From assembly GCA_022376465.1 (NCBI GenBank), contig JACDTU010000009.1, positions 310,001-374,000 on the forward strand: a stretch of DNA of 64,000 bases, read 5' to 3'. Positions 1 to 64,000 of this stretch are shown here, in pieces. Both the position numbers and the translations under genes were made by a program. Under the pieces are notes generated by a model. That model saw nothing but the letters and a program-made list of their open reading frames with translations. It was not told where the DNA came from and ran no database searches. The stretch is from Cubamyces lactineus (Eukaryota; Basidiomycota; Agaricomycetes; Polyporales; Polyporaceae). Each line of letters begins with the position of its first letter. Position 1 is the first letter of the stretch.

Positions 1-2022
1 CCTCCCAACCAGATACTCAAACGCACTGCACGCACTAAGATTAGGAAGGCCGGAACGGGTGAGGGTGCACATCGCTTTACGACCACCCGCAGTCGGAGAA
101 AGTCGTTTGGTCGGGCAGCGACCATGGAGCCTCGCTCATCCAGCGATCTCTCATCGAGTGATCATGGTGACGTCGACACAATACGGCGCGTGACTAAGTC
201 AGCGGAAGATGTACCTGCAGTGCCGCCACTCCCTCGACCCGAGTCGTATAGCGTGGAAGCAGCTATCTATGATGCGTACGTCCAAGAGGAGACCGAGCGG
301 GAGCACGCCGTGGAACCGCCGCTATTATCTCGAAGTCCCGACATTGTGACAGAGATAGTGGTTGACGAAGCCCCTCCTGTCCAATCGCCTGCATCTGCGT
401 CCGGTCCTTCACCTGCTGTATCCCCCACTCCCGTTCTCCAGCATCCCCAGCCGCAGCGAGCTCTGGTGCCCCCTTCACCTGCTGAGATCCCCGTCCCACA
501 ACGTACACCTTCCCCATCTGCAGCGGAGCCCACGACATCACCGTCGACTTCCGAAAGCGCCCACCAAACTCGGCCACCTCTGCAAGGAGCTCCGCCTCTA
601 TATCACCCACCACCCTCTCCCAGTCCTTCAGAGCGGTCGGAACGGTCAGACCAACGACGTGAGAAGGACAAGAAAGGGCTGTTCGGAAAGTGGGGCGGCG
701 ACAAGGGCAGCAAGAAGCACAAGGATAAGGAGAAGGAGAAAGAGCGCGAAAAGGAGAAGGAAAGCGGCTTCTTCGGATCGCTCTTCGGGTCGAAGAAGAA
801 GCACGAGGAGCCTCCGTCGCTCACCAACAGCGCTGCCGGTCGGGAGGCTGCTGTGGCTCTGCTGGGTGCGTCCAAGTCCTCGAAGAACTACGTTCCTCCG
901 CCTTCTCCGCAGCTTGGGATGCACGCGCGATACCCTATCCATGTCGAGCGCGCGATATACCGGTTGAGCCATATCAAGCTCGCGAACCCTCGGCGACCTC
1001 TATACGAGCAGGTCCTCATCAGCAATCTCATGTTCTGGTACCTTGGCGTCATCAACAAAACCCAAAACCAAGGCCAGGGCCAGGGTCAGGGCCAAGGCCA
1101 AGGCCAGAATGCCGCCGCTGGAGCGTCGGGCCAGCCTACTGCCAACGGCGGCCCCTCGCAGGCGGAGAAAGAGCGGGCAGAACGCGAAAGGAAGGAACAA
1201 GAGGAGCGGGAGCGTGCGGAACGCGAGAAGGCCGAGAAGAAGGAGAGCCAGCGACGAGGGAGCCTCACGAAGCCTGCAGCAAGCGGTGCCCCTGGCTCCA
1301 GCGTACGCAGGGCGGAGACGCCGGTACGGGGACCGCAGTACGAGATGCAACACCGTGCGATGGAACAGGGCTATGGCGGATATAGCCAGCAGCCTAGTGG
1401 GTCGTCTGCTCCCGTGCGGACGTCGTCTGCGCCGCCATTACCTATGCAGAACCCGCCACGATCACCAGCACAGAGCCAACAATACTCTGTGCAGCTTGTG
1501 CAGCCTCAGCCTCGACCAGCGAGTTCCCCAGGCAGTGCAAGTAATCAGTATTACGAGCTTGGCGACTCTTCGATTTCCTCACAGCAATACCCGCTTGTTG
1601 TCACTGGTGCGCCACAACTTCCTCCAGGGGCGATGCCTCCGGTCGCGGTGGAACAGACCTGGGTCTCGTCATCTGGTCCTCCTGTGCTTACACTGAATCA
1701 TTCGTCAACATCTCCCCCACCACGCTCAGGTTCCCCGCCCACGTCGCCGCCTTCGCCGAATACACGGCGCTCACCTCCCAACAACCGCTATACGCCAGCG
1801 CAGGAGAAGCAGCCGTACAGCGGGGTCGGCGCTGGCGGAGGAGGACGACTACCAGGGCGATCGCTGTCCGCGACGGCCGCACCGTCACAGCCCATGGCGC
1901 CGATGAACGGGAAGGTGAAGAAGGTCATGAGCGCGCATGCGGTCCCGGCACGGCAGTCGAGCGAAGACGAAGACGTCCCGCTAGCGGTATGGCAACAGCA
2001 GCAACGGAGAAAGGAGTTCTGA
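1..2022 (+). CDS. Zds1 C-terminal-domain-like protein, 5'-truncated by window edge
   Basis: The frame is open from base 1, so the gene begins upstream and the ATG at 124 is probably internal. The protein is largely low complexity: Pro/Ser-rich (about residues 30-170 from that ATG), a Lys/Glu-rich charged stretch (about 175-220), a Gly-Gln repeat (about 320-332), an Arg/Glu coiled-coil-like run (about 350-375), then a Pro/Ser/Gln tail. The conserved core lies near residues 270-312 and reads IYRLSHIKLANPRRPLYEQV followed by ISNLMFWYL, which I recognise as the Zds1 C-terminal domain. In yeast, Zds1/2 bind the PP2A-Cdc55 phosphatase and control mitotic entry and polarity. That role here is inferred from the motif only. 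The stop is TGA at 2020-2022. Confidence 0.72.
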   Translation, partial: PPNQILKRTARTKIRKAGTGEGAHRFTTTRSRRKSFGRAATMEPRSSSDLSSSDHGDVDTIRRVTKSAEDVPAVPPLPRPESYSVEAAIYDAYVQEETEREHAVEPPLLSRSPDIVTEIVVDEAPPVQSPASASGPSPAVSPTPVLQHPQPQRALVPPSPAEIPVPQRTPSPSAAEPTTSPSTSESAHQTRPPLQGAPPLYHPPPSPSPSERSERSDQRREKDKKGLFGKWGGDKGSKKHKDKEKEKEREKEKESGFFGSLFGSKKKHEEPPSLTNSAAGREAAVALLGASKSSKNYVPPPSPQLGMHARYPIHVERAIYRLSHIKLANPRRPLYEQVLISNLMFWYLGVINKTQNQGQGQGQGQGQGQNAAAGASGQPTANGGPSQAEKERAERERKEQEERERAEREKAEKKESQRRGSLTKPAASGAPGSSVRRAETPVRGPQYEMQHRAMEQGYGGYSQQPSGSSAPVRTSSAPPLPMQNPPRSPAQSQQYSVQLVQPQPRPASSPGSASNQYYELGDSSISSQQYPLVVTGAPQLPPGAMPPVAVEQTWVSSSGPPVLTLNHSSTSPPPRSGSPPTSPPSPNTRRSPPNNRYTPAQEKQPYSGVGAGGGGRLPGRSLSATAAPSQPMAPMNGKVKKVMSAHAVPARQSSEDEDVPLAVWQQQQRRKEF

Positions 2023-3478
2023 GCGGTCAGTCGTCCTTCTGCCTACGCTTGTTTCTTCTGCCGTATATTCCCCGTACCGCATGAGTCGCCGCGCTCCCTT
2101 GCTATCCCGGTCCCTCGAACTGTCCGCGAAGTTCTCCGTCTCGTATTCCCTAAAGTGAACCATCTAGATGTTCTGTGCATCGCGTAATCTCGTTTTGGGC
2201 CTTCTTCTCTCTCTACTACTAGTTTTCCGCAATCCATGCACCATGCGCATCTTGCCATCTACCGCCACTACCACCACGCAATCCGTCATCGCATCTGTTC
2301 TTCTTTCTCTCCCCACCTCCGCATGCATTTGTTCTGTTTTCCTGTTTTCGGACTCATCACTCCCCTGCACGCACCAAGCAACGTCATGTCGGTGGCCTCA
2401 TAATCTACTCTTTGTCTGCCGGAATTCCCCCTCCTTCCGCGCAATCTCTTCGCCTCAACCATCGGCTACATCCCTCCGCGTGCCCTATCCCCGCCCCCCT
2501 TCCCTCCCGAGGACTATGTTTCACGGATGCTGCTAGTACAAACAACCCCCATCTCCACGCACTCTCTAGCTCGTATTACTACTATTACATTACGTTCATT
2601 TCATTCCACCAGGTGCGCTCCTCTCGCCTTGTCGTTCATACGATGATCGCCCTCCTGTTGTTCACTGCCCACGGTCCACGGAATCTTGGTGTTTGTGTGC
2701 CGGTGTGTGTGTGTGCGCTCATGCCTGTCGTTTCTACTTTCCATTACCTTCTCGTTTGTATCTGCAGGAAAAGTAAGGTGCATACGCGAGCATCGATATC
2801 GGTTGCTGTCTCCGTCTGCTGTACAATATGATCACTAGACTCTCGTCCCCCGTTCATTCGCTCCCAGTCTGGACTGTGCAGGCCGCAATGGTGTATGACC
2901 TCAAGCAACGTCGCTCGTACTACGTTCTGTAGTCGAACAGACCGACCCGTACGTGAGGCTATCCTATCGGTCTGACGATCCGATTGCTGCCATTCAGTGA
3001 TGCTGTGCGCCCGAGTGATAGTGTTACATCTACCACCGGGCAACATTGAATCGTTGATCAACTCCGAAAGAGTCTGCAAGATCCAGAAACCACAAGATGA
3101 TTCTACAGCCGCATTGTTGCGCGGCATGCTGCCTTCCAGTCTTGCCTTGCTACACAGTGGCCCACCCACGACACAATCATTCTAGTTGTCTAGTTGTCAG
3201 GCCGGTTCACCATAGGGTTCGTGTCTGCCTCATCACCGCATCTGGTACCCTAGGATACCCTCTGCTCATCTGTTCAAGTTTGCTAATTCCGTGTACTAGT
3301 GCCATAGCGGTCTTTATACGAGGGCTACGCCCAAGCACCCGCACACATCCCTCTGCTCCTCCGAACCCCTTTCCCCAGTTCAATTCGACATGACAGGTTC
3401 TAAACGGCTGCGAAGACTCGTCAGCCTATTCCTCCGTACCGCACCTCCGCGGGCTACCCCGTCCTTTCCCGACCTTAG
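2023..3478. other. Intergenic region, no supported gene
   Basis: About 1.45 kb between the Zds1-like gene and the first HET coding block. It is pyrimidine-rich, with a short TG/GTGT microsatellite near 2690-2716 and a TAC/TAT run near 2574-2590. Short open frames here show no recognisable protein. It presumably holds the 3' UTR of the upstream gene and the 5' end or promoter of the HET gene; an upstream HET exon around 3390-3475 is possible but not demonstrable. Confidence 0.5.
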
Positions 3479-4292
3479 CCCCCAGAGACCGAGTTCCTCG
3501 ATGGGCCCGCCCGTACCATACCCCGGGTCACCGCTGTACGACCGAATGACGTCTGTGCGCACTGCTGGGAGGGAGTCTTCGCTGTAGGGTTCGGTCTTCG
3601 GAGCGTGCCAATTTTGAAACATGAGGGCTCGTGGTACGGGGGATATGAGTGGTCCGTCTCGCACGACGAGCTGATGGCTTGCAAAGCTTCAAACTGCATG
3701 TGGTACCGATGTCTCGAGCCGGACGTTTTTGGTGCTATGTTGACGCGGTTTGAGGGCGCGGCCAACGATGCTCGGATGCATCTGATTATCGGGAGACTTA
3801 TGATCACGGAGCGTGGTGGAGAAGCAGAAGGTGAAGTCTTGATGGTGGTCATCGAACGCAGAGACTCGTTCAGGATCTCCATCGGAGCAGGTGTGTACCA
3901 CGATCTAGCCCATTACGTGTGATAAGAAGTGTGAGGTGTTGAATCTGAATTGATACTATCCAGATAATCCTACTGCAGCATGGATCGAGGACTGGGCGGG
4001 AATAGTTTGTGTAGGGGCTTCCGATGCGTTGGCTTACGCGAAGACATGTATTGACGAGTGCCTGCGGGAGCATACAAGTTGCCGAGACTTCTTCGATTGG
4101 GCCAAACCCGAGGCATCGCTTCCTACGCGGCTCGTCGACTGCTCTGACCCTCGCCGGCCACGCCTCATCAACACCAAGGGCTGGGACCCACATAATGTAC
4201 GGTACATTGCGCTCAGCTACGTCTGGGGTGGCGATCAACCAAACCGCACGACGAAGAAGACTATTGCGTCCTACCAGAAGGCCATCCGTGTT
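3479..4292 (+). pseudogene. HET-domain protein, 5' half (gene split by insertion at 4292/4293)
   Basis: A frame opens after the TAG at 3476-3478 and runs to a splice donor after 3890. The intron is 3891-3963 (GTGTGT...CCAG), and the second exon is 3964-4292. The first exon has a Cys pair (DVCAHCWEGVF), then NCMWYRCLEPDVFGAM. The second reaches the HET-domain core, IALSYVWGG. Coding stops matching a HET protein exactly at 4292 (codon GTT), where CATCAGGAAAAA begins; the rest resumes in frame at 41365. HET proteins act in fungal heterokaryon incompatibility and are usually cytosolic. The true start, perhaps in a further upstream exon, is not resolved. A decayed paralogue lies at 43390-45696. 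Confidence 0.8.
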
Positions 4293-4304
4293 CATCAGGA
4301 AAAA
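4293..4304 (+). repeat. Plavaka element left terminal inverted repeat
   Basis: CATCAGGAAAAA, matched by the inverted copy at 41351-41362. It lies immediately after the TT target duplication (4291-4292). Downstream, to 4572, is non-coding subterminal sequence with GTAG-containing repeats. Confidence 0.82.
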
Positions 4305-4572
4305 TCCGGATGTCTATGGAGAACCCAGTGGCCTACGTAGAATCAGTAGCCAGGTAGACAACCCCCCGGTTGAGTAGAACACGTTACCGGAAGGGTTGGT
4401 GATACAGACACCTGTAGACGCTGAGCAGGCTATGTTGAGCTACCGTAGAACACCGTAGCCCCAGGAACTTACCCTGCTACTCAATACACACTCTCATGTT
4501 CCGCGCGTTCCACCCGCAAGTCCATATTGGCATGAACAAAGCTGCCTATTAGGTGGTATATACAAGATGTTA

Positions 4573-6910
4573 CTAGTATGCGAAGCCAAGTTCCAGTACG
4601 CGATGTTCAGATTCAGTCTGTTCAGTGTTCGATCTGTCAAGTCGCAACATTGTCCCCCCCGAGTCTGAATCCTCCGCCATGGCCTGAGCCACAAGCTCCG
4701 CGCGGAGCCGATCTTTCGAAGACTCAGACAGTCCTACTTGGGGCGCAGCCACAGGCCCAGCCCCGGATACTCGTCTGATAGAAAGCAAATCAATACGAGC
4801 CCAAGAGGCCATACGCGCGATGAGCAACTTACCGTGCTCGGTCGTACAAACGTTGCCGTACCGTCCGAGATGCGTCGGCGTCAGTTGCAGACCAATCGTG
4901 GACCTGCTTGAGATGCCTGTCGTAACAAGCTTTGTAGGCCTTCTCGGAAAATGCGAGGTTCTTGCTGTAGGTGCCGTCCGCCCACTGGTCCAGGCAAAAC
5001 TCAATCTGTAAGTCAAACACCCGTATCAGCACGTTGTCCGGAAGGAGTATGAATGATAGAACATACCGTTGTGAAGATGAGGGCTAGAGTGACTTCGCGC
5101 ACGGGCGAAAATTGAGAGAGATACTTGACGCCAGGACCTGTTGGATCTGCAAACCATTGTTCTTGAAGAGCTCGACGGACGAGTGCGTTGTGGCCAAAGT
5201 GGGTGCGCGTTTCGACGTTCTGCAGTAAAGGATAAGAAAGAGGTCATATTTGCATAAGTAGAATACTTGACCTTGTAATGAAACACAGGCTCTGGCTCAA
5301 TGGCGTCGCGGTCAAGAAGGCGGTTATACCTCTCGATATTCTTGACTTTTGAACGCTCGCTGCCATCCGTTAGAAAGCCATATGTTGCTATGATATGTGG
5401 CCGGATCTTGTCGCGCAGAGTGCCTCGTGCATGAGAGTCGCGTCTGATTATCTGGTGCGGTACAGGTTTGCATCAAATGTCAGCTACACTGGATCGTAAT
5501 GAGCGACTTACGATCTTCTCGATGCGGTCTGTAAGCTTGTAGAATACCTGGACACTTGAACATACATCAGTCCAAACACGCGTTGCCCAGGCGTCCCGGA
5601 GTCCAAGGTCCGGAAAGGGATCTTCAGTGGCTAGGAGAACTTCGTACTGGTGGCACGCGTGGACAATCATCTTGCTGACGTGGGGTTCGTAATCTCCAGC
5701 CTTCGGTTTGCCAGAGGGGACCTGTCCACGGAGGAATGGTGGATCCTCAGGATCCCCATCCCTTGGAGGCTGCAAAGCGACCGGTGCAGGAGTACCACTG
5801 GGTGGAGGAAGGTGGTGTGGTGCTGCTGACGGGTGGGCGACTGAGCTGCGTGGAATTTGAGAGCGATTAAGCCGCGGTGGCAAGGAGATGTGCGATGGCG
5901 GCGGCGAGCAGCTGACTCGGGGCAGTGAAGGGCGGTTGCGTGATGCCGACGAGAGTGCAATCGGGTGTACAGAGTGGCTGCGTGATGTCGATGAGCGGCC
6001 GTGAGTCGAAGGCGAATCACGGTTTCTTGCTGCTAAGGCTGATGAGGGGCGGTCGTGCAGATTATGCGGTGGCGATGAATGGCTGCGTGGATGCACCGGG
6101 CGTGAACGTGGTGTTGTTGAACGACGGCGTGGCGATGCCGAAGTGTCGCGGGATGAAGACACACGGCGTGCTCGGTCACGGGCTGAGGTCAGATGCTGGG
6201 GATAGTCATCCTCGCAGCTGCGAGCATGAGGTGGCGTGCGGACAGGACTGCGCCCTCGTGGGGAGGGACGCTCTGGGGTTCGGTTGGAGGTCTCTGCATC
6301 GAGCAGGGCTGTCTCCCCTTCACGCCGTAGTCGCTTGCGAGGCGGGAGTTGAGTGTCGAAGATTCCTCGTGATTCAAACTACATGTATGATTATCAGTGC
6401 TCAGTCATACCGCATCTTATATGATGTTCTCACCGCGGACTTGTGCTGTCTTGCACTCGAGACTGAATCATCTTCTTCCTCGCTTTCAGGTGGAAGCCGT
6501 GAGGATTCGCTTGAAGGACTGTTGCCGTCTTCGTCTTCAGATTCTGTGGAGTACCAATGAGCATCGCGACCCATCACTCTTTATAGCAGCAATGTGTACA
6601 GGCTTACCATTGGAGCGCATGGTTTTCAATCTCTGCGCTTTTCGTTTGAGCCGCTCGTATTCCTTCTTCATTGTGTCAAGCTTCTTCAAAGCGGCAGTCT
6701 CTTTCTCTTCGTCTAGAGTAGAGTAGCATGGTTGAGGGGTAGGAGACGAGAGTAACATGGTGACTCACTTATCTCAAGCATCTTCTGCGACAGCTTGCGC
6801 TTTCGACCGGAGGGAGCACTGGCAGTACTCCCTCCATATCCTGCTTCGTCAGCGTCCTGTTGCAAACCCGGACGTTCTTGGTCTATTGCCCGACGTGTGC
6901 TTGGAACCAT
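4573..6910 (-). CDS. DUF6532-type basidiomycete protein, companion gene of the Plavaka element
   Basis: Spliced minus-strand gene. The start chosen is the ATG at 6910-6908 (MVPSTRRAIDQERPG). Next come a short coiled-coil exon (ALKKLDTMKKEYERLKRK), an acidic Ser/Glu stretch and a long Arg/Ser/Pro-rich disordered region (about 6370-5760). A folded domain follows, with KMIVHACHQYEVLLATEDPF and LRDAWATRVWTDV (about 5700-5520), continued over exons near 5510-5280, 5220-5040 and 5010-4832. The last exon is about 4785-4573 with stop TAG. I match the folded part from memory to DUF6532, a domain of basidiomycete proteins often near transposons; its biochemical role is unknown. It is divergent from the transposase, with the 312 bp between them containing a GA run near 6970-6987. 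Confidence 0.6.
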
Positions 6911-7222
6911 GCTGCTTGAAAGCACACTGGAAACGCGGAGGGAGAGAATGCAGGGAGGGAGTGTGCAGAGAGAGAGAGAGAGAGACACGGTGGGGCCCCT
7001 GGCGACGTGTCCGAGTCAGATGGCGGTACCAGTTGGGCTATAGCGGCTAGGACACATTGGGCTTGATTCTGATCGTAGCGAGTCGCGGCCGGGGGGCCTG
7101 CTGCTGAGCACGCTGATTGGTCAGTCTCAGACCAACTAACCTGCACGGCATCTGGAACGCACCTAGCTCAATTGCTCCTTGCCAGTGTAAAGCCTCCCGT
7201 CCCGCCTCTAATCCATCCACCT
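6911..7222. promoter_or_regulatory. Divergent promoter region of the Plavaka element
   Basis: The 312 bp between the ATG of the minus-strand DUF6532-type gene (6910) and the ATG of the plus-strand transposase (7223). It has a purine GA repeat near 6970-6987 and no long open frame of its own. Its role as a shared promoter is inferred from gene orientation. Confidence 0.45.
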
Positions 7223-9687
7223 ATGTCGGATCTGCTGCTCCAACCCTTAGGGAACCATTGTCCTTCTTGCCATGAACGTTTTGCCACAACACAAGGGATC
7301 AACGCTCACCTCAGCCTTCGCACAGAATGTCGGCGAGCGTTCAAGCAAGCAAATGCGCCCAACCGGGCGAAGGCAGCTATGCAAGGGCTCACAATGGCGC
7401 AGTCAACAGGAGAGTTGGGGGACACCAGGATGTCTGTAGAGCCCAGTCAGCACAGTCCTGAACACTACAATGACTTCGCACCTGCATTTCCCCTCCCCGA
7501 TCCTCCTCGTCGCCCTCTATCCAACCCTACCGCTGATGACAGGGAGCCTGGCCCAGACTCAGCGCGCTCGAAACGGCGACGTGTTGAAGTTGAGGAGATT
7601 CCTGATCAGGAGGAGGGAGGCCTGCCACGGAAGCCGTGGATCGAGGACTTTGCAGGCCATGCAGGTACCACGTTCGGAACAGCCGAGACGCCATTTGAAG
7701 GTATCCGCCATGCGAAAGATCAAGCCCATGAGTCGCCCTGGGCACCGTTCGAGTCTGAGGAGGAATGGGAGCTTGCTCGGTGGCTGGTAACCTCTGGCTT
7801 AACGCAGTCGAGCATCGAGAGATATCTGAAGCTCAAGATTGTAAGTACTATTCATGTTATATGCTTACAGTGATGCGCACTCACGTACCGTACCTAGACA
7901 CGAGAGCGTACAAAGCCATCGTTTGAAAGCAATTATATGTTCTTCAAGAAGATTGACGCACTCCCGGGTGGCCAGACAAGCTGGACGGTCGAGGTCTTCG
8001 AGGCTGTGGGTGACAGGGTGGGGGAAGATGGCAAGCCAAGGACAGAGCGTGTTGAACTCTGGAAGCGCGACATCGTGGACTGCGTGCGAGAGCTGATGGG
8101 GAACCCGCTCTTTCGGGATGCAATCCGATATGCGCCCGAAAGGCAGTACGCGGATGCGGAAGGGAAGACGCGCATTTACGGCAATGCGTGGACGGCAAAC
8201 TGGTGGTGGGACATCCAGGTGAGCTTCTCTGACAGTTGCGAACAACGCAGTCACTGCCATACTTATGATATGTTGCCGTGGTTGCCCAGTTGCGACTTCC
8301 GGAGGATGCGACCGTTGCGCCTGTTATCCTTGCGTCAGACAAGACAACACTTTCTAGGATGAGCGGGGACAAGTCAGCATGGCCTGTATATCTCACCTTG
8401 GGTAACATCGACAAGGCTGAGCGTCGCAAGCCGTCTGCGCATGCCACTATTCTGCTCGGCTACCTTCCTGTGGCGAAGCTTGAGTGCTTCTCTGACAAAC
8501 GCCGGTCGCTAGAGGGATACCGGCTATTTCATCAGTGTATGAAGTCCCTTCTTGGGCCGCTCATCGCTGCGGGCAAGGAGGGTATTCTGATGACTTGTGC
8601 CGACGGGCGCGTTCGCCGCGTATATCCCATACTTGCTGCATACATCGCGGACCACCCAGAACAGTGCCTTGTATCAGCATGCCAAGAGAACTTCTGTCCA
8701 AAGTGCCCTGTTCAGCCAGACAAACGAGGTGAACCGGTCTTCTCGTGCTTGAAGGATCCGAAGCGCGTCGCCGGAACTCTGAAGTCAGCAGCTGAGGGCG
8801 AGAAGCCGCCCGAGTTCTCAGCTTGGGGACTCAGGGCCGTGGAACCGTTCTGGGATGGCTTACCGCACTGTGATATCTTCACCGCGCTGACACCGGACAT
8901 CCTCCACCAGCTGCATAAAGGCGTGTTCAAGGACCACCTTGTTAGCTGGGCGACCAAGGCCATCGAGGACGGCGCGAACGAGATCGACCAGCGCTTCAAG
9001 GCCATGCTGAAGCATCCTGACCTGCGGTATTTCAAGAATGGTATCTCACTTGTATCGCAATGGACAGGTACGGAGTTCAAGAACATGGAAAAGGTCTTCC
9101 TGGGCGTCATTGCGGGCGCAGGCAATGAGCGCGTGACCCGCGCGGTCCGCTCTATCCTCGACTTCATCTACTACGCACACTTTGAGACGCACACGGACGA
9201 CTCTCTCGACGCCCTACACAAAGCCTGGAAGTCCTACCATCATCATAAGAAAGTCTTCGTCGAGCTCGGAATCCGCGAGCATTTCAACTTCCCCAAAGGC
9301 CACTCAACGGAGCACTACGAGGTGGGTATCCGGGCTCTCGGAACAGCAGACGGGTACAGTACAGAGCACCCGGAACGTCTACACATCGACTTCGCTAAGC
9401 TGGCATATGGCGCAAGTAACAAGCAAGCGACGTACATAAAGCAGATGACGACCTGGCTGGATCGACAAGAGGCGGTACACCGCTTCTCATGCTATCTCAG
9501 ATGGGCTCACTCTCAGTCTGCTCCGAGTTGTCCTACTGCTCCCGAGTCCGAGGCCATCTCACAGCCTGACGCGCAGCAAGGAACTGGCAGCGCGCACGAG
9601 GATACACACCCTCCAGGATCACCTCAACTTATCTCGGATTCGGACGAGCCCGAGATGCCACCCGACCTGTGGGAACGCGGATTTCAG
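7223..9687 (+). pseudogene. Plavaka transposase, 5' part (split at 9687)
   Basis: Start ATG at 7223 (MSDLLLQPLGNHC). Exons are 7223-7840, 7898-8218 and 8290 onward. The N terminus has a C2H2-like finger (CPSCHERF...H...C). The body carries Plavaka signatures: [30 protein letters not shown], the zinc-binding-like FCPKCPV, then [15 protein letters not shown] and [20 protein letters not shown]. Coding matches the family to GGA TTT CAG (9679-9687) and resumes at 40405. Adding the distal part gives exons totalling 3,081 nt, exactly 1,027 codons including the stop, so the gene was intact before insertion. Plavaka transposases are RNase-H-fold enzymes that cut and rejoin transposon ends. As it stands the reading frame runs into the inserted element and stops at 9873. 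Confidence 0.87.
9679..9687. repeat. 9-bp target-site duplication of the 30.7-kb element (left copy)
   Basis: GGATTTCAG, in frame as Gly-Phe-Gln in the Plavaka transposase. The same 9 bp recur at 40396-40404 in the same phase. The base before it differs (C versus T), so the duplication is at most 9 bp. With 9 bp, both element ends lie 19 nt from a shared TCCCGG, which favours 9 over 8. Confidence 0.85.
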
Positions 9688-10064
9688 AGGGACTTCAGTA
9701 TCCCGGTTGGAACCCGGCCGTCTATTAGACGGTGCCAGGTTCGAACCGGTTCCAAGTCCGGCGTCAAAGCGAGGGCAGTCCGCAAGCACTACAGACGAGT
9801 TGGAACCGTACACGGGTCCGGTTCCAGCTCCCGCCCGGTTCCAACTTCCGTCTGGTTCCAACTTCCTACTTAGTAGGAAACCGCGTCCCCTGGGGAAGGC
9901 CGCCGGCAAGTACTAGAGACGGGTTGGAACCGCACAAAGGTCCGGTTCCAACTACCGTCCGGTTCCAACCTCCTCAGGAGCTCGAGGAAAACACGCCGCT
10001 TGGGTATCGAACCCAAACGTTGCAGCAAACAGGTTAGTCTCATCGACCACTCCATCATCAGGGC
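9688..10064 (+). repeat. Left terminal inverted repeat of the KDZ-type element
   Basis: About 377 bp, homologous in inverted orientation to 40041-40395. The outermost 65 bp are the best conserved. The near-palindrome CCGTCTATTAGACGG is at 9718-9732 and the perfect palindrome GGTTCGAACC at 9738-9747. About nine GGTTCCAAC/GTTGGAACC units follow to about 9970, then a tRNA-like module on the minus strand. The inserted sequence supplies the spurious C-terminal residues and stop (9873) of the broken Plavaka frame. Confidence 0.8.
9987..10064 (-). ncRNA. tRNA-like Pol III module in left terminal repeat, reading outward
   Basis: On the minus strand from 10064 the sequence has an A-box-like segment (TGATGGAGTGGTCG), then a perfect T-arm: five base pairs TTGGG/CCCAA around the loop TTCGATA, which is a B-box match. 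A TTTT run follows 8 nt later (9987-9990). The 5' and 3' flanks do not form an acceptor stem, so this is not a functional tRNA. It resembles the head of a tRNA-derived SINE. Transcription is inferred from the box motifs. Confidence 0.5.
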
Positions 10065-10601
10065 TTTACTTACATCGGCTACTCGAGCAGTAGAAGTCGT
10101 TCAATCGTACTTACGCACAACCCCGTGTAGGGCCACAATAATCTCTCCACGGGCTATTCGGGTGACCGACATTGCACGTCTCCGGCTTGCGCGTCGATAC
10201 GCAGGCATCTGACGCACAGTCGCAGGTGAGAGAGCAGACAGTGTGAGAAGGGCAAGAGCTCCAACCTCAATAACGTGCCGAAGTTATCCAGACGACCTGC
10301 TGCCCGCTTCGCAACATCGCACCCGCAACAGCGCCTCGCCACATATGTCCCCACTGATTTTCTGCAGTAGAGAACGTTCTTGTTAGTAGCCTACATGACG
10401 AAGCAATGATAGCCCGACGCTTACCGTCTTTCTATCTTTATCAGGCACAGGGGCAATACACCGCCACCCCCGCCATCATCTGTTCGATCGATCAGCGAGA
10501 GTCTCCTCGAATGTCAAAGTTAGCACAGTGATAGATACGTCCTGTATTCCACCAAGAAGCTACAAACACAATTCGCATACGTCCGAGTACACGCTTGCTA
10601 C
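10065..10601. other. Non-coding arm between left terminal repeat and small gene copy A
   Basis: No supported coding region. Around 10455-10510 is a segment (CCACCCCCGCCATCATC...GATCGATCAGCG) also found downstream of copies B (about 11500-11550) and C (inverted, about 39680-39735), so the repeated unit extends beyond the small coding sequence. Confidence 0.5.
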
Positions 10602-11119
10602 CTAATCTTTCGCTGGAATCGCGAAGCAAATCCCCACCGCGTCGATGTCGTCCGGGATTTCGATGAAATCTGCTGCCGTTATGTTATAGTTGTCGCAGAG
10701 CATATTTGCGACCCTACAAGTGATTCTCAGATGTTAGTAGCGCGTCGTCAATAGCAGTAACTTACGGTGTATACTCCGGAGGCCACCAACCGTCCTTGCC
10801 TGTAGGCCAAGCCACAAACAAATCGTGTTCGGCCCCATGTAACCCCAGTGGCGGCTGCAACGTTATTCCGACGTTCGTCGCCCCACCGATCGTCTTGAAT
10901 CCAATCTGTACGAGGGCCTGTGGTTTGTTAGAGCGCGAACAATATGAGAATTTCGTAGCGTACGTCGATGAACGCATCAAAGTCCGCGTTCGCCGTAGCT
11001 CGTCTGTCGTCTCCAATGACGCTGTGGATTGCCTGTGCGCGCGTCAATACCTCATGCGCCAGTTGATATACCTTACTCACCACATATAGATGCGTTTTCA
11101 GGGCGTATGTGGGTGCCAT
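10602..11119 (-). CDS. Small unrecognised protein, copy A (four exons)
   Basis: Start ATG at 11119-11117 (MAPTYALKTHLYV), stop TAG at 10604-10602. Three short introns separate MAPTYALKTHLYV, a GDDRRATANADFDAFID exon, an exon ALVQIGFKTIGG... ending DGWWPPEYTP, and a last exon (ANMLCDNYNITAADFIEIP). The product is about 120 aa with no signal peptide or membrane span. I do not recognise the family. Two paralogues (11673-12191 minus, 39037-39553 plus) keep the same exon structure and protein-level conservation (MAP-YALKT, GDD-RA, IGF, DGWW, EY-P, DFIEI), which supports a real selected gene. All copies read toward the nearer element end. Confidence 0.7.
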
Positions 11120-11672
11120 TGCAAGGTGTGGGCGATGTTCTTGAGGGCTGTGGATAGGGAGCGCAAGGCGCGCTCTCGCGCGGGCGCCAGAGAGCGCGTC
11201 GCGCGCTTTTGCGCGTCACAGCGCGACATCAGGTTCCCCCAAGGTCAGGTCGTCTTGCAGGTTAGCAGGAAGACCCCTTCGTCTGACCAACGAGGTCGTA
11301 TCCAGTACGCGACCACGTCGCCCAAGAGAACCAATACTGACCCAAAACAACCCAATGAATGATACCGTTCCGTGTCCCACGTCGTCAAGCTTGAGCTCGC
11401 GTTTGCCTTTTCAAACATTGTAGTCAGCGTAATGTACTCGGTACTTCGTCCATGGACCCGTGTTCCCGAGTAGCCGATCCAGGCAGGTACCGGTGTCGTA
11501 CACTGCCACCCCCGCCATCAATTCGGTTGATCGATCAGCGTCGATTTCTCCACAGTACGCCTCTGCAAAGTGAGGATCAGCCACCATACAATGTGAAGAC
11601 GGTATATACATCCAGCATTCTATCAAAAAACGACCATGGAAACCTATAACGCGCGTGAGCACCCGCCTGATC
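11120..11672. other. Spacer between small gene copies A and B, with GC-rich palindromic block
   Basis: Just upstream of copy A (11158-11215) is a dense GCGCGC block (GCGCGCTCTCGCGCGGGC and repeats), with a similar block upstream of copy B (about 12229-12263). These can form strong hairpins and may be promoter-proximal. The rest is non-coding, and part is the repeated downstream segment of copy B. Confidence 0.4.
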
Positions 11673-12191
11673 CTAGTCCATCGTCGGAATGGCGAACCCA
11701 GCGTCCACCATGTCGACCCTATCCGCAATCTCAATGAAGTCAGACGGCTTCATGTTGTAGTTGTCGCACAGCATATTCGCAACCCTACAAACGAATCTCA
11801 GATGTCAGTAGCACACTCTCAATAGAAGTAACTTACGGGATATATTCGCAAGGCCACCAACCGTCCTTGCCTGTAGGCCAAGGCACGACCAAATCCAGGT
11901 CGGCCCCATCCAGCCCTAATGGCGGCTGCAATGTGATCCCAACGTTGGCTGCCCCGCCAACCGTCGTGAATCCAATCTCTAACAGAGCCTATAGCGTGTC
12001 AGAGAGCGGACAATACATAAATATTCCAGACCATACATCGATGAACCCGTCGAAGTGCGCGCTCGCCGTAGCCCGTCTATCGTCTCCCATGACGCTTTGG
12101 ATTGCCTGCAGTCGCGTCAGTATATATGTTTGTGTAGACATACCTTACTCACCACATAAAGAAGCGTTTTCAGGGCGTATTTGGGAGCCAT
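11673..12191 (-). CDS. Small unrecognised protein, copy B (tandem paralogue of A)
   Basis: Start ATG at 12191-12189 (MAPKYALKTLLYV), stop TAG at 11675-11673. It has the same four-exon layout as copy A at 10602-11119, with conserved residues around MGDDRRATASAHFDGFID, LLEIGFTTVGG, KDGWWPCEYIP and SDFIEI. Coding sequence and downstream non-coding sequence are both similar to copy A, so the pair arose by tandem duplication of a unit of roughly 1 kb. The function is unknown. It reads outward toward the left end of the KDZ-type element. Confidence 0.7.
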
Positions 12192-12697
12192 GCTCACGTC
12201 TGATCCAGTGTAGGCGATGGTTGTGGCCAGGGAGCGCGTCGCGCGCTCGCGCGCCTACCTACGTAACCCTGGCGCAACGCCAGGCTCGCGCATCCGTTCC
12301 TCCTTCGATTCTTCGTCCTCACCCCGCGCGTACTTGCGCCAGTATTTCGGCCGCCGCTCAGTCTTCGCCTGTTGAATCTTGAATAAATGTGCGCCATCAA
12401 CGCGGCGCTTACCCATCCTGTACACAAGAGCCATGTGCCCGAATATTCAACTCTGCGCGCGGTGAGCATGTATCCGTTGGGACGAACGCGCCTCAACTCA
12501 CAAAAATGTCAGAACACCTCACCATGTCCGAACACTCCCTACCACCCTGCACCACCAAGCACAACCCACACATCGCTCCTCCTGACCCCGCACGGACCTC
12601 ATACGTAGCTAACATCTACCGATTCATCCCGCACACTCTGGTCGCTATGTACCGTTCTAACCTGGTCAAATAGCCGCGAGATGATGTCTGAATCAAC
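12192..12697. other. Intergenic, no supported gene
   Basis: Begins with a GCGCGC-rich palindromic block (about 12229-12263) upstream of copy B. A 55-codon plus-strand frame starting at 12508 (MSEHLTMSEHSLPP) is too short and composition-biased to call. Confidence 0.35.
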
Positions 12698-13140
12698 TCA
12701 CAGCGCTTTGGCAACGTCGACAGCTAGGTCGCTCGCTTCGTCGAGGCCCTCGCGCGCGTCGTGGTTCAGACGCGATGGCGCGGCGTTTGAGGGTATGACG
12801 ATCTCGCGACCCCAGACAAATCAGGGCCGAATACTTGCCCACAGGTGATTAGACCTCATGAGCCCCGTGCTTCTCGATCCAACGCTCCTATCTGCTGCTG
12901 TCCGAGCATCGCGAACGCTCTATGAACCGGTCCCTGTCGCGCGCTAGAGTGAGGGAGCGTAGCGTCTACCGTGCCTTGGGCTACAATAGAGGTTGTTTGT
13001 GTGCCTTGGGCTCACCTTCGCCATATGTACCCACCGTTCCCGTCGCGTGCGAGGTCGGTCACGTAGACGGTGCAGTCTGCCAGTTTGACGGGACGTGCGA
13101 AGCCAAGTATGCATGGGTTGGCGGCGGTGGGTGGATACAT
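12698..13140 (-). pseudogene. Possible small gene or gene remnant
   Basis: Minus-strand coding-like segments: an exon from the ATG at 13140 (MYPPTAANPCILGFARPVKL, continuing to YIWRR, about 13013) followed by a GTGAGC donor, and a terminal segment at about 12815-12698 (IVIPSNAAPSRLNHDAREGL, ending in AKAL and TGA). The sequence between shows no clean frame joining them. I do not recognise a family. It lies between the small gene copies and the KDZ transposase inside the giant element. Confidence 0.3.
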
Positions 13141-13380
13141 GCACGCGCATGTCGTAGCTGAAGGTGATTGGCATCAGGTCACTGGGATCGATGTGGCCAG
13201 CGTTATTTGAAGCTGAGAGCAGTTTGCGCGCGGCCGTGCGAGCTCCTCCAGATAGTCCAATTCTCGACCAACATGGTTGATCCACGGCCCTTCCTACTGA
13301 ACTCCCACTGGGCAGTCGACGTTGCCCCAGTTCCCGATTTCTCGGTTCAGAGGCCGTGGCCCAGTGGTGAATTGTCCGCA

Positions 13381-13474
13381 CGGACTTGTTGATAAGCGCC
13401 CGGACTTGGAACCGCTCGTACGGACTTGGGACCGCTCGTACGGACTTGGGACCGCTCGTACGGACTTGGGACCA
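13381..13474 (+). repeat. 20-bp tandem repeat array
   Basis: Unit CGGACTTGGGACCGCTCGTA at 13401, 13421 and 13441 (the first with one substitution), a partial fourth at 13461, and a degenerate unit at 13381. It is non-coding and about 340 bp from the 3' end of the KDZ transposase gene. The core TTGGGACC/TTGGAACC resembles the subterminal GTTGGAACC repeats of the element ends. Confidence 0.8.
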
Positions 13475-13810
13475 TTCAGACTGCATCTCGCGCCAGGCTA
13501 TGCATTTGCTCAGTCAGCTGGGCCCTAGAAGCATGCTCTCATGCTCACAAAGAACAGTGCAATCACCCATATGCACATGCGTCGCGCCTCTATCGCAATC
13601 TGTGTGATCTACCGCATACCTTAGTATTGGCACAAACGCTCATTAGGCACCCAAGAGCGAGGGATGACACCGCGTACGGGTTGGAACGTCGCGGGTGGGC
13701 TTGAAGCCGCCTATCATCAGGCACGCCCTCCTCTACTTCATCTTTGTTGCTCTAGGAGCGCGGTGCCTGCTATGCGGCTATGCAATTGTCGTATGTTATG
13801 GCTGGTTGCC

Positions 13811-16800
13811 TTACTTAGCGAAGCCTATACCCTGTACTATGTTTGTCAATTCACCTTCACCGCCACATTGGCCCTTACGTACCATGCTGACATCCGAGGG
13901 GAAGGCGTGTCTGGCATCGGCCAGCAGTCGCGCATATCTGTGCGACTGTCTGGACAGTACGGGTCAGTGTCTGTTCAAGTCGTTTTTGCATCACTTACCG
14001 TCGAGCGTACACCATGGCTCCCTCCCTTCCATCCTCTGCAGCATCCATCCCGCGCGCAGACCAGCGATCGCGGTAGTACTCAAAGAACAGAGTAGTCCGG
14101 TACATCTCCTCTCGTTTGATGTACACCTCCTCTTGCCATCTTGCTCTCGCAGCTCGTTTCCTAAACCAGAACGGACGAATCTCTGTCGCTGGTCAGTTAT
14201 ATCGCGCTTCCTAAAGAGTGTCGAACTCACTGTGATACATGTACTCCTTCACCTCGTTGTCGCCCTGGTCATTCGCAAACGAGAAGTCCTCCCATAACCA
14301 GCTCCCCGTCCTCTTACTGTCGCCACGACGATGCTGGTGGCTGAAGACGATGAACGGTTTAGCATCCTCATCTGTGAGGATGCGAAAGGTCTTGTCGTCC
14401 TCCGGCATTCCCAGTTCCACTAGCACCTTTCGCACACGACGGTACTCGTCCCGCGCCTGGTGTCCGATCGCCACCTCCGTCGCTGCCAACGCCTTGACGC
14501 GCTGCCCGTGCGCTTGTCCGGTGCCTTGCCCGCGCAGATCTTCCAAGCTATACAATGCTGTCAGATGTGTACGCAGCTCGTCTAGTGCGTCCTTGGCTTG
14601 TCCTTCGCGTAGCTTCCGCTCAATTGACACAGCCTCCTCCATCTTTGGGTGTGTTCTGATCCCAGTTGCGTAGTACGATGGCAGTTCCACATGGATAGCA
14701 TGGAGCATTTCCAGGTATTCTGACAAGTACGCATCCTCGAGCAGCTCCGGGCCTGGATCATGAGGGAGCAGTGATGTCATAATATAACTGAATGTCGCGT
14801 ACCTGTGTCCGTCGCTGTGCCCGAGTCGTTGCTGGTCTCCCCTCCACGATCACATGAGAGAGGAAACGCGTCCACACTGGCGCCTTCCGTGCCACAACTT
14901 CTGCATGCCAGGCGAATGTCCTCCACCGCCGCGGTGACTCGCTCTCCAACAAACCGCTCGTACTGTCTTCGACACACCTCCGCCTGTCCCTGTAGCGCCA
15001 GGACTCTCCTTCCCAGTGCGTTCCTTTGCCTAGTCTTTAAGGGGTCGGCTTCTCGTACCTTTTTCGTCAGTCGCAGCCTAGTCAGTGGTCAGTGACGAGT
15101 CATCAAGGAGAAGGAGAAAGCAGGCTCACTTCTCGCGCTCGATTTCGATCATCTCCTGGATGGCGCTCACCATTCCGACCCCCTGGAGGCCAGACGTCTT
15201 TGATTTGTCTTCTTTCAACACCTTTAAGGCCCCGGCCTCAGATAGGGCTACACAGAAAGCATAAACAACGGCGCTGTCACCGAGTCACTCCAGCTACTGA
15301 CCAGCGTCGACATGCGGACTGTATGGATCCTCCATGTGCTCGTGATTACGGAAATCAACCACGTCCCGCAACCACTTCGCTTCGTCACGGCGCCACTCTG
15401 TCAGTTTGTCGTTTGATACGCTCTGTTCCAGTTTTTCCAGCGCCTCGGTGGTTTCCTGCAGGAACCGCTCGGCCTCGTTCAAGGAGGTCTCCAACATATG
15501 TGCTGAAACCAGTGGCATCAGTGGATCAATTCACGCGTCATAGAGTCATCATACCGATGTTGTGCACACGGCGCACATGCAGGTCCGAGTACACGTCGTT
15601 GAGGACATCGTGTCGGTGTCCCGATGTCATCTCCTTCGTGCGCGCGCTCACATCGTTGGTGATAGCCCATAGTCGCTCCATACCTTCGCCTTCGTACCTC
15701 CCCGACCCTGGCATGAACTCGGGCGACTTGAATATGCGGCAAAGGATCTGGTGCGCAAGAGAGTGCCAAAGACCGATGGCACCCTCAGTTCGAGGGAGGT
15801 TGAAGGTAGTGATGGATGCCAGAGGGAGACATAACTGCTTCCAGTGTTCAAGGCGCCGCCCGAAGTTAATGAGATACTGGCAGGCGATGTCGTACGTTTG
15901 TTTGACAAGCCGCAATCCCACGTATGGTTGCATTCCGGATACCACCGCGAAATCGACGTACAGATAGCTGTGTGGTGGCCAGTTAGTGCTAATGATCATA
16001 CACGACGTTGATGAAACACACGCACGCCTCGCGTTTGTTCAGATCCACAATGGACCCCGGCAACATAAACATATGGCGGCAGGCAAGGGCGATAATGCCC
16101 GAGACTTTGCCGTTATGACCGCCATATCCTGCGGCGCCGAATTTGTGGCAAGTCGTGAGCTACACACTGTCAGTCCCGCCAACGTAGATCGCATCACTCT
16201 GCTTACCTCTGGTTCAGGCTTCCCGATCTTTGATGCGTACTCTCGGAAGTCATCGACATCCGCAAAGTATCCCGCGCCACGCGACAACGCTACGTCGTTC
16301 TTGTCCATAGGTTTGTTACGCTGGCTCTGACGGAAGTTGCCGTCGATGGAGTAGAACAAGGCGTCTAAGTAGCTGCAGGCTTGTGAGTTCACGCCGCAAC
16401 GTCGCGCCAATGTAGCAATCGCACATACGAGTAATCAGCGCAACGATCCTTCCAGTTTACGCGCATGTTGATTCCTGGCTGAGGGCAGCAGGGGCACTTC
16501 ACCGTCAGGCTTCCCCTCGTCGTGGTCTTGCCGGGCATCTCACCCGCCCGTTTACACTGTCGGAGGTACGCAAACTCTCGCGCGCTATTGCTCAACTCGC
16601 GATATCGGTCCTAGGATAATGTTTAATACAATCAGCCGATGCAAATGAACCTGGACTTACCGGCACAGTCTTTGGCGCAACGTTGTCCGTCTTTCATCGA
16701 AGATATGTATAGAAGTCCTCTGCGCTGCAATGTGTTTGCAACGACAGCAGATGGTAAGATTCGAGGAGCGTGATCGTGTATGCCGTCCGCGGTTGCTTCC

Positions 16801-18027
16801 ACGAGGCCGGATACAGGCCCATCTCAACCAACTGCAGAGGTTCGGAGGTAACAAGCTGCTCGCCGCCGGCCATCTCCGCGCATTCGCAGAAACTACATGA
16901 CATGCTGGATACGCCGTGTTCGTGAACGAACACCATCATCCGCGGGTCTCGGGTGATGTTAGGACACGGCGCCCCGTTGTGACCTCCCCACAGCTTCATC
17001 CCAAGGGCTCCCGTCGTCGTCTTGTGCCAAAATCCATCCTCAGTGCTCCACTGCCAGATTCTGTGGAACGGTGTTCGTCTGTGCGTCCGCAGCAAACACG
17101 TTTCGCAATAGTGCGGCCTCCCTAGGCAGTCATAGCAGCGAAGACGGCACGGCGCACCCTCCGCGGGCATAGGGAGGTGCTGGTCGCAGGCCGCGCATGT
17201 ATCCTCCCGTTGAGGTCCTACTTCGTATTGAAGAATAGCTTCCAGGGCGTTCTTGGCATGGTCCTTGGTGAATTCCGCGAAGCGATCCGATGGTTTCTGC
17301 GTGGATGAGTATGTGCCGTGCGCTCTTGCAAGATATCACTCACAATGGTATTATTCACCCTTGCCTTCCCGCGTTTCCCATGATTCTTCTCCCCCTCCCT
17401 CGCTGGCTCGCTTGCCGCATCACCACCTGTTCTTGAGTGGTCGATCGGTAGATCCTCGAGTGGGTCGAACGCATCGGTCGGAAGCGCATAGATGTCCGCG
17501 TTGGTAGACAGCGTGACCTCTCTAGTCTCACGGGCCTCCGCGCTCGCCACAGAGGGCACGACGGCAGAAAGAGAGGGTAGTGGAGGCTGGGAAAGAGGGG
17601 GAGAGCGTAGCGAGGGCGCGCCTTGGGAGACATAGGTAGCAGGAAAAACGGGAGCGGGCAGTGGGGGCGTCGCAAGCCAGGTAAGAGTGGATGTCGATCC
17701 GCTCGGGCTAAAGAAGGTCGACGGCGTTGTAGAGGGAACCACGACAACTCTGTCTCGCTGGGATCCGGAGGCACGCAGGAGGGGGCGAAGACGTCGCGGG
17801 CTTAGAGGTAGCTGACTCTGGCCGTTGGTAGAGGTTATGTTAAAGGTCGCGTTGGAGCCCCCCCATTGCTGCATGCCTTCTGCCAATTTTCGTTTCTTCC
17901 TAGGGGTCTCTGGCATAGCGTACGTCCGAAGCTGGATGCGTGCGCGAAGAAAGTTTCTGCAAACTTTGCGCCCGGTATGCGGCGCCCGCCGGTTGTCCTC
18001 GTCCTCGTTCAGATCGCGATCGCCCAT
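13811..18027 (-). CDS. KDZ (Kyakuja-Dileera-Zisupton) transposase with CxC2 cysteine cluster
   Basis: Long multi-exon minus-strand gene. The N terminus is disordered and basic; possible starts are the ATG at 18027 (MGDRDLNEDEDN) or the in-frame ATG of MPETPRKKRKLAEGM. A CxC2 zinc cluster follows near 17200-17060 (CRLRCYDCLGRPHYCETCLL). A second Cys motif (VKCPCCPQPG) is near 16510. Catalytic-type residues are in order: Asp in SIDGNF (about 16344), Asp in YDIACQ (about 15891) and Glu in EGMERLWA (about 15678), the DDE-like triad of KDZ enzymes. Coiled-coil C-terminal exons (about 15520-14230) continue through RARWQEEVYIKREEMY (about 14150-14000) to a small last exon with TAA at 13813-13811. 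It presumably mobilises the 9688-40395 element. Exon joins near both ends are approximate. Confidence 0.85.
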
Positions 18028-19559
18028 GCGATTCCTAGCGATACATCAAGTATGCTTGGCAACTCTAACTAAAACACATGCACGATACACAGTCCATACA
18101 TTTATGAAACACTTTTCGAGTAGTCTCAAAGTCCTATGGTCGGTCATTCGTAGAGTATTAACAACGTGGATTCTCGCCGTACTCCGTACCGTTGTAAGCA
18201 AGGCGGCGGCACCCAGCGGCACCCTCAGGATTGGTGATGGTGATCGATATAAGGCAAAGCATTTTTCCAGAGGCGCACTTCTCGACCGGCGGTATGACCG
18301 AGGAGTCGATTTGCTCCCGATGGCAAACGGAAGCAAATTCATGGGTGTCAGGGGCAAGTTGATCGAGGGACGACCAATGTGGGGTAATACTGGCTTTCAG
18401 CGACGCCACAACAAGACTTCGTTAGCACTATGTACGGCGCTGTGCTACACAATACACTTACTGCGTGTTAAAGGAACCGTTAGAGTATGTGTTTGAATTC
18501 GGAGGTATCGCTAAACGCAGCGATAGCGTATGTGGCCCTGCACGCGTCCATCTGTCAGTTAGAATGCATGTGAGATCGCGAAGGTGCGACTCACGTCGGT
18601 CGGTCGATCGTTAGCCCATCCAGCATTCCATCCACGCCTCGAGACGGTACGCACGCCCCAAGGCTTGTGCGCGTAGGTTCCACCAGAAGGGATACAGCCT
18701 TCAAACATCAAGAGTGACGGAGAGTCGATGGGAGTTGAGCCTGGCTATGCCATTGCTCTGGTCGGGTCTGGGTAAACCAGCACACCGTGAACATCAGAGG
18801 AACGTGCAGTATGCAACGGTCATATGACCCGCAATACTGTCGTTGTCTCATCTGTTGGAGGGGAGGAAGTGGAGGGGAGTGAGAACCAGTCAGTGGGCAT
18901 GATCGAAGCGCAGTGGGGGGAGGAAGCAAAGGTCGATGTCCACTAATTGGCAACGGTGGACTTGAGTGAATTCGACTTGAGGGCATTCGAGCGGAGTTCA
19001 CAACAACATACTTACTTGTTACTTATCGTCTACTTGAAGCATTGACAGAGCGATAACGAGGGAGTTAAACGCGGAGAATCCGGAGTGTTGTACGTGAGAA
19101 TCGCCATGAAAGCCAGCAACACCTCGTGTTCGGACCGAATCTATCTCTTGCTTTCCTTCCACCATCACTCACACTCGCGCTGCCTCGCGATCCTTGCTCT
19201 CCCTCTGCTTGACACCAAACTCTTTCTGCAGTCGAGTCTCAGAGTCGTAGGCGGGTAACATTGCCCTTGCCACTTCTCTAGCTCAGCCTACCATCTGAGA
19301 CAGTTCGTGCGGCAACGCGTCGACGAACTGCTCTCCCCGGCACTCCTTCGAGCAAGACATCTTTGCGCAAGACACGCTGCCGTCATCTCGTCGCCTCAAA
19401 ACACTACGACGTCCTTGCGCTCACGCGTACCAAACGAAACTCTGCCCCTTGCCTTTCGTGACCCCTATCTGGTCATTGACACCTTTCGGCGATTGGAAAG
19501 GTGTGTGGAGGTTGGGATGACTTTCATGGCTGATTGTAGTCGCCCATACAGTACGTACG
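18028..19559. promoter_or_regulatory. Divergent intergenic region between KDZ transposase and cargo genes
   Basis: 1.5 kb without a supported gene, lying between the minus-strand transposase and the plus-strand cargo array. It presumably holds both promoters. Short open frames here have no recognisable domains. Confidence 0.4.
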
Positions 19560-22500
19560 ATGGCATCAACAAGTGCTCAGTTGCCAGCTGATGCAGGGTC
19601 GCCTCGTCCTTTGCACCCGCCGCCCAATCACACACTTCAAGATGATGAGAAGTTATCCGATGTGGTGCGTCCTCGCTCTCCTAATCGGAGCCCGAAGTCT
19701 GAGACCTCGTCGAACGAGGAGTTCTCCCGGTCATCGCGTGAGGATTTGCCCTTCGACATCTCCTCCATCCTGTCCCAGCCGGTGTCCTCACAGGGCACAC
19801 GCCTTTTTCGCTCTGGCGTGCTCACCATGTCCATGCGTCCACAAGTGGGACATCCACCAAGGGGCGAGAGCTCTGATGAGTCGGCTTCGGAATCGGCGGG
19901 AGCCCATGGGAGTCTCACAGCGCCGTTGAGCGGCATCCACGAGCGGAGAGAAGAGGTCAGCGTTAAATCTGAACGGTCATCGATTGGACTCTCACCTGGC
20001 CCCGCCGTCCCATCCCCTACGCAGCCCACGCCCCCAGCCGAAGTTCCAATGACCGTCGCCGCGCCGAGGAGCGGCATCCACGAGCGGAGAGAAGAGGTCA
20101 GCGTTAAATCTGAACGGTCATCGTTTGGACTCTCACCTGGCCCCGCCGTCCCATCCCCTACGCAGCCCACACCCCCAGCCGAAGTTCCAATGACCGTCGC
20201 CGCGCCGAGGAGCGGCATCCACGAGCAGAGAGAAGAGGTCAGCGTTAGATCTGATCGGTCATCTGTCCGTCACTCACCTGGAGCCGCTGCCCCCCCTACG
20301 CAGCCCGCTATCCTTCCCAATCCGCCAGCTACACTCCCCGCATCTACTCAGCACCGGTCTTGTAGCGGTGTACTCCACATTCCGTTTGCGACGACTAGTG
20401 GGGCATCAAGCTTGTCAACACTGTTGCGACCCGATGCCGTGCCAACCGCGGCGGCCAACATTCCTTTGACAGGACCATCGGCCGTTGTGTCAACAACAGC
20501 AGGCCCAGGCATGATGACTATGGAGCCACCGTCGGATACTCCTCGTACGGAAGAGGTCCGACAGTGGAGACACACCTCGTTCAAGGTGCATCCTCTCCGT
20601 ACTGAGCCAATAACCGAATTGCACCACGCACCCCACGTCGAAGTCCCGCTGGTCACACCGCAATCCTCGAGTGCCACTCGAGAGCCGATCATCCATGAGA
20701 AAGCACCTACGGAGCAGGCCGACATAAACACGACGGGGCCCGACCACCCAACAGCATTGCGTCCCTACGCCGGTGATGAGCCTGGTAAGTATCGCGTTGG
20801 ATATCGACTGGCTATTTGCTGACGTACATGTAGCGCCTGCGGTAACTCATCCGTTCGAGGGGCTGGTTGGGTCTCAAGACGGCTTTGTTGACATGTGCGT
20901 CACCTCCCCGAACGCGACATGGATACCTCAGTATCCGATCGAACGAGCCATCATCAAAACTTACTCTGACGGCCGATGGGGCGAGCGAGAATACTCTCGT
21001 TGGCCGCAGCTGCTGACTCCGGGAATGTGGCACAAGGCGTGCATCCCTCGTGTGGATACGGAGGAGGGAAGGAGGCTGGGCGCGGGAGTGTGGAGGACTT
21101 TACGGCCTGGAGACTGGGAGGTGGACCGCAGGGCTGCTATGCCGGGCTTGGGCAAGATTCGTGGGCAGCTCATGGACGCGTTGGAGGATGCCGCGCAGGC
21201 AGCTATCATGCGGCTGGACATGATCGCTGGCCAGCCTGCCCGTAGATTGGAGTATGGTCGACAGCTCGTGCTCATCCTCCGCCAGTGTGTCGATCGCATG
21301 AGGCTTTTACCAGCAACCGTGGACATTTCGATCGCAGTTGCGGCACACGTACAGCGGCTGTGCTTGGAGATGGCTGGCCTCGACGTGTACCTGCGTGTTG
21401 TCTTACCACGCCTCGAAAGCACGCTGGACTACAGTACGCACGTTCTCGACGTCCTGGGTGCATTTGTCAACGAAGGGACATCGGCCTCCTCCTTGGTACG
21501 GGTGGGCGTACCTGTCTTTCTCCTACAGCCACTTTCGAGGGACGTCAAGGTGTGGAAAGTAGTCCCCGTTAGACTTGTGGAGGAAGAGCTCTCCGCGACG
21601 CCCTCGGCTGTCCCCATCCACCATCTCCCGACCGAGCGAGTCGGCGCCATGAATCTGACATTCAATTGGGATGTTCAGATGGTCGTCGCCGTGAGCCGTG
21701 AACTTTGCGCACCTACAGTCGAAGGGCTTCGAACGATCACTGTTGATAAGCCTGAAGATGGACCGGAGTCAAAACGTGCGCGGGTCGATTCGCTGGTGGG
21801 CAGCAAGGATTTGTCGTTGCCAGTCCACGCGCGTCCACAGAGCAAGAAAGGGTCAAACACGCCAGGCAAAAAAGTCCACCGGGGAGGCCACAAACTGGTA
21901 GGTGCCCTCTGTTTTGTCGCTTACGTAACACTGATTCATAGTTGCCAGGTTCCGCGCGACGGCCAGTCAAGCGCCACGCCCTCTGGCGGGTCATCTTCAG
22001 GAGCTCAACATCCATCTCGAATGTATACGGCCTCACCATTCTACCATATACCGCACGCCTGGGCTACAGCCTTGCAAGACATTGGCTTGCTCAAGCAATC
22101 CCCGGCGGCCGTACAGTACTTCTATCCGCCGCCCTATCTCCTTGATACAATACCTTCATCCGCCCCTCTACCGAACAACGCTCCGAATCCAAACAGCGCG
22201 CGGCGAGACGACAAGGTATTCCGATATCTGCACAACCTCGTGCGCATCCGCGAGTTTTGCCGGGCGCGCCTCTTCGATCCTACGGTCGATGGCAAGGCGC
22301 TTACCATCGCGGAATGGAGGTCGGCGTTGTGGGGAGACTACACCCCAAAGGACGCCCCTGTTGCCAAGGGCAAGGCGTCAGAGGAGAAGAAGGCCAAACG
22401 ACGCTATGAGGACAGGAATGCCATTGCGCGGCTCTTCGGGAGCGTCGCGTGCCTTTCCTCCTACAACGAGGCCCAGGTGATCACCATGGACGATATCGAC

Positions 22501-22983
22501 GTGGACAAGAACCTAGCTGCGCAAAGTGTCATGCTGCGCATGCGTCTGATATGGGAAGCGCACGAAATTAACTTCCGATGCGATCTAGTTGCCCTCGATC
22601 GTGTCATGGTCCCTCGCGACCAGTGGCCAATCATGCATCGATGGCAGCGCGAGGCGGACATATCTGCCGTATGGGGGCAGCGGTCCGGTATCGTCACCGT
22701 GCTGCCGCACCCCAGAGAAGTGACGACCTTTCATTGGCGGCGAGGAAGTGACCCGCAGTGGCGGGAGTGCATACCGTCCTTGCGTGCGTTCATCACGCTG
22801 ATGACACGATGGGACCAAGTACCTGCGGACCTCTGTCGCGCTGTTCGACAAGAGCTTTGGGATGTTGGATTGTATACTCACGTACAGCAGCAGGCCATTC
22901 ATTTCTATGTTCAGAATTTTGTCGCGCATTTCCATAGGCTCCCGGTTGCGCCTATAATGTTCCCCACAGCGTATCTTGTGTAA
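19560..22983 (+). CDS. Cargo gene 1: large unrecognised protein (about 1,107 aa)
   Basis: Exons 19560-20784, 20834-21897 and 21949-22983 total 3,324 nt, an exact multiple of three, with stop TAA at 22981. The N-terminal third is disordered, Ser/Pro-rich, and holds three tandem copies of a 47-residue unit (SGIHERREEVSVKSERSS...). The second exon is folded-looking: VTHPFEGLVGSQDGFVDMC, WIPQYPIERAI, then a long helical region (about 21140-21430). A basic patch (SKRARVDS) may be a nuclear signal. The third exon has DDKVFRYLHNLVRIREFCRA and LWDVGLYTHVQQQAIHFYVQ. I do not recognise a family. It is the first of four co-oriented genes beside the KDZ transposase. The ATG at 19560 was chosen as the first in frame. 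Confidence 0.72.
19929..20310 (+). repeat. 141-bp coding tandem repeat in cargo gene 1
   Basis: Copies begin at 19929, 20070 and 20211. The first two differ by only a few bases (for example ATT/TTT giving Ile/Phe); the third is partial and more diverged. The period keeps frame (47 codons), so the protein gains or loses whole units. Confidence 0.88.
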
Positions 22984-23262
22984 TATTGGACTCGTAGGAA
23001 GCAGTAATAAGCCTGTCTTTGTGTAGTTATATCTCGTGTTATTGAACGTTCCGCTGACTGACCGGCCACATCACAGCCGAGTGGCCACAGCTACGATCGA
23101 CGTGAAGGTGTCTGCCCCAAACAGTGGGCCCGGTGGACGGGGGCCTCGTGATGAGTCTTCCTGTTCTTGGTGGCCGGCGACGCCTCGCCTGGCTTGCGCC
23201 TCCTCGCACTTCGAACCTGTCTCCCGACCGCTGCAATCCTCCCTTTGACCACGCTCTGAACC

Positions 23263-25284
23263 ATGGGCAAGCAAAACGAGATTCTCTGGGAAGAGGAAAA
23301 GGAGTGGCTGGCATCACAGTATCCACGAGCAGACGTTCAAAACGCCTTGGCGAATTCCCAGAAAAAATTGGTCAAGGCTGTAGACATCATTTGGCCCGAC
23401 TACCAGACTCGATTCAAGGACCCCCTTCCAGCAGAAAGCGAACACACCTTCAAGCGGCGTCTGTTGAACGCTTCGGCTGACCGGAAGAAGTTCATCTCGC
23501 GTCGCAAAGCAGAATCGGTCAATGACGTGACACTGCGAATGCAGCGGCGCAAGAAGGTACGTGGGCTCCCTATCTCATTAGGCCCAACCACTGACGCGCT
23601 TCGCCAGGATCTGAAGGAGTGGCTGAAGAAGCACAAGTATTACGACGCTCGTAAGAAGGGGTCGGATACCTCGGTGTTCATTCCGGCATTGACACCTCAG
23701 CGCCGGCGAGGGGTAGGCGCCGTCGACGTATTCGCTCAAAGCCCTCTTCGACAAGAACTGGTGCCTGACGCGCCCAAGGACGTGGGATCCAGAAGGAGTG
23801 TCGTGGCAGCTGCCTTTCACGGCCTTGATCCTAAAGTGCAGGCCACCTTTGCGGCCTCAGCGCAGATGCTGAACAAAGAGCGCATCACACAGGAACTAGA
23901 TGAGGCAGGTGGACAGGACGAGGTGGACCGAGCCCTGTGCGTATCATCTCACACTGTATGCATTCTCGCTGACGCCTCAAGCAGGAAAGTACCCTCTATC
24001 TCGTCCTGGTACCACGGCATCATGCAACACCTCCTGGATGAAGTCGGCTGGATCGGTGCAGCGGTCCTCGGTGGTCCGAATGAAGAAGGCCGCATGATCA
24101 TGTTCAGGTGCGCGCTTGTATTCTCAAAGCGGTACCCGCTAGATTGAAACCATGCCCACAGCTACGCGAAGGACACGGATCGTAAGGGGGAAACCTTCTG
24201 GCAGGCTCTTGCGAAGGAGGTGGGGTGGGACGAGGCGCACCTGATGAATTGGGCCCTACACTTCCTCGAGGGATGTAACCCAGGTACGTGAAACCGTTCA
24301 GCCCCACTGTCAAAGCACTGATGAACACTGAGCAGCACTCCACTTGAATGGCACGCCGACTCCTCGCGATGAAGACCAGATGCCTCACGATCAGGACCAG
24401 CATGCAGGGGCCCCATGCGTGCAAGCGGCTCATTGCGCGTGCCATACGGACTACACCGATGTCCTGGCACAGAAGGCAACACCTGGCATCGATAAGGACG
24501 AAAGCGATATGGTTCGCGACCCAGCGCCAACCGAGCCGGCGGACTTGAGCCAACCAGCGAATGTGGACGCCGACGACGACGTCGTGTCGCAGACACCTAC
24601 GATGGCACGCGAACCAGAGCCAGATGCCATTATCGTAGGCATGGACGCAGAATGTGGACCGCAGGACCGCGACATTTCCCTGGAGCAGCCGATCTCGGCT
24701 GGTTTGCCTATGCGCGGACCAGTGCGCTGGAGCAACCTTGACGAGGGAGACTCAACGTTGACGCAGCTCGCGGAAGAGTCGGTGCAAGCGTCGATAGCGC
24801 AAGACGTCCGAGATGGGTTGGCCAGTAGGCAAATAGAGAAGCCTGTTGGACAACTGACGATCAGGCTCCCACCACGGAAGGCAGACGCCTCGAAAAGTTG
24901 GTTGTGCACGTTATGCACCGCAATGTACCTTTCTGACTTGCCATCACAGCTGCGCTACCGGCGCTGCCCGCAGGAGAGGAAGGGAATTCACGCCCTCGTC
25001 GCAGTACAAAGGCTACTCTGCGCAAGCAAGGCATTGAACCGTGAGTATGATACCATTGTCGCCGGGAGAAGCTAATGTTGTGTGATAGCGCCCTTCCGCT
25101 GAAGGAACGAAGGCACGCAGAGCGTTTCGCTACTGCTGGGGCTACCGCATCGACGACGAAGGCTCCCAAAGTGAATGTGAGAGGTCGCAAGACCACAGGG
25201 TATGTCGCGTGTCATCATCAGCGACAACTACTGACAATGTAGTCATGTAGCACTCGCGGTAAAGGCTCTCGAGCGAAGAAGTAG
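23263..25284 (+). CDS. Cargo gene 2: unrecognised protein
   Basis: Start ATG at 23263 (MGKQNEILWEEEKEWLASQY). Exons are 23263-23556, 23608-23936, 23985-24107, 24162-24283 and 24336 onward. One or two 3' exons end in a basic tail (KVNVRGRK...GKGSRAKK) with TAG at 25282-25284, and the join near 24930-25090 is uncertain. The N-terminal part is Lys/Arg-rich and helical, perhaps DNA-binding (FKRRLLNASADRKKFISRRK). The middle has WYHGIMQHLLDEVGWIGAAV, LGGPNEEGRMIMF and FWQALAKEVGWDEAHLMNWA, a pattern I associate with uncharacterised basidiomycete proteins. The C-terminal part is acidic and disordered. The spacing of 280 bp from cargo 1 and shared strand suggest a co-transferred set. Confidence 0.62.
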
Positions 25285-25642
25285 ACGATATGGATTGGGA
25301 AAGCATCAAAGGCTTTCAGAACACGTAGTTACATAGAATGTCGTCTACATGCAGAGCGGCGAGGCAGGACAAAGAGATGAGGGTAATGAACGTGCCATAT
25401 ATAGACCTCGTAGACTAAAAACTCTCCATATGCCGGTCGCGACGCAAAGGATGAGACTGCAACGATCGCGCGCGCGGATGAGAACCAATGGGTGGATCGA
25501 TAACATGCGGCGGATGGAGCCGGACAAGAACGCGTTCCTGAAAAACTGCGACCTTTTTCGACCGCCGATGCTTGCCTTCCGACCACCAAGTCGCCCGACA
25601 AGCCTGCCATTCACATTTCACTCTTCCCTCACCACGACTACG

Positions 25643-26761
25643 ATGTCAGCCATGGATGCAGACCACGCCGACGTTTTACACAGCAATGAATCACCCCGGT
25701 ATCTCATCAAGGTCCGACTCATCCTGTGGATGCTGGTGAGCCTTGCATGATCTGACTATACTGTGTCCTGCTCATGGTTACAGAGCGGCATGGTGCCCGA
25801 TTCCACGTACGTCGAAGCCGCCGTGGGTGACACGTTGGTTCTCAGCGAAGTTGCATGGCTGGCGAGGCGTGTCCCCGTGTCGACGGCGTGGGTGGACTTC
25901 TGGAGTGTCGAGGAGGGAGATTGGAGGCTCGAGAGGTTGGTGAACTTGTCGTTGGATGTGTCTAACACATCGCCTGCCTTCTTGATGCGGCTGCAGGGGA
26001 CAAAACATTGTCCCACCCTGGGAAACGAGCTCAAGCTTGTGGAGCTTGCGGCCTTCGATACGGATCACGACGACCTGCCCAAGATCGAGAAGGTGGTGTT
26101 GCTCAAGGTGGCCCGTGCTCACATTCTGACGGTCACTGCGTGGAACGAGGTAAGCACCAGCCTCAGACATGTGAATCATACTCAGTGGATCATGAGCAGA
26201 ACGTAACCTCGCATGCACGTCGCTTCGAGGTCAACGTCGGACCGCGTGCTCACGTCAGGCTGGCTGACCACACTGAAGTCATCAAGCACCTGAGAGAAGA
26301 CCCGCAGGGCGGCGAGCCGAAGGCCATTACTCATGTCGAGCGTTGGGACAACGAATCGTGCAAGTGGAAGCTTCAAGATATCAACCGGGTCTTTGTCTTT
26401 GACGGGAAGTCGCGACTGCTGCTTGTGCGACATGACCGGAACCGCTTGCCCATCGGTCTTGCGAAGGAGATAGCACGCGCTGAGCAAATCGTAGTGGCGC
26501 GGAGGCTCGGAGTAAGTGCAAGGCAAGTTCTTCACCGAGACGTACTCATAGGTTGAATCATGTCAGGGCTCTGTGCAAGACGACGTCGAGGTCATTGACC
26601 TCGCGGCAAGCGTTGACACAGCCGTAGCTGCTGATGAGGTAGGTATTCTGGGCATAGTTATAGTGTTCCGCTCAGGCTTACTGGTACCTCTGGCACTTTA
26701 GGAAGTCCGCGTTGTCAAGCGCAAACGGACCTCAACGAGCGAGCACGACGGAAAGGCGTAG
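25643..26761 (+). CDS. Cargo gene 3: unrecognised protein (300 aa)
   Basis: Five exons (25643-25735, 25784-26149, 26200-26511, 26567-26638, 26702-26761) total 903 nt, an exact multiple of three, with stop TAG. The protein looks beta-rich: ILWMLSGMVPDSTYVEAAVG, VDFWSVEEGDWRLERLVNLS, then HVERWDNESCKWKLQDINRV and RLLLVRHDRN. It ends with an acidic DDVEVIDLAAS segment, which resembles a SUMO-interacting motif, and a basic VVKRKRTST tail that could be a nuclear signal. I do not recognise a family. Its pattern of a Trp-rich strand followed by a charged strand is echoed in cargo gene 4, suggesting a shared fold. Confidence 0.7.
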
Positions 26762-27177
26762 GGGAGCTTCTGAATGTCACATTAGCAGCGGGATGGCACG
26801 TGTGCGAATGAGAGGGTTATCTACGTAGAGTAGCGATGGTCTCGCGAAGGAGGCATGCTTTGGAAACGGCGGCGGGAGCAGGACAAACGAGGAATTCTTC
26901 GCGCCATATAGCGGAATCATACCTAAAGATGGCACATCCGACGACCGCGATCCTGCCACTGTCGCGTTTCGCACTTTAAAGGCCCGTAACACCTCGTCAG
27001 GCCGAACCAAGGCCGTGAACCGACCAACCACAGGGCGTCGCGTGGAATCCCGGAACGGGAGGGCGAGCTGAGATATAAGGCTGTCGCTGGCGCACAAGTC
27101 TTGCCTGTCGCCTAGTTGTCTCCCCCCCTCTCCGATCCCCTCCCTCCCCTCCCGCTCACGAATCACCGCATACAGCC

Positions 27178-28868
27178 ATGGCTATCTACCGAGGATACCT
27201 ACGACCTGGCGATCCGGTCAGCAGGGTTCAATTCCTCAGCGTGGAAACCGGCAGCCAGCAGGCGAGCAACGCGCTGAAGAGGCTTTGTCATCGTGGGGCC
27301 AATCAACGTATTCCAGCCTCGCCTGCCATCTGTCCCCGATGCCATTTTCCAGCATGCTTCACAGCGCGGATTACCTACAAAGCGGACTACGCAGGGGCAT
27401 GGGCGATGATCGTGAGGATGAGCATATCAGACGGATATTATGTGGTGCTAACTCTCCTCCCAGTGCCTCGGTTGCAAGCGTGCTCATTTCCCAACCCAAT
27501 GGGGGCCACCAGAAGAGCAGCTTGAGGAGATCGAGCGACAGCGCCAAGAGGACGCAGAGGAGGCTTTGACCAAGCGTGTCAATGCCAGGAATGCCAGATT
27601 GGAACGCGCGCGCAAGTCCCGGAGCGTTGGAGAGGCCAAGAAGGCACAGGCGCGCACTACCAAAAAGACCAAGAAGCCGACCAAGCCCTTTGGGGTGCGT
27701 ATACGATATGTTGAAAGGTTCTCCATCTGACACGAGTGGTGAACAGATTGTCAACAACGTATTGGACAGTAAGAAGTCAGAGGTCCGAAAGGGGCGCGAC
27801 ATCACCATATGCCTGTGGTACAAAGTGCGTACACCTCCATAATGCCTGTAGTCCACGACTAACGCAAATGCTAGGAGAACGAGTTGCCTATCAAGACGAA
27901 GATAGGTCTGTCTCAATATACTCATTTACGCCTCGACGACCACCCTTGGATCCAGGAGGCATGCCTATCCATGGCGACGTCGCCGTTTGAGCACTGGAAA
28001 TTCGATGTAGGGCAATGGGAGCTGATCCCGTGGGCCACCGCGAACGTCAATATCGGTCTGCAAGACACCATCTTCGTTCGAGTGAAAGACTTGCGTTGCA
28101 CCGGTCTTGGCCATGAACTGCGCGTGTATGAAGACCGCGACCGTGCTCGGTTTCTATCTCTGTCAAAGAGTCCAGTGTCTATTGTGGAACGGGAACCCAC
28201 GAATTGTGTGTACTTCGCGATCTGGCATAGGGTATGTATGTGTTTGCTGCGCAGAAGAAGGATGCTGACTACGTGATTACCGACAGGACAATCAAGGACC
28301 GGTCATTCACCAGAGGGTTCGCGTGAAGGACCAGGATCTCGAAGGCGTACATTGGCGCGGGCCGCCTGAGGTACACGGAGAATGGCCTGTCTGCTACTGG
28401 CAGGAGGCGACGTCGAAGTGGCACCCTTATGAAGGAGGTCCAGAAGAACGTGGCGTACTCGACCCCGACGCCCGAGTCATCCTGCTTCGCCGCCCGGACG
28501 TGCTCTTGCTGCACGGCTTAGGCGAAGTCCTGGAGTTCATGGAGAACGATAGCGCAGGGCGAAGGATCCTTGCGGCCGATTCTGATCTTACCATGAACTC
28601 CAGCGCGAGGTTGGTGGGGGTGAGCACGCCAAAAGTGGAACGCGACTCCACGTTCGACGCTGGAGGTCCCGTGTCGTGCGCCGTGAAAATAGAGCGTGAG
28701 GCTAGTCAGACGAAACGTGGCAATGCGGTCAGGAAACAGCTCGCCGAGGGTGAGTTGTTTGTGCAGGGAAGCAGTAACGGGCCAGGTGTATCGTGGCAGG
28801 TGAGGATGAGGGACATGGGGTACAATGTTGTGCGCGAGGGGGGGAAGGACTGGATCGAAATTGTCTAA
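27178..28868 (+). CDS. Cargo gene 4: unrecognised protein with Cys-pair N terminus (493 aa)
   Basis: Five exons (27178-27411, 27464-27694, 27747-27824, 27875-28231, 28287-28868) total 1,482 nt, a multiple of three, with stop TAA. The start follows a pyrimidine-rich leader. The N terminus has two Cys pairs (CPRCHFPAC and CLGCKRAHFP), which could form a zinc ribbon. A Lys/Arg/Glu coiled-coil follows (EEIERQRQEDAEEALTKRVN). The C-terminal half is Trp-rich and beta-like (HWKFDVGQWELIPWATANVN, CYWQEATSKWHPYEGG, VILLRRPDVLLL). The family is not recognised. It is the last of the co-oriented cargo set, about 1.1 kb before the gypsy insertion. Confidence 0.72.
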
Positions 28869-29951
28869 CGTACATGGGTGTAGTCTGGCTAGACAAAGGA
28901 GTGGCAACTTCTGAGCGCATCTAACATAATCTTGAGCTTGCAGATCCTGGCGCGCGATCGATCTGAAGGAAGTCAAAGAAAGTAAGCATGCAGTCTAGAC
29001 AGGAAGCGAGCGCGTGCGATGGTCCCACGCGGAGGTCTCAAGTGCGACGTGTGGCGGCAAGATCACCAATGTCTTGCGGAGTTTGTATGACATGGTCCTG
29101 CCAATGACATTGGTCAGTCCAATGGTATTCATATGGCGGCAAACATTCACTAACTGGGGACGCGCGAGTATGGAATTAGGTGGGCGGAGAAGCCTATAGT
29201 ATGACGGACCGCGCGCACACCCTCACGACTCGGTGAGGGTGTTGCGCTAGTAGGGATTATCGTAGGACATGATACATGGGTGCTGGTTGCTGCGGATACC
29301 GAGTCCTTCGCGCACGATTCAGTACAGTCATTGGTCGGGAGTATGTGCGCACGGAGGTGTTCGAGATGCGCGCGAGCATCCTCGGGTGGGGATATCTGTA
29401 GGCGAGAGGTTGAGTGGACCCTGAAGGAGTTTTACCAGGAGTTTTGCGGTGAGGCGGGATTCTGCGGATGGTAAGGAGAGGTCGCGCGGGAGCGGGCATG
29501 CAGGCAGATCGGGAGAGGAAAAAAGTGTGACAATACGGGAATGTGGGCTCACGCGCAGTCATGGTAAGCTGGTCATAGCGACTTCGTCGTGCGGCGCATG
29601 GCACGTACGTACGCTCGGTCCAAAGCTCATATGCAGTGGCTGTTGGTGGACCTCGGCGACGCGTCGTGCAGGCCACGCTGGAGGGGTAATGCCCGGGGGG
29701 AACGTGCAGCTATAGTGGGTTCCACCAAGGGAACGCGATGCCTTTGCTCTAGGCAGGACACTGTGGCGGACGGCGAGCGCGGCAGCGGGCACGATTGCGC
29801 GAGGTAGGTTTCAGGTAGCCATCGTTGGGGGCGTGCTATGGCGGGTGACGCTGCTCGCCAGTCTTCGCGACGCACAGGCTCGCTACACGTTTGGAGGACG
29901 AGCAAGGACTGAAGACGAATGTACTGAGATTACTGATATTCTGCTCAGGTT
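28869..29951. other. Intergenic region left of the retrotransposon
   Basis: No supported gene. Short frames on both strands lack recognisable motifs. It continues, across the retrotransposon, at 38882-39036 into the upstream region of small gene copy C. Confidence 0.45.
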
Positions 29952-29956
29952 CATAT

Positions 29957-30506
29957 TGTTACGCTTTCGAGCGTGACTCTTAAACTATCAAGCCTTAAGA
30001 CGTCAATGAATAGAGAGCTTGTATCTATTCAGCTACTAGCCCTAGCTTGTCGAAGATAAGCGCGTAGTAGTATTTGCAGTTGAAAGCGAGTTAACGAGCA
30101 ACCAAAGTCGTATTTCGCAAAGAGACTGAAAGCTGAGGGTCGCTCTATGGCGTCGCCTCTTATATACATGTATACCAGCCTGTAGACGGAACGTTCTAGC
30201 GTATACAAGGACTTTCTGGTGCGTAGTAGTCAGCGCTAGTCGAACCTAGTAACACTGTGGCAGTGCTGCTGTGTACTGTGCAGAAGCGCTGTGCACTGCG
30301 CGGCAGCGACTGTGCACTGTGCAGAAGTAACTGTGCATGGAAAGTCCTAGAGCATCCTAGATAATACGAGACTGTTCCATAGAATCCGCCATATACAATC
30401 GTAGCTGGAGTCCCAGAGCCTACCATACTTGTATCGTACAGAGTAAGTACTAGAAACCGTTACCAGTTCGTCGAGACGTCGCAATACCTATTGTACATTC
30501 GTAACA
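29957..30506 (-). repeat. 3' LTR (left copy)
   Basis: 550 bp, TGTTACG...CGTAACA, with no difference from the right copy seen by eye. It contains a short imperfect tandem array built on CTGTGCACTGYGCRGMAG (about 30262-30338), within the U3 part on the minus strand. Confidence 0.95.
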
Positions 30507-30520
30507 TCAGCTCCCCCTCC
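30507..30520 (-). promoter_or_regulatory. Polypurine tract
   Basis: Immediately upstream of the 3' LTR on the minus strand, GGAGGGGGAGCTGA ends at the LTR boundary (30506). This is the expected plus-strand DNA primer site. Confidence 0.8.
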
Positions 30521-30540
30521 GCTGAAGGTCGTCCTCGACC

Positions 30541-31836
30541 TTAGAGGTGAACGATAGCATTGTTTCTCTCGACGACCTCAGGACGGAAGACATCCAGGGA
30601 GATCTGGACGAGCTCCGCATCGCTACCTACTGCTCGAATGCAGTCCCATTGAGCAGTCTCTGCCTCCGACATGCCTAAAGCCTCGCGATAAGTAGTCGCG
30701 ATGCGTTCAGCGTCGACCTTGAAGGCGGGGTAATTTCCACGCCGGGCGATGACATCGTCGATGAGTAGGGAGGCGGCTTGGGTGGTCCTGACTGAAGCTT
30801 CCGGCCATCGGAGATGGTATGCGACCATGATCCGAACGTCAGAGATGCCGAAGGAACTGTTGGGGACCATGAAAATGTCGCCTCGAGAGTTGATGTATCC
30901 GAACCGATCTTCTCCGGTTCCACGAAAGAAACCGCATCGTCCATGGGGTTCCTCGACGTGCTTGGTGATCGTAGTCGGGGGAGGAGGAGGCGGGGAAGGG
31001 GCCCTTACTGCGACTTTCAGGGCTTCGTGGAACTCCTCTTCCGAGAGCTCGTCGATCGTGCTAAGCTCTAGTTGTTCGAGCTCAGGGAGTAAGTCGAAAG
31101 ACTCGACTTCCGAATAGGAGGAGTCAGAACTTGAGGAGGATAGGGTCGGGGTCGACCCCTCAACTGAAGTCGGACCCCATTTGATGGCTTCCTCCTCAGG
31201 ATCAGGAGTGGAAACCTTCCAAGGGTCAGTCGAGGGAATGGACCATCCACCATCCGAGCGTACCTCGTCCTCGTCTTCTTCCTCATCCGAAGAATCGACC
31301 TCGATAGCTTGCGGGTAGTCATCGAGGCGTTGCGGCCAAAAGACATGCCCCCAACTATGCGTACCGTGTTGGTTACGCAGGGGCATCAGGTCCGAGAGTG
31401 CTCCCGCGACCTGAGGGTTAGCGAGCATAGAAATTACTTTCTCTGCCGCTTGAACCACTGCCTGATAGGCCTCGCTCGCAACTTGAACTACCTTCTTCTT
31501 CTCGGACTTGGGCGCCGACGTTCTCTGGTTGTGTTTGATGAGAACAGAGTAAGAGGGGGCGGCCCTGGCGAGAGCGCGGTAGACGTCGATGAGGTCCTTG
31601 ACCTCAGGAAGATGGGCAATACGGGCCTCGACATGGCTGTAGAGGTCGGGGTGCACGATGACCCAGCCGACACGATCGGCGAGGGTGCCCTCGTCGTTGC
31701 ACGAGACGGTGTGTCGGGGAAGATGGTTGTAGAAAACAGTGCGCCGTGCCCTAATGAAGTTGGGGGGACGGGGAATGTTGCGACGAGTCGCCTCAGAGAA
31801 ACGACGACCAGTAAGACGAGTGTTGGTGTAGACCAT
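30541..31836 (-). CDS. Retrotransposon extra 3' ORF (431 aa), function unknown
   Basis: ATG at 31836-31834 (MVYTNTRLTGRRFSEATRRN), 67 bp after the pol stop, in the position where some elements carry env. I see no signal peptide or transmembrane segment, so an envelope role is unlikely. The middle is very acidic (DSSDEEEDEDEV) and Ser/Glu-rich. The N-terminal part is basic and helical, and the C-terminal part looks folded (CGFFRGTGEDRFGYINSRGD, AYHLRWPEASVRTTQAASLL). It is uninterrupted in an otherwise intact element, implying recent function. Expression would need a subgenomic or spliced RNA or reinitiation. Confidence 0.75.
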   Translation of the reverse strand: MVYTNTRLTGRRFSEATRRNIPRPPNFIRARRTVFYNHLPRHTVSCNDEGTLADRVGWVIVHPDLYSHVEARIAHLPEVKDLIDVYRALARAAPSYSVLIKHNQRTSAPKSEKKKVVQVASEAYQAVVQAAEKVISMLANPQVAGALSDLMPLRNQHGTHSWGHVFWPQRLDDYPQAIEVDSSDEEEDEDEVRSDGGWSIPSTDPWKVSTPDPEEEAIKWGPTSVEGSTPTLSSSSSDSSYSEVESFDLLPELEQLELSTIDELSEEEFHEALKVAVRAPSPPPPPPTTITKHVEEPHGRCGFFRGTGEDRFGYINSRGDIFMVPNSSFGISDVRIMVAYHLRWPEASVRTTQAASLLIDDVIARRGNYPAFKVDAERIATTYREALGMSEAETAQWDCIRAVGSDAELVQISLDVFRPEVVERNNAIVHL

Positions 31837-31903
31837 AGTGAATAGAGGAGAAATTTGTTCAGAAAATTCGAAGAGATATTGGGTGAGGAGTGGGTTGAGT
31901 CCT

Positions 31904-34900
31904 TCACGACAACTTGTGCCTCTTCTTATAGTTGCGCAAGATCGACTGCGCGTTCTTGAGATGTCTTTCTGGTTCCCAAGAATTTTCCGATGCGGGCCAG
32001 CCCTTCCAAGCCACTAGATACTGCTTTTGGGTACCTCTAGTGCGGTGGCTCAGAATTGCTTCTACCTCCCATTCCTCTCCTTCAGTTGATTCAGGAGTGG
32101 GAATCGGTGGAGGTCGGACATAGTCTGGTCCGTGCTCCTTAGTTGTGTGGTACGGGGTAAGTAGCGCTGCGTGGAAGACGGGGTGTATCTTCCATTTCTC
32201 CGGAAGCTTTAACTTAAATGTAACCGGTCCCAAGACCTTGACGATGGTGAACGGTCCCACTTGTTTTGGAATCAACTTCCTGGAGACATATGGAAGCCTG
32301 AGGTTCTTTGTATCGAGAAGAACCTTGTCTCCGAGCTTCAGCGGAACTTGCGCAGCGGGGAGCCTTCTTGACATAGCTGCGGCGGCCTGCGCATGCGCCG
32401 CTATTGTATTCTCCCTGGCTTCCTGAAGACTTTGAAGCCTCTGCTCCGTACTTGGATGCTTTGGGGTGGTTCGGACTGTCCCAACGGCCTCTGGCTGAAA
32501 CCCGTAGAGTAGCTCAAACGGGGATTTTCCCGTGACAGAGTGTGTCCGCTGATTGTGCGCGAATTCGAATTGAGGCAGCAGTTTGGCCCAGTTCTCCGGA
32601 TTGTTAGCACAGTAGAGCCGAAGTGCTAAGTCGAGTTCTTGATTTACTCGCTCCGTTTCCCCATCTGTCTGAGGATGGTAGGCCGTGCTGAGTGCCGTTT
32701 CAATTCCGAGGCTATTGTGTAGTTCTTTGAATGCCTTGGATATGAATTGCGGCCCCCGATCCGAGATGACCTTCGCAGGTAGTCCGAATCTGCGATACAC
32801 ATCCCTTTGCAGAATATCCATGGCTCCTTCTGCCGTAATATTCTTGGTGCAAGGGGAAAATACCGCTGCTTTGGATACATCATGGTCGACTACCACTTGG
32901 ACGGCATTAAAACCATCCGATTCTGGTAGATCGGTGATATAATCCATGGTAATTGTCCGGAAAGGCCTAGTATCCCCACTGTGTTGAATGGGAATTAAGC
33001 CTGGTTTAATGGGATGCGTATTGACCTTGCTTGTTTGGCAAGCGGCGCAACCTTTGACATATTGCGCGATGAATTTCCGCATGCCTGGCCACATATATTC
33101 CCGTTTAACCAGATCATAGGTTTTCTGGACTCCTGGGTGTCCCATAATCGGTGCGTCGTGATGCATCTTGACTATATCACGATACAATTGATTATCTGGT
33201 GGAACGTATACTCTGTTCTTGTACAGGAGTATTCCGTCGTCGTCGGACCAATCTTCTGGTTTGCCGAACTCTGGGCGTTTGGTAGCCTTTCCTTTTAGAG
33301 TAATGTACTCTACTACCGAGTTGTCCCGTAGCTTGCTATCACGGATGCGCTCTTGTAGCTCAACGTTGACAGCTTTGGCAAAAAGTTCTGGCCCTAGTAA
33401 TACGACGTCCTTGTTGTCATTTTCCCCCCCGTCATGCCCTGATCTCCGAGAAAGGGCGTCTGCTTGAGTGAGGGATTTTCCGGGCTGGTGCTTGATTACG
33501 ATGTTGAACTCCGAGAGGAATAAATGCCATCGCGCCTGTCTGCGATTTAACTTCTGCGCCGTACGGAAGTAGGTCAGATTTTTGTGATCTGATAGGATTT
33601 CTGTAGGGTGTGGGGAACCCTGCAAAAAATGTCGCCATGCTTCGAGAGCTCGAACAATGGCTAACAATTCTCTATCATAAATCTGATAGTTCCGTTCCGC
33701 AGGAGTAAAGGACTTGGACAAATAGGCACAAGGATGCCATAGTCCGTCCTCTCCTTGCTGTCGTAGTACAGCACCTGTTGCGACCTTAGAAGCATCGCAC
33801 TCAATCTGAAATGGTTTCTCCGGATCCGGGATTTGTAGGATCGGTTCTTCAGTAAACCGCTTCTTGAGTGTATTGAATGCTTTCTGACAATCAGAGGTCC
33901 ACAGAAAAGGCTGGTCCTTCTTGGTCAATTCCGTGAGGGGTCGGACTATCTTTGAATAATCCCGAATGAACCGTCGGTAGAAATTACCGAACCCTAGGAA
34001 TGCCTGAACCTGCTTGACTGTTTTCGGTGGTTCCCACTCGATAATTGCCTTGAGCTTTACTGGATCCATAGCGACTACCCCTGGCCGAATTATTGATCCT
34101 AGAAATTCGACTTCTTGTCTGTCGAATTCGCATTTTTCCGCCTTGAGGAATAGATCACTGTCTTGAAGTCGCTGTAAAGCTCTTCGCGTGCGTTTGTGAT
34201 GGTCCTCGACATTGTCTGAGAATATCAGGATGTCGTCCATGTAAATGACCATCCATCCTTCCTGAAGCATGTCCCGGAAGAGATCGTTCATCATGTTCTG
34301 GAATGTGGCCGGTGCGTTGCACAAACCAAAAAACATGACTGTCGGTTCGAACAATCCGCTGGGTGTTATAAACGCAGCTTTCCACTCATCACCCTCTTTG
34401 ATGCGAACATTATTGTACCCTGCTCGCACGTCGAGCTTGGTGAATATTGTGGCCCCTTTCAGCCGGTCAATGATGTCGCTGATGAGCGGCAAGGGATATG
34501 CGTTTTTGATAGTCCCCTCGTTAAGAGCCCTGTAGTCTTGAACAGGTCGAAGACTCCCATCCTTCTTGGTGACAAAGAAAAATGGCGAGGCTAGTGGAGA
34601 CTTGGATTTTCGAATGTAGCCCTTCTCGAGGTTCTCCGCAATGAATTTGTCGAGTTCTATACGTTCCGTATAGGTCAGAGGGTAGATTTTCCTCCAAGAC
34701 CCCTTGGTATGATGGTCGAAGTCCTTCTTGAATTCGATAGCATGGTCCCATGGTCTCGAGGGCGGAAATCTACTTGCTGCCTTTTTCTCAAAGACCTGTC
34801 GATAGTCCTTTACAAAATCAGGTAGGATTTCGTCCAAGGTCTTCTCCTTCTGGTCTTTCTTCGCTGCTATAGCGATCTCCGTAGACTTATTAATCTTTCG

Positions 34901-35566
34901 GATTTTCTTCTTGCGGTACCATAGCTCGATGGCCCTCGAAGGATTAAATGTAAGCCTTTCGGAGTCTGGGTCTGCGTCGTCCTCGTCCGGTATAGCACGT
35001 ACGAACGATACGACCAGATCTTGATTTAGAGGTTTTACTGGGAAATTCCACAGCATCCCTTCGGGTGGGTCGTGCTCGCATTGGTATTTATGGATCTGCT
35101 GCTGCTTCTTGATAATATCCGACTTGAAAGTAATGCGTCCACTTTCCCAGTCGATATTAGGATTGTACTTGCGGATCCATGGCATGCCGAATAAGACATC
35201 GTCCCGCCCAATGTCGGCCACATACCAATTTGTTGGGAGCTTCTTCCCGTGTAGATTAAATGTCCCCTCCACCCGATGGGTAATGGTTCCCATGCTATTA
35301 ACGCTATCGTCCGCGTTCCGGAAAGTCAGAGTCTTCGGTAGTCTGACTGTCGGAAGATTGTACTTGTCCACAATCTTTTTATTGACGATCACGGCATCCG
35401 CACCAGTGTCGATGAGCCCCTTGATTTCGACGGCTTTGTCCTGAACCTGCATGTAACCGGGTATCAGCAGAGCACTGCGTCTCCGCTCTGTATTGGTTAC
35501 AATAGTTACATGCAGTTCCTTGGGCAAGTCAGGCGTCGAGTCTGCTTGCCTGCCTAAAAACCCGTC
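31904..35566 (-). CDS. pol: Pol polyprotein: protease, RT, RNase H, integrase, chromodomain
   Basis: Open from 35566 with no ATG at its start, as expected for a frameshift product. In order: aspartic protease (IDTGADAVIVNKK); reverse transcriptase with the YMDDILIF catalytic box; RNase H (IECDASKVATGAV, YDRELLAIVRALEAWRHFL); integrase with an HHCC zinc finger (MHHDAPIMGHPG...CAACQTSK) and a D,D,E core (TITMDYITDL, VISDRGPQFI, HPQTDGETERVNQ); a C-terminal module; and a chromodomain (EVEAILSHRTRGTQKQYLVA, WKGWPASENSWEPERHL). It makes cDNA and inserts it; the chromodomain probably steers integration to marked chromatin. About 1,207 residues follow the first conventional codon, and no disabling lesion is visible. 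Confidence 0.95.
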   Translation of the reverse strand, partial: DGFLGRQADSTPDLPKELHVTIVTNTERRRSALLIPGYMQVQDKAVEIKGLIDTGADAVIVNKKIVDKYNLPTVRLPKTLTFRNADDSVNSMGTITHRVEGTFNLHGKKLPTNWYVADIGRDDVLFGMPWIRKYNPNIDWESGRITFKSDIIKKQQQIHKYQCEHDPPEGMLWNFPVKPLNQDLVVSFVRAIPDEDDADPDSERLTFNPSRAIELWYRKKKIRKINKSTEIAIAAKKDQKEKTLDEILPDFVKDYRQVFEKKAASRFPPSRPWDHAIEFKKDFDHHTKGSWRKIYPLTYTERIELDKFIAENLEKGYIRKSKSPLASPFFFVTKKDGSLRPVQDYRALNEGTIKNAYPLPLISDIIDRLKGATIFTKLDVRAGYNNVRIKEGDEWKAAFITPSGLFEPTVMFFGLCNAPATFQNMMNDLFRDMLQEGWMVIYMDDILIFSDNVEDHHKRTRRALQRLQDSDLFLKAEKCEFDRQEVEFLGSIIRPGVVAMDPVKLKAIIEWEPPKTVKQVQAFLGFGNFYRRFIRDYSKIVRPLTELTKKDQPFLWTSDCQKAFNTLKKRFTEEPILQIPDPEKPFQIECDASKVATGAVLRQQGEDGLWHPCAYLSKSFTPAERNYQIYDRELLAIVRALEAWRHFLQGSPHPTEILSDHKNLTYFRTAQKLNRRQARWHLFLSEFNIVIKHQPGKSLTQADALSRRSGHDGGENDNKDVVLLGPELFAKAVNVELQERIRDSKLRDNSVVEYITLKGKATKRPEFGKPEDWSDDDGILLYKNRVYVPPDNQLYRDIVKMHHDAPIMGHPGVQKTYDLVKREYMWPGMRKFIAQYVKGCAACQTSKVNTHPIKPGLIPIQHSGDTRPFRTITMDYITDLPESDGFNAVQVVVDHDVSKAAVFSPCTKNITAEGAMDILQRDVYRRFGLPAKVISDRGPQFISKAFKELHNSLGIETALSTAYHPQTDGETERVNQELDLALRLYCANNPENWAKLLPQFEFAHNQRTHSVTGKSPFELLYGFQPEAVGTVRTTPKHPSTEQRLQSLQEARENTIAAHAQAAAAMSRRLPAAQVPLKLGDKVLLDTKNLRLPYVSRKLIPKQVGPFTIVKVLGPVTFKLKLPEKWKIHPVFHAALLTPYHTTKEHGPDYVRPPPIPTPESTEGEEWEVEAILSHRTRGTQKQYLVAWKGWPASENSWEPERHLKNAQSILRNYKKRHKLS
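35523..35563 (-). promoter_or_regulatory. Programmed -1 frameshift signal between gag and pol
   Basis: On the minus strand the last gag codons are ACG GGT TTT TAG, so G GGT TTT (35563-35557) is a canonical X-XXY-YYZ heptamer. A 6-nt spacer follows, then a potential hairpin: GGCAAGCAG pairs with CTGACTTGCC (one bulged A) around a 9-nt loop. The pol frame opens only at 35566, just upstream of the heptamer, and is in the -1 frame relative to gag. Confidence 0.85.
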
Positions 35567-37428
35567 TCAAAATCTGTAGCCCTGAGTGCGTTAATAGAAA
35601 TATTGTCCTCTTCGTCCTCTTCGTCCTCTTCGTCTGAGATCTCCTCAGACTCGTCCTCTAAGTCCTCGTCGGTAACCTGTCGTACCTTCCGACTGACGGG
35701 TTTGCCGGGCTTCTTAGGTTTAGAAGGACAGTCTCTGGAAATATGTCCCGGCTTCCTGCACCGGAAACATAGTCCCTTGTCTTGCAGCTCCTGTCTCTCC
35801 TTGACAGAGAGCTTGTTAATATCGAGCGAGTCGTCCTCGATATTAACCGTCTTGACATTCTTCCTAGTCTTCGAGGTTTTGGCCTTGCGTCCTCTACGAT
35901 TAGCCAAAATCTTCTCCGTAAGGTGATAGCTATGGTCGATCTCCTTAGTCCTAGTCATCCACTCTTCAATGGTCGTCGGCGGAGGGTACGACATGGATAT
36001 CTTCTTAAGTAAATATTCTGGAAGCGCATTTCTGTACAGGGCCAGTTGCGCTGCTGGGTCCAGAATTTTTCCCTTGAGAGCTAGATCCATGAACCTCGCA
36101 TTGAACTCATCAACTGAAGAGTAGTCCTTGAGCTGTATTGTCGTGAGATTAACCATAGAGTCGTCCACCTCGTCTACTGGGGCAAATGCGAGCAGGAAAT
36201 TCCTCTTGAAGACCGGCCAAGAGTCAAATCCTCGATAGACTCCCGGTCTAATTTCCTCTTCAGCTCGCTGAATTGTGATGTCCTTCCAGTAGTTTATATT
36301 GTCCCCTTCCATGAAGGACAGGGCCGTCGCCACCTTCGTGTAATCATTAACGAAGTCGTGGGGTCGCGCCGTGAACAACAGGAACAGTTGATTGAGGAAG
36401 GACCTGGTTTTGTCTCGGTCTCCGTTGAAGACCTCAGGGTCCTTGATCTTGCCCTTTCCGTGTCCTTGCGGCGCATTTCCTGGAGCTTCTTGCGGTTCCG
36501 GGTCTGGGTCTGGTCCTGGTGGTCCTCCTCCTGGGGAGTAGGGATCTGAAGGCTCAGGGTCAGGCCGACCTCCGGGCCTACCTGGTCCGCCTCCTCCTCC
36601 ACCTCCAGAAGGATTGATAACTCCTCCAGAAATTGCCGTTGCCCGAGGGGCTGGTCCACTTGATAAAGACCCGTATCTTTCTCCTTCTGAGCCTTGCCCT
36701 TGCGGAGTGAACGCATATCTATGGGCTCCAGAAATGGACTCTCCTGTCGCTGTTCCCGACATGTACGATGGTACTGATTTTCGTACAAATTCTGGGGTTG
36801 CGCTGCGACCAGTATACTCCAATTCAGATTTAGTCTCCTCGACCTCTGTCTGAATATGCTCTTCTCTCGGTTCAGGTGTTTCTGCCTCTACCCGAGTGTC
36901 TTCTGTTTTCGGTGCAGGTACTACGACCTTAATCCGAATAGTTTCCTCGATTTTCGGTTCAGGTGCTTCGACCGTCGTCCGAAAAGTCTCGTCCTCCTTG
37001 TCCGAGTCCTCTACCTTAGGCGGTTCGGTCTCCTTTCCTTTCTCCTTGAAGGATGGACCTGATTCCTTAGGTGATTCGGATTCTTGAGGTTTTGGGGTTC
37101 CTACTCTTGAAGTCGGAAACGATCCTGACACAACTCTCGGACTATTAATCCGACCAGTAGCTTTTCCAGCAAGTAGTGGCTTCTTGACTAACGCGGGTTG
37201 TCGTCCGTGGGTGTTAGTAATATCCCGCTCTTGTGAAGAGTGTGTTAGGATTAAAGCCGATGCGTGCTTGACGTTTGGAACCTCCTTAGTGTTGTACCGA
37301 AGTGGACACCTTTCGTTGGTGCAAAAATTCCACTTGTCTACGCTTTCTCGATAGTATACGTCCCGAGCTTTGTCGGAGTTGTAGAGATGATATAACCTTG
37401 AACAACTATATGGTTCAGCTGAACTCAT
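35554..37428 (-). CDS. gag: Gag polyprotein (624 aa) with CCHC zinc knuckle
   Basis: ATG at 37428-37426 (MSSAEPYSCSRLYHLYN), the first AUG on the predicted transcript. The N-terminal half is acidic and Pro/Gly-rich (Gly run followed by GRPDPEPSDP). A retrotransposon capsid-like region follows (VFNGDRDKTRSFLNQLFLLF, FKRNFLLAFAPVDEVDDSMV, about residues 330-450). The zinc knuckle is CFRCRKPGHISRDC near residue 560, and the C terminus is acidic. It ends ETGF then TAG (35556-35554). The stop abuts a GGGTTTT slippery heptamer in the correct phase, so a fraction of ribosomes should enter pol in the -1 frame. Packages genomic RNA in virus-like particles. Confidence 0.93.
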   Translation of the reverse strand: MSSAEPYSCSRLYHLYNSDKARDVYYRESVDKWNFCTNERCPLRYNTKEVPNVKHASALILTHSSQERDITNTHGRQPALVKKPLLAGKATGRINSPRVVSGSFPTSRVGTPKPQESESPKESGPSFKEKGKETEPPKVEDSDKEDETFRTTVEAPEPKIEETIRIKVVVPAPKTEDTRVEAETPEPREEHIQTEVEETKSELEYTGRSATPEFVRKSVPSYMSGTATGESISGAHRYAFTPQGQGSEGERYGSLSSGPAPRATAISGGVINPSGGGGGGGPGRPGGRPDPEPSDPYSPGGGPPGPDPDPEPQEAPGNAPQGHGKGKIKDPEVFNGDRDKTRSFLNQLFLLFTARPHDFVNDYTKVATALSFMEGDNINYWKDITIQRAEEEIRPGVYRGFDSWPVFKRNFLLAFAPVDEVDDSMVNLTTIQLKDYSSVDEFNARFMDLALKGKILDPAAQLALYRNALPEYLLKKISMSYPPPTTIEEWMTRTKEIDHSYHLTEKILANRRGRKAKTSKTRKNVKTVNIEDDSLDINKLSVKERQELQDKGLCFRCRKPGHISRDCPSKPKKPGKPVSRKVRQVTDEDLEDESEEISDEEDEEDEEDNISINALRATDFETGF

Positions 37429-38321
37429 ACACGTTGTGCTTGTCGTAGGAAAGCCTGATGTAGTTCCCTAGCTCGGAGGCAACTACGAAATTTCCTAAGA
37501 TTTTCTTCGAGGTCTATATCTGCGTAGTTCTCCGGATTGAGGACCTTTGCTCGCAGGTAGTCAATCTGGTTCTGAAGATATCCCGCAAAGTTCCGTACCC
37601 TCGTTGGAGGTGTAACAGCTTGTCTTGGAATAAATTCGAGTGTCTGGATGACCTGAGTTATGTATCGATGGGCTCGTTCGAGAGTCGCGTGATATCTCCT
37701 CGTGAAGTCTTCCTGTCCTAGTACTTCCAAGTTATCTGCTATAACTCGAAGTGTATCGATCGCGTGTACCGGAAGCTGTGTTCTCCGATAGAATATCCCT
37801 GCCGTTGAGGATGCTTCTTCAACACTAGTTTCTGGAGTCGATCGATCCGAACTATCCGTTCCTGGACTCGCTCGGGTTGGAATGGGTACGCCTATTGCTA
37901 CTCCTGATTCCGCCTGAATGGCCAGAGAATTCCTATATTCTCTCCACTCGTCTGTTCTCTGAAACGCGGGTTCTTGTTCCGATACTCGAGTGCTCCGACC
38001 CGACGATGTCGAACTGGTACTTTCTACGTAAGGGATTGTCGAGCTAAAACCTCTTATCAAGGGGAATGGGGATCCTCCTGGCGATCTTGGGAGAGCAACT
38101 ATATTCTCCGGGATCGCGAGTGGTGGTAAGCTCGGCAGTGTTTTGTTCCTTCCGCCTAGTACCCTGGGTGATTGTCGCAATGGGGGTTGTGTAGTTCCCT
38201 CCGTATTGACTATCGTCTCTCTGTACGTTACGAGCAAGAGAGAGTTCTGATGCGTTTCGTAGTCGTTGTCTTCCGACGTAGGCCTCTGCACTTTTAACAA
38301 GTGGAGGGTTAAAGCTTTCAG
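37425..38321 (-). CDS. Retrotransposon ORF1: methionine-free open frame upstream of gag
   Basis: About 290-298 codons without a stop and without any internal Met. No ATG occurs in this frame or in either other sense frame from the predicted RNA start to the gag ATG. Candidate near-cognate starts are the CTG at 38321-38319 (A at -3) or the TTG at 38300-38298. The first half is Ser/Thr/Pro-rich. The second half is helical (DNLEVLGQEDFTRRYHATLE, NLRKFRSCLRARELHQAFLR). It ends TGA at 37427-37425, overlapping the gag ATG as ATGA. It could be an N-terminal Gag-like product from non-AUG initiation, or a constrained leader. Function unknown. Confidence 0.6.
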   Translation of the reverse strand: MKALTLHLLKVQRPTSEDNDYETHQNSLLLVTYRETIVNTEGTTQPPLRQSPRVLGGRNKTLPSLPPLAIPENIVALPRSPGGSPFPLIRGFSSTIPYVESTSSTSSGRSTRVSEQEPAFQRTDEWREYRNSLAIQAESGVAIGVPIPTRASPGTDSSDRSTPETSVEEASSTAGIFYRRTQLPVHAIDTLRVIADNLEVLGQEDFTRRYHATLERAHRYITQVIQTLEFIPRQAVTPPTRVRNFAGYLQNQIDYLRAKVLNPENYADIDLEENLRKFRSCLRARELHQAFLRQAQRV

Positions 38322-38324
38322 TCT
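38313..38324 (-). promoter_or_regulatory. Self-priming primer-binding site
   Basis: Two nt after the 5' LTR the sense strand reads AGACTGAAAGCT, the exact 12-nt reverse complement of AGCTTTCAGTCT at the predicted RNA 5' end (38504-38493). No TGG-type tRNA primer site is seen at this position. This is the Tf1/sushi self-priming arrangement, consistent with a chromodomain element. The same stretch holds a CTG (38321-38319) in frame with the following ORF. Confidence 0.8.
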
Positions 38325-38326
38325 AA

Positions 38327-38876
38327 TGTTACGCTTTCGAGCGTGACTCTTAAACTATCAAGCCTTAAGACGTCAATGAATAGAGAGCTTGTATCTATTC
38401 AGCTACTAGCCCTAGCTTGTCGAAGATAAGCGCGTAGTAGTATTTGCAGTTGAAAGCGAGTTAACGAGCAACCAAAGTCGTATTTCGCAAAGAGACTGAA
38501 AGCTGAGGGTCGCTCTATGGCGTCGCCTCTTATATACATGTATACCAGCCTGTAGACGGAACGTTCTAGCGTATACAAGGACTTTCTGGTGCGTAGTAGT
38601 CAGCGCTAGTCGAACCTAGTAACACTGTGGCAGTGCTGCTGTGTACTGTGCAGAAGCGCTGTGCACTGCGCGGCAGCGACTGTGCACTGTGCAGAAGTAA
38701 CTGTGCATGGAAAGTCCTAGAGCATCCTAGATAATACGAGACTGTTCCATAGAATCCGCCATATACAATCGTAGCTGGAGTCCCAGAGCCTACCATACTT
38801 GTATCGTACAGAGTAAGTACTAGAAACCGTTACCAGTTCGTCGAGACGTCGCAATACCTATTGTACATTCGTAACA
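38327..38876 (-). repeat. 5' LTR (right copy)
   Basis: 550 bp, identical to the left copy by eye. On the minus strand U3 spans about 38876-38505 and R-U5 about 38504-38327, judged from the TATA box and the self-priming match. Confidence 0.95.
38504..38536 (-). promoter_or_regulatory. Retrotransposon TATA box and predicted transcription start
   Basis: TATATAAG at 38536-38529 on the minus strand lies about 25-32 nt upstream of AGCTTTCAGTCT (38504-38493), the 12-mer complementary to the downstream primer site. In Tf1-type elements that 12-mer would be the RNA 5' end, so spacing and complementarity independently point to a start near 38504. Confidence 0.7.
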
Positions 38877-39036
38877 CATATGACAAGGCCGACGCGAATC
38901 CGCGCTAGGCCTAACGACGCGCGCTCCGACGCCCATGGGAAGCGACGCGCTGTCTACCGCCCGCGCGAACCCGCGCGACGCGCTCTCTGACCAGATCCTC
39001 TGTCTACACACGCTCACACGCAACCTGACGCTCGCA

Positions 39037-39553
39037 ATGGCACCAAAGTACGCTCTGAAAACGGCGCTATATGTGGTGAGTGCTGTATGTGTACAACTGG
39101 GAGCCTACTCACGCATCTGTAGGTAATTCAAGGCGTGATAGGAGATGACAAACGGGCGGCGGGTAGTGCAGACTTTGACGTCTTCATCCAGGTATGTGTG
39201 TCCCTTGACTGAATGGTCTGCACACTCACTATGTACAGGCCCTCGTAGAGATCGGCTTTACGATGGTTGAGGGGCCGGACCGGGCAGGGCAGACCTTGCG
39301 GCCGCCAATGGGTGTGAAGGAGGCCGAAGATGATTTGTTCATTCGTCGACCTGCGGGGGAGGACGGCTGGTGGGCGTATGAGTATATTCCGTAAGTACCT
39401 TGCCTTCACGGTGCGCTACTTGCGCTGAGGATAGCTAGCAGAGTTGCAAAAATGCTCTGCGAGAAGTATGACATCAAGGCCACGGATTTTATCGAGATTC
39501 CGGATGTTGTAGAAATCACGGGCGCTGGCTTCGCGATCCCGGCGATGGATTAG
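39037..39553 (+). CDS. Small unrecognised protein, copy C (near right end)
   Basis: Start ATG at 39037 (MAPKYALKTALYV), stop TAG at 39551-39553. Four exons with GTGAGT/GTATGT/GTAAGT donors match copies A and B. Conserved segments are GDDKRAAGSADFDVFIQ, LVEIGFTMVEG, EDGWWAYEYIP and ATDFIEIPDVVE. It lies 842 bp from the right end of the KDZ-type element, as copy A lies 914 bp from the left end, and it reads outward in mirror orientation. The gypsy element inserted about 160 bp upstream of its start. Function unknown. Confidence 0.72.
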
Positions 39554-40040
39554 GACTGGATTCGCACTCGTGTGTCTTCTGAATAGTGTTCGTAGGTTCT
39601 TGGTAGAATTACCCGATGTCTGTACTGCGCTTGCAACGTCCTGTAGCTGATGTTCGCTTGATCAGGGCAATGCGGAGAAATTGATGCCGATCGATCGATT
39701 CAATCGTATGGCGGGGGTGGCAGTGATCACGCCTTGTACCTGAACCTGAACGCTCACGGCAAATTGATACAGAAGAGTGTACGAATGAACCTGCAATTTC
39801 ACGGCGTGTGTGCGCTATGCTAATTACAAGGGCAGAAAATGCTAGCTGTCGGCGGTGCGCATGTCATAAAAAGGGGACCCTTATTCAGATGAGTTCGACA
39901 CGGCCTGAGATCTGTGAAGTGCGCCTCCAAGATGTATGCACTTCTAAGGACCGCGCTTTGCCAAAGACTGACAACGCTGCACGATCTTGCGCAGGTACGT
40001 CCTAATCTGAGTCAGTGCAGCGGCCATGAGACCTTCCATA
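39554..40040. other. Non-coding arm between small gene copy C and right terminal repeat
   Basis: No supported gene. It contains the inverted counterpart (about 39680-39735) of the GATCGATC/CCCCCGCCAT segment found downstream of copies A and B, so the two arms are related beyond the coding part. Confidence 0.45.
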
Positions 40041-40116
40041 GCCCTCATGGCGCAACGGTCGAATGCTTGACCTTATCTCCTCGACGCTTGGGTTCGAAAC
40101 CCGAGTACTGTGTTTT
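40041..40116 (+). ncRNA. tRNA-like Pol III module in right terminal repeat, reading outward
   Basis: An A-box match TGGCGCAACGG near 40048-40058 is followed by a perfect T-arm, TTGGG/CCCGA around loop TTCGAAA (about 40089-40105), which is a B-box match, and TTTTT at about 40112-40116. It is homologous to the left module (both begin GCCCT.ATG). No acceptor stem forms, so it is not a functional tRNA. Transcription is inferred only. Confidence 0.5.
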
Positions 40117-40395
40117 TCATCCGGATGTGTTGGATCGGCGCGCGAGGGAGCTGGAACCGCACGGGAGGGGGAGTTGGAACCGGACGCGAGGCGGTCCCAA
40201 CCGGCGAAGTGGTCCCAACTCCTACTTGGCACGCGGAGTCAGTTGGAACCGGTCCCAACCCACCCCCGGTTCCAACTTGCTTCCATATCCTGGCCGGCCT
40301 CTTTGGTCGCCACTCTTTGGCGCCGAAGATGGAACGGTTCGAACCTGGCACCGTCTAATAGACGGCCAAGTTCGAACCGGGAAACTGAAGTAGTT
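40041..40395 (-). repeat. Right terminal inverted repeat of the KDZ-type element
   Basis: Inverted homologue of 9688-10064. Near-palindrome CCGTCTAATAGACGG at 40351-40365 (30 bp from the tip), GGTTCGAACC at 40336-40345, and about six GTTGGAACC/GGTCCCAACC units between 40145 and 40280. It is followed by the GGATTTCAG duplication (40396-40404) and then Plavaka coding sequence. Confidence 0.8.
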
Positions 40396-41205
40396 GGATT
40401 TCAGGTGGCCAAAACGCCGGCATTCTCCTCTCTCACCATCGCCCAAGTGGTCACTGATTTCGGCGCATCTCAATTCACGCGCTGCCTTCATGACTTCCTG
40501 GTCAAGCTTGCCACTGGTGATCCAGCGCGCCTCAACGTCATTGGTGCTCCCCTGCAACATACGTCCCGTGTAGCCGCGTACAAGCAATGCAAAGTCCGCC
40601 TCCCTGTCGCGCGTCAGGTCACTTCCCACACCCTTATCGACAGCATTCACGCGTCCCCTGCCCGAGCGAGCTCTGGCTTGCTTAAACCTCCCATCCCCGC
40701 GAAGATGTCCACTGTGCTCGCGCGCGATCCAGCCATCGCGGTCAGCTCTCCCGCTTTCGCGTTTGATCCTTCACAACCTCTCCGTGGTGAGTAGCCTGAC
40801 ACATCTTATGGTATTGCTGAGGTAGCTGATGATTGATATCCAGGTCTCCGCGTTGCGCGCGTGCGCATAATCTTTGAATTACCGAGGGTATACAACGCGA
40901 AGTCCCTCGGCGTGACCGAACCTCTCGCGTACGTCGAATGGTTCACACCGTTTCACGTTTACGATGAGATCACTGGTATGTACGTCGTGTCCCCCTCGAC
41001 GCGTCAACATCAACGCTACGCATCTGTCATCCCGCTCACACATATTGTACGTTCGTGTCATCTCATACCATGTTGGGGCAGGCGGATCGACAGGCGGCCA
41101 GTCCAGGGTGACGTGCTAGACAGCCACACCACCAAGTTTTATGTTAACCCTTATCTTAGACACCATGACTTTGTACTATTTAGGCTTCTTGGCGATGCAA
41201 CGTGA
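40396..41205 (+). pseudogene. Plavaka transposase, 3' part
   Basis: Opens with the duplicated GGA TTT CAG (40396-40404) and continues in frame as VAKTPAFSSLTIAQVVTDFG, the expected continuation of the 5' part at 7223-9687. An intron at 40787-40843 (GTGAGT...CCAG) precedes the last exon, which carries LRVARVRIIFELPRVYNAKS, AYVEWFTPF, GMYVVSPSTRQHQRYAS, HIVRSCHLIP and FYVNPYLRHHDF, with TGA at 41203-41205. Separated from its start by 30.7 kb, it cannot make transposase as it stands. Confidence 0.87.
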
Positions 41206-41350
41206 TGCACTGTACACTCAAAGTGATTGATATTGACTATGTAGCGCTACAGCGAGACCTATCTGAACTACCCGGGCTACAGCAGCACAAGGAACGGCTA
41301 CGTGCGCTATGGCGCCTCCATCATCCGTCCCATCGCCATGTGGAAATTGC

Positions 41351-41362
41351 TTTTTCCTGATG
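41351..41362 (-). repeat. Plavaka element right terminal inverted repeat
   Basis: TTTTTCCTGATG, the exact reverse complement of the left terminus, followed by TT (41363-41364) and then HET coding sequence. The 41206-41350 interval inside it is non-coding and contains GTAGC-type subterminal repeats. Confidence 0.82.
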
Positions 41363-41364
41363 TT

Positions 41365-42780
41365 TCGCGGCTCCCGAAGACCATCGTCGACGCAGTACAG
41401 ATCACATACGCACTCGGGATCCGGTACCTGTGGGTGGACAGTCTGTGTATCATACAAGACTCACGTGAGGACCAGAACAAGGAGCTGGCGAGGATGCGGA
41501 ATGTCTATCGTCAGGCCTTCCTCGTGATTGATGCAGCGAGTGCGATCAACGCCTCCCAGGGTTTCTTGTACGACTCAGGTCGGCTGCAGATGGACGCTTC
41601 GACCTGGTTACCCTTTGATTGGTCTCGACGTCACAAAGGAAACCCGCGGCGCTTCACGGAGCTCCTTGACATTGCGCCCAAAGCCGACTTGACTAGCCGC
41701 AACCCCGGTGAACCACTCCAGGCGCTCGTCATCCAATCCCGTGGTCATACAGGGGAGCGGGCATGGTGTCTGCAGGAGACACTGATGTCAGGGCGTCGGC
41801 TTCGCTTTGCAGAGACCCTCCAGTTCCGATGCCGGCAGTCTTTGCAGCGCCGAGCCGGAAACGCTTTTAACCATAAGTTCTACGGGGCTACAACCACGCC
41901 TGACATCGTCTTCCGCCCTCAGGCTGCCACACTCCTCTCACCCTACTCAGCAGACTGGATCACCGTTCACGCCGTGTGGTCCGAGGTCGTGGAGGATTAC
42001 ACATTACGCTCCCTCTCAAAACCGGAGGATACACTTGTCGCGTGCGCCGGGGTTGCCGAAGCGTTCGGGCGGGCACTTGGCTCCCAGTCCGAGTACCTGG
42101 CAGGCCTGTGGCGCGACAGCCTCATCTTCGACCTCCCCTGGACTGTAACGAGCCCATTCCGGGGGATCCGTGACTGCAGAGATACCCTTGCGCCGTCGTG
42201 GTCATGGGCGGCCACATGCCATCCTGTCAGCTCCATGCCTTGGCTGATGTATCGCAACAATCCTGCAGCACCCTTGCACGGTTGGGAGGAGCTGGGAGAG
42301 GTAGTCGAGTGCGCTGTCATGCTGGAGAACCGCGCGCTGCCTTTCGGGAGAGTCACGGACGGCCGTCTCATCCTTCGTGTGACACTACTGGGCCCCTACA
42401 AAGCGGAGGTTCTGCATTCCCAGCTGCATGACTACCTTCTCTTGGATGAAGGCTACGATCCCGATAACCCGCAGTGTGCGCAGCAAAATCTGTGGCTCAC
42501 ACCCCTCCTCTATGTATCCTTCAGTGGGCACACGAGCTGGGTCGTTCATTGTCTTGTGCTCTACTTGGAAGCAGTTCAGCCGAACGTGCAACCCGTTGCT
42601 GCTAGCTCCCCACTAGAGGATCGATGCCTTGAAGGGGTGTATCGAAGGGTTGGAGGCTGCACGTTTGACTCCCGCGAGTCTGAAGGTAGGGAGATGCTCG
42701 GCCAGCTTCAGGTAATCTCGCTGCGGACTAAAGTCGATGGACGATGGACGTTCCCTCGCAAAGACATCGAGCTTATATAA
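41365..42780 (+). pseudogene. HET-domain protein, 3' half
   Basis: Resumes in frame directly after the TT duplication with SRLPKTIVDAVQ, then the HET motifs LGIRYLWVDSLCIIQDSRED and RAWCLQETLMSGRRLRF, and runs 472 codons to TAA at 42780. It has no internal stop. It aligns along its length with the neighbouring paralogue at 43390-45696, including APSWSWAAT, GEVVECAV, LPFGRVT and a terminal VDGRWTFPRKDIELI. Joined conceptually to 3964-4292 the frame is continuous, so disruption is due to the transposon and not to point decay. An ATG at 41302 lies in transposon sequence and is not a real start. Confidence 0.83.
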
Positions 42781-43389
42781 TTACGTACTGAGTTCGTGAT
42801 TATCGCTACCAGCATACCGTCAGACTTGCCAGTCAGTGGTGAGTATTGCACTTGCTATGTCGCTGCGAACGGCCTATCGGACAGACCCCAACTAGTCTGC
42901 CAGTGGCCAGTGTGTCCGGTTGATCATGCACATGTCCCATCATGTACGTACTACCGGGTGGCTGCAAGTCTCCAGCTAGAAAACCAGTGCGACCACTGTG
43001 CAACCTGGCACTGTCATCTTGCAACGTTTCTGCTTCGAGTACTAGTCTGCATGATTCAGCATTACAAGGCTTTATATAGCCTATCACACGATATGCTATG
43101 TTCTCGTGGTGCACTTGCTATTTGATCAAAAGGGCGGACAAGGCCCACTGATGTTTGTTCTGGGAGATCCGCATACTTATACATACATAGTACCGTATTC
43201 CAGAGGCCCGGACATTCGCACCGTCTAGCCTCCCCGGATCGTTCGTTGCTCTCTGGTTTTCACACACTCTACGTGACAATTCGGTAACGGCTTCTCACTC
43301 AAGTTCTCAAACTCGAGCCCCTATATATTGATATTGTTGTCTTTGACTCTCAAGCCAGAGTCATCGTAGCCTATAGAGCGATCTTCCGG
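42781..43389. other. Intergenic between the two HET genes
   Basis: About 600 bp, AT-richer than its surroundings and without a supported gene. It presumably holds the promoter of the second HET gene; a TATATATTG stretch is at about 43322-43330. Confidence 0.4.
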
Positions 43390-45696
43390 GTGCCACCACA
43401 CTCAATAGCTCAATATACACTCTGTACGGGAAATGTCCGACACTCCCAGTCAACGCGGGTCTTCCGCCGGACGCCCAATCCACTAACGTACTCGCTCACC
43501 TCACCCCCGACAACCCTCTTCCATGGTCGGATTCCCGGCCAGATGACGTCTGCCCGCTCTGCTGGGACGGAGTCTTTGCCGCAGGATTCGGCTTCCGGCA
43601 CGTACCAATGGTCAAACGAATGGACTGGAGGGGGGGGGGACCAATACTTCATCCTGCAGGACGGCCTACTAATTTGCAAGGACTGGAACTGCATGTGGTA
43701 TCGATGTCTCGAGCGGGACGTTTTTGGTGCTATGTCGGCGTGGTTCGAGGATCGGACCGACAATCGAACGCACATTCCCAATGAAGAATCTGAATCTAAT
43801 GTTTTGGTAATGAGTACTGGTCGACGGACAGCGGACATTCAAGATTTCTACTGGAGCAGGTGCGCGTCTAGATATAATCCATTGCGTGTCCTACGGGTAG
43901 TGCTATGTGGGCTGATGCAACTTAATGCAGACAATCCTGCCGCATCATGGATCACCTACTGGTCTGGCATGCTGCACGTGAACAATTCCGACGTATGGGA
44001 TCTGGAGAAGGCATGGTTTATAAACTGCGTACATCAGCACAAGTCTTGCAGGGATTTTGACGATTGGGCGAGACCTCAGCGATCACTCCCGATACTGCTC
44101 ATTGACTGCTCTGATCCTCACTACCCACGCCTCGTTATGACCGAGGGCTGGGACCCGCACGTGCGATATGCCACACTGAGCTACGTCTGGGGCGGGGAAC
44201 AACCGAACCACACAACCAAGGAGAATATCTCGTCCTATCAGAAGGTCATGCGTGTTTCGCAGCCCCCGAAGACCACCGTCGACGCAATACAGGTCGCGCA
44301 CGCACTCGGGATCCAGTATCTGTGGGTGGACAGTCTGTGTATCATCCAAGACTCGCGGGAGGACAAGCACCGGGAGTTGACAAAGATGCGGAGCGTCTAC
44401 CACCATGCATTCCTGTCGATCGATGGGGTCAGCGCGGCTGGTGCCTCTCAGGGTTTCCTACACTCAGATCGAACACCCGTGCAAGCTTCAATTTGGCTAC
44501 CGTTCAGCTCGTCTCGACGTCATCAAGGAAAGGCGAGGCAATTCACGGAGCTCCTTGGTGCTGATTCTGAAGCCGACTTCATTGAGCGCAGCTCTGGTTC
44601 AACAGCGACTGTCGTCAAAGAGGCCCACGGCGAGACTGGAGATCGGGCATGGTGCTTGTAGGAGACGCTGATGTCAGGACGCAGCCTTCGCTTTGCAGGG
44701 ACAATCAAGTTCCGGTGCCGGTACCTGCCTCAACAATCGTCTGTACTCGTACCAACGCACGCCCATTTCAACATGCACTACGCGACCACAACCATTCCTG
44801 ACACCGTCTTCTACCCCACCACTGGCCCTCTTTACCGGGCTCCGGCGATTGGTACAACATACACGCCGCTTGGGCTGAGATCGTGTTCGACTATGCGATG
44901 CACTCTCACATACCCAGAAGACACATTTGTCGCATGTGCAGGAGTTGCTGAAGCGTTTGGACGTGTACTAGGCTCCCACACCAAGTACCTAGCTGGCCTG
45001 TGGCGCGACAGTCTCATCTTCGACCTCCTGTGGTGCACAATTACCACCAATCCACTAGTCCGCCAAGGCTGCGGTGATGCCAATGCGCCGTCGTGGTCAT
45101 GGGCGGCTTCGCGGTACCTTGTATGTTTCCGGCCCTACATATCATATCGCAATGACGGTGTTGCGGTGCCATCTCCAGATTGGGAGGAGCTAGGAGAAGT
45201 GGTTGAATGTTCGGTCACAGTAGAAGACCGGATGCTGCCTTTCGGGAGAGTCACAGGCGGCCATCTCATTCTCCGCGCACTCCTACTGGGTCCGTACGAC
45301 GCGGAATGGCTGCTTGCTCAGTGCCAGTATGAGCAGGGTGGTCGCTTGCTCTTTGACGAAGAACTCAAGACCCAACGAGAAGGAGAAATGTCTTCAGACG
45401 AACGTCTGTGGATCGTTCCTCTCCTCTACACGCCCTTCTGGGAGAAGTCATGGTTTGATCCGCGCGAATACTGGTGGATTTATTGTCTCATGATCAAGCC
45501 GCAGACAGGACAGTCGAACGTCACCCGTGCTAGCGCCACGCCAGAAGAGACGGTATATCGAAGGGCCAGGAACTGTGAATTTCACAGGCGCGGAGCCGAA
45601 GACAGGGAGTTCCTCGTTCGGTCCCAGGTGGACGCGCTACGGAACAGAGTTGACGGACGATGGGTCTTCCCTCGCACGGACATCAGGATTGTATGA
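43390..45696 (+). pseudogene. Second HET-domain gene, decayed paralogue
   Basis: Tandem paralogue of the split HET gene. It has the HET core (ATLSYVWGGEQP, LGIQYLWVDSLCIIQDSRED) and ends VDGRWVFPRTDIRIV with TGA at 45694-45696. Three lesions: TAG at 44659-44661 replaces the CAG (Gln) of the sister gene between RAWCL and ETLMSG; the Cys-pair N terminus (DDVCPLCWDGVFAAGF) is in a different frame from NCMWYRCLERDV, with a run of ten G at 43630-43639 between them; and exon 1 has a net 4-nt gain near the splice donor (about 43800-43859) relative to the sister. The intron is probably 43860-43930. Readthrough of a single TAG would not repair the frame changes. Confidence 0.75.
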
Positions 45697-46030
45697 TCAC
45701 TTTGGCGCGAATTTAACTCACAGTAAATGTGGATGTAGACCTGTTCTTGAGAATGCGAATTCGTCTCGACCATAAGTACCATCGCACATGTCCAGATTAG
45801 CGATACCTACAGCAATGTACCACAACACATAATCATTGGGCTCGTATCTGACATGAGAGGAAGTAAAGAGCTCGGGAAAGCGGTGCGTTCAGATAGGAAA
45901 GCAAGTCAGACTAGGCCCACCACGTGCGTATAGCACACTTGTATATACAATCCAATGTCATCAAGCGGGGCCCACGCTCTCTGGCACGAGGAGATTTTGC
46001 ACCAGTAGCGCAACAGTGTCAAGGACAGGA
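45697..46030. other. Intergenic, convergent 3' ends
   Basis: About 330 bp between the plus-strand HET paralogue and the minus-strand NTF2-like gene. No gene is seen. Confidence 0.5.
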
Positions 46031-49000
46031 TCAAGGTGGCAGCCGTCTTAGCAGTACCTGGTGCGCGACAGCGACGAGGGGCCACACCCCCGGCGTCGAG
46101 CTGTGAAACAAACCAAGACAATTAGGTCAGTATGTACTATTGCATTCCGCGTACGACTTGCACAGCGGCAATGTAGAACAAGGTTCTCACCGGTCCTCTT
46201 CATCCCACTCGCGCGGACGGAGTAGAAATCGTTGCTCGTAGATGCACATACGCCCTCGCCGGGCGCCAGAGGCCGTGTCGGCACGCGATGCAGGCCTGTC
46301 GGTCGCCTTACCCTTGCCCTTGTCCCTTGTCCTCTTCTCTCTTTCCATGTCCCTGTGCCCATCCTTTTCCATACGACTTCGTTTCGCCTTGCGCTTCGCG
46401 AGAGTCGCGACGGCGTAACAGATGAGGAGGACGTCCCCCGCCTCGGGCGCGTGCACCAGGTCCCACTCGACAGTGAGCTTCGCCGAGCCCGAGTCTGGAT
46501 CCGAGTCCGAGTTGGAATCCGAGACCTCGTTCCCCACGTCAAGTGGTGGCAGGTCCAGCAGCGCTGCGATGATGTCCACACGACCCTGGCGGTGAATCGT
46601 AGGTGGGTACGGACTCGGGTGGGATCGGGACCCAGACTCTGCGGGAGTGTCGGACGCGTCGACGTCGATCGGATTGGACGGTGCACACCCAAGTGCTGCA
46701 GCCGTGAGGGCATCGACCAGGGAGGATGAAGCCGCGGTGTGCGTTCGGGTGCGGGGCGAGGACACCGTCTGCACAGAAAACGTCGCTACGCGGGAGTATG
46801 CGCTCGCCAACGCCGAGCGGTCGCTGTTATACCCAGCGAGGAACCTGTGTATGAAATGAGAGGCGTCAACAGGATGCTCGAGGGCAGGGGGCCAAATTAC
46901 CAGACGCAATGTAGGTCGACGGGTAGAAGAAGGATCATAAATGGGAGGACAGACCGTTCAAGGAATGCGACCGCGCCGCGCTGCATCTCATCTGTATCCA
47001 TAATCGACCCGGGCGTGGCATCAGTGTTGGACGTGGGCGGCGTCCCCGCTGCCGGCTGCTCGCGCAATGCGGCTGAAATGCGCGGACGATCAACAAAGCT
47101 CAAAGCCGATCTGCCCTGGCTTCGACTGTCATCGTAGCCAGCCTCCTCTGTGAGGTCGATGATCTCAACGTCGGGAGATATCTGCTGTCGTGTGGTCGCG
47201 GTCGTAGTCGCTGGCTGGGGTCGATGTCGATGTCGGTCGTAACGCTCGATATTGGTTGCTGGTCCTCGGGACGCGCTGGGAGTGGCTGTCCTCGCGACGT
47301 CGGCGGAGAGAGGGAGAGGCGGCGGGAGAGGCGGGGCCTGGCGGGGTGGAAGCACACGCGTCCATATCGTCTCTCCCGGCGCAGGGCTCACCAGCGTCCT
47401 CGGGACTGGTGGCAGGGGTTGTCTCTGCATGGTTGAAGACGAGGCCTGCGTGTTGTTTGACACTAGCGCCTCTAAAGCCGCAGGAGGAGGTTGGCCTGCG
47501 CCCTGATGATTTGAGGGACACGATTGTCCTTGGGAGCCACGGGGCCCAGCGGGAGCGATGGACGACCCTGCGCCCAGGCCGATCCCCTGTGCCGGTGCGC
47601 TGGGCTGAACCTGAGCGATTGCGTCCTCCGCAGACGGAGGGCGGAGGGTATCGGACATGACTGGGATGTCGCTTCTCCTGCAAGATTTCCCGGTCAGTAT
47701 ACATTACTCCGCCCCGAGTCCGAACATCTATTCAGCATGTGAATGCATACATACCAATCAATAACCATACCATCCTCTCTGTATGCATTCTGTGTCGTCA
47801 GTATTTCTGTAGATACCTGGGACAAGGGCTGATCAACTACTTACCGGATGAAGACGCGGGTCGGCTTCAGTCCCAGCTCACGCAGCTTCTTCGCCTCGCG
47901 CGTCGTCCACTCCCGGCGCGCATTCTGGTACCCAGCCCGACCGGCTTTGCACTCCGGAGGGAGCGGCGCGATGCGCACGCACCCCTCTGTAACGAGGTGC
48001 GGCACGTCCGCGTCGAGGGCGGGAGACGCGCTACATTCTCGCTTGATCGCAGGGGCTTGAGGGGGCGCTGCGTGTGTGCTGGCTGTACGCGATTTCGCGC
48101 CGCTGTCGGCGAGGGATGGGGCGTAATCTCTGTGTTCGCTTGGAAGGCTATCGTGATCGTTGACCGCAGCAGGAAGTGGAGTTGGGTTTGTACTTGCACT
48201 GGCCTCAAAGAGTGTTTGCGAAGACCCTGCGATAGGAGTGAGCCTGCGACGCTTGGCAGGACGCGGGACTTCATCATCAGGTCTTATACTTGCGCCAGCA
48301 GAAGGAGCCGTGGTAGGAGGTCGTTGAAGATCAGACAGCAGTAAAGCAGACGCGGACGCGAGGCTTGTCCGCGCGCGCTCCTGAGCGGACTCTCGCTGGG
48401 TTTGCGGAGGCAACCCCGTGTTTGTGCCGCGCGCACCCACCTGAGGTGCATCAAGTTGAGTGTCTCTAACTCCTGTTTGAGGGGTGGAAGTAGTTGAAGG
48501 GTCAAGGTGAGGAGGAACCTCGCGCGTACGTGCAATAAATTGGCGTCTCGGCAAGGGAGGTTTACTGTGCGGTGGAATTGGTGTTCCCTCGCCGCCTTCA
48601 TATTGGTGACTCCCGGAGCTCGATTGTGGTATGCTGGTATGCGCCGGTAACATTCTGTTCAAATTTCCTTGCGACCAGACAGGTTTGTCTGGGAGGAAGC
48701 TGCGCGCAACGGACGTCGACTGAGCTGCTCGTGTCGGGCGCTCCGCACCGCGCTGTGGCAGGGTAAGGTCAGGGTCGACGGTGCAGAAGAGGTACTATGC
48801 GGATGGAACTCTCTCTCAAACGCACTGGTTCGTTTTCAACAACGAGAGGTGTCCATCCAGGCAGTCCATGTTCGATCCATGAGGCAGCAGTGAGGCTCGG
48901 AGCTAGATGGGGCGCGTCGTGACGGTGAGCACTAATCCTCGGGTCTTCCATCCCTACAGAGTGGGCCACGGCCTCGCGCGACGGCCCCGCTACAGCAACA

Positions 49001-49317
49001 CTGGGTAACGCATCATATTGAGGCCTACCGCGTCCTATAGGAGTACCTCTCCGCCAGGGAGCCCGTCTAGGAATAGGTGGTGCTTGATTCCGAGAGTTGC
49101 TAGACGCTGCGCCGCCCCTACCGCGACCTCTGGCTGGCTGAGGCGCGGAAGCGCGAATGATAGGTGGGCCGGAAACATTCCGCTTGCTCAAGAGTTCATT
49201 GGGTTGTGCATCTTCTGTCTTGATGGGTACGCCAGGAGGTCCGCGACCACGATTTCCGCGACCACGCCCGCGGTAGCCTGAGGACGCTGACGGCGGAAGA
49301 CGCGCATTGAAGGACAT
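46031..49317 (-). CDS. Disordered protein with C-terminal NTF2-like domain
   Basis: Minus-strand gene starting at the ATG near 49317 (MSFNARLPPSASSGYRGRGR), with RG-repeats (RGRGNRGRG, ARGRGRGG) that suggest RNA binding. Long Pro/Ser-rich exons follow (48662-47841, ending KLRELGLKPTRVFIR), then a small exon (NAYREDGMVIDW, about 47782-47748), an exon from about 47690 (SDIPVMSDTLRPPSAEDAIA), and the last exons. The fold clue is AVAFLERFLAGYNSDRSALA then AYSRVATFSVQ, typical of the start of NTF2-like domains, and a final exon WPLVAVAHQVLLRRLPP ending TGA at 46033-46031. NTF2-like domains occur in mRNA exporters such as Mex67; a similar role is possible but not shown. Exon borders are approximate. 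Confidence 0.6.
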
Positions 49318-49555
49318 CGGCGTGTTCGTACGGCCGTACCAGATGAACGAGAGTGGAGCTGTGCCAAGGTTTTGAGCCCTTAGCGTTGTCAGAACTCATA
49401 GAGGACACGGCATAGCTGAGAGCGAGAGGCAAGGGCAGTCTCGTCGAAACCAGCGCGTTCGCAGAGTTACACTGGCGCTCCGAACGAAACGGAAAAGCCT
49501 GAATCGCGACGCGTGCTTGTCGATCGCGTACGCGTCTCTCCTCTCATCCACCACC
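49318..49555. promoter_or_regulatory. Bidirectional promoter, NTF2-like gene and thymidylate kinase
   Basis: 238 bp separate the two divergent ATGs (49317 minus, 49556 plus), so both promoters must share this stretch. No distinct element is identified. Confidence 0.5.
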
Positions 49556-50381
49556 ATGCCAGAACGCAAATCCCGCGGTGCTTTCATCGTCATCGAGGGC
49601 CTCGATAGGTCCGGAAAGAGCACCCAGGTCGACCTGCTCGAGCAGCGTTTCAAGGCCGCCGGGCTTCCTATTAGACTCGTGAAATTCCCCGGTGAGTGAG
49701 TACTGCAGACATCCTCTCCGAGACCGCCGCTCAATAGGTTAACTCGTCCACCTCGCCAGACCGCACCACGCCCATCGGTAAACTCATCGACTCCTACCTT
49801 CGCTCCGAATCCGAGTTGGACGACCACGCCATCCACCTTCTCTTCTCCGCCAACCGCTGGGAGCTTGCGTGAGCCCTCCCGATCGCCATCCGTCCATGCC
49901 CTCGCTTACCCCCTCCCTCCCGCACGATCCCAGACCCTCCATCATCGACTCCCTCAACGCAGGCACAACCGTCATCTGCGACCGCTATGCTTTCTCCGGG
50001 ATCGCCTTCTCTGCCGCGAAGAACAAGCCCGGCATGTCCTATGAGTGGTGCCGCGCCCCCGACGTCTCCCTCCCCGCGCCCGACCTCACCCTCTTCCTCG
50101 ACGTCTCGCCCGAGAAGGCGCGCGAGCGCGGCGGGTACGGCGCCGAGCGCTACGAGAATGCCGAGATGCAGGAGCGCGTCGAGCACGTCTTTGAGCGCAT
50201 CGGCGTTGAGATGGGCGACGGCTCCCGCTGGTTTGCCGTCGACGCTGATCAGGAGAAGGAGGCGGTGGCGGAGGAGCTTTGGAAGCGTATTGAGCCGTTC
50301 GCCAGGGGCACAGACAGGCCGCTGCAGAGGCTTTGGGAGGACCTGGATGAGCGAGTGAGGAACTCGCATCTGTATATCTGA
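49556..50381 (+). CDS. CDC8: Thymidylate (dTMP) kinase
   Basis: Exons 49556-49691, 49760-49868 and 49934-50381 total 693 nt, giving 230 aa, the usual length for the family. The start is the ATG in CACCATGCC; an upstream in-frame TTG was rejected. Motifs: P-loop [11 protein letters not shown] (residues about 14-24); DRTTPIG; the nucleotide-binding [35 protein letters not shown] with the Arg/Gly lid. It phosphorylates dTMP to dTDP with ATP, an essential step for DNA synthesis in the nucleus and cytosol. It is divergent from the NTF2-like gene and convergent with CWC27, whose stop is 131 bp away. Confidence 0.95.
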
Positions 50382-50512
50382 TGGTCGTGAGTGTTGGATC
50401 TACAGCCAACAGTGTGTCATAGGGAAGATAGGTAGCAATGTACAAAATACAGGGATACACATACGAGAGCGGACGGGGGATCTCGAGGATATTGCGACTA
50501 GTAACCTGGATA

Positions 50513-52638
50513 TCATCTGCGGAACCCGCGCCCGCCTGTGATGTCCTTCGCTTTCATCGCCCGTTTGCGCTCCCGTTCCTCCTCCTTCGCGCGCGCACCC
50601 CGTTGCCGAGGGTCAATGACCTCGTACTCCCTCTCCGCCTTCAAGACCTCCTCCTCGTTCCCCTTCGGGAAATGCAGTGCGTGTCCCAAGAAGCCCGTAT
50701 CATTGTCGACCTCCAGGCCCTCCTCCTGCTGCGCCCCCGAAGTCCCCGCACCTTCTGCGCCCTCGCCTGCCTGCTGTCCTTGTTGCTCAGGCGGAGGCGA
50801 ATCCTCAATGGCCGTGCTCTTGAGCTTGTTGCGGAAGCTGTTAAGCGCGGCGAGCACGTCGCCCTCGTCCTTCTTCGCCTTGCCCTTCTTGTGCAACCCG
50901 CGCCCCTTGGCGTACTTGGCCATCTCCTCCTCGAGCAGCGACTTCTTCGGCTTCTTCTTAGCGCGCTCGTCCTCGTCGCTATCCTCACCTCTCCGCGTGA
51001 GCTTGCGAATCTCAGCCTCCATCCTCTCGATCTCGGCTTGCCGCGAATTGCTGGTACGAAGCGCGTAAGCCAAATCAGTGGTAGTGACGGAGAAGTTGAG
51101 AGATTGTATGTACCTCTGAGCGGCCTTTTCGCGCTCGTGCTTTTCACGAATCTTGGTGATGTCGCTCTCGTCTTTCTTCGCCTTCTTCTCAGGCTTTTCT
51201 GACTGCTGCGAGACTTGAACAATACGTCTTAGACAGAACTTGGGACGAAAGGCTTACAGATCGACTCTCCGACTCCTCTGTACGCTCCCGTTTGTGGGGC
51301 CTCTCTGTCTCCTTGTCTTTCGACTTCGGAGCCGGCGGCTCTGGTATTACCGAAGAGATCGTCGCGGGCAGCTCAGGGTTATCCACGACTGCACGAAGCT
51401 GTAAGTTGAGGCCAGCCAGCTGTACGTCAATGCACAGGGACTCACGATCCGGTCGCACAATGGGTTTCTTCTTGAACACCACCGGCTCCTCCTCAGCTTC
51501 CTCCTCACCTCCAAAACTTAGGAGCTTCACGTCCCTGCAAAACTCGTCAGCATATGTTGACACATGTCATTGCATCTACCACAAACTTCTTAGCTCCACG
51601 TCGCCGCTGCTCTTCTTCACGTTCCCGCTGAGCCTGCTCTCGCGCACGTTGCTGGGCGCGCTTCTCCTCGGCGGTGATACGCGGGACGATGTCAGGGAAC
51701 GGGTTGTCAATTATTCGTATCCGTTTGATTTTGGGCGGGCTACATCGTGAGCGAGCGAGTTAGTGAGTGCTCACAGTATTGTGCTGGGGTTACCCACTAG
51801 ACCGGCCGCTCGTTTTCGTCAATCTCTAGCAGAATGACCTAAGACGATGTACGCATTTGGATAGGGTAAGAGAGATGTGCGTACCCATTTCGCCGATCTT
51901 CAGGACATCTTCGAACCGGTAAATACACGCGCTTATGGTATGTAAAGGGGCACGTACTGAAGATGGTGTCTCCTACGACGCGTCCGAAGAGGGTGTGCTT
52001 GCCGTTCAGTTCGTCCGCGCGGTCTGCTACTTGTCAGCAGGGCCAATAGCCAAGGCGTATCGTAGGACACGCACTAAGTGTAATGAAGAACTGCGAGTCG
52101 TTCGAGTTCTTGGTGCCATTGTTCGCCATCCCCACCAAACCTCGATGGACGAACCGGAGGCGAGGGTGTATTTCATCCTCGAACGGCTCTGCCGTACATA
52201 GGTCAAAATGGGCGTACTGCGGCACCGTTTAGCAAGCACTCACCGCCATAGAACGACTCTCCTCCTGCTCCTGTCCCTGTCCTGTCGCCTGTCTGCACCA
52301 AGAAGTCCGGAACGATCCTATGGTCACGCATGAGCACTTCAAGTGCATTGGCTACTGTTCAGCGAGGCGCGCACCGGTGGAAGATTACCCCATCGTAGTA
52401 GCCTGAGCGAGCACTCAGTATTCCATATCCACGTCAAAGGATGAGAGAACTTACCCTCCATCGCGAGAGCAAGGAAGTTCCGACATGTTTTGGGTGTTTC
52501 CTGGCGGTAGCGGTCGCTTGAGCGGCCGTTCGTTCTTGTGTTTCCATGGGTAGTAGTACGCACCTTGGACCACAGCTCAATGTCAACCTCTCCTGCAGTC
52601 GTTTCGACGATGACACGTCCTTTGGTGGGCAACGCCAT
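50513..52638 (-). CDS. CWC27: Spliceosome-associated cyclophilin CWC27
   Basis: Minus strand, ATG at 52638 ([20 protein letters not shown]), TGA at 50515-50513, with many short introns. The N-terminal cyclophilin-type domain is spread over exons: [61 protein letters not shown] then SQFFITL, and [16 protein letters not shown]. After it comes the CWC27-type tail: a basic linker ([20 protein letters not shown]), [20 protein letters not shown], an Asp/Glu/Lys-rich coiled coil, and a C terminus rich in Lys/Arg ([20 protein letters not shown]). CWC27 joins the activated spliceosome in the nucleus; its isomerase site is often degenerate. It is divergent from the gene at 52846. Confidence 0.9.
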
Positions 52639-52845
52639 GGCTGTCCAAGCTAGAGGTATCAGGATATGGTGGCAGGTGAGTGAGAGGTACAGTATGACGC
52701 GCGCTTGTCCCGCACTTGAGTTCGCGCGCCGCCACCGTCATTACAGTAAGCTCAAGCTTCGCCCGCTACTCAAGTACTCTCACTGTTACATGTACTAGAG
52801 CAACAACGTTCAGTTAGCCCCGCTCTCTCCCATCTACGCGCGATC
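52639..52845. promoter_or_regulatory. Bidirectional promoter, CWC27 and the 284-aa gene
   Basis: 207 bp between divergent ATGs (52638 minus, 52846 plus). No specific motif is claimed. Confidence 0.5.
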
Positions 52846-54003
52846 ATGGCAAGCGGAAGCCAGCGGCAACCCCAGCCGATGTACAGGGACCACGACGGCT
52901 TCACCGAGCGCGTCCTGCTCAAGCTGTCCGGCGCGGTGCCCCCCGCGAAATGCAACCTGCACCTGGTCGCGAACCACCCCGAGAATGCGTCCCGCGAGGA
53001 CCTGCGCGAGCTGAGGGACGCGGTACAGAGGCGACAACTTGCCGAGGACGTCATGCACCTTGGGGGCACGTACTTTCCGGGGTACGTATGTACTGCGTCC
53101 AACCAAGCTCTGCCTGCGCGCGCGTGTGTTGACGAGGACTTTGTGCTGCTAGGTTGGACGCGATAAAGAAGGCTAACGAGACGCAGGAAACGTCGGCGAC
53201 GTTGAAGGAGCGTATCAAGGACGCGCAGAAGCGACACATTGACAACGTCCGCACGATGTATGAGTGGCAAGCGCAAGACTACTACGACGAAATGGTCGAC
53301 CTGGCCCGATCCAAACCAGGGATCACTGATTCAGGCGTAGAGGTATGACTGCTGTGCTCCGATGGACCGAGCCACGGCGACGAACCCGACTGGCGAAGGA
53401 GAAAGTGACTTACGATCCACGCGACACTTTTACAGGGGTTCTACAAAGCCGCCCGGACGGACTTCGACATCACATCGACGTTCGACGACAACCTGGACAA
53501 GCTGAACCATGCGTATCTAACCGGACTCATGCCGCTAATCAAAGAGAGGAACATACATAGGCAGCGTGAAGAAGCGGAACAGCGGCGACGCGACCAACAG
53601 TTCCCTGGGAGCATTCAAGACTTCCACGCTATTAGCAACAAAGACGTCCAGGTAAGGGTCCTCGTGCACACCCCTAGTATCGCGAAAATGGCTGACAACA
53701 GAGTATTGACGCTTCTCCTACAGATACGCATAGCGACCTTCTTGACGTCAGACGAAACGACGCGAGAGCGTATGATGGACAAGTTCAAGTGGGCTTGGCT
53801 TCATGTCGCACCGCTCGTGAACGAATTCAAGAAGACTGTGAGTATCACCCTCGTCTAACGCGCCCGCAGGGAATGACCTCTGACACCAACTACCACGACA
53901 ACAGGAGTCTTTCAGGCAAGAATGCCAAGACCTTCTCCGCAATATCGAGGTCCGGGACCCTCGAAAGGCGAGAAAGGAGTCGCAGAATGCGGTTCCTACG
54001 TGA
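52846..54003 (+). CDS. Conserved-looking hypothetical protein (284 aa), unrecognised
   Basis: Exons 52846-53081, 53153-53342, 53436-53651, 53724-53837 and 53905-54003 total 855 nt, an exact multiple of three, with TGA at 54001. The protein is mostly helical and charged, with possible coiled coils: REDLRELRDAVQRRQLAEDV, TSATLKERIKDAQKRHIDNV, RQREEAEQRRRDQQ and ETTRERMMDKFKWAWLHVAP. No signal peptide, membrane span or enzyme motif is seen. Consistent splice sites with in-frame joins support a real gene. I do not recognise the family. It is divergent from CWC27 and convergent with the VPS9-domain gene. Confidence 0.72.
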
Positions 54004-54347
54004 CCACTGCTGCTCACACGCGTCTCTTTCTTTGCATCCACAGTAGCCCCATTGATCGCAGCGTTTGTATCGATACCCACCTTTCCTTGTAGCATACCGA
54101 CCCCGACACGTTGGCAAGACATGCCGTACATATTTGCACGGACGGTCCGTCCGGATCACAGATACAGCGGCATCACGAAGCGTCGCGACCGTATTGCGGG
54201 GTCACTTGTGGTCAGACTTCCTTCATCATCCTAAATCACAGCCGTGTTCAACGCAGAGGTATACATGCATGTCTACAAATTGCGTCACGACAGTCCGGCC
54301 CAACCATATTCACAGCAGCGCAAGTATGCCTACACCCTGTCATCATA
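54004..54347. other. Intergenic, convergent 3' ends
   Basis: About 340 bp between the 284-aa gene and the VPS9-domain gene. No gene is supported. Confidence 0.5.
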
Positions 54348-57300
54348 TCATTCCTCATGGAAACCACCCATGGCTTTGAGAGCCTCTGCGAGACGCTTGT
54401 ACTCCCGTAATAGCTCGCCCACTTCAGAGACCTTGATGTCATCCTCCGTGCATGTCAGGAAACGTTTGTTAGGAGGCGAGACCCGGATTGCGATAGGAGA
54501 CTGCGGTCGTGAGGAGACCGGCGACTCGACCAGCTTCGAGGCCCCCGGTGCAAGTGGCGGCACCATCAATGACGAGCGACGAGAGGCCGGCGGTGACATC
54601 TGCTCAAATCATATGTTAGTTTCTGCCGTGAACCAGAAAAGTCATGAAGACATGACTACCTTTGGCTGATCACCAGGCGCAGACTGCGACAATCTCGACA
54701 GTCCGGGGACACTCGCCAGGCGGTCGGCAAGACTCTTCCTCCCGCTCGCAGAAGCCGCTTTCCGCCTCCGCGCCTGCCTGCTCCGCTGGCTCATCATGCT
54801 CTCGAAGCTGCGAATGCTCCTCGTATCATGCCCTTCCTCCTCCTCTTCATCATCTTCCTCATCGTCCTCTTCCTCGTCATCTTCACTCGTCTCCGAAGGA
54901 GTCCCGTCCTCTGGGAGCATCGAGCGACTCGAGCCCGGGCGCGATGGCACATCGATCATCTGCTGCCCGGCCTCTTCGGTCTGAGACGACTTCGCCCGCC
55001 CAGGCAAGGACGCGGCAATGCTCGCGATCGAGAAATGCGTGTCGCGCCGCAGGAGACCGAACCGCGGCTGCGTGATGTTCCAAGGCGCGGCGCCCTGGTC
55101 AGCGTCAACTGCCGGCGTCGCCACGCCATCCGCGTGAGCGTCCGATGTCTGCCCCGGGAGCAGTGCACGCAGTACGCCAAAGGACGTGTCGACGACGCCA
55201 GTCAGCACTTTGTTCGCTGAGCCGGCCAGTGCGTCCACTTGCTGCTCGACGCGGCCGCGTAGACTGGCCTGGGGCACGCGTGGCGAGCCTGCTTCGGAGC
55301 CGGCGCGGTTGATGGGGATAGGCGTGAGTTCAGCGGTGCTGGTGGTGGAGGCAGACATCAGTGTTGGTCAACAAGGTTTGGGCACGGCGGTGAAGAAGGG
55401 GAGAGAAGTGGCTCGCGGACGGAGCGAGGCCTGACCCCTGCCACGCGCGAAGCCACGAATAACGACAAAGCGCAAGCGAGTGGGAATAAGATGGCACAGC
55501 AAAAGCGGAAAAGCGATATTCAAATCTGAGCGCACAAGCGCGAGCACGTACCTAATCACCATCTTCTCGCTCTCCCCAAGGCCCAACGCGGCCAAGTCGA
55601 CGTTCTCGAGGAACTCGGCGACAGCCATGAGGTTGACGAGGCAGTAGCCCTCTTCGCCGCCCGCAGCGCGTTCGCGCCGGTAGCGCTGCGTATAGAGCAG
55701 GTGCGAGACCAGATGCGGTGGGTTTGCTTTGACCACCGCGAATATCATCAAGGGTAGGATAATGTCCCCTGAAACGGGAGTCGGGGTGGCCACCGGGGAC
55801 AGCGGGCGCGACGGCGCTGTCTCCGGCGGTGGGGAGACCGTCAGCACTGGTGATTGGGAGCGTATGGAGTCAGAGTTCGCTGAGGCACCATCAGGAGTGA
55901 GTAGCGCAGGGTTGTCGCTGGCGCTCATGGGCTTCAGTTCGGCAGCAAGGGTCCCACTGTCGGAGGATACAACGACTGCAGGAGGAGGGGAGACGGCCCT
56001 GTCGTCGTCTTCGTCTTCAGGTCCCTTATGCCGATTGAACGAGCTGGCAAGAGGCGTTTTCTCGTCTATCATCTCATCCTCTGCCTTCAGTCTGAGAGGT
56101 GGCAGCTTTGATAGACCATCTAACGTCTCGTTCAGCGCCGCGTACTACTATGTATGTTGCTAGAGAGTATACGCACCGACGAGGATCTTGTGCACAGAAA
56201 TCAACACAGCTGCCTTGTCAGCAGGCGCGCGACACACGGAGTCTAACTGCACGAGGGCTAGCGGCACTCTGAGGTGAGCAGCTGGAACTTCACCAAGAGT
56301 AAATTCACTTACTCTGCCCACAGGCTTTGACAAGAGCGTCGACTTCCTTGGTAGCCCGACCTACTTCGACGCCCAAATGACCTAGTCCGAGATCGAGCAG
56401 GTTCACTGCAGCAATGCGACTAGATAGCGCTTCATCGTGAGAGACGTCGTCTGAGCCTGGAGGTAAGAACAGTCTACAACGTAAAGCCTATGGTGAGTGT
56501 GGTGTCTTCCAGATACGACCGAAGACACCGACCTGTCGTAGAAGAGCGAGCAAACAGCTCTTTCGACCGCGTCCATGACGCGATTCACATGCAACGTCTT
56601 GGGGTCGTCCCGCTCTTCGTCGGTGTTACCCTCCCTCTGCTCATGCTGATCGTCTTCGCCCTTCTCACCCTCCTTGTCCTCCTTGTCCTTCTCGCTCTCT
56701 CCGTCGCTCCCGCTACCAACCTTCGCCTGTCTGCGGCGCCACCGCCTTCCCTTCTGCGCCTCTTTTGCCGTATCCTCCGCATATCGCTTGCTGACCTCCT
56801 CTTCGAGGTCGTACCAAAACTGTTGTATCCTATGGGCTACCTCCTCAATACTACCACCTTCTACCCCAGCAGTGATGTCATCCGCAACTTCCCACGAAGA
56901 GCTGTCCGAACCTTTGCGAGCTGGACTCGAGGTGGGTCCCAGACCGCTCACACGCCTTGCTCCTGTACTTGCAGTCGCAGGTGTAGTCTTTGGGGAGACT
57001 GCTGTGACGGGCGCTAGCCATTGGCACCATTCGGCCACCTTCTCCCTAGCCCAGGATGGGACGCCATCTGCAGTCAGGGCGTCTTCAATCTCTCCTCTCA
57101 GAGCGGAAGCTATTCCTGCCAAGATCTGTGCGCGCTGTATGCGGCCGCTGATGATGTACGCAGGGATATCATGCGGGACGGAGTGCTCTGCCGCAGGCGT
57201 AGCAGCTGCAGCAGAAGCGCTCCCTGGCGAGGTGGACAGCCCGGAAGACGCGGACGGTGAATCCGCGGGCAGCGGTAGTGGACCTGTGGACGGGCTCGCA

Positions 57301-58466
57301 GGGGGCGTCGGCGTGCTCGTAGTCGCCCGACCAAAGAGGGAAGCGAATGGATTGGACAGACGCGCCGCGGCCCCGGAGCCGCTGCTCTGCTGCGACGCGA
57401 ACGCCTGCCGTGCCCCTGGTCGCGGTGGGAGCGGCGGGCCTTTCGCGTGAGCCGAGGGACGCGGGGGGAGGGGCAGGCTCGCGGTGTGCGTGTGGACGGC
57501 GAAGGAGGGATACGGTGGCGCGTTGCGTATGATGTGGCTGTGGTGATGACCATGGATAGGTGTTGACGGAGAAGATGATGAGGAGAGCGGACGTGGTAGG
57601 GGCGCGAGGGCCGCATATGCAGACGCACGCGTCGATGGATTGAGCAGCGCTTGGAAGGGTTTCGAGGCCGGAGACAAGGTCGACCGGAAGACCAGCACCT
57701 TCCTGTTCAGGGGGCCAACAAAGTAAAAGGAAACGCGGTGCGCAAGTTAGCACGGTTCACGGGCAAGCATCTGATTTCATACTCGATTATTGATCCGCGC
57801 AGCCCAGACAGTGTCGTCATGCTCGTTGTTCGGGAGGATGCGCTGCCGTCGCAGAACGCGACATGGTCCTTGATGAAGTCAGGCGTGATGGGCAGGTTGG
57901 ACGGGTGTGGTTCCCGGGGCAGCAGAAGCGTAGCCTGGAAAGCAACGCCGTGCAGCCAGTACGTCAGTCTCGGCTCGATATTACGACAAGGATATCATGG
58001 TGCGGGAGGGACGGACCTTGCCATCCACGACGGCATTCCACAATTCATTCCATTCTGGGTTGCGCTCAGCCTCTAGAGCGAACCTCTCCAAGATGAGCCA
58101 ACCGGTGCTCGCGGCGTCCAGCCCCTCCTTCTGCGCCGCAGCTTTGAGGTTCATGAGCTGGAGTCTATTTGCTGCGTCAGGGTCGGGAGGCGCGGCAGGG
58201 TGCATCGACGCCCCCGTGGTAGTCGTAGTCGTAGCCGGGGACGGTGCCCCTCGCTGTCGTGGTGTATACGGCACATATCGTGGTGCCGGTGCGGCATCGG
58301 TGGAGGTCGAAGCCGGTGTAGTGGATGGGGAGGTAGAAGGAGAGGCCCCAGGCGGAGGCGATAGGAGAGGATGCGCAGTCAAGCTCTCATGCGAGGTATT
58401 GCGCTGTATGTTCAAGCCAGAGCGGCCGATGGAACCTGCAGGGAACAGACCGTCGCGTCTGGCCAT
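54348..58466 (-). CDS. VPS9-domain protein, probable Rab5-type guanine nucleotide exchange factor
   Basis: Minus strand, ATG at 58466 (MARRDGLFPAGSIGRSGLNI), last stop at 54350-54348. The N-terminal exons are Ser/Pro-rich, followed by a helical segment (ERNPEWNELWNAVVDGK). A long exon (about 57700-56450) is disordered, then helical (EEVAHRIQQFWYDLEEEVSK, RVMDAVERAVCSLFYDR), as in the helical bundle before VPS9 domains. The VPS9 core lies near 55770-55540: SGDIILPLMIFAVVKANPPH, LVSHLLYTQRY, GYCLVNLMAVAEFLENVDL. An acidic Asp/Glu run (55 to 54.8 kb) and a coiled-coil tail (GELLREYKRLAEALKAMGGF) end the protein. VPS9 domains activate Rab5/Vps21 on endosomes. Exon joins are approximate, notably near 57.75 kb. 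Confidence 0.82.
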
Positions 58467-60647
58467 TGTGACGATGCCCTCAAGTCTTCAGTACAGCTAA
58501 CGAGTGAAAACCGCTTCTATGCCTCTTGTCAGGGCGCTACTTGGCCGTAGAATACGTCAGGGTAGCTTCAATCTATTGGGTATTGGAAGACGTCTGTGTC
58601 TCGATTGTCAATCTGACGCTGTGAATGTCCAGATGAGAAAGGCAGAGCATCCATTCATGCACTAACCTGGCTTCGTATGCACACCAGGATTGCGAGAAGA
58701 CGTCTAGATGCATCCACGGAAAGTCAGCAATCGCCAATGCTGCAGGTGGCCACAATCCGGATACAGTGTGATCCGTTCTGCGTCTGTGAAAGTGAAGGAA
58801 GGGGTTATTCTTCAATCGCCGTATAGTACAAGGACCGCCTCTGCTTCGATGTCAATGGCACGTACGCAGAGCTGTACGTGTTGACACAGGCATAGGTTCG
58901 AGGCCGACTAGCACCGCGTGCTCCTTCACAGACCGACATGGAAAACGGTATGCTTCTAGCCCGCCCCTGCGCGCTGGATAGAACGCGCGTAGACGCATGA
59001 AAGAGTGCCGGACAGACGCATCCGTAATGAAGATGCGGAGTACTTCCCGGAAACCCGGGAGCAAAAGGAGTCGGACGCAGCCACTCACCCAAGCTTCCCA
59101 GTTCGTGCGTAATTGAGCCTCTGCCAGTCCTACGCGGCCAGTCTAAGAAGCTGATGTGACCGCCTCAAATTGTTGGGAGGCAATGTTGGCGTAATGGTGG
59201 AGTACTAGCGAGTGTGTGCGATGGATGGAATGGGTCGGGAGAACGCCTTGCTCTGTCTGTCTGATGACGGCCACGGCCGAATGATGTCGGAGTCTAAGAG
59301 TGTTGGCGTCGAGTCCGTGCGATAGATGCAATAGAGAGTGATGAAAGCTGCCACCAGTCGGTGTCGTGTAGAGTCAAGCCGCCCGAGCACGACGATATGC
59401 AGAGCGGAGCAGAGCAAGAAGACTGTAAAGCGAGGATAGGACCAAGTTGTGGCACGGCGCGTTGCCACAACACATGCACCGACGTCCAGCCCGTGATCAG
59501 ACGCCCGTAGATGGCGGGGGCGCGGGAAAATGTCATCGGGCGCATCAAATCGCCCCTTTAGGAAAGCCAATTCAACGCGCCACGAAAGCGCCCATAAACA
59601 ACCTGAACGTTCCGTTCCACTTGACCACCACCCGATCAATTGTGAGCTGAACGTCCGAGGACTCACCTTAGCTCGCATGCTCGCACTTGAACATACGATA
59701 CGAACCCACGCTCATTCTCCGACGAATGCTCGGAGTCCAGTGGCAATCGGACCTCGTGGCGAGATGGCGCCGAGCCTCGAAAGCCCAACGCGCCAGAAAA
59801 GCCCCGCGGAAATCGTCAAAACTCTTCTAGCGCACTAGGACCACCGTGCGGGCGGGACCTTCCCCGCAATGCCAGGCATGCCTAAACGTTCTGAACGCTC
59901 GTCCAGGGCTCGACGCAGTCACAAGGCAGCGATCGTATAGGGATAGCTCGGCGACAAGGCGCGCAAGGCGCGCGCGCGTTTGCCATGCCCGATGTGTCGG
60001 CGGAGAGGAGTCGGTCGCAAGGCTCGGACTGGGGCTGAGACACCGATTCAGACTGGGGCTCCTAGTGCTTACTTCTTTCTACGTATACGTGGCCCGAGCT
60101 TGTGACGACACGAACTAAACTCATGGTCTCCGTCGGAGGTGGCTTGCACTGCGCACGGTAGCAGCGGCTGCCGTCACATCCACCTCGTATTCGCTCGATC
60201 TCAGAATCACGACGTAGCGACGCGCCGGCTTTGAGAACGTTGCCGCGGGTTATCAGAATGATGCATTTTCATACTCGTGCGTTGCGTTAAGTACTTGCGT
60301 AGTCCAGTACAATGCATATAGGCGCTGAAAGATATTGATCTATCGTCCAAGCCGTTGACACGGCGGACGACAGACCGCAATGCCACAGCCATTGTTGTAA
60401 CGACATGAGCCGAATATACTGCATGCGCAAGTATCGGCGCGCCAGGCCATTATCATCGTACACTGGTGCAGCCAGTGCGCAGGAGTATACAGACACCTCA
60501 TGAGCATATCGAGACGGGGCAGTGCAGTAGCTGTTACTACACGTTGTCCGTGTCCTGGTACACAAGCTCCAGCAAGGCCTGCTCGTCAGCAAGGGATCAT
60601 CAGTATAGTGATGAGCGCACCCTCGTCTAAGAGATCACATACACTCT
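58467..60647. other. Intergenic region, no supported gene
   Basis: About 2.2 kb. Short frames on both strands (up to about 157 codons near 59205-59678 minus) show no recognisable domain or consistent splicing. The first few hundred bases presumably hold the promoter of the VPS9-domain gene. Confidence 0.45.
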
Positions 60648-61559
60648 TCAGTGCAAAGCATCGCCGAGGAGGCCATACATCGCGCGATTCCCGTACACCT
60701 CAGCGTCGTACACCCTCGACGTGACTGTTTCGTTGAGGAACGCGCCCCACTGATTGCCCCGGAGGAGAGCCACTATGCTGACCTCCCAGTACTCAGGAAG
60801 CCACGCCGCCGCTTCCCAGTCGAAAATGCCGCATATATGTCCGTCCTCGCCGACCATGATGTTGTGCATCTGCAGATCCCCGTGTGTAAACACGATGGCA
60901 TGAGGAGGAAGAGCGAAGAATGCTTCGATCGCGTCGGCGTGGCCTGGATCATTTTGCCTCACGCGGGAAAGGCCCCCAAGCCTACCGATGGAGTCGTAGA
61001 AGGCGGCTTCGTCCATGAAAGGCGGTAGCGGTGCCCAGGGAATCAGTGGGCCGTATATGCCACCCCCATCGACGCCACAAACGGCATCGTCCCATGGGCT
61101 CGCAAAACGACGCATCGAAGCGAGGATTGCGATGAGGTCTTTGCGTATCACATCGAGGTCGATCTCGTCAGGTTCAAACCTGTCCAGCTCAGTCCCGGGC
61201 AGTCGCGTCATGAGAATGGACGGCATAGCGTATTCGTCGTGGTAATCCGCTGGCGGTTCCCCATAGGATATGAACCTGGGTGCGGGGACACCCATGGATC
61301 GCGCTAGGTTCATGGCGAGGCCTTCCTGTTCGCGCACGCGGGGGCCACATTTGAGGACAAAGCCAAACGGAAGTATGCATGCCTGGGGGTCTGACGTGAT
61401 GCCGCGAAATTGGCAGTAATACGCCGACAATGGCTTCAGTAGCTTCTCGTGAATGTAGAAGCATATCTTCCTTCTGAGGGGAGAAGATAGTCGTCCGAGA
61501 GGAGGACACGGCAGCCGAGGACCTTGCAAATCAGGGAATCGTGGAATGGACGGGGCCAT
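60648..61559 (-). CDS. Aminoglycoside phosphotransferase (APH)-family protein
   Basis: Single-exon gene of 303 aa, ATG at 61559-61557 (MAPSIPRFPDLQGPRLPCPP). It has the APH/choline-kinase fold signature: the catalytic loop FTHGDLQMHNIMV (HGDxxxxN, about residues 224-236) and the metal-binding FDWEAAAWLPEYWEV (DWE, about 244-258). The nucleotide-binding N-lobe is short but shows EQEGLAMNLARSMGVPAPRF and the hinge-like SILMTRLPGTELDRF. Such proteins phosphorylate small hydroxylated substrates in the cytosol. They are expanded in fungi with mostly unknown substrates, so aminoglycoside resistance should not be assumed. Confidence 0.88.
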   Translation of the reverse strand: MAPSIPRFPDLQGPRLPCPPLGRLSSPLRRKICFYIHEKLLKPLSAYYCQFRGITSDPQACILPFGFVLKCGPRVREQEGLAMNLARSMGVPAPRFISYGEPPADYHDEYAMPSILMTRLPGTELDRFEPDEIDLDVIRKDLIAILASMRRFASPWDDAVCGVDGGGIYGPLIPWAPLPPFMDEAAFYDSIGRLGGLSRVRQNDPGHADAIEAFFALPPHAIVFTHGDLQMHNIMVGEDGHICGIFDWEAAAWLPEYWEVSIVALLRGNQWGAFLNETVTSRVYDAEVYGNRAMYGLLGDALH

Positions 61560-64000
61560 ACAGTTGCGCTAACAGACGTGGGGAGCGGTGAAAGGGGAAA
61601 AGGGTCAGTGGACTTTGTGTTGAACCTGGGCGGATAATAAACCCATGATATCGTTCACGATCAGTCAATTGGTCGGAGTTCAAAAGTAACTTGTAGTAGT
61701 AATATTCGAGCTGCAGCAGCCAGTCGTCCGAGATTATACTCAATATATGGTCGCTGTTATACCCGGTGCTCTCGCTCTGTATGGCATTCAAGAAGACCGC
61801 CGCCGCCGCCGTATGAGAGCAAGTTCAGAAAAGACCTAAAGCTACGAAACCGGCTGTAAATCACACTTGGAATATTGCTTACGTTCATGATAGCGGCCGG
61901 CCCTACTTACAGACCCGAACGGGAGGCAGTACGCAACGGTAATACATGTATATACATCTGTATTCTGAAGTACAGCTCACCGAAATTCACCGGACGCGTC
62001 GCAGGCCTGACGAGTTGCCACGCGTATCGTGCAGGGGTCCGCTCGTAGGCCGCGGTCCAGCCTCCGCCATCGCCGTCATATTCTAAGCGAATTCCGAAGG
62101 AGGGCGGGATGCTGCTATTCCAGGCCAAGGGCCGCTTGCTGCGCCCGCCTCGTGTCCCCCCACAAGTCACAACCGAGCCACTTCACGAATTCGCGCACGT
62201 CGCGCCGCAACCTGCAGGCACGCCTCGCCTGCAAGACCATACCCGACTGGCGGCGGTGGCAGACCGCGCCACAGCGGCACGCCTCACCACACTCATGACT
62301 TACGCGACGCGACGCGATACGTGGCGGTAAGCCCGTCCAGCGGGGGTGCGCGACGACGCCTGCCGCCTGCGGACCTCGACGTGCAGGTGTATGAACGCCG
62401 TCGTCGTCGTGAAGGGTTACCGTGGTGGTTACGCGTCGCGCGTTACGCCGCGGTCATTGGCGGAACGCGACAGGGTCCACTCGAGCCCCGACCCGCGCGC
62501 ACCGGAGGGTACAGTAGGCTGACACTTTGGGGCGGGATTAAGTAGGGCTTCTAGTCTAGTCGACGGGTCGACGGTCGGACTTGAATCCTTAGCTGGGCGC
62601 GCGCCGAGGACGGGTCGGAGGAGGTGCGCGGGACGCGTGGCAGACGCGCGGTGGTGGTAGTGATCGTGTCCGATGTCGTCCCATTGTCAATGTCCGCTCG
62701 CTCGCCGGCAACTTAGACTAGATCTGTAATAGGAAGATTGGCCATCCCACTTTGGGGGGAAGTTGCAACAGGACATCGGATGATATCGATGGTCAGTACA
62801 GCATTGTTCGGTCTTGGGAGGGGAGTTCAGACTTCGAAACAAGACGGGCGGGCGTTCGGGCGTACCGGTGAGCGAGCGAGCTATGCATTGCATTGGCTGC
62901 AGCGAGTGGTTTGAGCCACTGAACTAACCTGTCGATAGGAAAGTTCATCTTCAAGCTTCACTAAGGCGCGCAAGGCGCATGTATTTGCAAGATCCGCCGT
63001 GGTGCGCCGCGATCTCGCAACTGTCCCGACAAGGATTAGCACTGACTCAGGACACAGGTGGCCTGTGTGTTCTTGATGATACACTTTGCGACAACGCCGG
63101 GCTCCCGGCTTGGCTTTGCGCGGGCGCACATTGACAATTGATATAGGTTGATATCCAATACCGTTTGACACGTACGGTGCTTATTTCTAAAGGCTAGAGT
63201 GCGAGCGCGATTTCCTCGGGCTCGGGATGATGGTGCGCCGGCTTTCAGGAGATGTCGCATCGTCGCATCGTCAAGCACTCACCGACATTATTGCAAACAG
63301 CCTGAGGATCCGCGAATGAGGAGACGAGTTCCGCCGGCAACAAGACTGCGGTATCAACGCGATGGCATGGGGGATCCCGCAAACGTGGCCAGCTAACAAC
63401 GTCAACCCTCGAAAGTCCGGCAACACAGCAAACACGCATTCCCCAGCAGCACACGCATATGCGCGCGTAAGCAGGAGAAAGCCCGCAAACGCTCGTCGCG
63501 TCATGCGCAGACAATGGCATGGACGCACGCACGTATGTCGGGAGGCGGAAAGTCAGCAGTCGCGCTCGTCACCATGGTTATCCAGGGATATGCACGCCAT
63601 CCGTACGTACGTACGTGCTTACCACACCCAACACGCTGCTACCGTTCGACTTCCAAGCACTCCAACTCACTTACTCACTAAAACGTCCGCGGCTCTGCAC
63701 CCGACGCGACGTCAGCTGCGCAGCGCGAACTGCTACTACGCACCAGTCTTGCACTCGTAATCCAAAGCGTGTCGTGACTTATGAACGAGCAGGGAAGGTC
63801 AATTTGTGGTTATGGATCAGCGTCGATGATGCTCACCAATCTGCTATCGCAGCGCGCTGCGGCGAGAACTCGTCCGAGGACCGAACCCGCCGAACGCCTG
63901 CCCCCTGACAAACCCTGCCTCTCAGCACTAAGCACTTCCGCCGCGCGTCGAGACGCGCTCGTGACGCGTCCAGTCTATGTGGCCCTGGCAAGCGCGCAGC
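61560..64000. other. Intergenic region, no supported gene
   Basis: About 2.4 kb to the window edge. A plus-strand open stretch at 62109-62545 is Arg/Pro-rich and GC-driven, and frames near 63360-63900 are short. None shows a recognisable motif. A GTACGTACGTACGTGC repeat lies near 63602-63617. Confidence 0.4.

Follow-up and report, generated by a model that had tools for sequence, protein, structure and literature searches.

A giant KDZ-superfamily transposon of Cubamyces lactineus with a conserved set of accessory genes

The window analysed here, a stretch of 64,000 nucleotides of Cubamyces lactineus DNA, contains an element of 30,710 bp at positions 9687-40396. Very probably (about 0.87 in our estimate), it is a KDZ-superfamily DNA transposon that moves by cut-and-paste, with a native size of about 20.4-22 kb, five conserved proteins and S genes near its ends. 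Whole-unit copies at several sites, exact ends, 7-bp target duplications (TSDs), a fixed set of genes with low dN/dS and shorter relatives with ends of the same kind were observed directly.

The accessory genes of giant eukaryotic transposons have mostly unknown functions and are often labelled cargo. In the present case, copies in the genome, a diverged sister element and linkage across species allowed us to separate conserved element genes from passengers, and the extra genes were found to be kept and under selection. Given their fixed set, low dN/dS, the gene order of the sister element on contig C16 and the contigs carrying both B and KDZ elsewhere, these genes appear to be conserved components of the transposon rather than shuffled cargo.

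Ends of the element and the interrupted gene

The first-pass annotation had described precise ends, bounded by a 9-bp duplication inside one recognisable gene. Sister copies settle the boundary: the duplication is 7 bp long, GATTTCA, and the 9-bp string GGATTTCAG consists of this TSD plus one terminal element base per end. The ends are indeed exact, but the element is one base longer on each side than first drawn. By chance, a pair of 7-mers drawn at random from the window is identical at a rate of 1.15e-4.

8269-9686, plus strand: 5' part of the host gene, a Plavaka transposase, itself a mobile element
9680-9686, no strand: left TSD, GATTTCA, compared with sister copies
9687-9770, plus strand: TIR, G-type end, GAGGGACTTCAGT..., contains CCGTCTATTAGACGG; 88% identity over 78 bp to the opposite end
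9687-10070, no strand: subterminal region, G-type side, with 9 motifs of the GTTGGAACC/GGTTCCAAC/GGTTCGAAC type in the outer 360 bp
about 10000-10070: outward-reading tRNA-like (B-box) module, G-type side; no tRNA called by ARAGORN
40037-40396, no strand: subterminal region, C-type side, with 6 motifs of the same type
about 40041-40107: tRNA-like module, C-type side
40314-40396, minus strand: TIR, C-type end, CAACTACTTCAGT... (inward reading), from end-to-end comparison
40397-40403, no strand: right TSD, GATTTCA, compared with sister copies
40404-40794, plus strand: continuation of the host gene, same frame

Both ends do lie inside a single gene, as had been proposed, since the flanks joined without the element form one open frame over the junction. 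The left host part matches Plavaka (PF18759) at 4.7e-88. Diverged inverted repeats of about 360 bp had also been reported; the strong part covers only 57-78 bp (93% identity over 57 bp, 88% over 78 bp), and the similarity over about 360-400 bp is looser. Motifs of the GTTGGAACC type cluster in the outer 360 bp of each end (9 on one side and 6 on the other), against 0 in the 20-kb interior.

Each end contains a tRNA-like B-box module, as it might if two unrelated SINEs or other repeats had been joined by rearrangement. This reading is refuted, and we give it practically no weight. A 131-bp query with the B-box module matched the window alone at E <= 0.001, and the module is therefore no high-copy dispersed repeat. 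Moreover, four copies are flanked by 7-bp duplications, and the host frame is open over the joined flanks. Further copies thus exist and the ends are not joined SINEs, so that the view of the whole as one transposon holds.

Nested insertion, native size and other copies

The span of 30.7 kb given by the first-pass annotation is right for this copy (30,710 bp), but it overstates the native size. An LTR retrotransposon of 8,920 bp, with gag, protease, RT, RNase H and integrase domains, is nested inside, so that the KDZ element proper measures 21,785 bp. Of the five copies described below, only that in the window carries this insertion. The apparent length of giant elements in assemblies may therefore reflect nested insertion.

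29952-29956 and 38877-38881: TSD of the nested retrotransposon, CATAT
29957-38876, minus strand: nested Ty3-type LTR retrotransposon with chromodomain
29957-30506 and 38327-38876: its LTRs, identical at 549 of 550 positions

The expectation that other copies with the same ends exist was borne out by four more full-length copies, three of which have 7-bp duplications of their own. The five copies (window, C30, C31, C40 and C20) bear distinct TSDs in four cases (window, C30, C31 and C20), and the four outside the window range from 20.4 to 44.8 kb and occupy three other sites. C20 and C30 occupy different sites and share 99.3-99.9% identity, a sign of recent transposition.

Exact matches to the end pattern numbered 42 in the genome, versus 0 for a reversed control, and they include 13 facing pairs. 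Ends of the same type occur on an element of 1,394 bp, which bears its own 7-bp TSD. Nested retrotransposons have inflated another such element, C3 (21.1 kb), which is non-autonomous: it yielded no KDZ, B or C gene, and its matches to D and E were at chance level only. The comparison of gene content covers the five copies and C3; elements with such ends at C4 (9.4 kb) and C11 (8.6 kb) lie outside it.

The transposase and a fixed set of accessory genes

All genes announced by the first-pass annotation were recovered, namely a KDZ transposase, at least four other genes (modelled here as B, C, D and E) and a small family in three copies (S, at 10602, 11676 and 39037). The transposase reads one way, and B, C, D and E the other.

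10602-11119, minus strand: S copy 1, 3-exon model, 139 aa, reads towards the near end
11676-12191, minus strand: S copy 2
13995-17916, minus strand: KDZ transposase with CxC2 cysteine cluster, 11-exon model, 1130 aa
19827-22983, plus strand: gene B, 617 and 954 aa as annotated in sister copies
23263-25202, plus strand: gene C, 7-exon model, about 544 aa
25985-26511, plus strand: gene D, conserved part, 159 aa in two exons; whole gene about 25751-26761, limits uncertain
27467-28174, plus strand: gene E, conserved part, 202 aa in three exons; may extend to about 28865
39037-39550, plus strand: S copy 3, at the opposite end, reads towards that end

The transposase matches PF18758 at 2.2e-23 (83.6 bits, cut-off 26.6), and its N-terminal CxC2 cluster matches PF18803 at 2.6e-23. 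Across 25 homologues, the DGN, YDxxCQ and ExxE positions, which we take to be the catalytic residues, are invariant or nearly so. In the window copy the frame is interrupted by one in-frame TGA, at residue 393, and this copy is probably not self-sufficient. In C31, C40 and C20 the frame is open across all 11 exons, and all modelled splice sites are GT-AG, except for one GG donor in C20. Having both ends, the window copy might still be mobilised, but only in trans, given its retrotransposon insert and the stop in its transposase.

No domain, fold or known function was detected for the non-transposase genes. Gene B, which has a 141-bp repeat in three copies close to its start, gave no match in Pfam or PDB, and the single detected relative of gene C in the protein database is a Trametes cubensis protein (37%).

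Several genes unrelated to transposases between precise ends, and a gene C with one detected database relative, are what one would expect of a Starship-like carrier, in which a KDZ engine gains and loses host genes and B to E are passengers useful to the host. However, the content is the same in all five copies (KDZ/CxC2, B, C, D, E, and S near both ends, some of them damaged), contrary to the prediction that cargo varies while the KDZ gene and ends are kept. In addition, matches to B, C, D and E in the genome are confined to these elements and their diverged relatives (C16, and C30:14.8-19.4 kb). The C16 sister element, which terminates at 29075 in a C-type terminus, has B, C, D and E in conserved order at about 31-60% protein identity, and B is also found on KDZ contigs in other species. 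We therefore regard such a carrier as unlikely. With a fixed gene set, dN/dS of 0.07-0.24 and the B-C-D-E order kept in C16, the earlier comparison with large cargo-carrying elements is not supported.

Starships, mostly known from Pezizomycotina in the part of the literature available, share with this element the character of a large multi-gene fungal mobile element with end duplications. They differ by a tyrosine-recombinase captain and variable cargo, versus a KDZ transposase and a fixed set here. The DUF3435 domain marks Starship captains; PF11917 had no match in the genome, but none in any control either. By Pfam, no tyrosine-recombinase captain was seen in 30 of the 68 listed ORFs (at least 110 aa) or in the S, D and E models. 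Eight Starships have been reported in a basidiomycete, Tremella fuciformis (PMC13066641).

It is still less probable that the additional genes are functionless remnants, captured once and hitch-hiking ever since. B to E lack a detected domain, fold or known function, the B and C frames are broken in C31, and E is split in C20. This reading is nevertheless largely refuted by dN/dS values between diverged copies of 0.13-0.14 for B, 0.23-0.24 for C, 0.07-0.19 for D and 0.13-0.16 for E, at dS of 0.13-0.38 (the dN/dS of KDZ is 0.11-0.12), and by the gene order retained in C16 at such protein divergence.

The conserved element genes of our preferred reading include B as a putative companion of the transposase. 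KDZ sequence adjoins B at six of its seven loci in the genome; at the seventh (C16), the contig begins beside B. Outside C. lactineus, five KDZ matches fall on a contig of the same species and size as a B match, one of which is only 19.75 kb long. Judged by these sequence matches, B and a related KDZ gene lie on a common contig in other Trametes genomes. Orphan B, with no detected fold or domain relative, co-diverges with its transposase: over 6 pairs, KDZ and B distances correlate at r 0.83, a value reached by 11 of 720 permutations.

In the mechanism we propose, the transposase would act by cut-and-paste chemistry, recognising the clustered GTTGGAACC motifs of both ends together with the CCGTCTATTAGACGG palindrome and inserting with a 7-bp stagger. 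B, and perhaps C to E too, may assist it as a partner protein in synapsis, in regulation or in evading silencing by the host. TET/JBP genes in other KDZ elements are thought to counter host silencing. We tentatively suggest, at somewhat less than even odds, that this Polyporales KDZ lineage is an obligate multi-protein system in which B is a second core protein and a conserved module of C, D, E and S, perhaps anti-silencing, takes the TET/JBP role. The idea of a dedicated partner protein for a KDZ transposase can be tested, and the ends, TSDs and small relatives supply the material.

Relation to known KDZ elements

The closest likeness is to Kyakuja, KDZ elements of Agaricomycetes (Kojima 2025, PMC12730594), which have a KDZ-type transposase, a 7-bp TSD, one 5'-CA end and, in some families, a second gene. 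Kyakuja-1 and -2 of Laccaria have 5'-CA..TG-3' ends without TIRs (PMC12730594), unlike the C. lactineus element, whose ends read 5'-CA..TC-3', or GA..TG as oriented in the window, and whose TIRs, about 80 bp long, start after 6 largely unmatched terminal bases. Genes like B to E are not mentioned in the available part of that account (PMC12730594). No TET/JBP gene was recognised here in the scanned ORFs and models: no Pfam dioxygenase was found in the gene models and 30 of the 68 listed ORFs, and PF20515, used as a TET/JBP check, matched nowhere, nor in controls.

Zisupton / Dileera and KDZ1 of Cryptococcus neoformans share the KDZ core with a CxC cluster, TIRs and in-gene insertion (PMC12730594; PMC12810828). 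Zisupton / Dileera differ by an 8-bp TSD versus 7 bp, and KDZ1 by its size of about 11 kb, 241-bp TIRs and CxC1, versus 20-22 kb and CxC2 in C. lactineus (PMC12730594; PMC12810828).

The suggestion that the element was possibly undescribed applies to this family only, because reports from algae already describe giant KDZ elements equipped with accessory genes, reaching 30.3 kb in Ectocarpus and 31.7 kb, with activity, in Chlamydomonas; fungal KDZ elements are also said there to carry accessory genes frequently (PMC12477816). What is new is a fungal variant of the giant KDZ type, with an orphan partner gene. The algal giants resemble it in size class, accessory genes (likened by description), nested unrelated TEs and broken transposases with mobilisation inferred in trans; they belong to another kingdom, and their nested inserts are described as generally fixed among copies (PMC12477816), whereas the 8.9-kb insert here is private to one copy of the five.

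Limits and copies of the element

A multi-gene KDZ transposon family is real and recently mobile in Cubamyces lactineus. The first-pass annotation had placed a 30.7-kb KDZ element with precise ends and a 9-bp duplication at 9688-40395. The element and its precise ends stand, but its limits are corrected to 9687-40396, because termini read as GAGGGACTTCAGT and CAACTACTTCAGT give target site duplications (TSDs) of 7 bp. The ends are inverted repeats (57 bp at 93%), as had been proposed. The whole-genome search with one end, which had been suggested, gave 43 matches, some as facing pairs, and four further full-length copies were read.

Full-length copies (C, contig of the C. lactineus genome) and their 7-bp TSDs
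Window 9687-40396; GATTTCA
C30:34503-56446; 21,944 bp; CATGAGG
C31:58166-78603; 20,438 bp; GGCTCCA
C40:1499609-1520096; 20,488 bp; GGCTCCA on a single side only
C20:46040-90813; 44,774 bp, with nested inserts; TGGGGTA

The window copy contains a nested 8,920-bp retrotransposon with its own TSD, CATAT, and 550-bp LTRs having a single base difference; among the ORFs at 30541-38354 are those for gag, protease, reverse transcriptase, RNase H, integrase and chromodomain. Subtracting this insert leaves a KDZ element of 21,785 bp, comparable to the C30, C31 and C40 copies.

The left flank of the window element lies within a Plavaka transposase frame (PF18759, 4.7e-88), and when the flanks are fused with one TSD copy the frame is open over the junction. 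As the fused flanks match nowhere else in the C. lactineus genome, the empty site rests on frame and duplication rather than on an empty allele. To the right of the element, diverged direct repeats with a 2.9-kb spacing (41361-45321), partly like 3638-4292 on the left, are perhaps more Plavaka-type copies.

Element ends and transposase-less relatives

The two ends are unlike in their first five or six bases and match thereafter. Both carry the palindrome CCGTCTATTAGACGG, with one base altered at the C-type end (the right end in the window) of the C31 and C40 copies. Both also hold GTTGGAACC-type motifs, of which the window copy has 9 at one end, 6 at the other and 0 in its 20-kb interior. The exact end pattern had 42 genome matches, including 13 facing pairs of 1.2-45 kb, versus none for a reversed control.

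Besides the full-length copies, two facing pairs were read. One is a 1,394-bp element on C16 that shares this type of end and has a 7-bp duplication; the other, on C3, spans 21.1 kb, is flanked by the 7-bp duplication GGTTTAC and contains gypsy elements. KDZ, B and C genes were searched for in the C3 element and are absent; its matches to D and E (E-values 0.98 and 0.02, respectively) do not rise above chance level, and one S-like match is weak (0.005). Relatives without transposase therefore exist.

An outward-reading tRNA-like module with a GGTTTCGAA-type B box lies ~290-380 bp inside each of 11 aligned ends (10000-10070 and 40041-40107 in the window). It is not recognised as a tRNA, and the window right-end module matches itself alone in the genome at E <= 0.001.

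Cargo or core genes

A minus-strand 11-exon model yields a transposase of 1,130 aa with an N-terminal cysteine cluster (CxC2) and KDZ domain. Four larger genes, B, C, D and E, follow on the plus strand, and small outward-reading S genes are found close to both element ends. An analogy with large cargo-carrying elements had been proposed; it is weak, the gene set (KDZ, B, C, D, E, S) being identical in all five copies.

Some copies of these genes are not whole. A single TGA interrupts the frame of the window KDZ gene at residue 393, and this copy is probably not self-sufficient. In C30 a KDZ exon is interrupted by a 687-bp insertion flanked by a 7-bp duplication; the KDZ frames are open in C31, C40 and C20, and GG replaces GT at the same one donor in C20 and C30. 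Gene E of C20 is interrupted by a 4.7-kb insert. Compared with the window, C31 has 14 indels in B and 2 in C, each of 1-2 bases (C31:65400-69600, 16 in total), of which C40, 99.7% identical to C31, is free; they represent either decay or sequence errors in a small contig. The 5' part of B holds a 141-bp (47-codon) tandem repeat (window 19915-20337), one unit of which is missing from C31.

Substitutions between copies fall mostly at third codon positions. Among diverged copies (dS 0.13 or more), dN/dS was 0.11-0.12 (KDZ), 0.13-0.14 (B), 0.23-0.24 (C), 0.07-0.19 (D) and 0.13-0.16 (E). These ranges exclude pairs with dS under 0.03, which have very few changes: window-C31 (KDZ 0.21, B 0.14, C 0.54) and C30-C20 (KDZ 2.73, B 0.33, C 0.46, E 0.28, D unchanged).

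The set extends to more distant loci. A sister element on C16 keeps the order and strand of B-C-D-E (protein identity 57-60%, 41-44%, 31-50% and 42-46%, respectively) up to a C-type terminus at 29075, its KDZ side being beyond the contig edge. At a third locus, C30:14.8-19.4 kb, B stands head to head with a KDZ gene at ~34-40% identity. Diverged solo S copies occur at C43:641374-641690 and C1:318452-318610, the latter less than 3 kb away from a further KDZ gene.

The B protein had 35 matches, own copies counted, none with a Pfam domain; those named come from the Polyporales genera Cubamyces, Trametes, Ganoderma, Lentinus, Dichomitus, Earliella and Epithele. Gene C had a single match, in Trametes cubensis. 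Outside C. lactineus, co-location was inferred from equal species and contig size; by this measure 5 of 28 KDZ matches, all from other species, pair with a B match.

Contigs (by size) pairing KDZ with B
T. sanguinea: 19,752 and 284,330
T. maxima: 789,566
T. meyenii: 1,066,384 and 1,745,299

A sixth pairing is C. lactineus itself, and the remaining 22 KDZ matches pair with no B match by species and contig size. KDZ and B distances co-vary over 6 pairs (r 0.83, equalled or exceeded in 11 of 720 permutations). The KDZ genes known with B form no single clade among 25 in the tree, which would fit an old pairing, the rest having other partners; loss or several gains would also fit. Association, conservation and co-divergence support reading these genes as putative partners of the transposase.

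According to Kojima 2025 (PMC12730594), Zisupton has an 8-bp TSD and Kyakuja a 7-bp TSD, CA..TG termini and no terminal inverted repeat (TIR); the present family agrees with Kyakuja in its 7-bp duplication but differs in termini and in having TIRs. Giant KDZ elements with accessory genes are already known as a kind, since PMC12477816 reports Ectocarpus elements of up to 30.3 kb, cites an active 31.7-kb Chlamydomonas element, describes accessory genes and nesting in the algal elements, infers that they are mobilised in trans, and notes, citing Iyer et al. 2014, that accessory genes are frequent in fungal ones. For the version seen here, a constant set of five genes that includes the orphan partner B, searches of the open-access literature gave no report.

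Nesting and probable exchange between copies

Inserts in the C20 copy include an element of 17,237 bp that belongs to a second KDZ family (C20:58693-75929; 7-bp TSD AATCTCG) and encodes CxC2 and KDZ domains. Its inverted ends are near-identical after a few unmatched terminal bases, and a related 4.7-kb element also lies inside the C20 copy.

C31 and C40 have element and right flank in common at 99.7%, and their left flanks diverge exactly at the element end, where C40 is without the duplication; this switch reflects an event at one end only, a rearrangement or a join made in the assembly. Across 12226-28900 the window copy has a mosaic structure: its identity to C31/C40 is mostly 97-100% between ~12.2 and 25.2 kb and 84-94% beyond that, as far as ~28.7 kb, and dS versus C31 rises from 0.013 in KDZ to 0.36 in gene E. 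The mosaic is likely to have arisen by recombination among copies of the element.
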